DNA of 53,219 nucleotides from Nitrospirota bacterium (lineage in GTDB: Bacteria; Nitrospirota; 9FT-COMBO-42-15; HDB-SIOI813). Below, in pieces: positions 1 to 53,219 of the stretch. The stretch is taken from positions 1 through 53,219 of the forward strand of contig JADLDG010000051.1 of the NCBI GenBank assembly GCA_020846775.1. Reading direction: 5' to 3'. The position numbers and the translations under genes are program-made. The notes beneath the pieces were generated by a model, which was given only the letters and a program-made list of their open reading frames with translations, was not told where the DNA came from and ran no database searches. Positions within the stretch are counted from its first letter, which is position 1, and every line of letters starts with the position of its first letter.

Positions 1-448
1 AGGCAAACCTCTGGACAATGTAGGTAACAGCCTGGGTCTGTACAGGATGGGCAATAAATATCAGGGAGGCCGCAAGGGCTATAAACCACCTGGTCCTCGA
101 ATCCATTTTGAAGCGCTCCATGACAGGTGTCCTTAATGTCAGACCAGCAAGCAGCCAGACCAGGAGGCCGTTTATTATATGTATGACGATATTCACTACA
201 TGATACCCGAAGACGCTGAGACGGCCAAAATGATAGTTCAGTGCAAAGGAGAGCTCTCCTATATATCTTGTCCCCGAAAAATTATGGAAATTTGCAAGGC
301 TTCTGATCTTGCTGTTCTTTATGATATTGCCAATATCATCAAAGTGGAAGGGAGAGAAAAAGCTGTTGGAATAGATAAGGAGGGCAGTTGCTGACACAAG
401 TATCAGGGCCAGTGTAAAGCCGGACTTTTTATATACCTCTTTTTTCAT
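1..448 (-). CDS. TMTC-like GT-C glycosyltransferase (3' end outside window)
   Basis: About 149 N-terminal codons are present. The ATG at 448-446 overlaps the stop of the upstream gene (445-447) in an ATGA junction, which implies translational coupling. The translation starts MKKEVYKKSGFTLALILVSA, has an N-terminal membrane segment, then FHFDD, the Asp pair in the first periplasmic loop of GT-C enzymes, and later the HPVQTQAVTYI motif. It aligns closely with the neighbouring gene over its whole visible length, so it is a tandem paralogue. The TMTC (DUF1736) family are polyprenyl-phosphate-sugar-dependent membrane glycosyltransferases, with eukaryotic members O-mannosylating cadherins. The substrate here is unknown, and TPRs are expected beyond the window edge. 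Confidence 0.85.
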   Translation of the reverse strand, partial: MKKEVYKKSGFTLALILVSATALLIYSNSFFSPFHFDDIGNIIKNSKIRSLANFHNFSGTRYIGELSFALNYHFGRLSVFGYHVVNIVIHIINGLLVWLLAGLTLRTPVMERFKMDSRTRWFIALAASLIFIAHPVQTQAVTYIVQRFA

Positions 449-2328
449 CTCTGTCTTTCCTTTATTTCCTTTGCCTTGAAGGCCAAAACGAGGTTATTGC
501 GGGCTTCAGAAAAATCAGGGTTCAGTCTTAAGGCTGCCCTGAATTCCCCTATCGCCTCGTCTATCTTTCCCATATTTGCAAAGATAAAGCCAAGACTGTT
601 GTGGGCCTTGGCAAAGTCAGCATCGAGATTTAAGACGGTCTTGAATTCCTCTATCGCCTCATTAGAAAGGCCCTTTTTATAGTAAGCGACCCCAAGGTCG
701 TAATGGGCCTCTGTCAGCTTCGGATTAAGCCGCAGGGCATTCCTGTATTCTTCTATCGCTTCATCAGCCCTCCCCTGTCCTGAATAGACAGATCCGAGGA
801 GATGGTGTACCGGAGCACTTTCAGGCCTGAGTCTCAGAAAGGTCTTGAATTGTTCTATCGCCTCATTGTAGAGGCCTTTTTTCCTGTAGGCAACTGCGAG
901 GTCATATATGGCCTCTACAAGATCAGGCTTGAACATTAAGGCAGTCTTGTATTCGTTTATGGCCTCGTCTATTCGACCCTCCTTATAATAAGCAGCTCCG
1001 AGGTTGTCATACCCCCTTGCCTTTTTAGGGCTTTTACGCACCACATCTGTCCAGAGGGCAACTTCATTCCCCCAGACAAGGTTCCTTTTAAACGTAAGCA
1101 GGGAAAGTGGAATGACAACAACAGCTATCACAATGGAGGCTGCAAGCATCTGAGAAACCCTGATCCCTGACCTCTCCCGCCAGTATTCAATACCATACAG
1201 CAGCGCTGAACCAGATGACATAGCAAATCCCGCACCAGGCAGATAGAGTCTGTGCTCAAAGATCACATCCTTTATAGGTATGATACTTGATTCAACTGAA
1301 AGGGTTATAAAAAACCAGAGGATGCCAAAGGACGTCAACAGCAGATACACATTACCGTTCCTACGGGAATAGACAAAAAGATATACAGCGAGACACAGGA
1401 TAGCCAAAAGGAACAGAAAGGATAAGAAGACTGCAGGTGTAGAAAGGGAATGATAGACGGGGTAGTCATAATCAAGATTCTGATTGACAGGAAGAACCAG
1501 CAATCTGATATATGTAACTATCACCCGGAATTGTGTAAGTAAATAATCACCTCTTGAAATATTCAATGTGTTCTGAGCCGCCCCTTCCAGACTTCCCGCA
1601 ATGTTGCTGACAGGTATATGGAAATCCATAAGGGTCAGGGGAATGACGGCAAGGGTTAGAAGATATGGAACAAAAACGTACAGATGCCTCCTCCTGTCCT
1701 TAAAAAATGTGAATTCAAATAGAAGGATCATAAAGGGGAGGGTAAAGCTGATCTCCTTGGTCTTCATGGCAAGGATGGCAGAAGATATGGAAAGAAGATA
1801 GATGATAATCCTGAATCTCTTACCGGAAGCGAGTCTCCATTTCAGAAAAAGCACCAGTGATAAGAAATAAAACAGCGTCGCCAGGGAGGCAAACCTCTGG
1901 ATAATATATGTGACCGCCTGGGTCTGTACCGGATGAGTAATAAAGATCAGGGACGCAGCAAGTGCTATAAAACCGTTAAGCTGCTCCCTTCCGGATGCAC
2001 CTGCCATCATCGCCGGCGTCCTGAATATCAAAGTGACTAAACACCAGACAAGGAGGCCATTAATAATGTGGATGGAGACATTGACCAGGTGGTAGCCAAA
2101 GACGTTAAGTCCTCCGAAATAATAGTTCAGTGCAATAGATAGTTCACCCACATATCTGGTTCCTGAAAGATCAAGAAAATTGGAGAGATCTCTGATCCTG
2201 CCTCCTTCAAAGACAATATGAGGGATGTCGTCAAAGACGAAGGGGGATGAGAATGTGCCGGAGTTGACAAGAATTGCAATTATGGTGACAAGAGACATTA
2301 CTACAACAAAGGGAACCCCCTGCTGCAT
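445..2328 (-). CDS. TMTC-like GT-C glycosyltransferase with C-terminal TPRs
   Basis: The frame opens at a TTG at 2418, inside the upstream gene. ATG 2328 is preferred because it lies just past that gene's stop and aligns with the start of the neighbouring paralogue; ATG 2379 is an alternative. The product is about 627 residues. It has an N-terminal membrane helix, the FVFDD acidic motif, HPVQTQAVTYI in a loop, about ten more membrane segments, and an EHRLYLPG motif typical of TMTC proteins. Five or so 34-residue TPRs follow (for example AIYDLAVAYRKKGLYNEAIE). The family transfers sugars from lipid carriers to exported proteins; TPRs probably select or dock the substrate. This copy keeps the classical RLYLP motif, unlike the five copies at 17-31 kb, which have QENRGYL there. 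Confidence 0.85.
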   Translation of the reverse strand: MQQGVPFVVVMSLVTIIAILVNSGTFSSPFVFDDIPHIVFEGGRIRDLSNFLDLSGTRYVGELSIALNYYFGGLNVFGYHLVNVSIHIINGLLVWCLVTLIFRTPAMMAGASGREQLNGFIALAASLIFITHPVQTQAVTYIIQRFASLATLFYFLSLVLFLKWRLASGKRFRIIIYLLSISSAILAMKTKEISFTLPFMILLFEFTFFKDRRRHLYVFVPYLLTLAVIPLTLMDFHIPVSNIAGSLEGAAQNTLNISRGDYLLTQFRVIVTYIRLLVLPVNQNLDYDYPVYHSLSTPAVFLSFLFLLAILCLAVYLFVYSRRNGNVYLLLTSFGILWFFITLSVESSIIPIKDVIFEHRLYLPGAGFAMSSGSALLYGIEYWRERSGIRVSQMLAASIVIAVVVIPLSLLTFKRNLVWGNEVALWTDVVRKSPKKARGYDNLGAAYYKEGRIDEAINEYKTALMFKPDLVEAIYDLAVAYRKKGLYNEAIEQFKTFLRLRPESAPVHHLLGSVYSGQGRADEAIEEYRNALRLNPKLTEAHYDLGVAYYKKGLSNEAIEEFKTVLNLDADFAKAHNSLGFIFANMGKIDEAIGEFRAALRLNPDFSEARNNLVLAFKAKEIKERQR

Positions 2329-2350
2329 GTAAGAACGTGCCGGAAATTCC

Positions 2351-3148
2351 TTATGGAGATTTTGCACACCTGAAGCCATGATCAAAATCGCTGTGCCAGT
2401 TATGTCCCCTTGTCGCAAGGGTTGATCTTATAGCATATCTTGAGGCAGTTCTTGTATACCTGTAGAGGGGAGTCTCATAGGACCCGCCGCGCAGTACGCG
2501 ATAAGGCCCGGTATAATGGCCGGCTGAAACAGTATTTCCCGGATAAGGCGTATACCACTCAGACGTCCACTCTCTTACATTACCGGCCATGTCATATACA
2601 CCATACGGACTGACATCCCCCGGATAGCTGCCAACAGCCGCTGTCCACTTTCTCCCGGACTCTGCGGTGTTTGCCTTTCCAGTGTCATATTCATTCCCCC
2701 AGGGCCATAGCCTGCCGTCAGTACCACGGGCTGCCTTCTCCCACTCAACCTCTGTGGGAAGACGTTTCCCGGCCCACTTGCAGTAGGAATCGGCATCCAG
2801 CCAATCCACATCAACAACAGGATAGTTGTCCTCGCCCTTTTTAAATACCTCTCTCTCCACCCAGTGGCTTGGCCGATAGGGATCATTTACCTTGAGCACA
2901 AAGTCTAAAAACTGGGCATTAGTAACCTCATAGCGGTCCATGTAGAAATCATCTACATAAACCATATGCCTTGGAAGTTCATCCACTCCAATGGCCATAC
3001 CAAGTTTGCCGTCGGATTCACTGCTTCCCATCTCAAAAGATCCGGCAGGTATATAGACCATGTCAGCAGGCAGATCCTTCTTTACAATAAAATTCTGATG
3101 ACTGCAGCCGGCCAGCAGAGATACAATCGTTAGGATCACCAGGAACAT
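2351..3148 (-). CDS. SUMF1-fold (FGE-sulfatase domain) lipoprotein, copy 3
   Basis: The frame extends to 3169, but ATG 3148 has an ideal AAAGGAGGT Shine-Dalgarno and gives a clean lipoprotein signal (MFLVILTIVSLLAGC, lipobox Cys15). The rest is one formylglycine-generating-enzyme-type domain: MVYIPAGSFEMGSSESDG near the start, DRYEVTNAQFLDFV, CKWAGKRLPTEVEWEKAARG, WPWGNEYD, GVYDMAGNVREWTSEWY and a terminal HGFRCAKSP. The cysteine pair used by true FGEs after the RGGS motif is absent (RGGSYETPLYRYTR), so formylglycine formation is unlikely. A structural, sugar- or metal-binding role on the cell surface is possible. It is the third of three tandem paralogues downstream of the multiheme cytochrome. 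Confidence 0.88.
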   Translation of the reverse strand: MFLVILTIVSLLAGCSHQNFIVKKDLPADMVYIPAGSFEMGSSESDGKLGMAIGVDELPRHMVYVDDFYMDRYEVTNAQFLDFVLKVNDPYRPSHWVEREVFKKGEDNYPVVDVDWLDADSYCKWAGKRLPTEVEWEKAARGTDGRLWPWGNEYDTGKANTAESGRKWTAAVGSYPGDVSPYGVYDMAGNVREWTSEWYTPYPGNTVSAGHYTGPYRVLRGGSYETPLYRYTRTASRYAIRSTLATRGHNWHSDFDHGFRCAKSP

Positions 3149-3172
3149 CTTACCTCCTTTACTCAGCATTCA

Positions 3173-4009
3173 TTACTCAGCATCCAGGGCACATCGGAAT
3201 CCGTGGCCGGGATGATCCCACTGCGGGGCTACTGAATGTCTGTAGGCAGTTCTGGCAAAAGGCACAGAGGGGTTTTCAAATGAGCCGCCGCGCAGAACCT
3301 TATATTTTTCTCCAAATGCCTCACGCTTCAGGGTGCTCCCTGGATAGGGCTTATACCAGGAAGAGGTCCATTCCATCACATTTCCCCCCATATCATAAAC
3401 CCCGTAGGGGCTCACCCCCTGCGGATAACTTCCAACAGGTGTTGTCCAGCTTGTCAGGGCCTCTAATGTATTGGCTTTTAAATCCTCTGGAACGTTTGGT
3501 TCGTTGCCCCAGGGCCACTGGCGGCCGTCTGTACCCCTTGCGGCCTTTTCCCACTCTTCTTCAGTTGGAAGTCTTTTCCCAACCCAGCGGCAATAGTCAT
3601 CTGCATCATACCAGGATATAGCGTTCATTGGATGATTTATTTTTGGTACGGGATATATCTTAACCCACTCCTCAACTTTCCATATCCGCGGGGTCCTTCG
3701 TCCTGTTATATCAAGAAACTTCCTGAACTCCCCAACGGTAACTTCATACAGGTCTATGTAATAGCCCTTCAGATACACCCTGTGCTGCGGGATTTCATCA
3801 ACCCCGACTGCCAGTCCCAGGAGGCCGTCTTTCTCATTGCTCCCCATCAGAAACCATCCTTCAGGGATGTATGCCATCCCATCAGGCGGAGCAGGAGGTT
3901 TGACCTCTCTCATCATTGTACTGCATCCGGTTAATAAAAGACCATAGACAAAACAACACAAAAGAGAAAAACCTGCTGTCGAAACACTCTGGTAAAATTT
4001 ATTCCGCAT
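3173..4009 (-). CDS. SUMF1-fold (FGE-sulfatase domain) lipoprotein, copy 2
   Basis: This 278-residue protein begins with a lipoprotein signal whose lipobox is LLTGC (Cys29). A single SUMF1 domain follows with MAYIPEGWFLMGSNEKDG, DLYEVTVGEFRKFLD, CRWVGKRLPTEEEWEKAARG, WPWGNEP, GVYDMGGNVMEWTSSWY and HGFRCALDAE. The post-RGGS segment is RGGSFENPSVPFARTAYR, without the two catalytic cysteines of FGE. Its 5' end overlaps the 3' end of copy 1 by 11 bp, so the two are co-translated. All three copies share a GVDE(I/L)P segment after the MGS motif. Function unknown beyond the fold; an outer-membrane or periplasmic anchored partner of the cytochrome is one option. Confidence 0.88.
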   Translation of the reverse strand: MRNKFYQSVSTAGFSLLCCFVYGLLLTGCSTMMREVKPPAPPDGMAYIPEGWFLMGSNEKDGLLGLAVGVDEIPQHRVYLKGYYIDLYEVTVGEFRKFLDITGRRTPRIWKVEEWVKIYPVPKINHPMNAISWYDADDYCRWVGKRLPTEEEWEKAARGTDGRQWPWGNEPNVPEDLKANTLEALTSWTTPVGSYPQGVSPYGVYDMGGNVMEWTSSWYKPYPGSTLKREAFGEKYKVLRGGSFENPSVPFARTAYRHSVAPQWDHPGHGFRCALDAE

Positions 4010-4823
4010 CCTTCACACATCTGAAACCGAGTCCGCGATGTTTATATTCCGGCTCATAGGTATTGGAGCGATAGGCCGACCTGCTGTATGGAAGGGCTGG
4101 CATAACCCATGAGCCCCCCCTGCCAATCCTGTATATCTTACCATAGGATTCCCGCGTAAGTGAACTCCCAGGATACGGAAGGAACCATGATGACGTCCAC
4201 TCCCCGACATTTCCACACATATCATAGACCCCATAAGGACTGACATCTTCCGGCAGACTCCCCGGTACAAGAATTCTGCCCGGTCCTGTATATTTTGAAT
4301 TACAATACTCTCCTTTAAAATCATTCCCCCAGGGCCACTGACGATGGTCTGTACCCCGTGCAGCCTTCTCCCACTGCTCCTCAGTCGGGAGTCTCTTTCC
4401 GGCCCAGCGGCAGTAGGCTTCAGCATCATACCAACTGACGTATGTAACCGGGATATCGTCCTGGCCTTCCGGTGGAGAACCATCCTTCCACGAATATAAG
4501 CCTTCTTTAATATCCACCGGTGGGGGATGGCCGGTTGCCCTTACGAATAATTTATATTCACCATTAGTCACTTCATATCTGTCTATGAAATAGCTATCCA
4601 GAGACACCTTGTGCAGTGGAATCTCATCTACCCCTACAGATGTCCCTACTTGTCCATCATTTTCTGAGCTGCCCATGAGGAACTCTCCGGAAGGGATCAG
4701 AACCATCCCGTCTTCTAATGGTGGATAGTGATTGCCTGCTGATGATACTTCTTCTGCCTTCGCTGTTGATGCAATTACCATCACCAGAGCCATTGCAACT
4801 ACCTGAGACAATAAAAAAAGCAC
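3999..4823 (-). CDS. SUMF1-fold (FGE-sulfatase domain) exported protein, copy 1
   Basis: The open frame extends to 4940, inside the cytochrome gene. GTG 4823 is chosen because it lies 18 bp past the cytochrome stop, follows a GGGGGAG Shine-Dalgarno, and makes a textbook signal peptide ending ASTAKA before EEVSS. The SUMF1 domain shows MVLIPSGEFLMGSSENDG, DRYEVTNGEYKLFV, CRWAGKRLPTEEQWEKAARG, WPWGNDF, GVYDMCGNVGEWTSSWF and GFRCVKDAE. It has RGGSWVMPALPYSRSAYR at the catalytic region, so it lacks the FGE cysteine pair. Unlike copies 2 and 3 it has no lipobox and should be soluble in the periplasm or secreted. Confidence 0.88.
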   Translation of the reverse strand: MLFLLSQVVAMALVMVIASTAKAEEVSSAGNHYPPLEDGMVLIPSGEFLMGSSENDGQVGTSVGVDEIPLHKVSLDSYFIDRYEVTNGEYKLFVRATGHPPPVDIKEGLYSWKDGSPPEGQDDIPVTYVSWYDAEAYCRWAGKRLPTEEQWEKAARGTDHRQWPWGNDFKGEYCNSKYTGPGRILVPGSLPEDVSPYGVYDMCGNVGEWTSSWFLPYPGSSLTRESYGKIYRIGRGGSWVMPALPYSRSAYRSNTYEPEYKHRGLGFRCVKDAE

Positions 4824-4840
4824 GTACTCCCCCGGCCTCT

Positions 4841-7549
4841 CTAAAACTCCTCCCCTGCGGTCCCTGCACACCATAAGGGACCTATGAATGAGCTTGGATT
4901 GGGACGGTAGTGGCAGGTAGACATGGTCGTTCCATGACATTTCAGATCACAACGAAAGAGAGTAAAACTCCCCTGAACATCCATATACCACCTTGGTTTA
5001 ATCGCCGTGGCGCCTTCTACGAGTCCGGGGGCGAAGTTAATAAGATGCGTATCTACCACCCCGTCAATAATACCATCTTCGTCATCCGGAGGAAGACACC
5101 CGGGAGGGTCTGACATGGAGTCTCCGCCGCCGCAGTTCGGGTAGATTCTACCGGTTCCATTCCCATAGATGGTGTTCGGCGCCTCAATATTGCTGTGGAC
5201 GTTGTTGTGGCATTCATGACAGTAGGCGCCGCCAAGCAACAAGTGGTATACATGAAGATTGTAATCCCAGGCAGACGAAATCAATCCAGGATTCCCGAAG
5301 AAGTTGGTCCATGATGGATCATATGGATTCGCCCCGGACTGATTCGGATCAAATGCGCGCCGGTCATGGCACTGGAAACAGAGGCTGAAGTTATCATAAT
5401 TTGAACTGCTCTTGCCATCCTCACCATAGTTTCTTCCCGGATTCCGGATGTCAGTATTGTACATGTTCCTCAGTATGCGTGTATAGATGGAACCATGTGG
5501 CCCCTGAGGTTTGGTTGGATCTATACTGGTATCTTCACCTATCTTGGACGGACGATCGGTTATCCTCCTGTATGAAGCACCATTCGGAAGGCCTGTTACA
5601 GGGCCTTTGACATCACCAATCCCTGACACGTTATTGTTATGGCAATCCGTACATTGGATGGTAATGTTCCTTAGCGCCCCGGCAGGGTCTGCATCACAGC
5701 TCCCATTGGTACCTGCCGGATTAACACTTGACTCACTGATATCAAAGGCAATGGCAAGCTGCTTACAGAGCTGACGTGTGCCATTTCTTCCAGGAGCAGC
5801 CACAGGGTGAAAGGCCGGATTATAAAACTGCTGCGTATGATCCAGACCTATATCCGCACTGTTAGGGTCGAACTCTTTCCGCTTGTTGCTGTAACCCCTG
5901 AGGCTCAAATTAGCATTAGTGGGACCGGCATCTCTTGGATCTGAACGATAGTTGGTATCCTCGGGGTATCTGCTGCCTAAAAACAGATTAGTATAACTAT
6001 TCCCGTGACACCTTAAACAGACTTCATATACATATGGTTCACGGCTGTTCCCGGCTATCTTTGCCCCTACGACACTACCATTAATATCAATCCCCTTCAT
6101 ACCCTTTAACCTGTTGGTCTTCGCAACCTGATGCGGGTTGTGGCAATCTACACATTCGATATGTGTAGTATCCTGTATGGTGGTACCAGGGGTATATTCA
6201 TTGAAAACCGGAGGGGAGGAACTCCAGAGTTCCACTCCTTCCTGAGGTCTGGCTACAAATACAGGTTCATGGCCCGGGTCCATGGTAATGTTCATTGCGC
6301 TGCCGGTGCCGCCGCGGCCTAAGTTTACATCTTTATAAAATTCGCTCCTGATATCAGGCGGCGTTACACCAGGCACAGGTGTGATTCCCATCTCCGTTGC
6401 CGGTCTGTGGCAAAGATAGCAGGTATTCTCTATGGCCAGATTATTGTTGAAATCCACTCCTTCGCGCAAGAGCCTCTTTGCACCCTGAGCCGTGTGTGGA
6501 TCGTGGCAGGCCCGGCAGGCATATTTACCCACTGTATGATCCGGGGCCCCGTCAAAGTTATACGGATTAGACTGTGTCGGATTTGCCGGCGGTACAAATG
6601 TAGCCACATCGTGTGAACTCCCCGACCAGCCCGGCTTATCGTGACAGTAAACACAGATGATCTTTCCCCTGTCAGGACTCTCAGGCTCGTTGAAGAAGTT
6701 GGCACGCAGGAACTTGGGAAAAGTTGCAGCATGAGGATTATGACAGGAGGTACACTGCACTGAATCGTACCTGCCCGAAAGATTGCCGGGATATCTCCTC
6801 ATCGGTGAAATAGGGGTGGTATCTCCCACCTTGGCAGGCGGAACCAACGGCGCACCCGGGTCTACAAGTTCTTCATCCCTGAGGGCAAGGACCGTATCGT
6901 ATACAAAAGACACAGGATGGTCATTCTGCAGGTTAGTGCCAATAACCCTTGTATCCCCTGTTGAAACCCCTGATCCCACAGGCATTGTCCCGGCGCCTCC
7001 TGCCGATGCCTGACCTGTCGGATAAATCATGTCGAACGAAGGGAAAAATATCCCTGAACCAGGCGGATTGACGACTGTCCCCATGGCAATTGTCCCGTCA
7101 TGACAGGAAAGACATAATCTCGAATAACCAGTAGGGGCATTAGGCTTTGGGGGGCTTACTTCATATGCCTCAAAACTGGTACTCCAGATCTGGTCGTAAA
7201 GGATATAGCGTGCTGCAGACAGATTTCTATTCCATAATGGCGCTGAAAGTGTCGTTGTGGCTTCTGCATCTGACCCGTGAGGAGTGTGACAGAAAATACA
7301 TACTTCAGTTGTCTGTTCGGTGTATACATTGCGCTCTATACCTGAGGGAGGAACAGAGGAAAGATTATGTTTCGTATTTCTGATGTCTTCAAGCAGTGAT
7401 GGCACTAATGGCACCGGTGGAGGCGGGGGAGCCGGAGGTGACTGGGAATGGCTGCTCTCTCCAGGCACAAGGACAATAGAAAGACATGCTAAGGAGATGA
7501 CGACTACAAGTAAAATTAAGTATCTTTTAGAAGCGGCTATTTTATCCAT
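4841..7549 (-). CDS. Multiheme c-type cytochrome (11 CXXCH plus one CX3CH)
   Basis: A 902-residue exported protein. Residues 8-29 form a signal peptide or membrane anchor, residues 38-50 are a proline-rich tether, and the first haem site is C84-IFCH. I count eleven CXXCH sites (CIFCH, CLSCH, CTSCH, CVYCH, CRACH, CYLCH, CVDCH, CLRCH, CTDCH, CFQCH, CHECH) and one CDLKCH, an atypical CX3CH, close to the C-terminus. Several carry the CXXCHNPH or CHDPH context of the doubled-CXXCH cytochrome families. The likely role is electron transfer in the periplasm or across the envelope. It sits 27 bp after the preceding small exported protein and 18 bp before the first SUMF1 gene, in the same long operon. 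The electron partner is not evident here. Confidence 0.92.
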   Translation of the reverse strand: MDKIAASKRYLILLVVVISLACLSIVLVPGESSHSQSPPAPPPPPVPLVPSLLEDIRNTKHNLSSVPPSGIERNVYTEQTTEVCIFCHTPHGSDAEATTTLSAPLWNRNLSAARYILYDQIWSTSFEAYEVSPPKPNAPTGYSRLCLSCHDGTIAMGTVVNPPGSGIFFPSFDMIYPTGQASAGGAGTMPVGSGVSTGDTRVIGTNLQNDHPVSFVYDTVLALRDEELVDPGAPLVPPAKVGDTTPISPMRRYPGNLSGRYDSVQCTSCHNPHAATFPKFLRANFFNEPESPDRGKIICVYCHDKPGWSGSSHDVATFVPPANPTQSNPYNFDGAPDHTVGKYACRACHDPHTAQGAKRLLREGVDFNNNLAIENTCYLCHRPATEMGITPVPGVTPPDIRSEFYKDVNLGRGGTGSAMNITMDPGHEPVFVARPQEGVELWSSSPPVFNEYTPGTTIQDTTHIECVDCHNPHQVAKTNRLKGMKGIDINGSVVGAKIAGNSREPYVYEVCLRCHGNSYTNLFLGSRYPEDTNYRSDPRDAGPTNANLSLRGYSNKRKEFDPNSADIGLDHTQQFYNPAFHPVAAPGRNGTRQLCKQLAIAFDISESSVNPAGTNGSCDADPAGALRNITIQCTDCHNNNVSGIGDVKGPVTGLPNGASYRRITDRPSKIGEDTSIDPTKPQGPHGSIYTRILRNMYNTDIRNPGRNYGEDGKSSSNYDNFSLCFQCHDRRAFDPNQSGANPYDPSWTNFFGNPGLISSAWDYNLHVYHLLLGGAYCHECHNNVHSNIEAPNTIYGNGTGRIYPNCGGGDSMSDPPGCLPPDDEDGIIDGVVDTHLINFAPGLVEGATAIKPRWYMDVQGSFTLFRCDLKCHGTTMSTCHYRPNPSSFIGPLWCAGTAGEEF

Positions 7550-7575
7550 TTAATTGAATCCATTATAAAGATAAT

Positions 7576-8322
7576 CTAAAACATGTCAACTCTGCGGAAA
7601 GAAAAAAAACGACGAGATTTAAAGAATATTATTGGCAAGAATAAGCAAGCCACACTCAGTACGTCTATTCCACCACTTTCGGGGCCATCCCTGTGTGATC
7701 TTATAGTTCCGCACCCTAAGCCGTTTCCGTTCCTGACAGAGGCCTTGGATAACTCTAATGACATAGATCTCGTCCCCTCATCTGTAGATAAAAATGAGTA
7801 ACTTGATTCCATGGAAATATCTGTCTGCTGCGGCTGCCCATCACTACCCGCAGAGCCGTTGTCTTTCAGTATAAGCCGCTCACCGGACTTTAACATGTCC
7901 TGAGGAATATCCCAGGTCAACACTACCTTCTTACCCTTTGGGACTGAATCAATGGAAATCCTCCACATTGTATTACCATCCGCAAATCCCCTGATGTCCT
8001 TCCAGAGTTGTACAGACTGTTTTCCTCCGGCAGCCTTTCCGCTCAGGTAGGCCCTCAGGATTAAAGGGTGGTCAGAATCAGGATGAGATGTCAGTGCAGG
8101 GGTATCCCATAGATAATCAAGATCATCGGTAGCCCCTTGTTCCTTGCCGATTACAAGCTTGTTGTAAATCTTTTCTCCATTATCAGAGACTGTAGAGACC
8201 TCTATAGGGAACTTCCATGCAGAGGCATGCGGAGGACACAGGAGAAAATTAGAAATAATTATTATGAACACAAAAATAGCGATAATACTGATTTGTTTTT
8301 CGGGTGCGTCTTTTATACTCAT
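7576..8322 (-). CDS. Exported protein of unknown function with possible C-terminal sorting tail
   Basis: A 248-residue protein with a signal peptide (hydrophobic stretch about residues 12-30, cleavage near SAW). The mature part is a predicted beta-rich domain containing NKLVIGKEQGATDDLDYLWD and LWKDIRGF. Both are also recognisable in the next protein upstream (IAGVREGATDGFNSALD and LWRDIRAF), so the two share a domain. The C-terminus has GNGLGCGTI, a hydrophobic stretch (IDVLSVACLFLPIIFF) and basic residues KSRRFFSFRR. That is the layout of Cys-containing C-terminal sorting signals such as MYXO-CTERM or JDVT-CTERM, though I cannot assign it to a named family. No enzymatic motif is visible. 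Confidence 0.75.
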   Translation of the reverse strand: MSIKDAPEKQISIIAIFVFIIIISNFLLCPPHASAWKFPIEVSTVSDNGEKIYNKLVIGKEQGATDDLDYLWDTPALTSHPDSDHPLILRAYLSGKAAGGKQSVQLWKDIRGFADGNTMWRISIDSVPKGKKVVLTWDIPQDMLKSGERLILKDNGSAGSDGQPQQTDISMESSYSFLSTDEGTRSMSLELSKASVRNGNGLGCGTIRSHRDGPESGGIDVLSVACLFLPIIFFKSRRFFSFRRVDMF

Positions 8323-8378
8323 TTTTTACATTTACCTCATTATTCTGATATTAATATATAATATTTGTTTTTCCTATG

Positions 8379-10439
8379 CTACGGTTTTTTGAATCTTATC
8401 TCTACCCCATTCACATTATTCACATATATCCAATAGCCAATCCATGGCTCAAATGCCGCCGGAGGGAGGTCATTGAACGAGGCGAAATCATAGTTATTTC
8501 CGTTAAGATAGTACAGGGTATTCCCTATCAGGCCGTTCTGAACTGCCTCCATAAATGGCTGAGCAATGCCATTGGCACTATTGTCCTTCACAGATATTTC
8601 ACTCAACAGGATTGCCTTCTCATACGGGTTGCCTATCATGTTCCAGCCATTTTGCAACATGACGCTATACTCCGGGTCCACAGTCTTGAGACCCTCAACA
8701 GTCAGGGTTATATTGTCAGATGGAGAATAGAGAAAATATCCGTTGCCCGGGAATATCATATCTTCCATGTAATACCTTGGCGGTGTAATGCCTGGATATG
8801 CAGAATACCATCTGTAGAGAGCAACAGGTTTTCCCACCATACGCTCAAAGAGCAAATCTATGTCATTCTGCACAGGCATAAGCGGGATTGATATGAGATT
8901 ATATCCCTTTTTCAATATAACTGACGAGGTCAGATCTGAAAGCTCTGTTGCCCCCCTTTCGCCTGATAATGGGAAATTGACTATATTGGATATAGCCGAT
9001 ATGTGCCCCAATGAATCCATACTCTTGATGGCAATACAGTATGATGTTCCTGCCTTAAGTCCTGACAGGGTATATGTCTGAAGAGACCTTGCCTGCGGTC
9101 TCCTTTCACCATGCAGCTCGACCGCCATATCCCATGTCCCCTCATCAAGTTCTGAGGAGCCGGGACAGCTTTCCATATAACGTAAATCATAGATGGCTGC
9201 AGTGCCTGTCAAACTGTCGTCTGATGGTGCAGACCACATCAGCAGCAGCGATGTATCCGTCAGATAGATCCCCCGCAAGTCACTAATCGCATCCGGCGGT
9301 TCTTTATCGTCGGGTTCTTTCACTGTAATCCTGATATCCTTTGAATCAGTGGCCCCGTTAACATCCCTGATACCGGCGGTAAAATCATATATCCCAGGGA
9401 CGATCAATGTCCCTGATAATATTCCTGTCTTACTATCGAGTAATACTCCTTCAGGGAGATTACCTAATATACTCCATACAATTGGCGCACTACCCCCCCT
9501 GACTGTAATCCGGCCGCGGTAGGCTTCACCTGCAACACCATCCGGCAGAGTCGAAACGTCAATATTCGGTATTGAGTTGATATTCAGCGTATAATCCCGT
9601 GACCTGCTGTATTTACTAACCGGGTCAACCCCGGTGATTGTAAAGCTGTAAATGCCGGTTTCGGTCGGGGTACCGGTGATATCGCCCGTGTTTGTATTTA
9701 ATGACATACCGGGTGGAAGATTCCCACTGGCAAGCTTCCATACAGGAGATCCCCCTATTGCCGATAACTTCTCATTATAGGAGGAGCCCATCGTACCATC
9801 AGGGAGTTGAGGCGGGGTGATGAAAAGCCCTTTCGTTTTCATCCTTATCTCAAAATAGCGGACCCCATACTTCTTGCCTGCCTCATGTGTGTTTGTGTAA
9901 ACATATAGCGAAGAGTTCCTCATATCCATACTTTTTGCCGCATTAGCCGCATTGGAAAGCTCAACAAGTGTTATATCCATATCCGCAGGCTTGTCTTCGA
10001 AACTCCAATTTAGTGTGACAGTCCCGCCATTCAAGGTGGAGAAGACAAGGAATGACCAGACCTTATATTCCCCAAATGCCCTTATATCCCGCCATAGTGA
10101 ACACTCCTGATCCGTATATCCTTCTTCAGGGTTTTTGCATACCCAGTTATCCACCACGCCATCATTGTTCTTATCTTCCGGTATGGTGCCATGGGTAAAC
10201 ATGGACTGGATCGGGTAGTCAGCTTCAACCATAGAGAGGGTGTCCAGGGCGCTGTTAAACCCGTCCGTGGCCCCTTCCCGCACGCCTGCAATAAGGTGGT
10301 TCCAGACCGTCCCATCGGCCCCCCTCGAGTCTGGCACGGATACCTTGATATGGACAGACCAGTCGGCCTCCCCGGCAAAGGCTGAGGATATTATGCTGAT
10401 TGAGAACAATATGATGATTATTATCGAACGCTTAAACAC
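8379..10439 (-). CDS. Secreted Ig-like/FN3 modular surface protein
   Basis: The frame extends to 10499. GTG 10439 is preferred because GAGGAAGA lies just upstream and the product starts with a normal signal peptide (VFKRSIIIIILFSISIISSAFA). Module order: an N-terminal domain with REGATDGFNSALD and LWRDIRAF shared with the downstream neighbour; two putative Ig (He_PIG-type) domains marked by LPPGMSLNTNTGDITGTPTE and LPEGVLLDSKTGILSGT; one fibronectin type III domain (SDLRGIYLTDTSLLLMWSAP); and a C-terminal region with KGYNLISIPLMP and NGWNMIGNPYEK. That last region also ends the 1858-residue protein upstream. It looks like an adhesive or matrix protein. I see no membrane anchor. Confidence 0.85.
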   Translation of the reverse strand: MFKRSIIIIILFSISIISSAFAGEADWSVHIKVSVPDSRGADGTVWNHLIAGVREGATDGFNSALDTLSMVEADYPIQSMFTHGTIPEDKNNDGVVDNWVCKNPEEGYTDQECSLWRDIRAFGEYKVWSFLVFSTLNGGTVTLNWSFEDKPADMDITLVELSNAANAAKSMDMRNSSLYVYTNTHEAGKKYGVRYFEIRMKTKGLFITPPQLPDGTMGSSYNEKLSAIGGSPVWKLASGNLPPGMSLNTNTGDITGTPTETGIYSFTITGVDPVSKYSRSRDYTLNINSIPNIDVSTLPDGVAGEAYRGRITVRGGSAPIVWSILGNLPEGVLLDSKTGILSGTLIVPGIYDFTAGIRDVNGATDSKDIRITVKEPDDKEPPDAISDLRGIYLTDTSLLLMWSAPSDDSLTGTAAIYDLRYMESCPGSSELDEGTWDMAVELHGERRPQARSLQTYTLSGLKAGTSYCIAIKSMDSLGHISAISNIVNFPLSGERGATELSDLTSSVILKKGYNLISIPLMPVQNDIDLLFERMVGKPVALYRWYSAYPGITPPRYYMEDMIFPGNGYFLYSPSDNITLTVEGLKTVDPEYSVMLQNGWNMIGNPYEKAILLSEISVKDNSANGIAQPFMEAVQNGLIGNTLYYLNGNNYDFASFNDLPPAAFEPWIGYWIYVNNVNGVEIRFKKP

Positions 10440-10528
10440 CGCTCTTCCTCTCATAATCACTTTAGTCAAAACTTTCAAAACACCTGCAATGCTGAACACT
10501 GCGCTATTTCGCAGGCTTCAGCCTCATT

Positions 10529-13500
10529 CTACTTTGGCGCCAGAATTTCAAAGGTTACCAGTGCGCCTTCTCCATGCACTTTGATCCAGTAGGCCTTCCA
10601 TGGCTGCATGACAAGGCTGCACCGGGTACCCTGCGGTTCACCCGGCCTGTCCTGATCGCAAACCTCATAGGTATGATTTGTAAATACAGATGCGTCTATC
10701 CAGCTTCTTGAAATGACAGCATCCTGAAACGTTGCCACTGTCACTGCACCCTGGTTTGTCCTCCTGATATATAAACCTCTCTCGCTATTTTCTATGCCTC
10801 CGTTATTATTGATATCCCTCGGGCTGAAGTTTATCTCCTTATCATATGGGGCCCCTATCATATTCCATCCGTCCTGGAGAGATAATACATTGCATTGGAA
10901 TGTAACCCCCCTGTCATCCAGGCAGCTCTGAGCCGGAGCCGGTGTTGATGCTAACGGGACATCAAGAGTAATATTCCCGGGTGGTACCCACAGGTAATAT
11001 CCAATGCCTTCTTTGATGGATGTCAGCTTTGAGCATGTATAACTCGCCGGGGCCGTGCTATACGGGGATGGCTCGCCATTATAACACCCGCTGTTGAAGT
11101 CCGGGCCCCTCGAATCCCACTGATAAACAGTGAGCTGAGCCCCGACATCATCGCCGAAGACAGCCGCCGGGGTATCCGGAACAGGATGATAAGGTACAGA
11201 AACCATGTTATAGTCATAAGGGACAAGGGGCGTGAGGCCCATAACCTCTCCTGTGGAGATTAAAGATTTGTGGGCATCGGCTATAGAAGTATCTGCATCC
11301 TTTCCCCTCTCGTCCATTGCCTTGACTGCAAAATAAAACCTTGTATTCAAGGTCCTGTCATCTATCACACCACCGCCTGTATCAATCTTATTTTCTACCG
11401 GGACTATGTAGCACTCCTTCATCCCGGGCGATTTTGGGGGTAAAAACCCTCCTGACGGAATCACTGATTTTGCAGAGGGGAATACAACCTGTCCGGCACC
11501 CGGTGTCGAACTATCCACGACAATCTCCCTTGTAGAATAGCGCAGGTCATATCCTGTAACGGCGCCCGAGGATAAGTTCGTCCCGTCATCTGCAGGCGCA
11601 GTCCAGCAGAGGGTCATGGAATCTTTTGAAACATCCGTTACAACAAGATCTGTAATCGTCCCGGGTCTTGTTGCATCACCGGATATCTGCGTATGGGCCG
11701 GACACCCGCTGCAGGTAGATATGGAAGAGACATTCCCTGCCTCATCAGAAGTCTTCAAGGCGACATAATAATCGGTATTTGCATAGAGTTGTGAGATTGT
11801 ACATGACTCGGAATTACCTGCAGATTTTGGCTTACCAAGGTTGCTCTCACCGGCTTTACAACTGCTCACCCTGGGATTCTGTAAAAAGTTATTGTCAGTA
11901 ATTGGTGATGTGGAATAACGCAGATCATATGAAGTTGCTGTTCCACTGACCCCGTCATCTCCCGGCGCCGTCCACGACACCTTAAAGGAAGTGGTTGTCA
12001 AGCTGTCTATGTCCAGGACTACAGGGGCCGGGGGGGTCGTATCACTGCTGTTGATAACCGCCCTGACTGAATCAAATTTACTGCTGTCCCCTATTGATTG
12101 TATGTCAAATGTAATGGTCTGAGAGCCTGATGTAAAAGATGAGGGCGGGGTTATCTTAAAAGTAAAAAACGGAGACCCTCCCATATTATAGTTCGATGGA
12201 TTACCTGCAGTTGCCGTTGGGACAACAACGGCAGGAGGGCCATACTCAATCATACTTCCATTGTTTAGCCTCTCCTGCATCACAACATTCCAACCTCCCG
12301 GACTGCTCCAGGAAATTCTATAAGTATCCGGCACATTACCTTCATTCTGCACACCAACCGTAATCTCCCTGGATGTCCCTGCCAGGATGTCACGTGAAGC
12401 ACAACCGCCGTTGCCTGACCCCGTCGTCCCGTAAATATTATCCCCAGGACCTGAGGTTCCACAGCCTTGTCCCATTACATTGGAATATTTAATCTCTGCG
12501 ATGCATTGCTCTCCAGTCTCACATATTCCATCGTCGTCACCAATAGAGTCTCCTATAACTTCTACATCTCCATAGCCATATGCATAGATTATCCCGTCTA
12601 CCTTGTAGGTAGGGGCAAGTATTGTTGTGGCCTTAAGGGAGTCTTTAAGTTTATCATCTCCGAAAGATTTGATCTTCAGGATGGTATTACACGTAAGCGG
12701 CTCACCCTGCGGTACGACAATGAGCGTGTATCGCTTGAATGAAATAGCGTTTCGATTAACTGTTGCCGGAATATATTGATCCTGCGGTTGAGGCAGCGTC
12801 ACAGGGGAAGAGGTTATCTCATAATCTTTGGCGCCATCGTTGATGAATATCTTCCAGATAGGGGAAAGGGGCTTTACCATGTCATTAACATCAACGCAGG
12901 AAGTTGTGTGGGACAAGGTGTAACGATCCCTGATATTTCCCTCATTTTCGATCTTGAGACTGAATTTAACCGAATCACCAGGGATGGCAGACCGGGATGA
13001 ACTCCCGCCGTTGCCCTGTCCGGATGTGTCGTGGCCTATGTTCCCGGGGTCAACCGGCGGACCATCACCATTTTCATTGCTGATACTTCCGTCAGGATTA
13101 ACAATCCCTATGATCCCATCGGCCTGGTATACGGGTTTAATCATTGTAGTGGCCTTTATCGAATCCACTCTTGCATAATTATTTTCCGAGCGAAGGTTTA
13201 ATATGATGTCCTGAGATGAATTTGCCGGGGCATAATCAGAGGGGGTCACGATGAGGCTATATGGCAGCACGTTGCCAGCCTTGACTGCGACCTGTGTCCC
13301 TGATAGAACCGGGTCCTCATCAATAAGGCCAGGGATAGAGACCGTCCAGCTTCCGGAGGCATCCGATGGGATATTATATGTAACTGTGTAGATATCTGTA
13401 TCATTGGACGGATCAATTGATGGGACGGTGCCGTCGTTCTGTATCTGAATGTTATAAGTATTCTGGCCGCCTTCGAATCCCGGATCTATATTTTTACTTG

Positions 13501-16105
13501 ATGTTCCTCCATTGCCTGAACCAAAGGCCCCATAACATGGGGACGCCCCACCTCCGCAGGTACCATCCCCAAAGGTACCATCCCCATTGCCGTCTATTAC
13601 TCCATCAGGCTGATACCTGCCGTCTGCAGGAAAATAGCCGATCCGGCTTTCACTCAAAACTGGAGTTATAGTCCCAAGCCCTGTAACCAAAAAGACCCTG
13701 TATTGCAGCCACCTGTCATCATTAACACCGCTGTCGCCGCTTCTATGGGCCGGGTTTATCGCTTCCGTCCCTGCCGGATCTGTGTATGTGTCTGTAAAGG
13801 AGGAGCCTGCGGCATAGCTGTAAGTGGTGGCCGAGTCCAGCGTGATCATGGAACCTGCGGGATTAATGGCAGTTATTTTCCTGACCTCCATCTGGTCGGT
13901 GTCGGCGCTATTCGTCAGCGTCACCCTTCCCCCTGCCGAAAAACCGGTTGTATCTGCAACGGTGACCTGTGAGACACCTGTCGAGGCAGAAAATGTTGTA
14001 TTGTGAGGCCCGTACCATGGGCTCCATGCTGTACCATTTGCAGATGTACGCAGCTGGAGGACAAGGTCCGTAGATGCCGGGATATCCTCTGACCACTTCC
14101 ACCGGTTAATAACATTGATGAGAACAGTTGAGTCATAAGGCGAGCTCACAAGGGTCTGAAGCGGCGGGTTTACCTCATAATGTATGGTTACGTCATCCAG
14201 CCTCGGATTATATAACGGATTAATGTCAGGCCTTTCAAAATATGCCCTATATTTGATATAGCGGTCCCCCACATGTCCCGAATAGATAGGCGAAGAAGGA
14301 GTTGTATAATAGTCATTAGCTCCGGTTGTACCATTCGGCCCCACAAAATTCCATGTCAGATTATCGCTATTAGTGGCAATCCGGAATTTCAGGCTGGACC
14401 CTGCAGGGACCGTGGAGTTCCATGTCAGATTAGAAAAAAATGCCCCCCCCGCACCGATGTCGAAAGAGGGCGACTCATAGACCCCCTTTAAAAAGGAGAC
14501 CAACCCATAGTTGATTGTGACGTCATCAAGTCTTGGGCTGCTTACTGCTGCTGAATCTCTATCAAAATAGGCCTTGTATCTGACATACCTGTCTCTATTA
14601 TGTCCCGAATAGATAGGTGGAGGAGGCGCAGTATAGTAGTCGTTGGCGCCGGTTGTACCATTCGGCCCCACAAAATTCCATGTCAGATTATCGTTATTAG
14701 TGGCAATCCGGAATTTCAGGCTGGACCCTGCAGGGACCACGGAATTCCAGGTAATTGAATAGAACAAGGCCCCTCCGGAATCCGTATCAAAAGAGGGTGA
14801 CTCATAAGTCCCGGAAAGGACGCCGCCTGCAAGCAGTAAAGAGGCATTATTATCAGGGAATGCTGCAATAACATCGAAGGCATCCACCCCCACGTATGTG
14901 TTGATGCTCGCGTTATTTTTTCTCCCGCTCACTGTAATCCGGATAGTATGTGTAGTATTGGTCAGGCCCGAAGCTGTAAAGAGCGTTTGCTGGCCAATGG
15001 CCGTATTGATATAAGTGTCTACACTTCCAACAAGTATATTATCCAGATAGACGTCGGCGATGCCAAAGGCAGGGTGTTTGGGCCCGATCCACGTCACCTG
15101 TACCCCTGTAAAGGTAAGACTTGCAGTGGCGCCCTGCTGATTTGAATTAATGAAGGTACCTCCTGAAGGGTTGTACAACGTACTGGTAGCCCATGTGCCC
15201 GTCTTGACTACTGCCGAATTGTTATCCTCATATCTTTGAGGAGGATTGGAATAGTACCCTGTTCCGTTTATTACCACATTTGTCAATGTGCCCCTGTCGA
15301 AATCAGCTGCATCAGCTGTCTGGGTTATAAAACCGGTACCTCCATTTGCAACAAAGGTTATATATGCAGCCGTGTCCGGGTTCGAAACCGTCAACACGTC
15401 AAAGGCATCAATCCCAATGTATGTATTGCTGCTCGCGCTGTTTTTTCTCCCGCTCACAACGATCCTGATAGTATGGGCGTTATTGGTAAGGCCCGACGCC
15501 GTAAAAATTGTCTGCTGACCAATGGCAACACTGCGATAAGTGTCTACACTCGCCACAAGTGTATTATCCAGATAGACATCGGCGATGCCAAAGGCAGGGT
15601 GTTTGGGCCCGATCCACGTCACCTGTATCCCTGAAAAGGTAAAACTTGCAGTGGCGCCCTGCTGGTTTGAATTGGTAAAGGTACCTCCTGAAGGACTGAA
15701 AAGCGTACTGGTCGCCCATGTGCCTGTCTTTATTACTGCCGGGTTGTTATCCTCATATCTTGTCGTTGTATAAGTACCTCCACCACCTTTGATCTCCAGA
15801 TTGGTCAATATGCCTCTGTCAAAATCGAGCACATCCGATGTCTGCGTTATTGAGCCGGGTTGAGGGGAAATGGAAATTTGTCCGGCTATTGAGGTGTTTA
15901 CGTAAGGGTCTTTACTGGAAAATTTATTCCAGCCGGATTGATTCCCTGGATGACTGGCAGATACAGAAGGGTCTGCACCGCCTGACCAGTCACTCTGGAT
16001 CCAGTTGTAATTGGAGGCATAAATTAATCCCGACCAGAGTATAATGGAAACAAACAGGAAAAAGGCAAGCGGCCTCTTTATCTCACATTTCATGTATATA
16101 CCCAT
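10529..16105 (-). CDS. Giant secreted mosaic protein of beta-sandwich modules
   Basis: An 1858-residue exported protein with a signal peptide of about 30 residues; ATG 16093 is an alternative start. Modules in order: two copies of a carbohydrate-binding-like sandwich (about 85-245 and 260-420, marked by PAFGIADVYLDN); two copies of a 109-residue module (about 425-645, SSLKFRIATN); a related module to about 790; three about 165-residue repeats starting (Y)xxDGxI with GSGNGG or GQGNGG motifs and an NxGxxxDxY core (about 790-1280); two FN3 domains (about 1285-1540); and a C-terminal region with YNMVSVPYHP and DGWNMIGAPYDK shared with the downstream protein. It is rich in Ser, Thr and Asn, so it is a good candidate substrate for the glycosyltransferases of the operon. 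No catalytic motif seen. Confidence 0.85.
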   Translation of the reverse strand: MGIYMKCEIKRPLAFFLFVSIILWSGLIYASNYNWIQSDWSGGADPSVSASHPGNQSGWNKFSSKDPYVNTSIAGQISISPQPGSITQTSDVLDFDRGILTNLEIKGGGGTYTTTRYEDNNPAVIKTGTWATSTLFSPSGGTFTNSNQQGATASFTFSGIQVTWIGPKHPAFGIADVYLDNTLVASVDTYRSVAIGQQTIFTASGLTNNAHTIRIVVSGRKNSASSNTYIGIDAFDVLTVSNPDTAAYITFVANGGTGFITQTADAADFDRGTLTNVVINGTGYYSNPPQRYEDNNSAVVKTGTWATSTLYNPSGGTFINSNQQGATASLTFTGVQVTWIGPKHPAFGIADVYLDNILVGSVDTYINTAIGQQTLFTASGLTNTTHTIRITVSGRKNNASINTYVGVDAFDVIAAFPDNNASLLLAGGVLSGTYESPSFDTDSGGALFYSITWNSVVPAGSSLKFRIATNNDNLTWNFVGPNGTTGANDYYTAPPPPIYSGHNRDRYVRYKAYFDRDSAAVSSPRLDDVTINYGLVSFLKGVYESPSFDIGAGGAFFSNLTWNSTVPAGSSLKFRIATNSDNLTWNFVGPNGTTGANDYYTTPSSPIYSGHVGDRYIKYRAYFERPDINPLYNPRLDDVTIHYEVNPPLQTLVSSPYDSTVLINVINRWKWSEDIPASTDLVLQLRTSANGTAWSPWYGPHNTTFSASTGVSQVTVADTTGFSAGGRVTLTNSADTDQMEVRKITAINPAGSMITLDSATTYSYAAGSSFTDTYTDPAGTEAINPAHRSGDSGVNDDRWLQYRVFLVTGLGTITPVLSESRIGYFPADGRYQPDGVIDGNGDGTFGDGTCGGGASPCYGAFGSGNGGTSSKNIDPGFEGGQNTYNIQIQNDGTVPSIDPSNDTDIYTVTYNIPSDASGSWTVSIPGLIDEDPVLSGTQVAVKAGNVLPYSLIVTPSDYAPANSSQDIILNLRSENNYARVDSIKATTMIKPVYQADGIIGIVNPDGSISNENGDGPPVDPGNIGHDTSGQGNGGSSSRSAIPGDSVKFSLKIENEGNIRDRYTLSHTTSCVDVNDMVKPLSPIWKIFINDGAKDYEITSSPVTLPQPQDQYIPATVNRNAISFKRYTLIVVPQGEPLTCNTILKIKSFGDDKLKDSLKATTILAPTYKVDGIIYAYGYGDVEVIGDSIGDDDGICETGEQCIAEIKYSNVMGQGCGTSGPGDNIYGTTGSGNGGCASRDILAGTSREITVGVQNEGNVPDTYRISWSSPGGWNVVMQERLNNGSMIEYGPPAVVVPTATAGNPSNYNMGGSPFFTFKITPPSSFTSGSQTITFDIQSIGDSSKFDSVRAVINSSDTTPPAPVVLDIDSLTTTSFKVSWTAPGDDGVSGTATSYDLRYSTSPITDNNFLQNPRVSSCKAGESNLGKPKSAGNSESCTISQLYANTDYYVALKTSDEAGNVSSISTCSGCPAHTQISGDATRPGTITDLVVTDVSKDSMTLCWTAPADDGTNLSSGAVTGYDLRYSTREIVVDSSTPGAGQVVFPSAKSVIPSGGFLPPKSPGMKECYIVPVENKIDTGGGVIDDRTLNTRFYFAVKAMDERGKDADTSIADAHKSLISTGEVMGLTPLVPYDYNMVSVPYHPVPDTPAAVFGDDVGAQLTVYQWDSRGPDFNSGCYNGEPSPYSTAPASYTCSKLTSIKEGIGYYLWVPPGNITLDVPLASTPAPAQSCLDDRGVTFQCNVLSLQDGWNMIGAPYDKEINFSPRDINNNGGIENSERGLYIRRTNQGAVTVATFQDAVISRSWIDASVFTNHTYEVCDQDRPGEPQGTRCSLVMQPWKAYWIKVHGEGALVTFEILAPK
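14230..14850 (-). repeat. Direct 327-bp coding repeat inside the giant surface protein gene
   Basis: Two adjacent units (109 codons offset) encode the SSLKFRIATN module. From about 14322 and 14649 they are nearly identical at DNA level for about 90 bp, far more similar than the rest of the unit, which suggests recent duplication or gene conversion. Confidence 0.8.
14880..15830 (-). repeat. Direct 525-bp coding repeat inside the giant surface protein gene
   Basis: Two units offset by 525 bp (175 codons) encode the two carbohydrate-binding-like sandwiches. A stretch starting at 15056 and 15581 is identical for about 45 bases, encoding WIGPKHPAFGIAD. Confidence 0.8.
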
Positions 16106-16166
16106 TCATAGATATGTAACGCAAGTTATATGCCAATGCGTAGGCTAAAATTCAACTCATCTTCAA

Positions 16167-16976
16167 CTATTTACCTTTAGCAACATTCAAAGCAGCCAGC
16201 CGCTCTTCTGCGGCTTTCGCAATGTTGGCTGTCTCCGGCTTCTTAGATGTTTGTTTTATTACATACTGATATTGCTTGGCAGCCAGGGCCGGTTTTCCCT
16301 GAGACTCATAGGCCTTGCCAAGATTAAAATAGGTCTGAAAGTAATCAGGTTTTATCTTTATAGCGACCTCAAAGGCCTGTACCGCCCGCTGATAATTCCC
16401 CATCTGAGTGTAGATAATCCCTGCATTATTATAGACCTGAAAGGCCCTGGGATTGAGTTCCGCCACTTTATGATATTCCGCCAGGGCACGCTCCATCCTG
16501 CCGAGTTTTTGATAAGTAACTCCAAGTGAATATCTGGCATCCTGGCGGTCCGGGGAGATCTTGAGCGCCTTTTCAAAGTATGCAACTGCCTCTTCCGGTT
16601 TTTTCATCCTTAGAGATGCAAGGGCCAAACCATAGTTAGCATCAAAACTCTCCGGATTGGCCTTTGAGGCATTTTTGAACTCTTCGACAGCCGCGTCATA
16701 ACGCCCCACCCTGAAGTTCTCAAATCCCATCGTCATGTGCTGCGTATAATAAGCAGGATCAGACCTCTCGAAGTATTTATAGGCATAATAGGCGCCCGGG
16801 ATTCCGGCCGCCAGCACGAGAACAAGGATTACTATGTATTTCCATAGATTCCGCCCCCCTCGAGCCGCTCCTTCGCCAGTCTGCTCCTCCTGTAACAGAT
16901 TACCCTCCGCTGCATTGCTTCCTGAGATATCTTCTGCATCGTTCCCTTCGCTGCCTGCCATGTTGTCCTCATTCAT
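16167..16976 (-). CDS. Membrane-anchored TPR protein
   Basis: A 269-residue protein with an acidic N-terminus in the cytoplasm (about residues 1-42), one membrane helix (about 45-66, YIVILVLVLAAGIPGAYYAY), then about 190 residues of TPRs facing the periplasm. Five or so repeats are visible (for example ANYGLALASLRMKKPEEAVA and VYNNAGIIYTQMGNYQRAVQ). The start has a good GAGGAGAG Shine-Dalgarno. It lies between the fourth TMTC-like gene and the giant surface protein, so a scaffold linking the glycosyltransferases and their exported client is a reasonable guess. There is no enzymatic domain. Confidence 0.85.
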   Translation of the reverse strand: MNEDNMAGSEGNDAEDISGSNAAEGNLLQEEQTGEGAARGGRNLWKYIVILVLVLAAGIPGAYYAYKYFERSDPAYYTQHMTMGFENFRVGRYDAAVEEFKNASKANPESFDANYGLALASLRMKKPEEAVAYFEKALKISPDRQDARYSLGVTYQKLGRMERALAEYHKVAELNPRAFQVYNNAGIIYTQMGNYQRAVQAFEVAIKIKPDYFQTYFNLGKAYESQGKPALAAKQYQYVIKQTSKKPETANIAKAAEERLAALNVAKGK

Positions 16977-17001
16977 TGTTTTGCTCTCCTCGTTATTTGC
17001 G

Positions 17002-18915
17002 TTAATTGGAATATAAAGTTTCCAGTCTTTTTAGACGGTTTCGGGCTTCTCTTGCAATATCATCATCTTTTCCTGCCTTCCCCAACACAATCCGGTAATG
17101 CTCAACTGCATCACTCGTCATCCCCATCTCCTCCTGCAATATTCCAAGGTTGAGCTGTGCTAACAACATATCGGGATAAAGAGCAATGGCCTTCTGGTAG
17201 GCCAGAACCGCATCCTCCCTCATCCCTTTGTTCGAGTATAGAATCCCCAGATTGACATAGGCCAGATAATATTTAGGGTCCAGTCTGGCGGCCTCCCTGA
17301 AATGTTTCTCTGCAAGGTCAAGATTATTGATCCTGTAGTAGCACACCCCAAGGTCGTGATGGGTCTGGGCCTTATAGTAAAAAGCCTTGAGCGCCTTTTC
17401 AAACTCAACTGCTGCCATATCCCACCTCTTATTAATCATATGAATCTTTGCCATACTGTCGTGGACGATGAAATTATTCTGTCCGCCCAAAGCAAGCGCC
17501 TTTTGAAATGCTGCAACCGCATCATTATACAACCCATGGCCCTTGTAGGCAACCCCCAGCGCTGTGTAGGCCAAAGGTGACTCCGGGGCCTTCTGTACGG
17601 TGTCGGTCCAAAGTGTGAGGTCATCCTTCCAAACGCTGTTACGCTTTACAATAGCCACGGAATATAGAGCAACGAGGATTACCAGGAAAGCTATCCCTGC
17701 CTTTTCAAGGCTGTTCCTGCTGACTTTTGCTATAGCCACGCCTGCCAATACTGCAAAGCTGACAGCCGCGAGGTAACCCCTGTTTTCCTGAAAGATCGTA
17801 TTCAATGGTATGATCGTGGTTGGTAAGAGGACGATAAAAAACCAGAACATAAAAAATGAAACCACCCTCCATGAATATGAGGAATATAGCAGGTATATGG
17901 CTATGACGACATAGCAGATCAGGACGATTGCAGATATTGCCACTGGAAAAGACCAGAAGGTTGAGTATATTCTCACATCATGAATCGGCGTGAGTCCTGT
18001 GGGAATAAGAAACATCTTCCAGTGCTGTATGAGTACAGGAAGTTCAGTCATGAGCTGTGGAAATATCTTTCGTTTGAATGGGTCGAGAACAACCCCATAA
18101 GACAGCAGTCGTATCAGAAGGTATGGGACAACCACAATAAGCACGAAAGGAAGATATGGGAGATAGTTTCGCCAGTCAACAATATATGCAAATGCTGAGG
18201 CCTGCTTCCTGGGGGCCTGTTGAAACCCATATAAATCATACAGCCATAACATCACCGGAAGGGTGACTGCCACCTCTTTACTCAGCATGCCGGCAACAAA
18301 GGCAAGGAGAGAGCAGAGATAGAAAACATAAATTAACTTATTACTGACTTCCAACTTCTGGCTTCTGTACTTAACCCAGCAATAAAAGGCCAGGAGATAG
18401 AAAAACCCGCTCAATACGCTCGACCTTGCAGTTACATAGTTGATGGCTTCTGAATTAAATGGATGTAAGAGAAATATGAAACCGGCTGAGACTGCGGCAA
18501 GAAACCGCCTCGAATCAATGAGAGGGCTAACGCCTTTCCACAACAACTTCACTTCAGCCAGTTCACTGCCGCCCATTATTGTATTCACTATCAGAAATAA
18601 CAGAAAAGCCGAACCTATGTGAAGAATCAGATTAAAATAATGGTAGCCCGAAGGATTCAGGGCACCGATGGCATAATTGACTGCAAAGCTCATTACTACC
18701 AGCGGCCGGTAGTGCCCGGCTTCGTAAGGACTGCCGGATTGTGTTTTAGGGTCCGCAAAGAACTCAGGTATGTTTATTAATGATCTGATATTCTCATTAA
18801 GCTCAATAGACATTTGATCATCATAATGGAAAGAATTACCAAGGCTGTTCCAGTAGACTGCTGTACCAAGCAGGACAAATAGTACAAGAACAATCCATGC
18901 CCTCCTGCATTTCAT
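17002..18915 (-). CDS. TMTC-like GT-C glycosyltransferase with C-terminal TPRs
   Basis: A 637-residue polytopic protein. An N-terminal membrane helix is followed by FHYDDQ (acidic motif of the first external loop), GHYRPLVVMS, HPFNSEAINYVTARSSVLSG, further membrane segments, LLPTTIIPLNTIFQENRGYL, and TPRs from about residue 455 to the end (for example AYTALGVAYKGHGLYNDAVA). These are family features of DUF1736/TMTC enzymes, which take sugar from a polyprenyl phosphate. It is the fourth gene of the operon, 26 bp ahead of the TPR protein and about 28 bp after the preceding paralogue. The donor sugar and the acceptor protein cannot be read from sequence. Confidence 0.87.
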   Translation of the reverse strand: MKCRRAWIVLVLFVLLGTAVYWNSLGNSFHYDDQMSIELNENIRSLINIPEFFADPKTQSGSPYEAGHYRPLVVMSFAVNYAIGALNPSGYHYFNLILHIGSAFLLFLIVNTIMGGSELAEVKLLWKGVSPLIDSRRFLAAVSAGFIFLLHPFNSEAINYVTARSSVLSGFFYLLAFYCWVKYRSQKLEVSNKLIYVFYLCSLLAFVAGMLSKEVAVTLPVMLWLYDLYGFQQAPRKQASAFAYIVDWRNYLPYLPFVLIVVVPYLLIRLLSYGVVLDPFKRKIFPQLMTELPVLIQHWKMFLIPTGLTPIHDVRIYSTFWSFPVAISAIVLICYVVIAIYLLYSSYSWRVVSFFMFWFFIVLLPTTIIPLNTIFQENRGYLAAVSFAVLAGVAIAKVSRNSLEKAGIAFLVILVALYSVAIVKRNSVWKDDLTLWTDTVQKAPESPLAYTALGVAYKGHGLYNDAVAAFQKALALGGQNNFIVHDSMAKIHMINKRWDMAAVEFEKALKAFYYKAQTHHDLGVCYYRINNLDLAEKHFREAARLDPKYYLAYVNLGILYSNKGMREDAVLAYQKAIALYPDMLLAQLNLGILQEEMGMTSDAVEHYRIVLGKAGKDDDIAREARNRLKRLETLYSN

Positions 18916-18942
18916 AGTAACAGGATCTCCATTGCAAGCTCC

Positions 18943-21009
18943 CTATTTCTCAAGACTTCTTATATACCCGGAAAGTGCAGTGTCAGCAGGATTTCTCCGG
19001 GCCGCCTCTTTGTAAGCCTTTACCGCCAGCTCCATCTTCCCTTCCTTCTCATATATCTTTCCGAGACTATAGTATGCCTGTATGTATTCAGGGTTAAGTT
19101 TTAAGACTGTAATATACTCACCCCTGGCTGCATCCAGGTTCCCTTCCATTTCATATATTGCTCCAAGATTAAACCGCGACCTTTCATACCCCGGGTTGAT
19201 ATTAAGGACCTTTTTATAAAATCCGGCAGCGGGTACCAAATCCCCCTTTTTTTGATAGATAAGCCCGAGGTTGTGATAACTCTTAAAATCAGCGGGATTC
19301 TTTTCCAGGACTTTTTTGTATGAATCTATCGCCGCTGGAAGATCACCCCGCTGCTGATATATAACACCAAGATTGTAATAAGGACGTGAATCTAACGGGT
19401 CGAGCCTGGTGACAATCATGTATTCACTGACAGCCAAATCAGGTCTTCCGATCTGCTGATATACGCTGCCGAGATTATAGTGAACACTGAGGGGATCAAT
19501 TCCTGATTCGGGGGTTGCCAGCTCTAATGCACGAAGGAAACTGCTGACTGCCTTCTCATTATCCCCTGATCTCGCATAGGCAGTTCCAAGATTACTATAA
19601 GCCCTTGCTGATCCCGGGGACTTGGCTGCAGCATCGCTCCAGAGACTGAGTCCATCCTTCCAGACACTGTTTCTATGGACAGTTCCTATAGAATATATCA
19701 GCAAGAGGATTGATATTATCGCTGTTGGTAAATAGCCCGGCAAACTGGTAACCTTGATTTTACCCAGAATTATTCCTGCAAGAACAGCAAAGGTCACTAT
19801 TGCCAGATAACCCCTGTTCTCCTGAAATATGGCATTTAAAGGAAAGAGAGTTGTAGGAATCAGGACGATAAAAAACCATATCATAAAGAAAGATGCCAGC
19901 CTCCAATACAAGGCCTTTGATCTATATAAAAATGCAGCCGTTATTATATATAAGATGAGAATGACAGCTGAAAACATTACCGGGCCGGCAAAAAAGGTTT
20001 TATATGTCACTGCATAATGATCAACATTGAGGCCGACAGGGAGTATAAATAGTCTCAAATATTTTACCAGTACCGGCAGCTCAGTGAAAATCTGTGTCGT
20101 CACACCGGCCCTGAAATGGGGAAGGAAACTGCCAAAGGAAAAGAGCCGCATAATCAGATATGGAATCAAAACAATAAGTACAAAGGGAAGATACAGTATG
20201 CAGGTTCGCCAGTTTAATACGTGGGCACTGCCTGTAACAGACCGGCTCGTGCTTTCCTGTCCAAACCCGTACAAGTCATACAGCCATAACATCACCGGCA
20301 AGGTAATAGCCACCTCTTTGCTAAGCATACCGGCAATAAAGGCGAGAAGAGAGAAGATGTAGAAGTAAGATCTCTTTTCACTTCTATACTTCACCCAGAA
20401 ATAAAAACCCAGCAAGTAGAAAAACCCGCTCATAACGCTTGAGCGGGCCGTTAGATAGTTCACCACCTCTGAGTTGAAGGGATGGACCAGGAAGATAAGC
20501 CCGGCTGCCAGGGCAGCAAAACACCATTTACTGTCATTGCTGACACGAGAAAGATTCGAAGAGACCTTTGAGTCAGATTGCCTGGAACGGTTCTGCCGGT
20601 CTGGCAGCGAATTGTTTGACGGCGTCTGATCACCCCTGCACAACATAGTATTCAATATCAGAAATATCAGTAAAGCTGACCCGACATGAAAGGCCAGACT
20701 GGTAAGGTGATAGCTGACAGGATTCAGACCGCCCAGGGCATAATCAACAGCGTGGCTCATTACCACTAAAGGGCGGTAGTGTCCCGCTTTGTTAGGATTG
20801 GATGCAATTGTCTTCGGGTGTGTAAAGAAAAGGGGGATGTTTTTTAGTGTCCTGATGTTAAAGTTGTCTTCAATATATAGTTGATCATCATAATGAAAGG
20901 GGTTGCCAATACTGTTCTTATAGATTGCACTGCCTATGACGAGGAAGAGACACAGGATTACTATATCCCTGAACCACCACCTCCCTGTCCATTTTACCAA
21001 TCGGTTCAT
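18943..21009 (-). CDS. TMTC-like GT-C glycosyltransferase with C-terminal TPRs
   Basis: A 688-residue paralogue with FHYDDQ, GHYRPLVVMS, HPFNSEVVNYLTARSSVMSG and IFQENRGYL. A hydrophilic insert of about 30 residues (around residue 130-155, rich in Ser, Asp, Asn and Arg) interrupts the loop after the NTM segment. A similar insert is present in the 22935-24962 paralogue but not in the others. The C-terminus carries at least six TPRs (for example AYSNLGTAYARSGDNEKAVS and PYYNLGVIYQQRGDLPAAID). It is third in the operon, 26 bp behind the 21035-22882 gene. Confidence 0.87.
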   Translation of the reverse strand: MNRLVKWTGRWWFRDIVILCLFLVIGSAIYKNSIGNPFHYDDQLYIEDNFNIRTLKNIPLFFTHPKTIASNPNKAGHYRPLVVMSHAVDYALGGLNPVSYHLTSLAFHVGSALLIFLILNTMLCRGDQTPSNNSLPDRQNRSRQSDSKVSSNLSRVSNDSKWCFAALAAGLIFLVHPFNSEVVNYLTARSSVMSGFFYLLGFYFWVKYRSEKRSYFYIFSLLAFIAGMLSKEVAITLPVMLWLYDLYGFGQESTSRSVTGSAHVLNWRTCILYLPFVLIVLIPYLIMRLFSFGSFLPHFRAGVTTQIFTELPVLVKYLRLFILPVGLNVDHYAVTYKTFFAGPVMFSAVILILYIITAAFLYRSKALYWRLASFFMIWFFIVLIPTTLFPLNAIFQENRGYLAIVTFAVLAGIILGKIKVTSLPGYLPTAIISILLLIYSIGTVHRNSVWKDGLSLWSDAAAKSPGSARAYSNLGTAYARSGDNEKAVSSFLRALELATPESGIDPLSVHYNLGSVYQQIGRPDLAVSEYMIVTRLDPLDSRPYYNLGVIYQQRGDLPAAIDSYKKVLEKNPADFKSYHNLGLIYQKKGDLVPAAGFYKKVLNINPGYERSRFNLGAIYEMEGNLDAARGEYITVLKLNPEYIQAYYSLGKIYEKEGKMELAVKAYKEAARRNPADTALSGYIRSLEK

Positions 21010-21034
21010 ATGTTATTTTAATCCCGTCCTGTCC

Positions 21035-22882
21035 TTATTGTTCAATCTTCTCCAGCCTGCTGCGTACATCCTGCAGCAGTGCCTTGTCCCCTTCACCTGC
21101 GTGCTCCAACACCTGATGATAATATTGTGCGGCCTCTTCTTTATTACCAGTACCCTCTGATAATATCCCCAGATAAAACCGTGATGACAGATCTCCGGGG
21201 GAAAGAGACATAGCCTTTACAAGGGCCTGATGAGCATCTGCGGCCCTCCCCTGTCTCATATATAAGATCCCGAGGTTTAAATAGGGCTTGTGGTATTCCG
21301 GGTCTATTCTCAGTGCCTCCCTGAAGCTTTTTTCTGCAAGATCAAGCCTGTCCTGCCTGTAGTAGACTACTCCAAGATTATAATGAATCTGCGCCTTATC
21401 AGGGTAACCCTCTGCCGCTTTTTCAAGCTCCATGGCAGCCATATCCAATTTCCTCTGGGCAAGATAAATCATGCCAAGGTTCTCATGGACAACGAAATTT
21501 TTCTGTCCACCCAGTGCCAGGGCCTCCTCCGACGCCTCAATCGCCTGATTATACATTCCAGCCCTTCTGTATGCAACACTGATAGCCGTATAAACCTCCG
21601 GCGACTTATCGGTCTTATTTAGCGCATCAGACCAGAGGGTCAGTTCATCTTTCCATATCATATTCCTTTGAAATGAAACTATGGAGTAGACAGTGAGTAG
21701 TGCTGCAAGTACTATTACTGCTGCTGATTTTAATTTTGTCCTGAAGAGCTCACCTATGGCAACACCTGCAAAAACCGCGAAACTCACCAGGGCCATGTAT
21801 CCCCTGTTTTCCTGAAAAATATCATTCAAAGGGATTATAGTCGTCGGCAGAAGCACGATGAAAAACCATAACATAAAGAAGGATACAACCCGCCACGACT
21901 GGGATGCTTTAAAAAAAAGAAAAACTGCAATGAAGGTATAAACGAGCAGGATAATTACAGAGTATATCACTGGAAAAGACCAGAAGGTCTTATATATCTC
22001 CACCTGGTGGTATACTGACAGCGGGGCGGGGAAAATAAACATCTGAAGGTGCTTTACCAGTACGGGAAGTTCCGTTAATATCTGTGTCACAATATCTCTG
22101 CTGAAGCCGGGCATCAGCCTGCCGAAAGAGAATATCCGGATTACCAGATAAGGGATCGCCACTATCAGCACAAAAGGGAGATATGCCATATAGTTTCGCC
22201 AGTTTAAAAGCCAGGCGCTGCCGGTCACAGTCTGTCCGGTGCGGACTCTTCCAAACCCGTAGACGTCAGACAGCCATAATACGACAGGAAGCGTAATTAC
22301 CACCTCCTTACACAGCATTCCTGCTACAAAGGCAAGGAGCGAGAAGATGTAGAAGTGAGCGGTCTTCTCACTTCTGTACTTCACCCAGAAATAAAAGGCA
22401 AGGAGATAGAAAAACCCGCTCATTACGCTCGATCTTGCAGTAATATAATTTACCGCCTCAGAGTTGAAGGGATGTACAAGGAAGATAAGTCCGGCAGCTA
22501 TTGCTGCAAAGGACCACACACTTCCTGACATCGCCCGAATTATCAGGAATATCAAAAATGCCGACACAGCATGAAAGGCCAGATTTACTATGTGGTAGCC
22601 CGTCGGATTCAGTCCGCCAATTGCATAATTAATGGCATAACTCGATATTATCAACGGGCGGTAATGCCCCCCGGACTCGTGGAGTTTACCCGCTATCAGC
22701 ATACGTGGTTTCAGAAAGAAATACGGAATATTTTTTACAGTCCGTATATTCCGGTTATATTCAACCGTTACCTGGTCATCATACTGAAATGAATTAGAGA
22801 AACTATTTGCAAAGACAAGGATGCCTATGCCTGTAAACAGACAGAGGATTAAGATCTTTGAGTGGAACAGGCGAATAAACAT
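21035..22882 (-). CDS. TMTC-like GT-C glycosyltransferase with C-terminal TPRs
   Basis: The frame is open to 22963, overlapping the preceding gene. ATG 22882 (MFIRLFHSKILILCLF) is preferred because it gives a normal N-terminal membrane helix like the paralogues and lies past the upstream stop. Visible motifs are FQYDDQ, GHYRPLIISS, HPFNSEAVNYITARSSVMSG and DIFQENRGYM, then TPRs over the last 180 residues (for example IHYNLGVVYYRQDRLDLAEK). It is second in the operon. Its similarity to the 17002-18915 protein in the TPR part is especially close, including a GGQ-(K/N)-NF(V/I)VH segment. Confidence 0.86.
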   Translation of the reverse strand: MFIRLFHSKILILCLFTGIGILVFANSFSNSFQYDDQVTVEYNRNIRTVKNIPYFFLKPRMLIAGKLHESGGHYRPLIISSYAINYAIGGLNPTGYHIVNLAFHAVSAFLIFLIIRAMSGSVWSFAAIAAGLIFLVHPFNSEAVNYITARSSVMSGFFYLLAFYFWVKYRSEKTAHFYIFSLLAFVAGMLCKEVVITLPVVLWLSDVYGFGRVRTGQTVTGSAWLLNWRNYMAYLPFVLIVAIPYLVIRIFSFGRLMPGFSRDIVTQILTELPVLVKHLQMFIFPAPLSVYHQVEIYKTFWSFPVIYSVIILLVYTFIAVFLFFKASQSWRVVSFFMLWFFIVLLPTTIIPLNDIFQENRGYMALVSFAVFAGVAIGELFRTKLKSAAVIVLAALLTVYSIVSFQRNMIWKDELTLWSDALNKTDKSPEVYTAISVAYRRAGMYNQAIEASEEALALGGQKNFVVHENLGMIYLAQRKLDMAAMELEKAAEGYPDKAQIHYNLGVVYYRQDRLDLAEKSFREALRIDPEYHKPYLNLGILYMRQGRAADAHQALVKAMSLSPGDLSSRFYLGILSEGTGNKEEAAQYYHQVLEHAGEGDKALLQDVRSRLEKIEQ

Positions 22883-22934
22883 CAGCGATTTCTCATTAAT
22901 GGCATTGTAACACTTTGTTGAAGGTATTTTGTTT

Positions 22935-24962
22935 CTACTGCCTGAGCCTGTTAAGGCGGGCAAGACGCTGCTGAGCCATCTCAGCGAATTTCCTTATTAC
23001 TCCTCTGTCCACACCAAGCATGGCTGACCAGTTGTCAGGCCCTGCAGAGCTTAGCCTGATAACTTCACCATATTGTTCCGCTGCTTCATTGTTTCTGCCA
23101 AGCTTCTCAAGCGTATCTGCAAGTTCAAGCCTGGCCTGAATATAGGATGGATTAAGGCTGAGCGCCTTGCGAAACTCAACTTCAGACTCCTTCAGCCGCC
23201 CGCGGCCTGCCATTACAACTGCAAGGTTGTAATGGATATTTGGCTGGTCCTGCCACTCCTCAGCTGCCTTCTTCAAATAGAGTTCAGCATGTTCAAGGTC
23301 ACCCTTCTGACCGTAAAGGATCGCAAGGTCATTTGAGATAACGGCCTCACCGGGAGCAATCCTGAGGGCCTTTTCATATTCAGCTATCGCCCTATCCGTC
23401 TTCCCCAGCATCTGGTATGTCCTGCCAAGATTAACAATCGCATAATAACTGTTTGGATCTATGGAGAGTCCTTTCTCGGCAGTCTCTGCAGAAAGAAAAA
23501 GGTCGCCGCGATCTCTGTAGGCATTTGCCAGTCCTGCATATGCGAGGCTTGACCGTGGTGTCTTTTCCACCGTATCCTTCCATAATGCAACACTATCCCC
23601 CCATACCATGTTCCGGTGCACTGTAATTGCCCCGTAAGTTCCAAGTAAGACAAGCAGTACGGCCATCATTGCCGAGCGTGATATTTTCTTACCCAACTCC
23701 GCTATGGCCATACCCATCAGGACAACAAAACTCACGATGGCCAGATATCCCCGGTTCTCCTGAAAGACTGCGTTAAGAGGGATGATAGTCGTTGGTAAAA
23801 GGACGATAAAAAACCAGAACATGAAGAACGAGGCTGCGCGCAGGGAATGTCTCCCCTTCCAAATAAAATAGAATGCCAGAAATATATAGAGTATGAGAAG
23901 GAAGCCTGAAAGAAGTACAGCCCCGAGAACACTGCTATATACCCCGGTATCATGGATTATGCTAAGGCCACGAGGTAATAAAAACATCTGCCAGTGTTTT
24001 ACGAGTACAGGAATCTCCGTGAGAAGCTGTGTTATCATGTCCCGCTGGAATGGGTCTATCACCCTGCCAAGTGAAAAGAAACGTATCATAAGATAGGGGA
24101 CCACTACGATCAGCACAAAAGGCAGATATGGGATGTAGGTTCGCCAATTTAAAACATAAGCCAAGGTTGAGGAGTGACGTCCGGGGGCCTGCTGAAACCC
24201 GTATAAATCATACAACCATAGCATCACCGGTAATGTAACCGCCACCTCCTTGCTCAGCATGCCTGCAACAAAGGCAAGCAGGGAGGCGATGTAGAAGTTA
24301 GAAGTAAAAGATGATAACTTTTCACTTCTATATCTCACCCAGAAATAAAAGGCCAGTAAATAGAAAAAACCGCTCATCACACTGGATCTTGCAGTAGTGT
24401 AATTAACTGCCTCAGAGTTAAATGGATGGACAAGGAAGATAAGCCCGGCAGCTATTGCTGCAAGGGACCACACACTATCATTGCTGACACCCTCAGGATG
24501 TGAAGTAATCCGGGTATCAGATTGCTTTGACCTGCCTCGCCGGTCTTTTGATGGAGGACTAACTGGCGCCTGCTCTACCCTGCCTGACATAGCCTTTACC
24601 ATCAGGAATATCAAAAACGCCGACCCCGCATGAAATGCCAGATTTACTATGTGATAACCTATTGGGCTCAGCCCTCCGAGGGCATAATTAACAGCATAAC
24701 TCATTATTACAAGCGGCCGGTAGTGACCGGCAACTTTAGGGTCATTGGCGCCCAGGGAGGGGTCAAAGAAGTAACGCGGGATATTACCTGGCTCCCGAAT
24801 ATTAACATTCCTGACAACAACCACATCATCATCAAACTCGAAGGGATTATTCAGTGAATTCAGATAAATAATACCTCCTATAAAGAGGAATATGACAAGG
24901 ACCAGACCCGGGCGGGACAATACATTGAGAAAGACAGAGGTACTCTTAATCATAGCTTTCAT
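22935..24962 (-). CDS. TMTC-like GT-C glycosyltransferase with C-terminal TPRs, first gene of the long operon
   Basis: A 675-residue paralogue with FEFDDD, GHYRPLVIMS, HPFNSEAVNYTTARSSVMSG and VFQENRGYL, a hydrophilic insert like that of the 18943-21009 protein, and TPRs from about residue 460 (for example AYAGLANAYRDRGDLFLSAE). It is the first gene after a good sigma-70 promoter at 24990-25019, with an untranslated leader of only about 20 nt. An ATG three codons further in is an alternative start. Confidence 0.87.
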   Translation of the reverse strand: MKAMIKSTSVFLNVLSRPGLVLVIFLFIGGIIYLNSLNNPFEFDDDVVVVRNVNIREPGNIPRYFFDPSLGANDPKVAGHYRPLVIMSYAVNYALGGLSPIGYHIVNLAFHAGSAFLIFLMVKAMSGRVEQAPVSPPSKDRRGRSKQSDTRITSHPEGVSNDSVWSLAAIAAGLIFLVHPFNSEAVNYTTARSSVMSGFFYLLAFYFWVRYRSEKLSSFTSNFYIASLLAFVAGMLSKEVAVTLPVMLWLYDLYGFQQAPGRHSSTLAYVLNWRTYIPYLPFVLIVVVPYLMIRFFSLGRVIDPFQRDMITQLLTEIPVLVKHWQMFLLPRGLSIIHDTGVYSSVLGAVLLSGFLLILYIFLAFYFIWKGRHSLRAASFFMFWFFIVLLPTTIIPLNAVFQENRGYLAIVSFVVLMGMAIAELGKKISRSAMMAVLLVLLGTYGAITVHRNMVWGDSVALWKDTVEKTPRSSLAYAGLANAYRDRGDLFLSAETAEKGLSIDPNSYYAIVNLGRTYQMLGKTDRAIAEYEKALRIAPGEAVISNDLAILYGQKGDLEHAELYLKKAAEEWQDQPNIHYNLAVVMAGRGRLKESEVEFRKALSLNPSYIQARLELADTLEKLGRNNEAAEQYGEVIRLSSAGPDNWSAMLGVDRGVIRKFAEMAQQRLARLNRLRQ

Positions 24963-24989
24963 AGAATTATTAGCAATAAATATGCCACT

Positions 24990-25019
24990 ATATTAGAGAA
25001 AAGCCATTATGAATGTCAA
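24990..25019 (-). promoter_or_regulatory. Sigma-70 promoter of the long minus-strand operon
   Basis: On the minus strand TTGACA (25019-25014) and TAATAT (24995-24990) are separated by 18 bp. The -35 is a perfect consensus match, and transcription would start about 20 nt before the ATG at 24962. Confidence 0.75.
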
Positions 25020-25070
25020 CTTAAAGCCCGGGTCAGGCATAAGCTTTAGCGATAAAATAAAAATTCATGC

Positions 25071-25076
25071 TATAAT
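25071..25076 (+). promoter_or_regulatory. Possible -10 element of the divergent plus-strand gene
   Basis: A perfect TATAAT lies 9 bp before the GTG start at 25086. No convincing -35 is present at 16-18 bp spacing. If used, the transcript would be almost leaderless. Confidence 0.4.
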
Positions 25077-25085
25077 GTCGGCGTC

Positions 25086-26279
25086 GTGAATACAACAACC
25101 AGAGATAGAGCGATAAGACAGGCAGAAAGCGGGAAGAGACTGGGTTTATTTTTTTCAGCGGCCCTCGTTTTTTTATTTTTTCTTGCGATTTCTTATCAAC
25201 TCTGGCTGCATGATCTTTTGCTCTGGGGTCCTCACCACTTCATCCCCGACGGGCATGGGGAGTTTGCCGAAAAATGGCACCAGTTCCTGTCAAACCCCGG
25301 CGCCGGGACATGGGCTGATCTGACTAAATGGTCATCCGGATACTACCAGGCAGGCAATTGGCTCACTGCCTTTCTGGCCGGACTTGTCATGTTCATCACA
25401 GGCTCCACGCTGCATGCATTTTTCCTGGTCAGCGGAATTTCCAGCGCCGTTACCTCCTGGTTTCTATATGTCTATCTGAGGAGATTTCTACGCATAAAAG
25501 GCAGCCATTGCCTGATGATCCTGATCCTTTTCTGGAGCCACATCGTGGTACTGACCTCTTTGCTCCGACCCATGACAGATGCCCTTCTTCTCGCATTTGT
25601 CACCGCCTCGTTATATCTCATTACCGACTACTTCACTAATCGGCGCCCGGTCTCTTATGGCATCATAATCATCATTGTCCTCTCGCTGGGAATCATGGTC
25701 AAATTTTCATTTGCTCCAATCCTGGCAGTTCCCCTGACTGCCTGGATATTTTTGAAGTTTTCGGCTAAAAAGCCTCAACAACCTTCAAAACAAATCCTGC
25801 TATGGTCGGCTGCCTGTTTGCTCATTCCCTTGTTCTTCTGGTTTATTTATGTCCGCTCTCTGGACCTCTTTCCCACCATTGACATGCAGCGACAGGTACT
25901 GAAGCAATTTCGATACTCTTATAATCCTTTACGGTTCATCTATTCTTTCATCATTGCCGGGCAGGGCTACCTGTTTTTTCTTAAAAACAGCTTACGGAAT
26001 AAATTGACTTCGCCGGCATATATGATACCGCTGCTCTGGAGCCTTGGATATCTCGTCCTGATTATTTCAGGCGGCGTGCCATTCTGGAACCGGCATTTCC
26101 TTGTATTTCTCCCGGTGCTCTTCATAATCTGTGGAGAATCCATAAGCCGGTATATTCAATCGCGCCGGTATTGGTGGATTCTCCCATCTGTTTTTATCCT
26201 TATAAATTTCATCATCGTTTTTCTATTGTTGAGCGATAACAAAGGCTCACCACTCCTGCAGCCTTTTCTTTATGGATGA
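25086..26279 (+). CDS. Polytopic membrane protein, possible GT-C-type glycosyltransferase
   Basis: A 397-residue protein with a GTG start and roughly ten hydrophobic segments. Between the first two is a long external loop with HHFIPDGHGEFAEKWHQFL and KWSSGYYQAGNW. This resembles the acidic first loop of GT-C integral membrane glycosyltransferases, but I do not recognise a named family. It is transcribed away from the TMTC-like operon and is the only plus-strand gene in the first 51 kb. It ends convergently with the MFS/spermidine synthase fusion, 28 bp apart. Its position between two sets of TMTC-like genes suggests a role in supplying or transferring the sugar. Confidence 0.7.
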   Translation: MNTTTRDRAIRQAESGKRLGLFFSAALVFLFFLAISYQLWLHDLLLWGPHHFIPDGHGEFAEKWHQFLSNPGAGTWADLTKWSSGYYQAGNWLTAFLAGLVMFITGSTLHAFFLVSGISSAVTSWFLYVYLRRFLRIKGSHCLMILILFWSHIVVLTSLLRPMTDALLLAFVTASLYLITDYFTNRRPVSYGIIIIIVLSLGIMVKFSFAPILAVPLTAWIFLKFSAKKPQQPSKQILLWSAACLLIPLFFWFIYVRSLDLFPTIDMQRQVLKQFRYSYNPLRFIYSFIIAGQGYLFFLKNSLRNKLTSPAYMIPLLWSLGYLVLIISGGVPFWNRHFLVFLPVLFIICGESISRYIQSRRYWWILPSVFILINFIIVFLLLSDNKGSPLLQPFLYG

Positions 26280-26307
26280 TCAGTCAGGATGGCCAGGCAG
26301 TTCGGGT

Positions 26308-29268
26308 TTATCCCGATAAAAATTGCTCTTTGAATCTCAAGGCAGGGTAATAATCCGGTTTGACTTTCAAGGCACGGTTTATTAAATCCAGTGCCGTTTT
26401 TTTATCTTTTTCAGTCATCATCTCAAGCTCAGCCAAATTCAAGAGACAGAGATAATTATCCGGGTCAAGGTCAACACAGCCCTGAATAAGGTCTTTCGCC
26501 TTTAATAATTCTTTTTTGCTGACGAGGTCATCAGCAAGATATATTCTGGGTAAAGTCTGTCTGCTGTTTATATTCAATGACTTCTCAAGATATGTCAATG
26601 CCTCTCCTTTCCTTCCATCTCTCATTAATCCCATTGCATAAGAATTGAGGGTGGTTGGATTATCAGGTCTGTATGAAAGAGACTTCTCCAGGTAAGTTAA
26701 CCCTTGTTTATAATAAATACCTTTGAGCATGCTCGAACCGATCTTGTAATTGACATCTGCAAAATAATAGCTTGCCATTGGATAAGGATAAATGAGATCG
26801 GCAGCGGTTTTCAGTTCAGCGAAAAAGTCTTTGTCTCTGTTAAGATGTTTCAGATGTGACCTTATCAGGTGGGTTCTGGCGCTGAAGTATTTTGCCAGGA
26901 CCGGCTCAAACTCCCGGGAACTTTCGGAAGAAGTAAACTTAAGCATTTTGGGTAAATTAAATTCTCTTTTCTCAAGAAAATATGAGACATTTTCCTTTTC
27001 TGTTCTCCTTACCAGAGTACGCGGCGTTAAAAACTCAATGATCGGGTAGTTGTCTGTGTTGATTGGGAGTCCCTTGCCAATATCGGGTATTTTATTTTCG
27101 TCGAACATATAGTTTGCCAGAAAATCGTATATATTATCAATCCCTATCTCTTTCAGGTCCTGAGCAATGCCGGGCTCGGATATCCGCCTCTTTAAATTTT
27201 CGACATCTATAACCAGGGGCTCTTCAGACCCTATCAGTATCATGTCGTTAAATGCAAACCATGCAGATACATGCGGAAAAACAGCATGAAATGTTTTTAT
27301 AATTATCCTTGCCTCTTCAACCCCTACCTGGTACAGGGGAAGATACTGACACATTATGCCGCCGGGCTTTAATGCCCTTCTGGCATTTTGAAAGTGTTCC
27401 AGATCATACAAGTACCCGGATCCCATGAAGAACGGATCAAGGGGATCTTCCGTGATTACATCGTATTTTTTTCGGGTCGTCTTCAGGTAGTTTCGCCCGT
27501 CATCAAATATCAGGTGTGCATTTGGATTGTCCAGGACATCACGGTTGTATTTCTTGAACAGTCTGGCGCCACCTACAACTTCTGGAGAAATCTCGATAGC
27601 GTCAGACTGATGTCCATGACGTGCCAGGGCGCTGAATGTCATGCCTGCCCCAAGCCCGATAACAACCGATTCTCTGGGGTCAGGATGCAGAAGCATGGGG
27701 AGGTGTCCGAGAAGGTACTGGTTTGCCACGTCTGTAATTGAAGTGCTGGCCATAGGCTTTCCATTAATGCTGATAGTCGTCGGATCTATGTAGCCAATGA
27801 CCGAGACATTTACATTGACACCCTCCTTATAATACATTAAGGGCAAATCATTTTTCGCTGCCATCAAAGATTTTACATCATCATAAAGACGGACATAAGG
27901 TGCGCTGTCCATCAGCTTTGCATCCCATGGTCGAAAAAGAATGAGTGAAGTGACTGCGGTAATACCGCAGAACACAACAACTGCAGTCTTCTGAATCCTG
28001 CCTGGCAGCATCAATGACAGCATGACCGCTATTGCCAAACCAGCCAGCCCCATGACTGTGATTGTAGTTTGAGTCCCAAGCAGGGGTAAAAAGATGAACC
28101 CCCCTATAAACGATCCGAAGACTCCGCCTACGGTATTGAGTGCATAGACTGATCCGACGTCTCCACCTGATTTTGAGGCCTTTTGGGCATAAACAGCTGT
28201 GACCAGGGGGAAGGCCGCTCCAAACATAAGGGTTGGAATGAAAAGGACAATAACATTTATGATAATCTTAATTATGAAGAATCCTGAAAAACTTTTCAGC
28301 CCCATAGATAGATAAGTGAATAGAACAGGAAGCTGATCATAATACCTGACAGCCAGCAGAGAGTAGAGGGAGGCTGCGAGTTCTACCAGGGTAAGGGCCA
28401 GTATTGCTGACCTGATACGGCTTAATAATCTTGTTGCAATCTCACTCCCGAGACCCAGGCCTATAATAAAAACAGAAAGCATCAGTCCAAAAGTATAAAC
28501 CGTGTTCCCTGTCACCTGTATCAGGAGCCTGATCCATGCAACCTGATATACCATCGAGATTAATCCGGCTATACAAAACAGTGACAGAACATATTTCTGC
28601 GACGGGGTATGCCGATAGCCCGTTATCACAGGGAGTTCGGCAGGTGCTGCGTTATTACTCCTGAAAATTGCGAAGGCGGATATCCCGATTCCAATGTTAA
28701 TTATACCGGCAAGGTACAGGCTTTCATTTACCCCGGCCAAAGGTATAAGCAGCATGGTGCCAAGTATTGTTCCCAACGCAGCCCCAAGTGTATTAATGGC
28801 ATAAAGGCGTCCTGCATCGAAGGCAACCTTTTCGTCACTACTTGTCACAAGTTTTACCAGTACAGGCAGGGTTGCCCCCATAAGTGTTGTAGGTAAAAGA
28901 AGCCCGATATATGAGAGTATAAACCGGACTAATGTGAGGCTGAAGAGTCCGGTATCTATGAAAGGATAAATTAAAGAATAGATACCCTCTATGCCAAGAA
29001 ATACAAAGGGACTGCAAATACCGAAGACGCCAATCAATATCTCAAGGATTGCATAGGTGAAGAGAGGGTTACGTCCACGATCCATTGCCCGGCCAATTAA
29101 CCAGGCCCCCAGGGCTAATCCTGTAAAAAATACAGTGAGAATTGTGGTAACCGCATAGACAGTACTCCCAAAGATGAGACCCAGCTTCCGGTTCCACATG
29201 ATCTCGTATATCAGAGCAGAAGACCCTGATAAGAAGAACATCAAATATATAATTGTCCTGTACCACAT
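26308..29268 (-). CDS. MFS-like / spermidine synthase-like / TPR triple-fusion protein
   Basis: A 986-residue protein. Residues 1 to about 430 are an MFS-like membrane part typical of fused spermidine synthases (LSGSSALIYEIMWNRKLGLI at the start). Residues about 475-740 are a SAM-binding fold of spermidine synthase type (SVVIGLGAGMTFSALARHG, LIFDDGRNYL, YDVITEDPLDPF, RRALKPGGIMCQYLPLYQ). Residues about 840-986 are TPRs (for example TLNSYAMGLMRDGRKGEALT). Fused proteins of this kind are common, but aminopropyl transfer is proven for few, so the reaction is open. It follows a TMTC-like gene by 86 bp and carries TPRs like the TMTC enzymes, which hints at the same client or complex. Confidence 0.88.
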   Translation of the reverse strand: MWYRTIIYLMFFLSGSSALIYEIMWNRKLGLIFGSTVYAVTTILTVFFTGLALGAWLIGRAMDRGRNPLFTYAILEILIGVFGICSPFVFLGIEGIYSLIYPFIDTGLFSLTLVRFILSYIGLLLPTTLMGATLPVLVKLVTSSDEKVAFDAGRLYAINTLGAALGTILGTMLLIPLAGVNESLYLAGIINIGIGISAFAIFRSNNAAPAELPVITGYRHTPSQKYVLSLFCIAGLISMVYQVAWIRLLIQVTGNTVYTFGLMLSVFIIGLGLGSEIATRLLSRIRSAILALTLVELAASLYSLLAVRYYDQLPVLFTYLSMGLKSFSGFFIIKIIINVIVLFIPTLMFGAAFPLVTAVYAQKASKSGGDVGSVYALNTVGGVFGSFIGGFIFLPLLGTQTTITVMGLAGLAIAVMLSLMLPGRIQKTAVVVFCGITAVTSLILFRPWDAKLMDSAPYVRLYDDVKSLMAAKNDLPLMYYKEGVNVNVSVIGYIDPTTISINGKPMASTSITDVANQYLLGHLPMLLHPDPRESVVIGLGAGMTFSALARHGHQSDAIEISPEVVGGARLFKKYNRDVLDNPNAHLIFDDGRNYLKTTRKKYDVITEDPLDPFFMGSGYLYDLEHFQNARRALKPGGIMCQYLPLYQVGVEEARIIIKTFHAVFPHVSAWFAFNDMILIGSEEPLVIDVENLKRRISEPGIAQDLKEIGIDNIYDFLANYMFDENKIPDIGKGLPINTDNYPIIEFLTPRTLVRRTEKENVSYFLEKREFNLPKMLKFTSSESSREFEPVLAKYFSARTHLIRSHLKHLNRDKDFFAELKTAADLIYPYPMASYYFADVNYKIGSSMLKGIYYKQGLTYLEKSLSYRPDNPTTLNSYAMGLMRDGRKGEALTYLEKSLNINSRQTLPRIYLADDLVSKKELLKAKDLIQGCVDLDPDNYLCLLNLAELEMMTEKDKKTALDLINRALKVKPDYYPALRFKEQFLSG

Positions 29269-29353
29269 AACTTAATATCTGATAAAACCCATCATGAATT
29301 TAATTTTTGAAGATAGAGTATAGAAATAAAGTGTCCTCATGTCAATATTGATT

Positions 29354-31297
29354 CTAATGCGCAGGGCTATTGCTGCGGGAAAGCCTTTGGCGTGCCTTTT
29401 CTGCAGTCTCCTCCTGCTCCTTTCTTTCCTTCTCCGTCATAGATGCAATTGCTTCACTCTCCCCGGAAGCCAGCCTGATAATTTCCTGATACTGCACACC
29501 CGCTTCCCCCAACCTGCCAAGTTTTTCAAGCGTCATACCGAGTTCATATCTGGCCTGAAAATAAGAAGGACTGAGGCTGATGGCCTTGTTAAACTGACCC
29601 TCTGCATCCTGTAATCTGCCGCGTTCCACGGCGATAACACCGAGATTATAATAGACATGGGGCCGGTCTTTCCATACCTCTGCCACTTTCCTCCAATACA
29701 ACTCCGAACGATTCAGATCACCCTTCTGCAGGTATAAAGCTGCCAGGTCATTCCAGACAATGACCTGGGTAGAAGAGATCCTCAGTGCATTCTCATATTC
29801 CTCTATTGCATTCTCAGGTTGTCCAAGTGCCTGATAAATGCGGCCCAGATTAAGCCGGAGAGAAAAATTATTCGGAGCTGCATTTATTCCCTTCTTTGCC
29901 TCTTCACGTGCAAGAAATAAATCTCCACGGGTTGCATAAGCCGCTGCCAGTCCTGCATAGGCCAGGCCGGAGCCGGGTGTTTTATCCAGGACATCCTTCC
30001 AGAATACTACACTGTCCCCCCATATCGTATTGCGGTAAACCGTAACAACACTATATGCCCCGAGTAAAAACACTAAAACAACCACCATGACCACCCGGGC
30101 TATCCTCGTGTCCAGTTCCGATAAACTCACCCCTGCCAAAACCGTAAAACTCACCATAGCCAGATACCCGCGATTCTCCTGAAAAACAGCATTCAGGGGA
30201 ATGATTGTAGTTGGCAAAAGCACGATAATAAACCAGATCATAAAGAATGATACTATACGCCGCTTAGCGCTGCCCCGGATCATAAGGTAAATGGCGGAAA
30301 CAAAATAAAGTAATATCAAGATACCTGAAAACAGAACAGTCATTGTGATACTGTGTTTTATCTCTACATCATGGATAAGCGTCAATCCGGAGGGGAAAAA
30401 GAACATCTGCCAGTGTCTTACCAGCACCGGCAGCTCGGTAAATAGCTGCGTCATCAAATCACGCTGAAATGGGTCAAGCACCCTCCCGAAAGAGAATAAC
30501 CGGATTACCAGGTACGGGACCATCACAATAAGCACAAAAGGAAGATATGGTACATAAGTACGCCAGTGAACTAAAGTGCGGAGTCGAGAGCGCCCGGGGT
30601 CCGGTATAATTACAGATGAATCCGAAGGACTTGGCCCGCGCCCACGGAAGTAAAGGTCATACAGCCATAATACAAGAGGCAGCGTAATAACCACCTCCTT
30701 ACACAGCATCCCTGCTACAAAGGCAAGGAGAGAGAAGATGTAGAAGTTAGAGGTCTTCGCACCCCTGTACTTCACCCAGCAGTAAAAGGCAAGGAGGTAG
30801 AAGAACCCGCTCATTAGGCTGGACCTGGCACTGACGTAATTAATGGCCTCTGAGTTAAAAGGATGGATAAGATAAATAAGACCTGCCGAAAAGGGGGCAA
30901 GAAAGGCGGTGGTGATTCCTGTTAAGTTGGCTGGTTGCGGGATAATGGCCTGAAGTATTAAAAATACCAGAAATGACGATCCGACATGAAAGAGCAGGTT
31001 TACCAGGTGATAGCCGGCAGGGTTTAAACCTCCAAGTGCATAATTGACCACATAGCTCGCAGCCACAAGAGGACGGTAGTGGCCGGCGTTGGCAGGGTCA
31101 TTCGTACTTAGCCGGGGCTCAATAAAAAACTGCAGGATATTCCCGGTATCCCGGATATGTATGTTTTCTACAATATCTTCAAAGTCATCCAGACGGAAAG
31201 GATTGTCTATTGCGTTGAAATAGACAAAACTCCCCATTAGAAGGAAGATAAGAAAAACAATATATGAACGTGTCAGGAGTACTGGCAAGATAATCAA
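29354..31297 (-). CDS. TMTC-like GT-C glycosyltransferase with C-terminal TPRs
   Basis: A 647-residue paralogue starting at a TTG (31297), since no ATG lies upstream of the first membrane segment. It shows FRLDDF, GHYRPLVAAS, HPFNSEAINYVSARSSLMSG and VFQENRGYL, then TPRs from about residue 450 (for example AYAGLAAAYATRGDLFLARE). Its closest relative in the window appears to be the 22935-24962 protein. It lies in a separate operon from the other six, 61 bp after the TPR/beta-barrel protein gene. Confidence 0.86.
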   Translation of the reverse strand: MIILPVLLTRSYIVFLIFLLMGSFVYFNAIDNPFRLDDFEDIVENIHIRDTGNILQFFIEPRLSTNDPANAGHYRPLVAASYVVNYALGGLNPAGYHLVNLLFHVGSSFLVFLILQAIIPQPANLTGITTAFLAPFSAGLIYLIHPFNSEAINYVSARSSLMSGFFYLLAFYCWVKYRGAKTSNFYIFSLLAFVAGMLCKEVVITLPLVLWLYDLYFRGRGPSPSDSSVIIPDPGRSRLRTLVHWRTYVPYLPFVLIVMVPYLVIRLFSFGRVLDPFQRDLMTQLFTELPVLVRHWQMFFFPSGLTLIHDVEIKHSITMTVLFSGILILLYFVSAIYLMIRGSAKRRIVSFFMIWFIIVLLPTTIIPLNAVFQENRGYLAMVSFTVLAGVSLSELDTRIARVVMVVVLVFLLGAYSVVTVYRNTIWGDSVVFWKDVLDKTPGSGLAYAGLAAAYATRGDLFLAREEAKKGINAAPNNFSLRLNLGRIYQALGQPENAIEEYENALRISSTQVIVWNDLAALYLQKGDLNRSELYWRKVAEVWKDRPHVYYNLGVIAVERGRLQDAEGQFNKAISLSPSYFQARYELGMTLEKLGRLGEAGVQYQEIIRLASGESEAIASMTEKERKEQEETAEKARQRLSRSNSPAH

Positions 31298-31357
31298 ACT
31301 TTCTAATTTATGTTATGCAGCTATCTTTATGTCAGCAAGATATATGCCATCATAAAA

Positions 31358-34300
31358 CTAAAATGTGGTGCTGATTGAGATTCCGATGTTATTCTGATAG
31401 TAGCCGCCTCCACCGCCAACCGTCGGTATCGGGGTAGCCAGTATGTCTCTTAAGGTCTGCAGCTCCTCTGCTGTTGGCGGAGGAAGATTGGTATGACTTA
31501 TGGCATAAGCAAAATTATAGTTTAACGAAACATTTATGCTTTCCTGCAGGTTAACGCTGAAACCGGCACTCAGCGTCTGGTTGGTATTTCTGCGGAAACT
31601 CTGAAAAAGTGTCTGGGAATCCGGATTACTATAGTCTACAAAGCTTATGGTATAACCGAGATTAGCTCCTAAGCCGGTGAATAATGAACGGCCGTAGCTT
31701 AAAGAGATGGTATGGGTTCTGTTTGCATAATTGCTGCCTATCGGGTCAAGGTTCTTATAGATGCTGAATGAATAACTCCCCGATAAAGAATCCCTGAGAG
31801 TAAGCTGTTGTATCAGTGACGCACTCAGGGTGTGCTGTTCCGCGTTGCTCAACTTGTTGATATCTGACTGCCCTCTTAAACCGGTATAACTCAGGGAGGC
31901 CGAGGTTGGTATTGATCTCGGATCTGTCCTGGCAACACCGTAGAATTTTGTCTCGGTATAGCTATGTACGCCGTCAAAATAAGAATTCGAAATTGACAAT
32001 ACCCCGGATATGGTACGGTCTGAAGGAAACTGATAAATTCCGTTAAGGGATAGTGAATATGCATTTGACTGCAATTGTGTCGTATAATAGATCGTATTAT
32101 TAGCTGATAGTCCCGAAGAAAGATACCACTCTCTGCCCCTTGCAAGATTATAAGTCATTCCAAGGCTGTAGACCGAATTATAATCCCATTGTGCCTTTGA
32201 CCTGAAGGCAATATTGGAGTTATAGCCCTGGTTCAAAGTCAGGCTCGCATGCCAGTCTCTGAGTTGCTTCATTCTGACAGCAGCGACCTCTCCCTCCGGT
32301 GATTCCGCTGAAACGGAAATGACCTCTTTGTAAATCCTCTTGGCATCTTCATACTCTGCGTCTTTCACATATAAATCTCCCAGATAGAGGTGTGCCTTGG
32401 TATATTTGGGGTTTATCTCTATTGACTTCTTTAATGCAACCTTGGCATCATTGGTAAAACCGGCGTTGTTTAAAATAACACCGAGATAAAAATATCCAAT
32501 GTAATTATTGGGGTAGGCTTCCACCACTGTATTTACTTCCCTTCTGGCCCCTTCCCAATCCTTTTTTTCCATCAAGTCAAACGCCTTCCTCATGTGTGTG
32601 ACCAGTGTTTCCTGCTCTTGCAGCTGTCCGATCCGGCTGGTGGCAATGCGTGACTCCCTCCCCTCTTTCTGGAGAGAGAGTACCTTCTCGTAGGCCTCAC
32701 GTGCTTCGTCAAACTTTCGCAGTTTCTCCAGGACTACCCCCAGTTGGAGATATGCCTGAATATAGTCAGGCGAAATGGAAAGGGCCTGCCGGAGTTGTTT
32801 CTCTGCCTCGGCTGGCATGTTTAGACGATCATAGAGAACCCCCGAATTAAACAGGGCCACATGGTCATCGGGCTTTATTTCGAGAATCGCCTGCATGTCT
32901 GTGAGGGCTGCCTCATAATCCCCTGCTTCAAGAGACTTCTTCCCATGCTCAAAGTGAAACTTAAGGGAAAGGTTGCGTACACGGGTCCTGGCATCCTGGC
33001 CAAGAGGAGACTCTTTCTCAAGTGAAGCAACAGTCTCATATGCATCTATAGCCTTTTTGTACTCCTTTAAACCCTCATACAGTTGAGCGAGCAGAAACCT
33101 TACATTTGTATCCTTTGGAGACAGGGCCAGAACCTTCTCCATGTTGGATGCTGCATCCCCGGACCTTCCACCCCTTATGTAGAGCATGGCAAGGGACAAC
33201 AGTAGTTTCTGATCATCTTTTTTTAATGCGAGTAGTGACTCCACCTCTTTAATAGCCCCAGCTATATCATTCTTCTCGAGAAACTCCTTTGCTGTACCGG
33301 CCATCTCTTCAGTCTGGAAGATCGGTTCAAGAATGGCAAGCCGGTCCTTCGCTTTCCCGGCTTCCGGAGTCTTTTCTCCAAGGATAAGCACTTGCCCATA
33401 ACTCTTTACCGCCTCTCCAAAATTACCAAGGTCATCGTATATTACACCAATCTGGTAGTGTGCCTTCTGAAACTTCGGGTCAATCGCTATGGCCTGCTGC
33501 AGAGTCTCAAGAGCCTGGTCGTCTTCCTTTAGTTGATGGAGGATGAGACCCAGGTTGAACAGGGCGTTTGGATTTTTTGGCTCCTCTGCTATGATAACCT
33601 TCATCTCCTTCAGCGCCTCCGGCCATTGTTCCTTACGTATCAGATCAGCTGCAATTTCAAAATGCCTGCGTGTTTCACGGCGCCTCTCAATCCCGGGTAT
33701 CCTCTCCTTTGCCTCTGAGGCACGGGGATTGTCCGGAAAGAGAGAGATCACCTGCTGGTAGGCAGCAACTGCCTCATCATAAAGACCTGAGGCATCATAT
33801 ATAGCCGCAAGCTGGAAGAACGCTTCTGCGTGGTCTGGATTGATCTCCGTAATCTTTTTAAATACCTCTCCGGCCTCCTTAAGGCGCCCTGTGCGCTGGT
33901 AAATGGTTCCCGCAGCAATGAGGGCATCTATATCCTCAGGATTCACGGTTAATATAATCTTAAGCTCTTTTAAAGACTCCTCAAACTGCTTTTCCTGAAA
34001 AAATCTCACTGCCCTCCGGTAGTGCTCTGCAGCTGCCAGCTTGCGGTATCTCTCATTTGCCTCCCGTACTGCAGGAGTATCATCTTTCCTGCCTGCTGCG
34101 GCCTGGTATGCCTCCAGCGCCTTGTCAAAGCGGCCATTCTCCTCAAGGATAATGCCTATCTCCAGGGCAGCCTCTGGCATCCCCGGGCTCAGATTCAGGG
34201 CCCTGTTAAGCGATGTCAGGGCGGCTACCGGATTCCCCTTGCGGTGATAGGCTACACCTGTATAGTAGTGCGGCATGGGATTGCCCGGGTCTTTTACCAT

Positions 34301-34516
34301 TGCCTCCGCAAAGGCGGCCAGCGCCTCGTCATATTTCTTCTCATTGAGAAGCTGGATGCCATGTTCGAGAGAAGTGGAAACAGGGAAAGATGGTTCAGCG
34401 GCATAGGCAGGGAGAGGAGTCAAAAAAGAGGCAGGAAGGTCACAGTTAAGGGATACAACAAGGTTCAGGAGAATGAAGAGACAACATGATTTGAATCTGA
34501 AGTTAAAAACTATCAT
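31358..34516 (-). CDS. TPR protein with C-terminal outer-membrane beta-barrel
   Basis: A 1052-residue exported protein. The signal peptide ends near PAYAAEPS (about residue 40). Residues about 45-740 are some fifteen TPR units (for example PHYYTGVAYHRKGNPVAALT). From about residue 745 the sequence changes to alternating amphipathic strands rich in Tyr, Ser, Asn and Thr, ending SISTTF with a terminal Phe, as in outer-membrane barrels. A TPR superhelix joined to a barrel is the architecture of exopolysaccharide export proteins such as BcsC and PgaA, although those barrels are not obviously homologous here. It heads the operon with the seventh TMTC-like gene. Export of a surface polymer or assembly of surface proteins is the likely theme. 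Confidence 0.83.
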   Translation of the reverse strand: MIVFNFRFKSCCLFILLNLVVSLNCDLPASFLTPLPAYAAEPSFPVSTSLEHGIQLLNEKKYDEALAAFAEAMVKDPGNPMPHYYTGVAYHRKGNPVAALTSLNRALNLSPGMPEAALEIGIILEENGRFDKALEAYQAAAGRKDDTPAVREANERYRKLAAAEHYRRAVRFFQEKQFEESLKELKIILTVNPEDIDALIAAGTIYQRTGRLKEAGEVFKKITEINPDHAEAFFQLAAIYDASGLYDEAVAAYQQVISLFPDNPRASEAKERIPGIERRRETRRHFEIAADLIRKEQWPEALKEMKVIIAEEPKNPNALFNLGLILHQLKEDDQALETLQQAIAIDPKFQKAHYQIGVIYDDLGNFGEAVKSYGQVLILGEKTPEAGKAKDRLAILEPIFQTEEMAGTAKEFLEKNDIAGAIKEVESLLALKKDDQKLLLSLAMLYIRGGRSGDAASNMEKVLALSPKDTNVRFLLAQLYEGLKEYKKAIDAYETVASLEKESPLGQDARTRVRNLSLKFHFEHGKKSLEAGDYEAALTDMQAILEIKPDDHVALFNSGVLYDRLNMPAEAEKQLRQALSISPDYIQAYLQLGVVLEKLRKFDEAREAYEKVLSLQKEGRESRIATSRIGQLQEQETLVTHMRKAFDLMEKKDWEGARREVNTVVEAYPNNYIGYFYLGVILNNAGFTNDAKVALKKSIEINPKYTKAHLYLGDLYVKDAEYEDAKRIYKEVISVSAESPEGEVAAVRMKQLRDWHASLTLNQGYNSNIAFRSKAQWDYNSVYSLGMTYNLARGREWYLSSGLSANNTIYYTTQLQSNAYSLSLNGIYQFPSDRTISGVLSISNSYFDGVHSYTETKFYGVARTDPRSIPTSASLSYTGLRGQSDINKLSNAEQHTLSASLIQQLTLRDSLSGSYSFSIYKNLDPIGSNYANRTHTISLSYGRSLFTGLGANLGYTISFVDYSNPDSQTLFQSFRRNTNQTLSAGFSVNLQESINVSLNYNFAYAISHTNLPPPTAEELQTLRDILATPIPTVGGGGGYYQNNIGISISTTF

Positions 34517-34527
34517 AAAGATTATGA

Positions 34528-34556
34528 ACTATATCGGAATTACCTCATTGAGTCAA
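34528..34556 (-). promoter_or_regulatory. Sigma-70 promoter for the TPR/beta-barrel operon
   Basis: Minus-strand TTGACT (34556-34551) and TATAGT (34533-34528) are 17 bp apart. The predicted start point is only about 5 nt before the ATG at 34516, so the mRNA may be leaderless. No clear Shine-Dalgarno is present, which fits. Confidence 0.7.
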
Positions 34557-34580
34557 AGCCTATCTCATGGCCACCCCCTC

Positions 34581-34611
34581 AAAAAAAAGGGCCCTTGTTT
34601 CCAAGGGCCCT
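34581..34611 (-). terminator. Intrinsic terminator after the sigma-54-driven exported protein gene
   Basis: A 10-bp stem (arms 34588-34597 and 34602-34611, core GGGCCCTTG) with a 4-nt loop is followed on the minus strand by eight U residues (A-run 34581-34588). It insulates the downstream operon promoter. Confidence 0.9.
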
Positions 34612-34650
34612 GAATATGGATCAGATTAAAACTAAACCATCAGGAATGTC

Positions 34651-35928
34651 TTACGGATCTATATGATCGTGACCTAAACTTACGGTCTTGTTTATATCTC
34701 CGTGACCTCCGGCATAGTTATACTTGTAGTCCCAATCCTTGCCAGTTCCGATCTTGTACCAGGAGCTATACCCCTGAGCAACTCCTAAACCAGTGATTTT
34801 CCCATCATGGGAAGCTGGGTCAAGAGGATCGATTGTTGTCCAATCATACATATCAGAAACCAACCACTGATCTATAGCCAGTGCATGCAGACCATCTGCA
34901 GAAACCACGCCATCAGCACCGGTACGGTAGTTCACGTTAGTTCCAGCCGTACAAGGATTGCTGTTGTGGCCCTCATCAGCTGCGGAGTACCCTGCGCTGG
35001 CGCAACCTACAAAGCCGGAACCACCATTAACAAAGCCTGCCCAGCCGGTCTGTGCATGAGTAGATACACCACCTGCAATCTGGAAGAGCTGTGTCAACTT
35101 GTTGAATACACCCATGGTTTCACCATAACCAGAGGTTGTCACCCAGTCGGCGACATCCTGATCCAATGTCTGGTCAATATTAAAGTGGAAACCTGCAGTA
35201 GTACCACCTGATGCAGTTACGAGACCAGCACCGGTTGGGGCATCAAGAATACCGTCACCATTAGCATCACCCAACTTCGTGTTGCCATCATAGACGATAG
35301 CCTCATTCCCGATGAACACAAGGATATCCAAAGCCTGTGTCAGGAACCTGGTACGTGGATCACCGTTTGAATCTATACCGCTGTCATCTACACCAACGGT
35401 CTGATACAGATCATCCAGCAGCTGTCCTCCGGCACCGTTTCTATCATGCTCGGTCTGTGGATCTGTTGCCCAAGTGTTGGCCGGACAACCTCCAGCAGCC
35501 GTTCCGTTGAGATCGAGTGGACCCTCACCCATAGCCGGGCTTCCAGCATAATATTGATTAGGACCTCTCAGTGGGGCGCCAACCTCAATATTCGGACATG
35601 GGCTGGTGTATTTAGGAACACCAGAGTTATTGAGACCTACTGTCTCATTACCGTCTGCTATCCCCGGAACAAATGGGCTAAAACCTGTGGTATAACCAAA
35701 TGACTCATCACCATCAACTACACCGTTTGCAAGATCTTTCAGAACAGCCGAGCTGAGCTGGAAGTCTCCCTGGGCATGACCTGAGTCAACAACGTCTGTT
35801 TGCTTATAGACGTTTTGTCCGCCCTCAGCCTGTGGTACATACTCTTCTGTGAATGAACCTGCGAAGGCACTGGATGCCGTAAAGGCAACCGCGCCAACCA
35901 TTAAAAGAGGAAGTATTAATTTTCTCAT
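34651..35928 (-). CDS. Exported protein of unknown function under sigma-54 control
   Basis: The start at 35928 has AAAGGAGC eight bases upstream and gives a canonical signal peptide (MRKLILPLLMVGAVAFTASSAFA). The frame also has an ATG at 35967 with its own GGAGGTGA, which would add 13 residues. The mature protein of about 400 residues is acidic, rich in Gly, Asp and Asn, has few Lys, and contains calcium-loop-like segments (DANGDGILDAP, DGVVSADG). It ends YAGGHGDINKTVSLGHDHID. I do not recognise the family. Monocistronic, with a sigma-54 promoter upstream and a strong terminator downstream, so it is probably expressed strongly under a specific signal. Confidence 0.8.
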   Translation of the reverse strand: MRKLILPLLMVGAVAFTASSAFAGSFTEEYVPQAEGGQNVYKQTDVVDSGHAQGDFQLSSAVLKDLANGVVDGDESFGYTTGFSPFVPGIADGNETVGLNNSGVPKYTSPCPNIEVGAPLRGPNQYYAGSPAMGEGPLDLNGTAAGGCPANTWATDPQTEHDRNGAGGQLLDDLYQTVGVDDSGIDSNGDPRTRFLTQALDILVFIGNEAIVYDGNTKLGDANGDGILDAPTGAGLVTASGGTTAGFHFNIDQTLDQDVADWVTTSGYGETMGVFNKLTQLFQIAGGVSTHAQTGWAGFVNGGSGFVGCASAGYSAADEGHNSNPCTAGTNVNYRTGADGVVSADGLHALAIDQWLVSDMYDWTTIDPLDPASHDGKITGLGVAQGYSSWYKIGTGKDWDYKYNYAGGHGDINKTVSLGHDHIDP

Positions 35929-35967
35929 TTTTTTTGCTCCTTTGTTGTTTATTGTTAAATTCTTCAT

Positions 35968-36384
35968 TATTGCGTTTCACCTCCTTTCCATTGTTAAATT
36001 TGCTGTTTTCTCAGCAGACACGTTTAGTCTTTTATTGCAAGGGATATGCCATGAGTTGAGGAAAAGTCAGAAATAAGAAGCAAAAGAAGAGATATCTTGA
36101 AAATCAATAGGTTGGAAGTGGAATAAGGAAAATAAGGAAATCTCACACCAGTGATTTCAGGCTGGAAATCAGCCGTAAGAATTTGAGCATAAGGATATTG
36201 ATAAAGGAATGCACACCCGTCAAAGGTCATAGTAGCAATTATACACAATATCTGATTTGTATTTAATAACAAAAGGTTATGCCAGCTTTTTTCCTCGACT
36301 ACCCGACGCATTGTATAAATAATATACACTTTACTCCCTTTGTTGACCAACTCCCTCATGATTTCCGGTTTCAATCCTTTCCCT
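35968..36384. other. Intergenic regulatory region
   Basis: This 417-bp AT-rich gap holds the sigma-54 promoter at 36036-36051 and a short leader hairpin (TGCTG/CAGCA arms, around 36002-36017). Between 36052 and 36384 there is room for activator binding sites, but I see no obvious long inverted repeat. A 116-codon open frame across the gap is not convincing as a gene. Confidence 0.5.
36036..36051 (-). promoter_or_regulatory. Sigma-54 (RpoN) promoter
   Basis: The minus strand reads TGGCATATCCCTTGCA, matching the TGGCAC-N5-TTGCA consensus in all key positions: GG at -24, GC at -12, correct spacing. Transcription would start about 36025, 57 nt before ATG 35967 and 97 nt before ATG 35928. Confidence 0.8.
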
Positions 36385-37374
36385 TCACTTGAAATATACC
36401 CTCACCTGCCCCTTGAAGTCCCAGCCATTCAGGTCTAAGAAAAGCGGGACGAGCTGACCTTTAAGGAGGTCAGCATATAGGACCTTGTCTCCGGTTTTTA
36501 TAATATCCTTCTCTAATGGGTCTACTGTAAAATAACGGGCATACCTCATATTCCCCACTTTACCGACCGTGTAGTCTATATCCATGCCGAGGGATAACCA
36601 TTTCTTTACGAAATACTCTCCACCCACCCCTACATAGGTGGCATATCCACTCCCATTGATCCCTGTCTCGGTCACCTTGTAGAAGTCAAACCCCTCCTCG
36701 GGTGCATAGACATGGAGCCAGACATCTGTGGTGAGATATGCCCTTGTTATGGCAAGTATCCCCATTTCTGCATAAAGTCTTGCGTTAGTCTTTTTTTCTC
36801 CTGACTTCTGAACCTCCCCTTCCGGTTTCATACTTCCTTCTCCAGGCTTCCGACTCATCTCATCTGTCTTTTCCCATTCCCAATATCTCTTTACCCCGAG
36901 CCAGAATTGATTCAGAGAGAGAGAAAACCTGGTCTCTCTCGTAGCGTCTATCGAGAAACCAACAAAAAAGGGCCTGATATCCCTCGCTGAGGAATCGAAG
37001 GTTGCTATAGTCCCTCCAAAGACAACCGCATAGTTAGTGTTGATATCGGCTTGCAGCTGAAGACCGGCCTTTGGCCTCTCAGGACTCATCTCCGGCATCT
37101 TCGGGCTGAAACCCTGATAGATCACCGGATATGATACGGGCTTTGCCTCGGTATTACGGGGGCCAAGCTCCACTGCTATATTTTTTAAAACATAGTTAAG
37201 GTCGTTGAGTCCTGGCAGGTAATAACCTTCAACTGCGGATAGACTCCATTGGGTTGCTGCCCGGGCAGGGGATGCGTTGGAAGTAAGAAGTAAGATGAAA
37301 GAAGATAGAAGCAACAGGCTATGAGTTAGACGTAAGATAAGTTTAGTATGTCTGCCAGTTTTCAAGTAAGCCAT
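36385..37374 (-). CDS. Exported protein, probable outer-membrane beta-barrel
   Basis: A 329-residue protein with a long signal peptide (cleavage near SPARAATQ). The mature sequence has alternating hydrophobic strands (TNYAVVFGGTIATFDSS, TRFSLSLNQFWLGVKRYW, LSLGMDIDYTVGKV) and ends GQVRVYFK. A charged linker rich in Lys, Glu and Pro interrupts it at about 170-195. It resembles outer-membrane barrel proteins, but I know no named family. It is 67 bp downstream of the RND exporter gene and the last gene of that set, so it may provide or modulate the outer-membrane step. Confidence 0.7.
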   Translation of the reverse strand: MAYLKTGRHTKLILRLTHSLLLLSSFILLLTSNASPARAATQWSLSAVEGYYLPGLNDLNYVLKNIAVELGPRNTEAKPVSYPVIYQGFSPKMPEMSPERPKAGLQLQADINTNYAVVFGGTIATFDSSARDIRPFFVGFSIDATRETRFSLSLNQFWLGVKRYWEWEKTDEMSRKPGEGSMKPEGEVQKSGEKKTNARLYAEMGILAITRAYLTTDVWLHVYAPEEGFDFYKVTETGINGSGYATYVGVGGEYFVKKWLSLGMDIDYTVGKVGNMRYARYFTVDPLEKDIIKTGDKVLYADLLKGQLVPLFLDLNGWDFKGQVRVYFK

Positions 37375-37440
37375 TTAACATTCTTCCGACTTCTGTATGA
37401 TGTTCAAATAATTTTGAACATGAATTGCTGTCAACCCCTG

Positions 37441-40107
37441 CTATCCGGACATAAATCGCGGTCTTATCACCCTTACAATTGCAGGCAGGACAACAAGTGT
37501 CGCTAATGAACTCGTTATCATGGCAAGCGGTACAAGGAAGCCTTCCATGTGCAGGTAGTAGCCTGTAAAAAGCAGCGTCAGAGCACCCGCTGAAAGCGCC
37601 GCTGCCACAAATATAATCGCCTTCCCGGCCGTGAGGAGCGTCATTTTTATTGCTCTGTCTATATCCGTTGCAGTCCCAGCGCCTCCTGATTTTAATTTCT
37701 GACGTATAGTCTCTTCTCTCAGCCTGTAAATAAGATAGATCGAATAGTCTGCACCAAAACCGACTGCCATTGCCGATATGGCGGCCGTGCCGACTCCAAG
37801 TCCTATGCCGAAGAGACCCAGCACTCCGAAATTAGTCAACACTGCAATACCAAGGGGCAGCAGGACAAGGATGCCGCCGACTGCAGACCTTAAAACTATA
37901 GATGTAATCACAAATACTATGCCTGCGATCTGGAGAATATTCCAGATCTTGCCTGAGACCATAGTCTGGTTAAGGGCCATCATGACAGGAATGCTGCCGG
38001 CAACACCTATTTTTATGCCGGGCGGGAATGAAGATTTATTCACAATAGATATCAGTTTCTCGCCAAGCACCGTGCTGTCATCCCTCAAAAACACCCATAT
38101 CACGCTCTTTTGATACTGGTAATCTAAGAAACGGTTCATCTCACCGTCAGAACCTGACAGCGAAAAGAGGAAGAGATATTCAGATATCGTTGCCCGTGAG
38201 TCAGGTATAGTTCGGTACGCCGGATCGCCTCCGTGCATACTCTGGTTTGTAGCCTTTACATAATCAACATATGACTGTGTCTTACCAACCTCAGGAACAG
38301 CTTCTATCTCCTTCTGGAGGCTGTCTATCGAACGCAGGACCGCCGGGTCCTTAAGTGCATCCGGCTCCTGAGCCTGGAGGTAGACATAGAAGGTAGCGGT
38401 TCCGCCAAAGTATTTGTTGAGCGCCGCGTCATCTTTCCTGAATTGAGTGGACTCAAAGAAGAGGCTTTTCAGGCTGTTGATGACCGTAAGCCTGTTAATG
38501 CCATATAATGAGACAGCTATCACCACTATAAGACCAATCCAGACAAGCCAACCCCGGCTGGTCACAAGCCCTGAGATTGCAAGCAGGAACCTGTCAAGGA
38601 TACTTCTGCCTGCTTCATGATCATTACTGCCTGCTACCTTTTTGGGCGGTCTCATCAGAGATCTTGCCGCAGGGATAAATGTCATTTCAAGGACAAGGGC
38701 GCTAAGTATGCCAAATGCCGTAAAAAGGCCGAAGGACTGAAAGGTCTTGAGTTTAAATGTAAGCAGCGATGCAAAGCTTGCCGCTGCAACAAGGCCCGCC
38801 GTAATCATGACAGGGCCGATCTTCGTGAGAGATGCGATTACCGCCTGCCGCGAGGCATCTGCTCCCCAGTGGCTTCCATCACCTGCAACCAGCTCACTTC
38901 TGCCTGTCCCCTCACGGCCGTTTCCCAACTCCTCATAGTATCGCTTGAGTATCTGAACAGAATGACCTGCCGCGACTGCAAGGATTAATATTGGCGTCAT
39001 CAAGTTCCATGGGTCAAGCGGTATCTTAAATACCCCCATAAGACCTACGGCCCAGACCACACTCAGAAGCGCGCATATAATAGGGAGGATCATACCCTGT
39101 ATGCTCCTGAAGGCAAGGTATAGTATGAACATTATTATTATTACTGCAACCGGATATATGTATCTGCTCATCCTCAAGGAATCGGCCTCAAGGAATGAGA
39201 GCGCAACAGGCAGTCCGCCAACATATATTTCTGTATTGGCATCCTTATATTTATTTACTATATCAAGTACACCGCTGTATATCTTTGAATCGCTGACATA
39301 CCATTGCGTCCAGTCAGCCTCTCCCTTACCAGCCTGCCAGCCGCTCTCGCCGCCTGCCGGCCATTTGCCATCAGGGTTTTCCGCAGTAGTCTTGTCCTGT
39401 GGCGTCTCAGCCGGCACGGATTCAGCAGGTGCGCTGCCTTCTGTGCCTTTGTCACCCCCGCCCTTCTGCCACTTCTTCCAGTCTTCCTGGGCAAAGGCAG
39501 GCGGCACAAGACTTAAAGCCGAGCTAACCCCCTCGCTATGATTCGATTTATCATCTGCCTTACCCTGTTTATTCAACCAATCGCTGTCGCCGCCCTTGAA
39601 ATCCAGTATGATTGCAGCTACTGTTCCGTCCTCGGAGATGAGGCTGTTTATAAACCCCGGGTTGGAGTGAACACGCGCTTTTAACTTAGCCATCCCTTCA
39701 GGTGTATATTCTATCCCGTCGAGAAGGCTGTTGATCTCAAGCGAATCCCCCTCTGCCTTAACTACCTTTACCTTCCGGTCCGCAATACTGACAACATTGT
39801 TTTCCAGTATGCCCGGAAGGGTCTTTACCTCTTCATTTATCTTACGGATCTTTTCTATGTCAGAAGGATTGAATATGTCTCCATCCTTTGATGCAAAGCC
39901 TATAATAACAACACGGCTTCCTCCGAATTGCTTCTCTATCTCATTATTCAGCTTGACATATGGATGGTCCTGCGGAAGCAGGGCCTTCGGATCAAGGACC
40001 ATACGAAGCCCGCTGATCTGAAAGGCGAAGAAGACTGTGATGAGAACAGCCAGTAAGATGGTAGTAACAGGAAACCGGACTATTCGCTCTATGTGTTTAC
40101 TAAGCAT
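37441..40107 (-). CDS. RND/MMPL-family exporter with Trp-rich periplasmic insert
   Basis: An 888-residue protein with the MMPL layout: TM1 (about 13-33), a large periplasmic loop, TM2-6, a second large loop, TM7-12. Motifs include PKALLPQDHPYVKL, AVAAGHSVQILKRYYEEL, and GFGADYSIYLIYRLREE, which carries the Asp of the proton relay. Relatives move hydrophobic or lipid molecules across the inner membrane. The first periplasmic loop has an extra segment at about residues 173-273, low in complexity and rich in Trp, Lys, Gly, Pro and Glu (EDWKKWQKGGG at 208-218, later DWTQWYV), absent from typical family members. Good Shine-Dalgarno (AAAAGGAG). Operon with a LolA-like protein and a porin-like barrel, a set often found together. 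Confidence 0.9.
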   Translation of the reverse strand: MLSKHIERIVRFPVTTILLAVLITVFFAFQISGLRMVLDPKALLPQDHPYVKLNNEIEKQFGGSRVVIIGFASKDGDIFNPSDIEKIRKINEEVKTLPGILENNVVSIADRKVKVVKAEGDSLEINSLLDGIEYTPEGMAKLKARVHSNPGFINSLISEDGTVAAIILDFKGGDSDWLNKQGKADDKSNHSEGVSSALSLVPPAFAQEDWKKWQKGGGDKGTEGSAPAESVPAETPQDKTTAENPDGKWPAGGESGWQAGKGEADWTQWYVSDSKIYSGVLDIVNKYKDANTEIYVGGLPVALSFLEADSLRMSRYIYPVAVIIIMFILYLAFRSIQGMILPIICALLSVVWAVGLMGVFKIPLDPWNLMTPILILAVAAGHSVQILKRYYEELGNGREGTGRSELVAGDGSHWGADASRQAVIASLTKIGPVMITAGLVAAASFASLLTFKLKTFQSFGLFTAFGILSALVLEMTFIPAARSLMRPPKKVAGSNDHEAGRSILDRFLLAISGLVTSRGWLVWIGLIVVIAVSLYGINRLTVINSLKSLFFESTQFRKDDAALNKYFGGTATFYVYLQAQEPDALKDPAVLRSIDSLQKEIEAVPEVGKTQSYVDYVKATNQSMHGGDPAYRTIPDSRATISEYLFLFSLSGSDGEMNRFLDYQYQKSVIWVFLRDDSTVLGEKLISIVNKSSFPPGIKIGVAGSIPVMMALNQTMVSGKIWNILQIAGIVFVITSIVLRSAVGGILVLLPLGIAVLTNFGVLGLFGIGLGVGTAAISAMAVGFGADYSIYLIYRLREETIRQKLKSGGAGTATDIDRAIKMTLLTAGKAIIFVAAALSAGALTLLFTGYYLHMEGFLVPLAMITSSLATLVVLPAIVRVIRPRFMSG

Positions 40108-40119
40108 GTATTACTCCTT

Positions 40120-41859
40120 TTAAAAACTGTATTTAACCTCCATATAAACCCGGTCGTCATCGTCAAAGTATCCAAAGAAGTTTAGCCTTCCGGGATCGGG
40201 ACCGGGGTCTCCGGAAAATACGTCAACTCCAAACAGGAATGTTACCTTATCCGTGTATCTGTATTCAAGTTTGGGACGGAAGAGGTATTCATGTCTGTTT
40301 AATAAAGAAATCACCAGCAACTGTGGGACCATTGTGCCATAACGTATCTCTTTCCTTGCGAATATGGATGCGGCATTCTCGTGTCCGTCTTGCTGGATAT
40401 CACTTGTATGGTTCAATATTATGTCCTGCGAAAAGTTTACGGATATATCTGCTCCATACAGGACGGTCTTAACACCGACAACATGTTTAATATAATCCCG
40501 CTGCTTCTCACCAAATACAATTTCAGGACCAGTACATTCTGTACAGGTTCCCCAGTATTTTCCATCCACATATGCAAATTCACCTTCAAGGACTACCTTA
40601 CCGAGGCTCTTGGCAAGACCTACCCCGTATGACTGGAGTCGTCTGTATACAGGGAAGAATTTTACATCTGGTGATATGCCCAGGGTTCCAAGACCAAGAC
40701 CTGACACAGACCTGAAGGCCGCAGGGAAGTCATCCCACTGGTTTAAGTATGCAACGGCAAATTCATATCCCTTTATGCTGCCGGAAAACCGTAGTCCACC
40801 CTCACTATTCTTAAAATTCCTTGGCACCTTTTTCAGATCAGGAAGTGTCTGGAACTGTGACCACTCTGACCTCAGAGGGGCAGGCTTATGTCCTTTAACA
40901 TCAGGGATCCATAAACCCTCTACTGTATAAGGACCTATATAATAATCAGCCTTAACCATCCAAAGGGGGATATACCGGTCAGCTACATCCCGCAGGATAT
41001 GCTCCGTAAAGTCAAGTGGGTTTACCTCGTCGAGAATTCTCCAGCCTTCAACTATGCCCCATCTTATTATCTGCTTTCCTATCCTGAAGTCCATTTTACT
41101 CAGGAAAACATCAACATATATCTCCTTAAGGTCAAGGCCATAATGATCTACCTTGATTTTTCTTAAATTTTTTATATCAGGATCAGGCTCACCCGGTGCG
41201 GGAGGTTCAATAAAGTCAAATGCCTTCATGGGTGCAATTGTCCCTAAATCCTGCAGGTCATACGCAAGATCATAATATGCCCATAACCTCGCACTCAGTC
41301 TGACATCGCTATTAAGAGAGTATGAAGGCTCGAGCTGTAAAATGTTGAGTATCTTCGTAAAGGCAGGCGGACTCACATACCTGTATGCAGTCTCATTCTT
41401 TAAATAACCTCTATACTCAATTTTTTTCAGGAAAGCTTCATTTATCCTTGTGAGTAAACCCCTTGGAGATTCTGCGGCTTCCAGTGGAATTGAAACTGTG
41501 CCTTCCTGGGCTGGCAAAGGGAGGGCTTCCTCACCAATTCCCTCACCCTGGCCTTCTCCCCCCTGAGGAGAGGGTGATAGTTGTGCAGGCGCTTCTCCCG
41601 GCTGCTCTTGAGTATCAGGCACAACAGTGGGGGGCGCTGCGATAGTTTCCGGCTTAATGGCGTCTTCTTCAGCTGGCTGTGTAATCTCGTCTGCAGCAGC
41701 CTGTGGAATTGGCGATATTATCTCCGGAGACTTATCTGCAGTCTCTTCACCCTTACTTGCATCAGGATTGACAACGATAATAAGCAAACACAGTATGCAG
41801 AAAAAACAGCGGGACAGAACCCTGAGCCTGTCCCTTAGAGAATGCCTATTGACTGACAT
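40120..41859 (-). CDS. Porin-like outer-membrane protein (DUF1302-like)
   Basis: The start is ATG 41859, or possibly TTG 41868. The signal peptide is followed by a disordered stretch of about 100 residues rich in Pro, Glu, Ala and Gln (about 45-145), then a beta-barrel domain with IEYRGYLKNETAYRYV, RLSARLWAYYDL, MDFRIGKQIIRWGIVEGWRI and a C-terminal VYMEVKYSF. GKQIIRWG and the terminal Phe fit DUF1302-type barrels, which commonly neighbour RND/MMPL exporters and LolA-like proteins. Part of the disordered stretch (SPSPQGGEGQGEG) is encoded by a dispersed DNA repeat at 41540-41578. Thirteen bases separate it from the RND gene. Confidence 0.85.
   Translation of the reverse strand: MSVNRHSLRDRLRVLSRCFFCILCLLIIVVNPDASKGEETADKSPEIISPIPQAAADEITQPAEEDAIKPETIAAPPTVVPDTQEQPGEAPAQLSPSPQGGEGQGEGIGEEALPLPAQEGTVSIPLEAAESPRGLLTRINEAFLKKIEYRGYLKNETAYRYVSPPAFTKILNILQLEPSYSLNSDVRLSARLWAYYDLAYDLQDLGTIAPMKAFDFIEPPAPGEPDPDIKNLRKIKVDHYGLDLKEIYVDVFLSKMDFRIGKQIIRWGIVEGWRILDEVNPLDFTEHILRDVADRYIPLWMVKADYYIGPYTVEGLWIPDVKGHKPAPLRSEWSQFQTLPDLKKVPRNFKNSEGGLRFSGSIKGYEFAVAYLNQWDDFPAAFRSVSGLGLGTLGISPDVKFFPVYRRLQSYGVGLAKSLGKVVLEGEFAYVDGKYWGTCTECTGPEIVFGEKQRDYIKHVVGVKTVLYGADISVNFSQDIILNHTSDIQQDGHENAASIFARKEIRYGTMVPQLLVISLLNRHEYLFRPKLEYRYTDKVTFLFGVDVFSGDPGPDPGRLNFFGYFDDDDRVYMEVKYSF
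41540..41578. repeat. Dispersed palindromic repeat fixed inside a coding region
   Basis: The CCCTCACCCTGGCCTTCTCC...GGAGAGGG arrangement is the familiar CCCTC/GAGGG palindrome usually found between genes. Here it is in frame in the porin gene and encodes a Gly/Glu/Pro-rich spacer. Confidence 0.75.
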
Positions 41860-41872
41860 GTGAGACAAATAA

Positions 41873-42679
41873 TTACGGCCCCTCTCCTCTTCTTAATAAT
41901 CTTTCGGTAAAGAGGTCGTCACGCAGACCGGTGTTAATTTTAATGTTGCTGATCTCAAAGATTGTAGAGTGACCTGTCTGAACATTCTTTACAGTTGCAT
42001 CCTTCCATATCCAGAGGCTGCCGCTCTTCTGCCACTGAATGGTCTGGGTCTTAAGCGGCTCCTTCTTCTGGTCAAAATACTCTATTTTAACAGCCCTCCA
42101 TTCATCTTTTAAGATCCAGAAGATTCGCTTGCTGTATGCGGCGCCTTCCTCCTTCGGGGTACTTTCAATCACATAGCATTTATTTTCATCACACGGTTTC
42201 TCTCCGATGAGCGTATGCTCGTCTTCATCAATTCTTCTCTGTCCCATGTCAGCAAATGTGAGGTCTGACCCCATAAAGGCATCGTTCTGATCACGACTTG
42301 ATACTGTACTAACCTTTCTTAATGACGGGAGGTATAACCAGAGTCCATCAGTCTTACCTTCCTCTGCATAATCCCAGATAAGGAAACCGGTACTTTTCAC
42401 ATCAGGTGGAAAATCTGTAAAAAATAATGTCTTACTGTAAAAACCATCCTTTCCCCTGTAGTTTTTCCAGTAACGTGAGGTGACAATCTTTCTCTCCTGT
42501 CCCTGGGCCGAGATCAAACGTAATGTAACGGTTGACTTCTGGTCATTACCCTGAGGAAGTTCATCCACCTTTTTCATGATGTCTAACCCGCTAAGGGCTG
42601 CATGTGCCGTGACAGGCAGTGCTATGACAAGAGCAATGAGAAGTGAAAAACCTGCAATTAACGCCTTCTTAATAACCAT
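41873..42679 (-). CDS. Outer-membrane lipoprotein-sorting (LolA-like) protein
   Basis: A 268-residue periplasmic protein with a signal peptide ending PVTAHA (about residue 27) and a LolA-like fold region: LDIMKKVDELPQGND, LFFTDFPPDVKSTGFLIWDY, DGLWLYLPSLRKV, MGSDLTFADMGQRRIDEDEH. This matches the COG2834-type proteins coded next to RND/MMPL exporters and DUF1302-type barrels, where they are thought to bind a lipid or hydrophobic ligand in transit. Strong AAAGGAG Shine-Dalgarno. First gene of the four-gene set, 13 bp ahead of the porin start, and downstream of a terminator. Confidence 0.87.
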   Translation of the reverse strand: MVIKKALIAGFSLLIALVIALPVTAHAALSGLDIMKKVDELPQGNDQKSTVTLRLISAQGQERKIVTSRYWKNYRGKDGFYSKTLFFTDFPPDVKSTGFLIWDYAEEGKTDGLWLYLPSLRKVSTVSSRDQNDAFMGSDLTFADMGQRRIDEDEHTLIGEKPCDENKCYVIESTPKEEGAAYSKRIFWILKDEWRAVKIEYFDQKKEPLKTQTIQWQKSGSLWIWKDATVKNVQTGHSTIFEISNIKINTGLRDDLFTERLLRRGEGP

Positions 42680-42713
42680 ATTTTATTCTCCTTTCGCTCG
42701 AAAATAACTTTTC

Positions 42714-42758
42714 AAATCCCTCCTTACCCCCCTTTGAAAAGGGGGATTAAGGGGGATT
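42714..42758. repeat. Dispersed AAAGGGGG-type palindromic repeat
   Basis: The sequence CCCCCCTTTGAAAAGGGGG with flanking AAATCCC and GGGGGATT is one of four copies of this repeat in the window (also 43986, 44055 and 52626). Confidence 0.85.
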
Positions 42759-42760
42759 GC

Positions 42761-42791
42761 AAAAAAAACGGATAGAGTGGCTCTATCCGTT
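42761..42791 (-). terminator. Intrinsic terminator after the methyltransferase gene
   Basis: A 10-bp stem (ACGGATAGAG at 42768-42777 with CTCTATCCGT at 42781-42790) with a 3-nt loop is followed on the minus strand by eight U residues. It separates the methyltransferase gene from the LolA/porin/RND set. Confidence 0.9.
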
Positions 42792-42922
42792 ATCAAAGAT
42801 GCAAATTTCCTTTTCCCAACATCTTACACCATACGTCCAACTTCTAACTTCTTACTCCTAACTCCTACTCCTAACGTCTCACGTCTACATCTAACTTCTT
42901 ACATGTTACTTTTACTTCTCAA

Positions 42923-43951
42923 CTAAGGTTTTACTGCTGTCAGAACTGTAAAAGGACTCCACTGTGCAAGAGGCTTAAATCCCACATTCCTGAAACCGAC
43001 CTCCTCGAGCCAGCCTGCTATCTCCTTGTCTGAATATGCAGCGCCTGCAGGTGTATGGATAAGTTGATTGACCCCGATGAGCGCTGAAAGCTCAGGGCCT
43101 GTCTTGTCTGCATTGAGCATCTGCTCCTGAACTATAAGGAGGCCTCCGCTAACCATAGAATCAAATGCCTTCTTAAATGACCTCTTATTGACTTCCGGTG
43201 ACTCCTGATTCATCATGGAGGAAAAGAGAACGACATCATGACCTGAACCAAAACCGTCTTTCAGGTAATCCCCTTCGCTGGTTGTCACCTTATCTTCCGC
43301 GTTAAACATCTTTATAACCTCTTTGGTAATCCTGAGTGTCTGAGGAAGATCAAATACAATCCCTTTGAGTCCCGGGGTCTTGTTGCAAAGAAATATGGTA
43401 AATGTCCCCGGCCCGCCGGCTATGTCACAGAGTTGCTTTCTGCCGCTCAAGTCTATGGTATCTGCAAGAAGATACGCCTGGCCGACAGCCCTGTGATGCA
43501 TCCCCATTATGTAATTTCTGGTTGCACCCTCACTTATATCGTGAGGTTTATGCACCGAAGGTTTTCCGGTGACTACTGATTCAGGGAGACCAAGCCATGC
43601 GGTATACCAGTCGTCAAACATCGCCACAATACCGCCCTGATATCTCTCTCGCCCTTTCACCAGGAATGCACTTGATACCTCTGTATTAGAATATTTGTCT
43701 TCTTTCCTGTTTAGAAGGCCGAGTGATGTACACGCTATCAGTAGTATTTCAAGGCCCCGCTTGTCGGCATTGCAATCCCGTGCAAGCTCTTCCACAGATG
43801 CCTCACGGCCTTCAATCTTTGTAAACAGCTCAAGACGGTTGGCTGCATGCAATACCCTTGAACTCCAGTAGGCGGAAGCAATCTTCATTACTGCCATGAA
43901 ATCCGGACCGCTATTGTCCCAGGAACCTTCTTTCTTGGTTTCTTCTCCCAT
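42923..43951 (-). CDS. SAM-dependent O-methyltransferase (family 2 type)
   Basis: A 342-residue protein with an N-terminal winged-helix dimerisation part (residues about 15-100, AYWSSRVLHAANRLELFTKI) and a C-terminal Rossmann methyltransferase domain. The SAM-binding loop is CDIAGGPGTFTIFLC, followed by GIVFDLPQTL, DYLKDGFGSGHDVVLFSSMM and SGGLLIVQEQML. This matches small-molecule O-methyltransferases of the hydroxyneurosporene/acetylserotonin type. The substrate cannot be named. Strong AAGGAGGT Shine-Dalgarno. It stands alone, between repeat-rich spacers and a terminator. Confidence 0.88.
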   Translation of the reverse strand: MGEETKKEGSWDNSGPDFMAVMKIASAYWSSRVLHAANRLELFTKIEGREASVEELARDCNADKRGLEILLIACTSLGLLNRKEDKYSNTEVSSAFLVKGRERYQGGIVAMFDDWYTAWLGLPESVVTGKPSVHKPHDISEGATRNYIMGMHHRAVGQAYLLADTIDLSGRKQLCDIAGGPGTFTIFLCNKTPGLKGIVFDLPQTLRITKEVIKMFNAEDKVTTSEGDYLKDGFGSGHDVVLFSSMMNQESPEVNKRSFKKAFDSMVSGGLLIVQEQMLNADKTGPELSALIGVNQLIHTPAGAAYSDKEIAGWLEEVGFRNVGFKPLAQWSPFTVLTAVKP

Positions 43952-43985
43952 TGCACCTCCTTAATTTAGCTGAAAATGCAGTATC

Positions 43986-44091
43986 AAATCCCCCCTCACC
44001 CCCCTTTACTAAAGGGGGGAAACCTGATTATCCCATTTAAAAATGGGGTAACTGATTTCCCCCTTTGAAAAAGGGGGATTAACGGAGATTT
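43986..44091. repeat. Cluster of dispersed palindromic repeats
   Basis: Three palindromes lie in tandem between two genes: CCCCCCTTTACTAAAGGGGGG (43986-44022), CCCATTTAAAAATGGG (about 44031-44047), and CCCCCTTTGAAAAAGGGGG (44055-44091). The first and third are copies of the repeat also at 42714 and 52626. Confidence 0.85.
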
Positions 44092-44114
44092 ATCATCATC
44101 CTTTGTAAGTAGGA

Positions 44115-44474
44115 TTAATGCTTATGAGCATGCTCCTGTCCATGCGGGTGCGGGTGCTCGTGGCCATGTTCATGCCCGTTATTTCCTTCTTCCTCCCCTT
44201 CAAACTTGCTTCTTTGGACCATGTCAACCTCATTTATAAGCTGAATGAGAAGCGCCGCATGGCCTTTCTGGTCTTCAATGATATGTTCGAGGGTGTGAGT
44301 GATATCATCTGCCGCCGAAAATTCAGAACCTGACATGATTGCCCTCTGATATTCCAACTTGGTGACCAACTTAAACAGCTCTCCGAGGTCATCCCTCAAA
44401 TCGGCTGCTGCCTTCTCTTCACTGGTGAGTGTACCATGTGCTGCGTGGCTGTGTCCTCCTGCTGTACTACACAT
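44115..44474 (-). CDS. Small His-rich protein, possible metal binder
   Basis: A 119-residue protein without signal peptide. The N-terminus has GGHSHAAHG, the middle is a predicted helical hairpin (SEEKAAADLRDDLGELFKLV and ITHTLEHIIEDQKGHAALLI), and the C-terminus is a tail with nine His in the last 20 residues (HEHGHEHPHPHGQEHAHKH). The helical part resembles ferritin-like or rubrerythrin-like four-helix segments only weakly. Ni, Zn or Co storage or handling is a reasonable guess. Good AAAGGAG Shine-Dalgarno. Confidence 0.75.
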   Translation of the reverse strand: MCSTAGGHSHAAHGTLTSEEKAAADLRDDLGELFKLVTKLEYQRAIMSGSEFSAADDITHTLEHIIEDQKGHAALLIQLINEVDMVQRSKFEGEEEGNNGHEHGHEHPHPHGQEHAHKH

Positions 44475-44537
44475 TGTTGTTTCTCCTTTCTTACATTGTT
44501 AATTATAAGGTGGACAATGCCCACCCTACTACTCACT

Positions 44538-44603
44538 GTCATTCCCACGAAAGTGGGAATCCAATGTTTCCTGTTTCTCGATTCCTGCTTTCGCAGGAAT
44601 GAC
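44538..44603. repeat. Dispersed GTCATTCC...GGAATGAC palindromic repeat
   Basis: Begins GTCATTCCCACGAAAGTGGG and ends GCTTTCGCAGGAATGAC, a 66-bp double-hairpin element common between genes in many bacterial genomes. Its antisense reading gives the tell-tale SFLRKQESR peptide, which is not a real protein. Confidence 0.9.
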
Positions 44604-44618
44604 AATACAAAATACTAC

Positions 44619-45248
44619 CTATACCTTATTCCCCCCTGGCAAATAGCCAAGGTAAATCAGATTCACCGAGCTGCTGCCGAAATCAACCCTCGTGGCAGAA
44701 CCCGGATGAATCTGCAATTGCCTGTAATTTATCAACGGAATCTTGAGGGCCTGTGTCACCGCAACCCTTATAGGGCCTGTGTGAGATACTATTACCACCT
44801 TTTTCCCTTTATATTCCTGCAGCGTCCATTGTAACACACTGTCCACCCGTTTTTGCAAGTCGTATATTGATTCACCACCTTCAGGGGTGTAACTGGCCTG
44901 ATCTGCCTTCCATCTTTTAAGACCTTCAGGGTATTTCTCTTCTATCTCCTTAAACGTCAGTCCATCCCATACTCCGAAACAGCGCTCCTTCAGTTCATCG
45001 AATGTCTTTAACTCTATTCCGAGGGACTTGACTATTGGTGCGGCGGTTTCCATAGTCCTTGTTGAAGGACTCACCAGTACGGCTGCGATATCGCTTCCCT
45101 TAACCCATGCCCCCAGATTCTCTGCCTGAGAACGTCCTCCTTCATTAAGGACCGGACCATTATCTCCTTTATAGATCCTGTCTTCCGGATAATCAGTACT
45201 CCCATGCCTGACGAATAGTACGCTTGTGGATGGTTCTTTATAACGCAT
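44619..45248 (-). CDS. Histidine phosphatase (phosphoglycerate mutase-like) family protein
   Basis: A 209-residue protein with the phosphohistidine motif VLFVRHGSTDYP, a second Arg/Glu region (RCFGVWDGLTFKEIEEKYPE), and the second catalytic His in VIVSHTGPIRVAV. This is the branch-1 histidine phosphatase fold, which includes cobalamin-pathway phosphatases and broad phosphomonoesterases; the substrate is not evident. It overlaps the fmdE-like gene by 11 bp, so the two are translated together. Confidence 0.88.
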   Translation of the reverse strand: MRYKEPSTSVLFVRHGSTDYPEDRIYKGDNGPVLNEGGRSQAENLGAWVKGSDIAAVLVSPSTRTMETAAPIVKSLGIELKTFDELKERCFGVWDGLTFKEIEEKYPEGLKRWKADQASYTPEGGESIYDLQKRVDSVLQWTLQEYKGKKVVIVSHTGPIRVAVTQALKIPLINYRQLQIHPGSATRVDFGSSSVNLIYLGYLPGGNKV

Positions 45249-45864
45249 TATAGTAACTCATACCTCCCCCGCATGATTGGCACATTACCTTACCATCAAC
45301 AACTATCTCTTTATGATCGTTTACGACCTCACCGCAGACTTCACACCGCGTCTTGAATTTTTCCTTGCTGAATTTATAATTATCCACCTTTACTTTTGTG
45401 ATTACAAAAAGCTCCTTCTCAGGCATAACCTTGTAGGCATCTACTTCCCGCGCAGTCTTTCCATGCTTGTCATCAGGATATTCACCTGATACATAATCGT
45501 CTACATGTTCTCTTGCCGAGTCAGGACAGATAATTCTCACTGCCTTGCCGGTCTTTGTATTTACAAATGTTGCTGCAACCTTTCCCCAGTCAAGAAATTT
45601 CAGACTTCTCCGGCTGATCCTGGCGCCGCTTACGACAGAGATAGCATCAATCGGGCACCGGTCAGTCTCAATAAATACAAGGAAATCTTTCTGCTGAGAA
45701 CCCTCCGGATCTGTAATGCCTACCTCCCTTAACCCTGCAATAGCCATCCTCGTACCTATAACTGTCCCGGGACACAAATGCCCGTGGAATCCGGCAGTCT
45801 TCTTGAGCATATTGTCTAATGACGAATCCGTCTTTGCTTTAGATTTAGTAAGCGTGAAACCCAT
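45238..45864 (-). CDS. FmdE-family protein with C-terminal zinc ribbon
   Basis: A 208-residue protein with the FmdE core (TAGFHGHLCPGTVIGTRMA, with the His and Cys expected to bind metal, then DRCPIDAISVVSGARI) and a C-terminal zinc ribbon (CEVCGE, then CQSCGGG). FmdE was named for the subunit E gene of molybdenum formylmethanofuran dehydrogenase. Many bacteria carry it without methanogenesis genes, often close to molybdopterin genes, as here. Good AAAGGAG Shine-Dalgarno. Precise role uncertain. Confidence 0.88.
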   Translation of the reverse strand: MGFTLTKSKAKTDSSLDNMLKKTAGFHGHLCPGTVIGTRMAIAGLREVGITDPEGSQQKDFLVFIETDRCPIDAISVVSGARISRRSLKFLDWGKVAATFVNTKTGKAVRIICPDSAREHVDDYVSGEYPDDKHGKTAREVDAYKVMPEKELFVITKVKVDNYKFSKEKFKTRCEVCGEVVNDHKEIVVDGKVMCQSCGGGMSYYNAL

Positions 45865-45959
45865 GTTGCAAACTCCTTTTTCTTACCGGCGCAAGATTAA
45901 CCTCTTATCTGACATTGTTAACGTTCAAAAATGCCCGGGTGCAAGGATGCGTTAACAAC

Positions 45960-46757
45960 CTATGGCCATTGAGACCGCCACGTGCTCTCCTGATCAGACG
46001 TACAACCTATCGTACAATTGGAGCTGGATGAGTATGAATTACCGGTACTCATATATGTCCCTGTAATAGTATATCTGTAAAAAACACCGGGATTGTTAGG
46101 GTCCATTTCTGTAACTTCCTTTGAATAAACACCGGTAGCATTACCAACCATATTACCGCCAGATTGACTGGAATCTACTGTAGTATACGGTATGCTGAAT
46201 TTCAGATAATATGGCTCAAGCGGATCAGTCTTTTTGTCTACAGTAATCTCAAAACCAAATTCGTTGTGTTGTCCCGTGAGGCCTCCTGAAGGCTGCGAGG
46301 TAACACCGGATGTGGCTGTTGTGCCGGGGGCTGAAGGGGCATTAAAATACTTTACTGTGAAGTGCGGCTCTGATACGAGAGTAGTGGATGTCTGCCCAAA
46401 AGATGCGCCACTGCCGCCAGGGGTGATCCCGTTTCCCTTCTGTGTATCCATAGCGGGATTTGAAAACCATGGAGTTGATGTGTCGCCCCATGAACACTCA
46501 CCCTGATCTATCCATCCGTTTCCGTTTTGATCGGTACATGTAATATTGGCAGGGTCAAATCCGTTCGTGCATGGCAAACCAGTCGTCGGGTCCACTCCTT
46601 TGGCACAATAGCTGCCATTACTAACCGTGGTCTGCTGATATGCTTCAGGACTGATTGGATTGCTGTAACTGCCCTCTGCCTTAACTGCATCAGTTACTGC
46701 AAAGCTCGCGTATAGCATAAATAAGAGCGTTGTGATTAGCTTATCTGACACTTTCAT
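45960..46757 (-). CDS. Exported protein with an EF-hand-like loop, function unknown
   Basis: The ATG at 46757 follows GGGGGTGA and is preferred over the TTG just before it. The product of about 265 residues has a signal peptide (cleavage near AVKAEG) and a canonical EF-hand loop DQNGNGWIDQGE between two Cys. It continues with a Ser, Thr, Gly and Asn-rich region and a C-terminus with two Cys in SNCTIGCTSD. It matches no family I know. It lies between the moaD-moaE fusion and fmdE but looks like a surface protein; the 124-bp gap upstream has a small hairpin (46771-46791) next to the start. Confidence 0.7.
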   Translation of the reverse strand: MKVSDKLITTLLFMLYASFAVTDAVKAEGSYSNPISPEAYQQTTVSNGSYCAKGVDPTTGLPCTNGFDPANITCTDQNGNGWIDQGECSWGDTSTPWFSNPAMDTQKGNGITPGGSGASFGQTSTTLVSEPHFTVKYFNAPSAPGTTATSGVTSQPSGGLTGQHNEFGFEITVDKKTDPLEPYYLKFSIPYTTVDSSQSGGNMVGNATGVYSKEVTEMDPNNPGVFYRYTITGTYMSTGNSYSSSSNCTIGCTSDQESTWRSQWP

Positions 46758-46881
46758 CAATCACCCCCATCCCTCCTCTTGAAGCGGAGGGTAATTTAAT
46801 CTTCCTTTGCAAGCCTGCACTAATGTGTACTCTCGCTCATTGTTCATTGCTTTCCACTCATTGCTGTCAGTTAACTCCGGC

Positions 46882-47559
46882 TCATGGATGTTCATCCACC
46901 CATATCTCCCCTTCCGGTGTTGTTTCTTTCTTCCAGATGGGTGTTATTCGTTTAAGCTCATCAATACACCACTTGCATGCCTTGAAGGCATCTGCCCTGT
47001 GGGCGGCGCCAACCACAATCAGGACGATGTTTTCGCCGATACTTATCTCACTGACCCTGTGGACTATATTGACCTCTATAATGTCAAAATCTTTAAGCGC
47101 CTTCTCCCTGATCTCGTTCAACTTATTTTCTGCCATACCGGGATAGTGTTCAAAGTCAAGTTTACTGATTGATCGTCCGCGGGATGTACCTCTACCCGTT
47201 CCAAGGAATACGACAATGCCTCCAACATCACCGGAAACTGCCTTGACCCTGTTAATCTCTTCATCTACTGAAAAATCTTCTTTTTGTATTCTAACCATAG
47301 GTGATCCGGTTGCCCCCCCTGCAAATGGCGGTAATATGGCTACCTCATCACCATCTTTTACCAGCATATCGTCGCTTCCTATCTCCTGATTAACAGAGAT
47401 AAGCACCCTCTTGGTACGAAGCATCTCTCCTACCTTAGGGAAATCTTTATCAATCATATCTACAAGATCTTTGAGCTTGATTGAACCTCCCACATCAAAC
47501 TGTGCACCTTCTTTACCTGCCAGGTTCTTGATGATTGCAAAAAATTTAACTTTTACCAT
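46882..47559 (-). CDS. MoaD-MoaE fusion (molybdopterin synthase)
   Basis: A 225-residue fusion. Residues 1-81 are MoaD-like (MVKVKFFAIIKNLAGKEGAQ to DEVAILPPFAGGA), and from about 88 the sequence is MoaE-like (SVDEEINRVKAVSGDVGGIV, GRSISKLDFEHYPGMAE, HRVSEISIGENIVLIVVGAAHRADAF, WKKETTPEGEIWVDEHP). Molybdopterin synthase converts cPMP to molybdopterin. MoaD needs a free C-terminal Gly-Gly for thiocarboxylation; here the GG at about 80-81 is internal, so proteolytic release is probably required, as in MoaX-type fusions. It follows the ABC permease by 26 bp. Confidence 0.9.
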   Translation of the reverse strand: MVKVKFFAIIKNLAGKEGAQFDVGGSIKLKDLVDMIDKDFPKVGEMLRTKRVLISVNQEIGSDDMLVKDGDEVAILPPFAGGATGSPMVRIQKEDFSVDEEINRVKAVSGDVGGIVVFLGTGRGTSRGRSISKLDFEHYPGMAENKLNEIREKALKDFDIIEVNIVHRVSEISIGENIVLIVVGAAHRADAFKACKWCIDELKRITPIWKKETTPEGEIWVDEHP

Positions 47560-47585
47560 ACGCTGCCCCTCCTATAATCATTTAA

Positions 47586-48353
47586 TCATTCACTCTGATT
47601 CATAAACATCTCTGTTGCCCATGAAATGGAAGTAACTGCGAACAAAGACAAAAACAGGAAACCGACTATGGTTGTATTGAGTGTAGCGCCGCCGCTGTAA
47701 AAGGCTCGTGTCGTCTCCACCGCGTAATCTATTGGATTTATCTTTGTAACAATCTTTATCCATTCTGGCATAAAACTCTTTGGTACCATGGCAGATGATA
47801 GAAACATCAGAGGAAGTGTCATCATGTTCCCAAGCATTACCAGCGGTTCTTCCCTCTTTAACCACATCGCAAGCCCGTTTGAAATACCCGAAAATCCGAG
47901 TGACAGTAAAAATACTATGACCAGACTTAAAACTGCCCCCTTGACCCCTGATACTGTCGCCCCAAAAATAATAGCTATGATCATTATGATAAGACATTGT
48001 ACTATGACCGTAACTGCCGTGTGTATGACCCTGCTCATAACAATAGAAACTCTTGATACAGGTGTAACCATCATTTTTTCTACAGTCCCGAAATTTATTT
48101 CACGGAGAAGGCTGACACCTGACCATGATGTACCGAAAAGCACTGTCATAATAATAGCGCCCGGCAGGAAGAAGTCCATATAGCGTCCCTCAGGGAATCC
48201 CGGAAGAGATGCCATCTTCTTAAATAACTGCCCGAATATAAGAAGCCATATGAGCGGCTGAACAATAGTAAAGAGCGCCCACATAGGCATACGAAGTGTT
48301 ATTCGTAAATACTTGTTGAACAAATACCATGTATCGCTGACAAGCTGAACCAT
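47586..48353 (-). CDS. ABC-2 type transporter permease (DrrB-like)
   Basis: A 255-residue membrane protein with about six hydrophobic segments and the family signatures LRITLRMPMWALFTIVQPLI, PGAIIMTVLFGTSWSG and MLGNMMTLPLMFLSSAMVPK. With the ATPase gene directly upstream (2-bp gap) it forms an exporter of the DrrAB type. Substrates of such exporters range from drugs to lipids; nothing here decides. Confidence 0.9.
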   Translation of the reverse strand: MVQLVSDTWYLFNKYLRITLRMPMWALFTIVQPLIWLLIFGQLFKKMASLPGFPEGRYMDFFLPGAIIMTVLFGTSWSGVSLLREINFGTVEKMMVTPVSRVSIVMSRVIHTAVTVIVQCLIIMIIAIIFGATVSGVKGAVLSLVIVFLLSLGFSGISNGLAMWLKREEPLVMLGNMMTLPLMFLSSAMVPKSFMPEWIKIVTKINPIDYAVETTRAFYSGGATLNTTIVGFLFLSLFAVTSISWATEMFMNQSE

Positions 48354-48355
48354 AT

Positions 48356-49819
48356 TTAACCCTCTTTCTTACCCTGCTTGGCCCACCACTCTGCTGCCTC
48401 TGGTGTCCCCTGCCATTTCTTCCACGGTTCTTCTATATTCTCTTCCTCCTTATTTTCTTTGTCCTTTATATCTTCCTTGCCTTTATCTGCTGTAACTTCC
48501 ACTTTATCATCCTTTTCCATTTCGCATACTCCCTTCGTAAATTTATCAAGCCACTCTGTTGTTTCCTCAGGGGCTTCCTCTCCGATGTCATTTGTATTTC
48601 CATTATCCGGAGACGTTTCACTTTCCTGACTTTTGTTCTGATTCCACCATGCAGTCATCTCTTCAGGAGACCATTTTCCCCACTCCTTGTCCCCGTTTTC
48701 CGGCACTGTATCACCATTATTTTCGCTGCCTGCCCATTCCTTGCTGCCGTTACCCCACCCCTGCTGACCACCTTCCTGGCCTTCCTGACTATCCTGACCG
48801 GAGTCTTCGCCACCCTTCCAGTTCTTTCCCCATCCGGCCTTCTGCCACTTGGCCCACCATGGCTCGCCGCCTTCTTCAGAATCACCTTCCTTGAAACTGG
48901 CCCCGCTGTATTTCAGATAAACATCATCGAGGCTCGGCCTGGATATGGAGAGAGACGAAACATCTATGCCATTCTGGTTAAGCAGCTTTATCATCCACTG
49001 AATAGCTTCACTGCCATTGTTGACATATACCCTGACATGCTCATTTTCAAGAAGGATTTCTTTGACCCTGCTGTCGCCCTTCAATATTGAAATAGCCTTG
49101 TCCTTTGCACTCCCCTTCAATTCGAGATTTACCGAATCACCCCTGATACTGTCTTTCAACTTATCAGGTGTATCAATAATCTTTATGCTCCCTTTATGAA
49201 GTATACCTATCCTGTTGGATAGCTTGTCTGCCTCATCCAGATAATGGGTAGTAAGGAATATTGTAACCTTGAGGTCCCGGTTTAACATGCGTATATAGTT
49301 CCATAACTGTGATCTGCTGTGCGGGTCAAGTCCAAGGGTCGGCTCATCGAGGAATATAAGCCTCGGGTTATGTATAAGGGCGGTTGCGATATCAAGTTTT
49401 CTCCTCATGCCGCCTGAATATGTAGAGACAAGCTGATCTGCGCAATCTTTAATGCTGAATAATTCCAGAAGTTCATCAACCCTTCTGTTGATCGTCTTTC
49501 TATCCATCCTGTACATCCTGCCCTGAAGTACGAGGTTTTCCCTTCCTGACAGGAAATAGTCTACTCCTGTTTCCTGAGCCACGTATCCTATAGCACACCT
49601 TACCTTTACAGGTTCAGTCTGGACATTGTATCCTCCGACCCATGCCTGGCCTGACGTAGGACGCGACAGGGTTGTAAGTATCTTTATAGTAGTGCTTTTT
49701 CCAGCGCCATTAGGCCCCAGAAAGCCATAGATCTCTCCATCTTCAACATTGATGCTGAGATTGTCTACAGCCTTTGTCCCTGATGAAAATGTCTTTGATA
49801 GATTTTCTGTCTTTATCAT
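48356..49819 (-). CDS. ABC transporter ATPase (DrrA-like) with Trp-rich C-terminal tail
   Basis: Residues 1 to about 300 are a normal ABC ATPase of the DrrA/Nod type: Walker A GPNGAGKST at 35-43, signature YSGGMRRKLDIATAL, Walker B LIFLDEPTLGLDP, H-loop FLTTHYLDEA, plus the usual C-terminal regulatory part. The family normally ends near 310; this protein adds about 175 residues with 16 Trp, rich in Lys, Glu, Gly, Asn and Asp. EPWWAKWQ (about 319-326) and EPWKKWQ (about 463-470) recur, with AWWNQNK and EWWAKQGKK nearby. The same type of motif (EDWKKWQ) appears in the RND exporter at 37441-40107. The pair is inserted between moaC and moaD-moaE. Confidence 0.88.
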   Translation of the reverse strand: MIKTENLSKTFSSGTKAVDNLSINVEDGEIYGFLGPNGAGKSTTIKILTTLSRPTSGQAWVGGYNVQTEPVKVRCAIGYVAQETGVDYFLSGRENLVLQGRMYRMDRKTINRRVDELLELFSIKDCADQLVSTYSGGMRRKLDIATALIHNPRLIFLDEPTLGLDPHSRSQLWNYIRMLNRDLKVTIFLTTHYLDEADKLSNRIGILHKGSIKIIDTPDKLKDSIRGDSVNLELKGSAKDKAISILKGDSRVKEILLENEHVRVYVNNGSEAIQWMIKLLNQNGIDVSSLSISRPSLDDVYLKYSGASFKEGDSEEGGEPWWAKWQKAGWGKNWKGGEDSGQDSQEGQEGGQQGWGNGSKEWAGSENNGDTVPENGDKEWGKWSPEEMTAWWNQNKSQESETSPDNGNTNDIGEEAPEETTEWLDKFTKGVCEMEKDDKVEVTADKGKEDIKDKENKEEENIEEPWKKWQGTPEAAEWWAKQGKKEG

Positions 49820-49857
49820 GAAATTCGCCTAATTATTCTACTCATTGCTTCTTATAA

Positions 49858-50352
49858 TCATTGCTTCCGAATATACGTTCCTGATTTACCACCGGTCTTT
49901 TTTTCAAGACATATCTCACTCAGGATCATCCCTTTATCTATAGCCTTGCACATATCATAAATTGTGAGTGCGGCAACAGAAGCCGCTGTCAGCGCCTCCA
50001 TTTCAACGCCGGTCTGTCCGCCAACCTTGACTGTTGCGGTAATACCCACTGAACAAAGCCCGTTTTCATCGGGTACGGGATGCTCGGAAAAAGATATATC
50101 TACACCGGTTAACAACAACGGATGACACATCGGAATTATATCGGATGTTTTCTTGGCCCCCATTATACCTGCTACCTGAGCCACTGCGAGTACATCACCC
50201 TTGGCGATCTTTCCATCCTGTATCCTTTTTAATGTCTCCGGAAGCATATAGACCTTCCCCGTTGCTATTGCAGTCCTTGAAGTAACAGCTTTTTCACTTA
50301 CATCTACCATTTTCGCTCTGCCCTCTACATTGAAATGTGTAAGCTCTGACAC
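49858..50352 (-). CDS. moaC: Cyclic pyranopterin monophosphate synthase MoaC
   Basis: A 164-residue protein starting at GTG 50352 with a strong AAAGGAGGGG Shine-Dalgarno. The family landmarks are [20 protein letters not shown] at the start, [36 protein letters not shown] with [10 protein letters not shown], and [10 protein letters not shown] at the end. MoaC converts the MoaA product to cPMP in molybdopterin synthesis, in the cytoplasm. It is followed by the ABC genes after 38 bp. Confidence 0.95.
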
Positions 50353-50445
50353 TTTAACCCCTCCTTTAAAAAGTAGACATCCTTATATTTCAAACTACAA
50401 AATTCATACCAGTATATCAAATTCGTGAGAAATAATTCCACAAAA

Positions 50446-50479
50446 AAATGGCAGGTGTTATAACTTACACCTGCCATTT
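50446..50479 (-). terminator. Intrinsic terminator after moaA
   Basis: A 13-bp stem (AAATGGCAGGTGT at 50446-50458 with its complement at 50467-50479) and an 8-nt loop precede a U-run on the minus strand (A-run 50442-50448). It partially separates moaA from moaC, which has its own Shine-Dalgarno but no obvious promoter. Confidence 0.8.
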
Positions 50480-50496
50480 CCAGTTCACAATAACTT

Positions 50497-50565
50497 AAAA
50501 AAATGGGGACAGCGACTATTTATTTGTAGAATCTCTAAATAAATAGTCGCTGTCCCCATTTTTTT
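50497..50565. repeat. Perfect 29-bp inverted repeat with 11-nt loop
   Basis: The left arm (50497-50525) and right arm (50537-50565) are exact complements and begin and end in seven A/T residues, with core ATGGGGACAGCGACTATTTA. It resembles dispersed elements that I recall near REP-type tyrosine transposases. It can also act as a bidirectional terminator. No transposase lies nearby. Confidence 0.9.
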
Positions 50566-50575
50566 ATTAACTATG

Positions 50576-51571
50576 TTATCCACCAATCTGGGTCATGGAA
50601 TGAAGGAACTTCTGAGACTCTGCATTCATATCTATGTTATGAGCCTCAGGTTTAGTTTCCATAACTGAACATAACAGCCTCTCTATCTCGGCATCATCGC
50701 AGCCATTCCTTATCGGCTCTCTGAAGTCAAGGTATGACTCTGAGAAGAGACAATGTTTAATCTTACCATCTGCGCCAAGACGGATCCTGTTACAGGTGTC
50801 ACAGAAGTGCTCACTTATGGCACTTATAAATCCAACCTGACCAGGGGCCCCGTGTAATCTGTAATTCTTTGCCGGACCTGACCTTTCTTTCTCTGTTACC
50901 GGCTCAAGCTTCCCAAGTGCAGACTCAATCTTTTCCATCATCTCACCCTTGGATATAAAGCTTTTCTTCCATCCTTCCCAGTCATCAACAGGCATGAATT
51001 CTATGAACCTAACCTGGAAAGGTTTAGTCAATGTTAATTTTGCAAAATCAACCAGCTCATTATCATTACATCCCTTCGAGGGGACAACATTAATTTTTAT
51101 AGGATCAAAACCAACGCGTTCGGCCTCAAGGATACCTTCCCACACCCTGTCAAAACAATCACCCTTAGTGATTTCCATAAACTTTTTCGGATCAAATGTA
51201 TCCAAACTTATATTAAGCCTTCTCAGCCCTGCCTTTTTCAGAGACTGGGCATATTGTTTAAGGAGAACCCCATTAGTAGTCATAGCAATGTCTTTTATAC
51301 CATCAACCTTATTGACGGCCGCTATGAATTCCACCACACCTCTCCGGACCAATGGCTCACCGCCGGTAATACGCACCTTGGATAACCCCATTTTTGCTGC
51401 AACTTTAATAATTTTGAGCATTTCATCGAATGACATCAGGTCCTTGGAAGGCATGCTGCTTATGGTACCGCAGGATGGGACACAGTAAACACACCGGAGA
51501 TTACATCGGTCTGTTACTGAAATCCTGATGTAGGTTATCTTACGGTTAAAAGCGTCTATTAGTTGTGCCAT
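50576..51571 (-). CDS. moaA: GTP 3',8-cyclase MoaA (radical SAM)
   Basis: A 331-residue protein with the radical-SAM cluster motif at C23-C27-C30 (TDRCNLRCVYC), KVRITGGEPLVRRG, MTTNGVLLKQYA, LRRLNISLDTFDP, the second iron-sulfur motif CDTCNRIRLGADGKIKHC, and the C-terminal Gly-Gly needed for activity. MoaA makes 3',8-cyclo-GTP, the first step of molybdopterin synthesis. An AAGGAGGT Shine-Dalgarno precedes the ATG. The promoter is at 51702-51730; a terminator and a long palindrome separate it from moaC. Confidence 0.96.
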   Translation of the reverse strand: MAQLIDAFNRKITYIRISVTDRCNLRCVYCVPSCGTISSMPSKDLMSFDEMLKIIKVAAKMGLSKVRITGGEPLVRRGVVEFIAAVNKVDGIKDIAMTTNGVLLKQYAQSLKKAGLRRLNISLDTFDPKKFMEITKGDCFDRVWEGILEAERVGFDPIKINVVPSKGCNDNELVDFAKLTLTKPFQVRFIEFMPVDDWEGWKKSFISKGEMMEKIESALGKLEPVTEKERSGPAKNYRLHGAPGQVGFISAISEHFCDTCNRIRLGADGKIKHCLFSESYLDFREPIRNGCDDAEIERLLCSVMETKPEAHNIDMNAESQKFLHSMTQIGG

Positions 51572-51701
51572 TGGGAACCTCCTTGATTCCGTTTAAGTGG
51601 TAGATTTAAAGATATTACACTATCATTGCAAATCCTATACCATTAGCCAATTACACACACAATGTCTGATATCGGACTGAAAACTACTCAACACATGCGT
51701 A

Positions 51702-51730
51702 ATAATAGCCTCCGTAATAACAAAATGCAA
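51702..51730 (-). promoter_or_regulatory. Sigma-70 promoter of moaA
   Basis: Minus-strand TTGCAT (51730-51725) and TATTAT (51707-51702) are separated by 17 bp. A weaker alternative, TTGTGT with TATAGG, lies closer to the gene. Confidence 0.6.
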
Positions 51731-51891
51731 GCCGCATTAACTCAATGATATATAGATCTGTCTAATTAGCATGAATTTTTGTGTAATGATTATACAGATT
51801 GATCATTCTCGCACCTATAGGAATATGTAACTATTCAATTTATATCAATATTCATTGTATACCTTTTATACAGCATGCCTTGAAATATCAC

Positions 51892-51921
51892 TTGACCCAC
51901 ACTATGCAAATATCATAGGAT
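51892..51921 (+). promoter_or_regulatory. Sigma-70 promoter of the small gene
   Basis: TTGACC (51892-51897) and TAGGAT (51916-51921) are 18 bp apart, 21 bp before the ATG. A GGGAGGTGA Shine-Dalgarno follows. Confidence 0.55.
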
Positions 51922-51941
51922 AGCGGGCAGGGAGGTGAACA

Positions 51942-52141
51942 ATGCAGGCAAAAGTAAAAGGCAAGCGGGTTATTGTAAGGATGAAAACATCCAGTTCTTC
52001 CTACACCGGTGAATACTTTGTCCCAGAGCTCAGGACAAGGCTGTCTGATGTGCTAAATGATAAAGACATGGTGAGAGGAAAACAGGCTTCGTCTGCCTGA
52101 ATAAACAGATGATCGAATCGCTTGAACCATATCAGACTTAG
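51942..52141 (+). pseudogene. Small conserved-looking gene, apparently frameshifted
   Basis: The start ATG has a strong GGGAGGTGA Shine-Dalgarno. The first frame codes 52 residues (MQAKVKGKRVIVRMKTSSSS, then YTGEYFVPELRTRLSDVLND) and stops at 52100. A reading one base back from an A-run at about 52079-52082 continues as GFVCLNKQMIESLEPYQT to TAG at 52141. The joined product, about 65 residues, has the layout of a small family I recall in similar bacteria (perhaps DUF6812), in which the LSDxLN segment is followed by a Phe-hydrophobic-Asn strand. So a one-base indel, sequencing error or programmed slip at the A-run is likely. Function unknown. Confidence 0.6.
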
Positions 52142-52434
52142 ACATTAAGATATAACCTTGTAAGACTCAGCCTTGCAAAGGCGCATGAAAATACTAACCT
52201 CATCACTCCTTCGACTCCTCACTGGACAGGCATGAGCTTTTCGGCCGTGCAATTAAGCTTTTAAGCATCTATGTACAGTTTTAATATTCCTTTAATGGTG
52301 AACTACGATAATAACTTCTAACAATTAGAGAAGATGAATTAAACTGGGTAGCCACACAAAGAGTTAGCCGTGCCCTATTGGGCTGGCATCATTTATGCAT
52401 TAACAAATTATTGATACTGATTGTTTATAAGTTT
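52142..52434. other. Noncoding gap upstream of the riboswitch
   Basis: About 290 bp without a convincing gene. A small hairpin lies at 52367-52387 (AGCC..GCCC with GGGCTGGC). A possible promoter for the riboswitch is TTGATA at 52411-52416 with TGGAAT at 52434-52439, 17 bp spacing. Confidence 0.4.
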
Positions 52435-52450
52435 GGAATTTATCGCCTTT

Positions 52451-52535
52451 GCTCAGAGCAACGCTATCGAAAGATCGTGACGCAGAGTAACGGGACTAAG
52501 GGAATTCGGAAATTCCTACGTCAGCCGAGCCGCCA
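52451..52535 (+). promoter_or_regulatory. GEMM-I cyclic dinucleotide riboswitch
   Basis: The RNA follows the GEMM-I layout: AGAGCAA, a hairpin closed by GAAA (52468-52471 region), GACGCAGAGTAACGGGACTA, a second hairpin (GGGAATT/AATTCC), then CAGCCGAGCC. P1 pairs GCTC (52451-52454) with GAGC (52527-52530). The position equal to G20 of the V. cholerae Vc2 aptamer looks like A (AGAGCAA instead of GGGCAAA), as in GEMM-Ib aptamers that prefer 3',3'-cGAMP. Alignment is by eye, so the ligand call is less certain than the class. The 3' strand of P1 overlaps the terminator stem, which suggests an ON switch. Confidence 0.85.
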
Positions 52536-52564
52536 GAGGGAAATTTCTCTGGCGGCTTTTTTTT
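52528..52564 (+). terminator. Riboswitch expression-platform terminator
   Basis: An 11-bp stem (AGCCGCCAGAG at 52528-52538 with CTCTGGCGGCT at 52547-52557) precedes a run of eight T. The first three bases are shared with P1 of the riboswitch, so ligand binding and termination compete. Confidence 0.9.
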
Positions 52565-52586
52565 GCCAGGAACCTGGAGAGAAAAC

Positions 52587-53219
52587 ATGCACCTGGTAAA
52601 ACAACGATTATTTAATACAGCTTTGAATCCCCCTCTTTCCCCCTTTAGAAAAGGGGGATTAAGGGGGATTTTGTCTATTCTGATACTTGTTGTCATCCTC
52701 TCTGTTATTAGCATTGGGGCGACTAATTCGGCGCGTGCAGGTCAGGCTATTTTGACCTGGGACCCGCCAACTACCAATAGTGATGGGTCTCCTTTAACCG
52801 ACCTGGCTGGTTATAAAGTTTACTATGGAACTACTTCAGGTAACTACAGCACTGTCATGGATGTGTCAAATGTCACCAGTTACACAGTCTACGGCTTGTT
52901 CGATAATACAACCTATTATTTCGCTACAACAGCCTACAATACCTCCTCAATCGAAAGTGCATATTCCGGAGAAGTTGCAAAGACTACTGCAGGCACATCC
53001 AATATAACTGCAGCACTGCCCGACACAACACCTCCTACCGGTACCATTACTATTAACAATGGGGATCCTTATGCCACATCCGCCTCCGCTGCCATAACCT
53101 TCTCCTGCAGTGATGCAGGTTCAGGGTGCAGCCAGATGAGAAGCTCCAATACCGGCAATGTCTGGCAAAACTATGTTACAAGCTGGACATGGACATTATC
53201 CAGCGGTGACGGGCTAAAG
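52587..53219 (+). CDS. Exported FN3-domain surface protein, riboswitch-controlled (3' end outside window)
   Basis: At least 211 codons, open to the window end. ATG 52587 has GGAGAG eight bases upstream. The N-terminal part has a signal peptide with hydrophobic core ILSILILVVILSVISIGA and cleavage near ARAGQ. Before it, residues about 14-28 (NPPLSPFRKGGLRGI) are encoded by the dispersed palindromic repeat at 52626-52672, so the basic N-region is repeat-derived. Then follow an FN3 domain (AILTWDPPTTNSDGSPLTDL to GLFDNTTYYFATTAYN) and the start of a bacterial Ig-like domain (DTTPPTGTITINNGDP). Surface or matrix protein controlled by cyclic dinucleotide levels is the natural reading. Confidence 0.85.
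   Translation, partial: MHLVKQRLFNTALNPPLSPFRKGGLRGILSILILVVILSVISIGATNSARAGQAILTWDPPTTNSDGSPLTDLAGYKVYYGTTSGNYSTVMDVSNVTSYTVYGLFDNTTYYFATTAYNTSSIESAYSGEVAKTTAGTSNITAALPDTTPPTGTITINNGDPYATSASAAITFSCSDAGSGCSQMRSSNTGNVWQNYVTSWTWTLSSGDGLK
52626..52672. repeat. Dispersed AAAGGGGG-type palindromic repeat inside a signal peptide
   Basis: The arrangement CCCCCTTTAGAAAAGGGGG with flanking AATCCCCC and GGGGGATT is the fourth copy of the repeat at 42714, 43986 and 44055, and is translated in frame in the FN3 protein gene. Confidence 0.85.

Follow-up and report, generated by a model that had tools for sequence, protein, structure and literature searches.

The eukaryotic TMTC1-4 proteins (CAZy GT105) are O-mannosyltransferases of cadherin domains, and one proposal is that their C-terminal TPR tail recruits Ig-like domains (PMC7801869, PMC11292533); how the tail chooses its client in the human enzymes is stated as an open question (PMC11292533). 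The PMT-family enzymes (GT39) have a MIR domain in the place of such a tail. An insulating role has been proposed for the sugars on filaments of OmcE, the multihaem filament subunit of Geobacter. These filaments reportedly carry extensive glycosylation (PMC9473688), and no paper in the literature searched, to which the main OmcE paper did not belong, names an enzyme that glycosylates them. In this study, we analysed a locus of a groundwater bacterium in which seven TMTC-like enzymes are encoded beside giant surface proteins and a nanowire-related haem protein, a gene content suggesting that the array sugar-coats electron-conducting surface proteins.

The window, by which we mean the whole stretch of 53,219 nucleotides that was analysed, begins with the first base of contig C51, which belongs to a 2.73-Mb metagenome-derived genome of Nitrospirota (G000), and its features are collected in Table 1. 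The seven GT-C/TPR genes listed by an initial annotation were all found, on the minus strand, and six of them do lie in one tightly spaced run (2-24962, gaps of -100 to +61 bp). The exported proteins that it named were recovered as well: a giant Ser/Thr-rich mosaic protein (20.1% Ser+Thr over 1858 aa, against about 10-16% for most other window proteins, with an fn3 match), an Ig/FN3 protein, here a 706-aa ORF with He_PIG and fn3 matches, three SUMF1-fold proteins (FGE-sulfatase matches of E about 1e-55 each) and a cytochrome with 12 haem motifs. All 12 motifs, 11 CXXCH and one CX3CH, are kept in six orthologues of the cytochrome, so the count was right. The same annotation missed the OmcE-type domain of the cytochrome and a Slam-like exporter, did not notice that the SUMF1-fold proteins have lost their active-site cysteines, and described too short a cluster: the conserved region runs past 31297 to about 42.7 kb, and the Slam-like outer-membrane exporter is among the additions. 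The "single strong promoter" that it placed at 24990-25019 is well positioned but is not distinctive, and we rejected it as such, since the site scores 10/12, 46 promoter-like sites reach that score in the stretch (34.5 +/- 7 in shuffles) and a higher-scoring one lies at 29345-29317.

Table 1. Features of the cluster, with positions in the window.
Feature	Position	Strand	Remarks
TMTC-like GT-C gene, cut by contig start	2..448	-	149 aa seen; 59% identity to next one
TMTC-like GT-C/TPR gene, distinct orthologous group	445..2418	-	orthologues in G001, G007
Exported SUMF1-fold (FGE-sulfatase) protein 1	2351..3169	-	without catalytic CX4C pair
Exported SUMF1-fold protein 2	3173..4009	-	without catalytic CX4C pair
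Exported SUMF1-fold protein 3	3999..4940	-	without catalytic CX4C pair; true start probably internal
Exported 12-haem-motif cytochrome	4841..7549	-	residues 54-285 homologous to OmcE (7tfs_A)
248-aa secreted protein	7576..8322	-	resembles N-terminal part of 706-aa protein
706-aa secreted protein	8379..10499	-	He_PIG (Ig) and fn3 domains
1858-aa secreted mosaic protein	10529..16105	-	fn3; 20.1% Ser+Thr
Membrane-anchored TPR protein	16167..16976	-	conserved, between TMTC array and giant protein
TMTC-like GT-C/TPR, tail class A	17002..18915	-	
TMTC-like GT-C/TPR, tail class B	18943..21009	-	
TMTC-like GT-C/TPR, tail class C	21035..22963	-	true start probably internal ATG
TMTC-like GT-C/TPR, tail class D	22935..24962	-	AlphaFold2 model pLDDT 90, pTM 0.89
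397-aa PMT_2-family membrane protein, divergent, possible further GT-C	25086..26279	+	
Spermine-synthase-like membrane protein, TPR C-terminus	26308..29268	-	within TMTC run
Seventh TMTC-like GT-C/TPR	29354..31297	-	tail near class D (53%)
TPR and outer-membrane barrel protein	31358..34516	-	C-terminus matches SlipAM (Slam) PF04575
438-aa secreted protein	34651..35967	-	conserved neighbour of TPR-barrel exporter
329-aa exported protein	36385..37374	-	conserved in cluster
MMPL-family transporter	37441..40107	-	conserved in cluster
DUF1302 protein	40120..41868	-	conserved in G007
LolA-like outer-membrane lipoprotein-sorting protein	41873..42679	-	conserved in G007

Pfam recognizes TPR repeats alone in the TMTC-like proteins, whose N-terminal 450 residues match no Pfam family, so that annotation relying on Pfam would show TPR proteins alone. 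No window protein matches PF08409 (TMTC_DUF1736), for which the best E value was 0.011 in 1 of 57 homologues and a search of the window's own genome gave at most a chance-level match; the Pfam PMT family has no match among the same 57 homologues (best E 0.017, in one), and a search of PDB sequences with the GT-C profile returned none. AlphaFold2 modelled the GT-C part of the class D enzyme with a pTM of 0.91. A Foldseek search of the PDB with this domain alone (the full-length model drew TPR structures instead) gave about 20 best matches that are nearly all GT-C-type enzymes, including ArnT (5f15, E 4.9e-4), Pmt4 (9i5k), AglB, STT3 and Pmt1-Pmt2. As modelled, the catalytic domain has the GT-C/PMT fold, with ArnT and Pmt4 as the nearest solved structures, and the roughly eleven membrane helices read from the model would place the TPR tail in the periplasm.

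In motifs and domain layout the enzymes are TMTC-like. Among the 57 homologues, the acidic motif of the first periplasmic loop (D44 in 57, D45 in 53), the KExxxT motif of loop three (K238 in 57, E239 and T243 in 55 each) and an ExRxY motif of loop five (E402, R404 and Y406 in 56 each) correspond to the human motifs M1 (DD), M4 (KExxxT) and M7; in M7 the E-Y spacing is that of the TMTC motif ERxxY and the Arg has moved by one position. DD, KExxxT and the C-terminal TPR tail are thus all present. SHKSYRP (M2), RxD (M3) and PxxP (M6) are not kept whole: the M2 Arg, the M3 Arg and the first M6 Pro are general, the full YRP of M2 is found in a minority of homologues, including the five upstream window copies, and the M3 Asp and second M6 Pro are mostly missing. 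Because these three motifs are only partly kept, we call the proteins TMTC-like and do not assign them to GT105. They resemble the eukaryotic enzymes in having an N-terminal GT-C domain and in occurring as several paralogues with differing tails; unlike them, the window genes are clustered, have ExRxY for ERxxY and show no significant DUF1736 match. From the PMTs, with which they share the fold, they differ in the TPR tail, the paralogue array and the absence of a Pfam PMT match.

The whole genome encodes eight TMTC-like genes, and the one outside the window (G000:C87:2398-4293) lies among dTDP-sugar and GT2 genes; it forms an orthologous group of its own, whose members in G003, G005 and G007 also stand beside dTDP-sugar genes. 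Since TMTC-like genes occur beside such glycan genes, some members may use other acceptors, and this eighth one perhaps does. ArnT, the top fold match, is a lipid A modifying enzyme. This match, the sugar-gene neighbours that the C87 gene has here and in relatives, and the many genomes in which TMTC-like genes are scattered away from cytochromes would all fit enzymes that modify lipids, LPS or exopolysaccharide and share a neighbourhood with our secreted proteins through its richness in surface genes. We regard this as unlikely, because an enzyme acting on a lipid would not be expected to have long TPR tails conserved by class and the array stays with the same secreted proteins despite rearrangement and partial duplication.

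Among the paralogues, the tails vary more than the catalytic domain does. The five upstream window paralogues are 52-60% identical in the GT-C part and mostly 29-34% identical in the TPR part, with two TPR pairs at 48 and 53%. When four window enzymes were compared with four of the sister genome G001, the tails paired one-to-one at 61, 63, 57 and 45%, off-diagonal identities were mostly near 32% and the mean over all pairings was 40%; the GT-C domains showed 57-63% on the diagonal and 52-58% off it (best pairing 60%, mean 56%). By these identities, the TPR tails form cross-species classes atop a nearly uniform catalytic domain, to whose uniformity gene conversion could contribute. Tail classes conserved between species are what client selection by the tail predicts, so the earlier proposal that each tail selects a client gains indirect support (45-63% within classes, about 32% between paralogues). 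The array could instead have arisen by tandem duplication with no division of labour, its tails diverging fast under weak constraint; the TMTC-like tree does contain recent lineage-specific duplicates (22935 with 29354, and two in G007) besides old orthologous groups, and gene number differs among relatives. Weak constraint would have let orthologous tails diverge too, and yet three of the four G000-G001 pairs hold 57-63%, matching the identity of the catalytic domains, where paralogous tails stand at about 32%. We therefore find an undivided array rather improbable. Extreme expansions occur elsewhere: the Nitrospirota genome G055 (L030), of 2.9 Mb, has 82 TMTC-like matches and Geobacter sp. 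G043 (L022) has 47, some of the matches being gene pieces.

The core of the cluster, consisting of the TMTC array, the TPR protein, three beta-sandwich proteins, the 12-haem cytochrome and the SUMF1-fold proteins, recurs in four family relatives (G001, G002, G003 and G007), which as members of one family are non-independent samples. In whole or in part, their gene order is LolA, DUF1302, MMPL, 329-aa, 438-aa, TPR-barrel, TMTC array, TPR membrane protein, giant, 706-aa, 248-aa and cytochrome, followed by one to three SUMF1-fold genes and then more TMTC-like genes; the orthologues of 445..2418 in G001 and G007 hold this last position. The order is rearranged in G003, where the 329-aa and MMPL genes adjoin a SUMF1-fold gene, and the parts are still linked; G002 and G003 carry a second set of cluster pieces on other contigs. 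The PMT_2-family gene has no counterpart that we saw in the relatives' clusters. In the initial annotation, the operon was held to encode glycosyltransferases together with their own beta-sandwich clients. A linkage that survives rearrangement favors this. Outside the family it is not strict: in G010, G019 and G131, the contigs that encode the cytochrome and giant protein have no recorded TMTC-like gene. The linkage of TMTC-like genes to surface genes and cytochromes is real and recurrent, not obligate. The further suggestion of one enzyme per module type fails on the counts and was rejected, as the secreted modules are constant and the adjacent TMTC-like genes number about 3 to 7 among relatives.

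The giant protein has orthologues in G001, G002, G003 (two) and G007 at about 46-62% identity. The 248-aa protein and the proteins orthologous to it share a C-terminus in which a Gly/Ser linker is followed by GxGCGT, a hydrophobic stretch and Arg residues; it looks like an undescribed sorting signal, for which NCBIfam gave no match. The CX4C cysteine pair is catalytic in true formylglycine-generating enzymes. This pair is missing from the three window SUMF1-fold proteins and the orthologues inspected, which makes formylglycine production unlikely, and we rejected an active role of that kind. The TPR-barrel gene adjoins TMTC-like genes in most relatives' clusters; its product resembles the Slam translocons in combining an N-terminal TPR part with a C-terminal barrel and differs from them in a much longer TPR part. 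The SlipAM match of its C-terminus is weak (23.1 bits, E 6e-5) and above the cut-off of 22, so a Slam-type outer-membrane exporter is plausible. A protein similar to the spermine-synthase-like, TPR-tailed one (26308-29268) is encoded near OmcE and TMTC-like genes in G124 (L179 8507-10000).

The N-terminal domain of the cytochrome is, as judged by its match to OmcE (E 3.3e-17), homologous to the Geobacter filament subunit; the same residues match a second multihaem cytochrome, 9yuq. The likeness to OmcE is one of sequence over residues 54-285. The window protein differs in being a fusion of 902 aa with 12 motifs and in its linkage to giant beta-sandwich proteins. Nanowires of the OmcE type are filaments in which a His ligand comes from the adjoining subunit, and filament formation by the window protein is putative. 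Other Nitrospirota families have operons that combine a related 11-haem cytochrome with two OmcE-like genes, NHL-repeat proteins and exported proteins, SurA-like or other; such an operon in G131 also includes a giant protein related to that of the window. TMTC-like genes enter OmcE loci elsewhere. G170 has two such genes, one overlapping the end of an OmcE-like gene (whose match to OmcE has E 3.7e-29) and the other overlapping the end of an 11-haem gene by four bases. In G030 DPM-like GT2, TMTC-like and OmcE-like genes adjoin, and in Geobacter sp. G043 two TMTC-like and two GT2 genes come after an OmcE orthologue (E 8.4e-53), all on one strand. Similar loci, with TMTC-like genes inside or beside them, occur in G044, G048 and G124. 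Several genomes picked for such haem-TMTC matches were left out of the enrichment argument, and the haem proteins near TMTC-like genes at 9 of the first 79 loci, a count without a control, were kept out of evidence.

Enrichment was assessed in Geobacteraceae, the family of G043, with 20 OmcE-centred regions (the seed left out) and 17 displaced controls, and with p values that ignore shared ancestry. A DPM-like GT2 gene was present in 11 of the 20 omcE regions and none of the controls (p = 0.0002); glycosyltransferase genes overall gave 11/20 against 0-1/17, and a GT2, a second GT2 and a GT4 gene occur together in the same 11 regions. TMTC-like genes alone were found in 4/20 regions against 0/17 (p = 0.07), and TMTC-like or other membrane-GT/TPR proteins in 7/20 against 0/17 (p = 0.0075). 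The loci (L186-L202, L170) begin with genes that read as ResB-like and CcsA-like membrane proteins and with 9-haem and 8-haem genes, continue with a lipoprotein-like gene, OmcE, another lipoprotein-like gene and a protein of about 770 aa, and end with an optional membrane-GT/TPR gene, two GT2 and a GT4. To our knowledge, no glycosylation module of that kind has been described at omcE. A second family of membrane proteins, of roughly 550-800 aa, recurs in OmcE loci (L171, L174, L175, L181, L179 and L187); it matches no Pfam family except TPR, and some members combine an N-terminal motif resembling D-x-D-x-[FW]W with weak TPR at the C-terminus. In a set of 148 Nitrospirota, OmcE-domain matches occur in 51 genomes and TMTC-like genes in 71. 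Outside the window's family, about 36 genomes have both, and in at least 6 of these the two lie within 15 kb of each other; this is not significant against some 4 expected, a crude upper estimate made by hand from the counts, and we rejected a phylum-wide link on this ground.

The fold of the enzymes, most of their motifs, the linkage, the tail classes and the homology of the cytochrome to OmcE are shown here, and we see an even chance that the cluster encodes a surface assembly together with its decorating enzymes, an array that would O-glycosylate exported surface proteins and cytochromes. The TMTC-like proteins would be inner-membrane GT-C transferases with their active site and TPR tail in the periplasm. 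Their sugar would come from a polyprenyl-phosphate carrier; the genome has a DPM-synthase-like gene outside the window (C90), whose product is 74% identical to an orthologue encoded beside the TMTC array of G003. The sugar would be placed on Ser/Thr of proteins in periplasmic transit, most likely the beta-sandwich proteins and OmcE-type cytochrome of the same cluster, with nearly interchangeable catalytic domains and a TPR tail that picks the client or site. The modified proteins could then reach the surface, plausibly via the Slam-like exporter. In this scheme we infer the donor and the sugar, the acceptor, the enzyme activity, the membrane topology and the route of export.

A narrower account would make the cytochrome (or OmcE-type filaments) the main client, with a glycan coat that insulates or protects them and the beta-sandwich proteins as a passive scaffold. 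It draws on the OmcE domain of the cytochrome, on the OmcE loci of G170, G030 and G043, where TMTC-like genes occur with no beta-sandwich homologue in the regions examined, and on the reported glycosylation of OmcE (PMC9473688). We nevertheless think it improbable, since in the window's family (f1) the array adjoins the giant beta-sandwich gene and not the cytochrome, and in the partial second copy of G003 (L128) a giant gene adjoins a TMTC-like gene on one contig. Unfolded proteins are reported to be modified by PMTs in eukaryotes (PMC12811338, PMC7759382), and the array might by analogy serve periplasmic quality control as a general tag for unfolded secreted proteins; class-conserved tails and a fixed set of secreted genes point to specific clients, making this very improbable. 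Within the preferred reading of a protein O-glycosylation array, we advance only tentatively, as a somewhat doubtful extension, that bacterial TMTC-like enzymes are the O-glycosyltransferases of OmcE-type nanowires and their partner surface proteins and that, in the array of this family, dedicated tails on interchangeable catalytic domains give each enzyme a client or site of its own.

Geobacteraceae offer a clear experimental handle on the system. If TMTC-like enzymes glycosylate OmcE, nanowire glycosylation would become genetically testable in the Geobacter relatives that have both genes, and a bacterial array that pairs one catalytic domain with several tails would serve as a natural experiment on client choice by the TPR tail. 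Beyond the cluster, the window contains a 225-aa ORF (46882-47559) that by eye looks like a MoaD-MoaE fusion, with moaC-like and moaA-like genes nearby (49858-50352 and 50576-51571).
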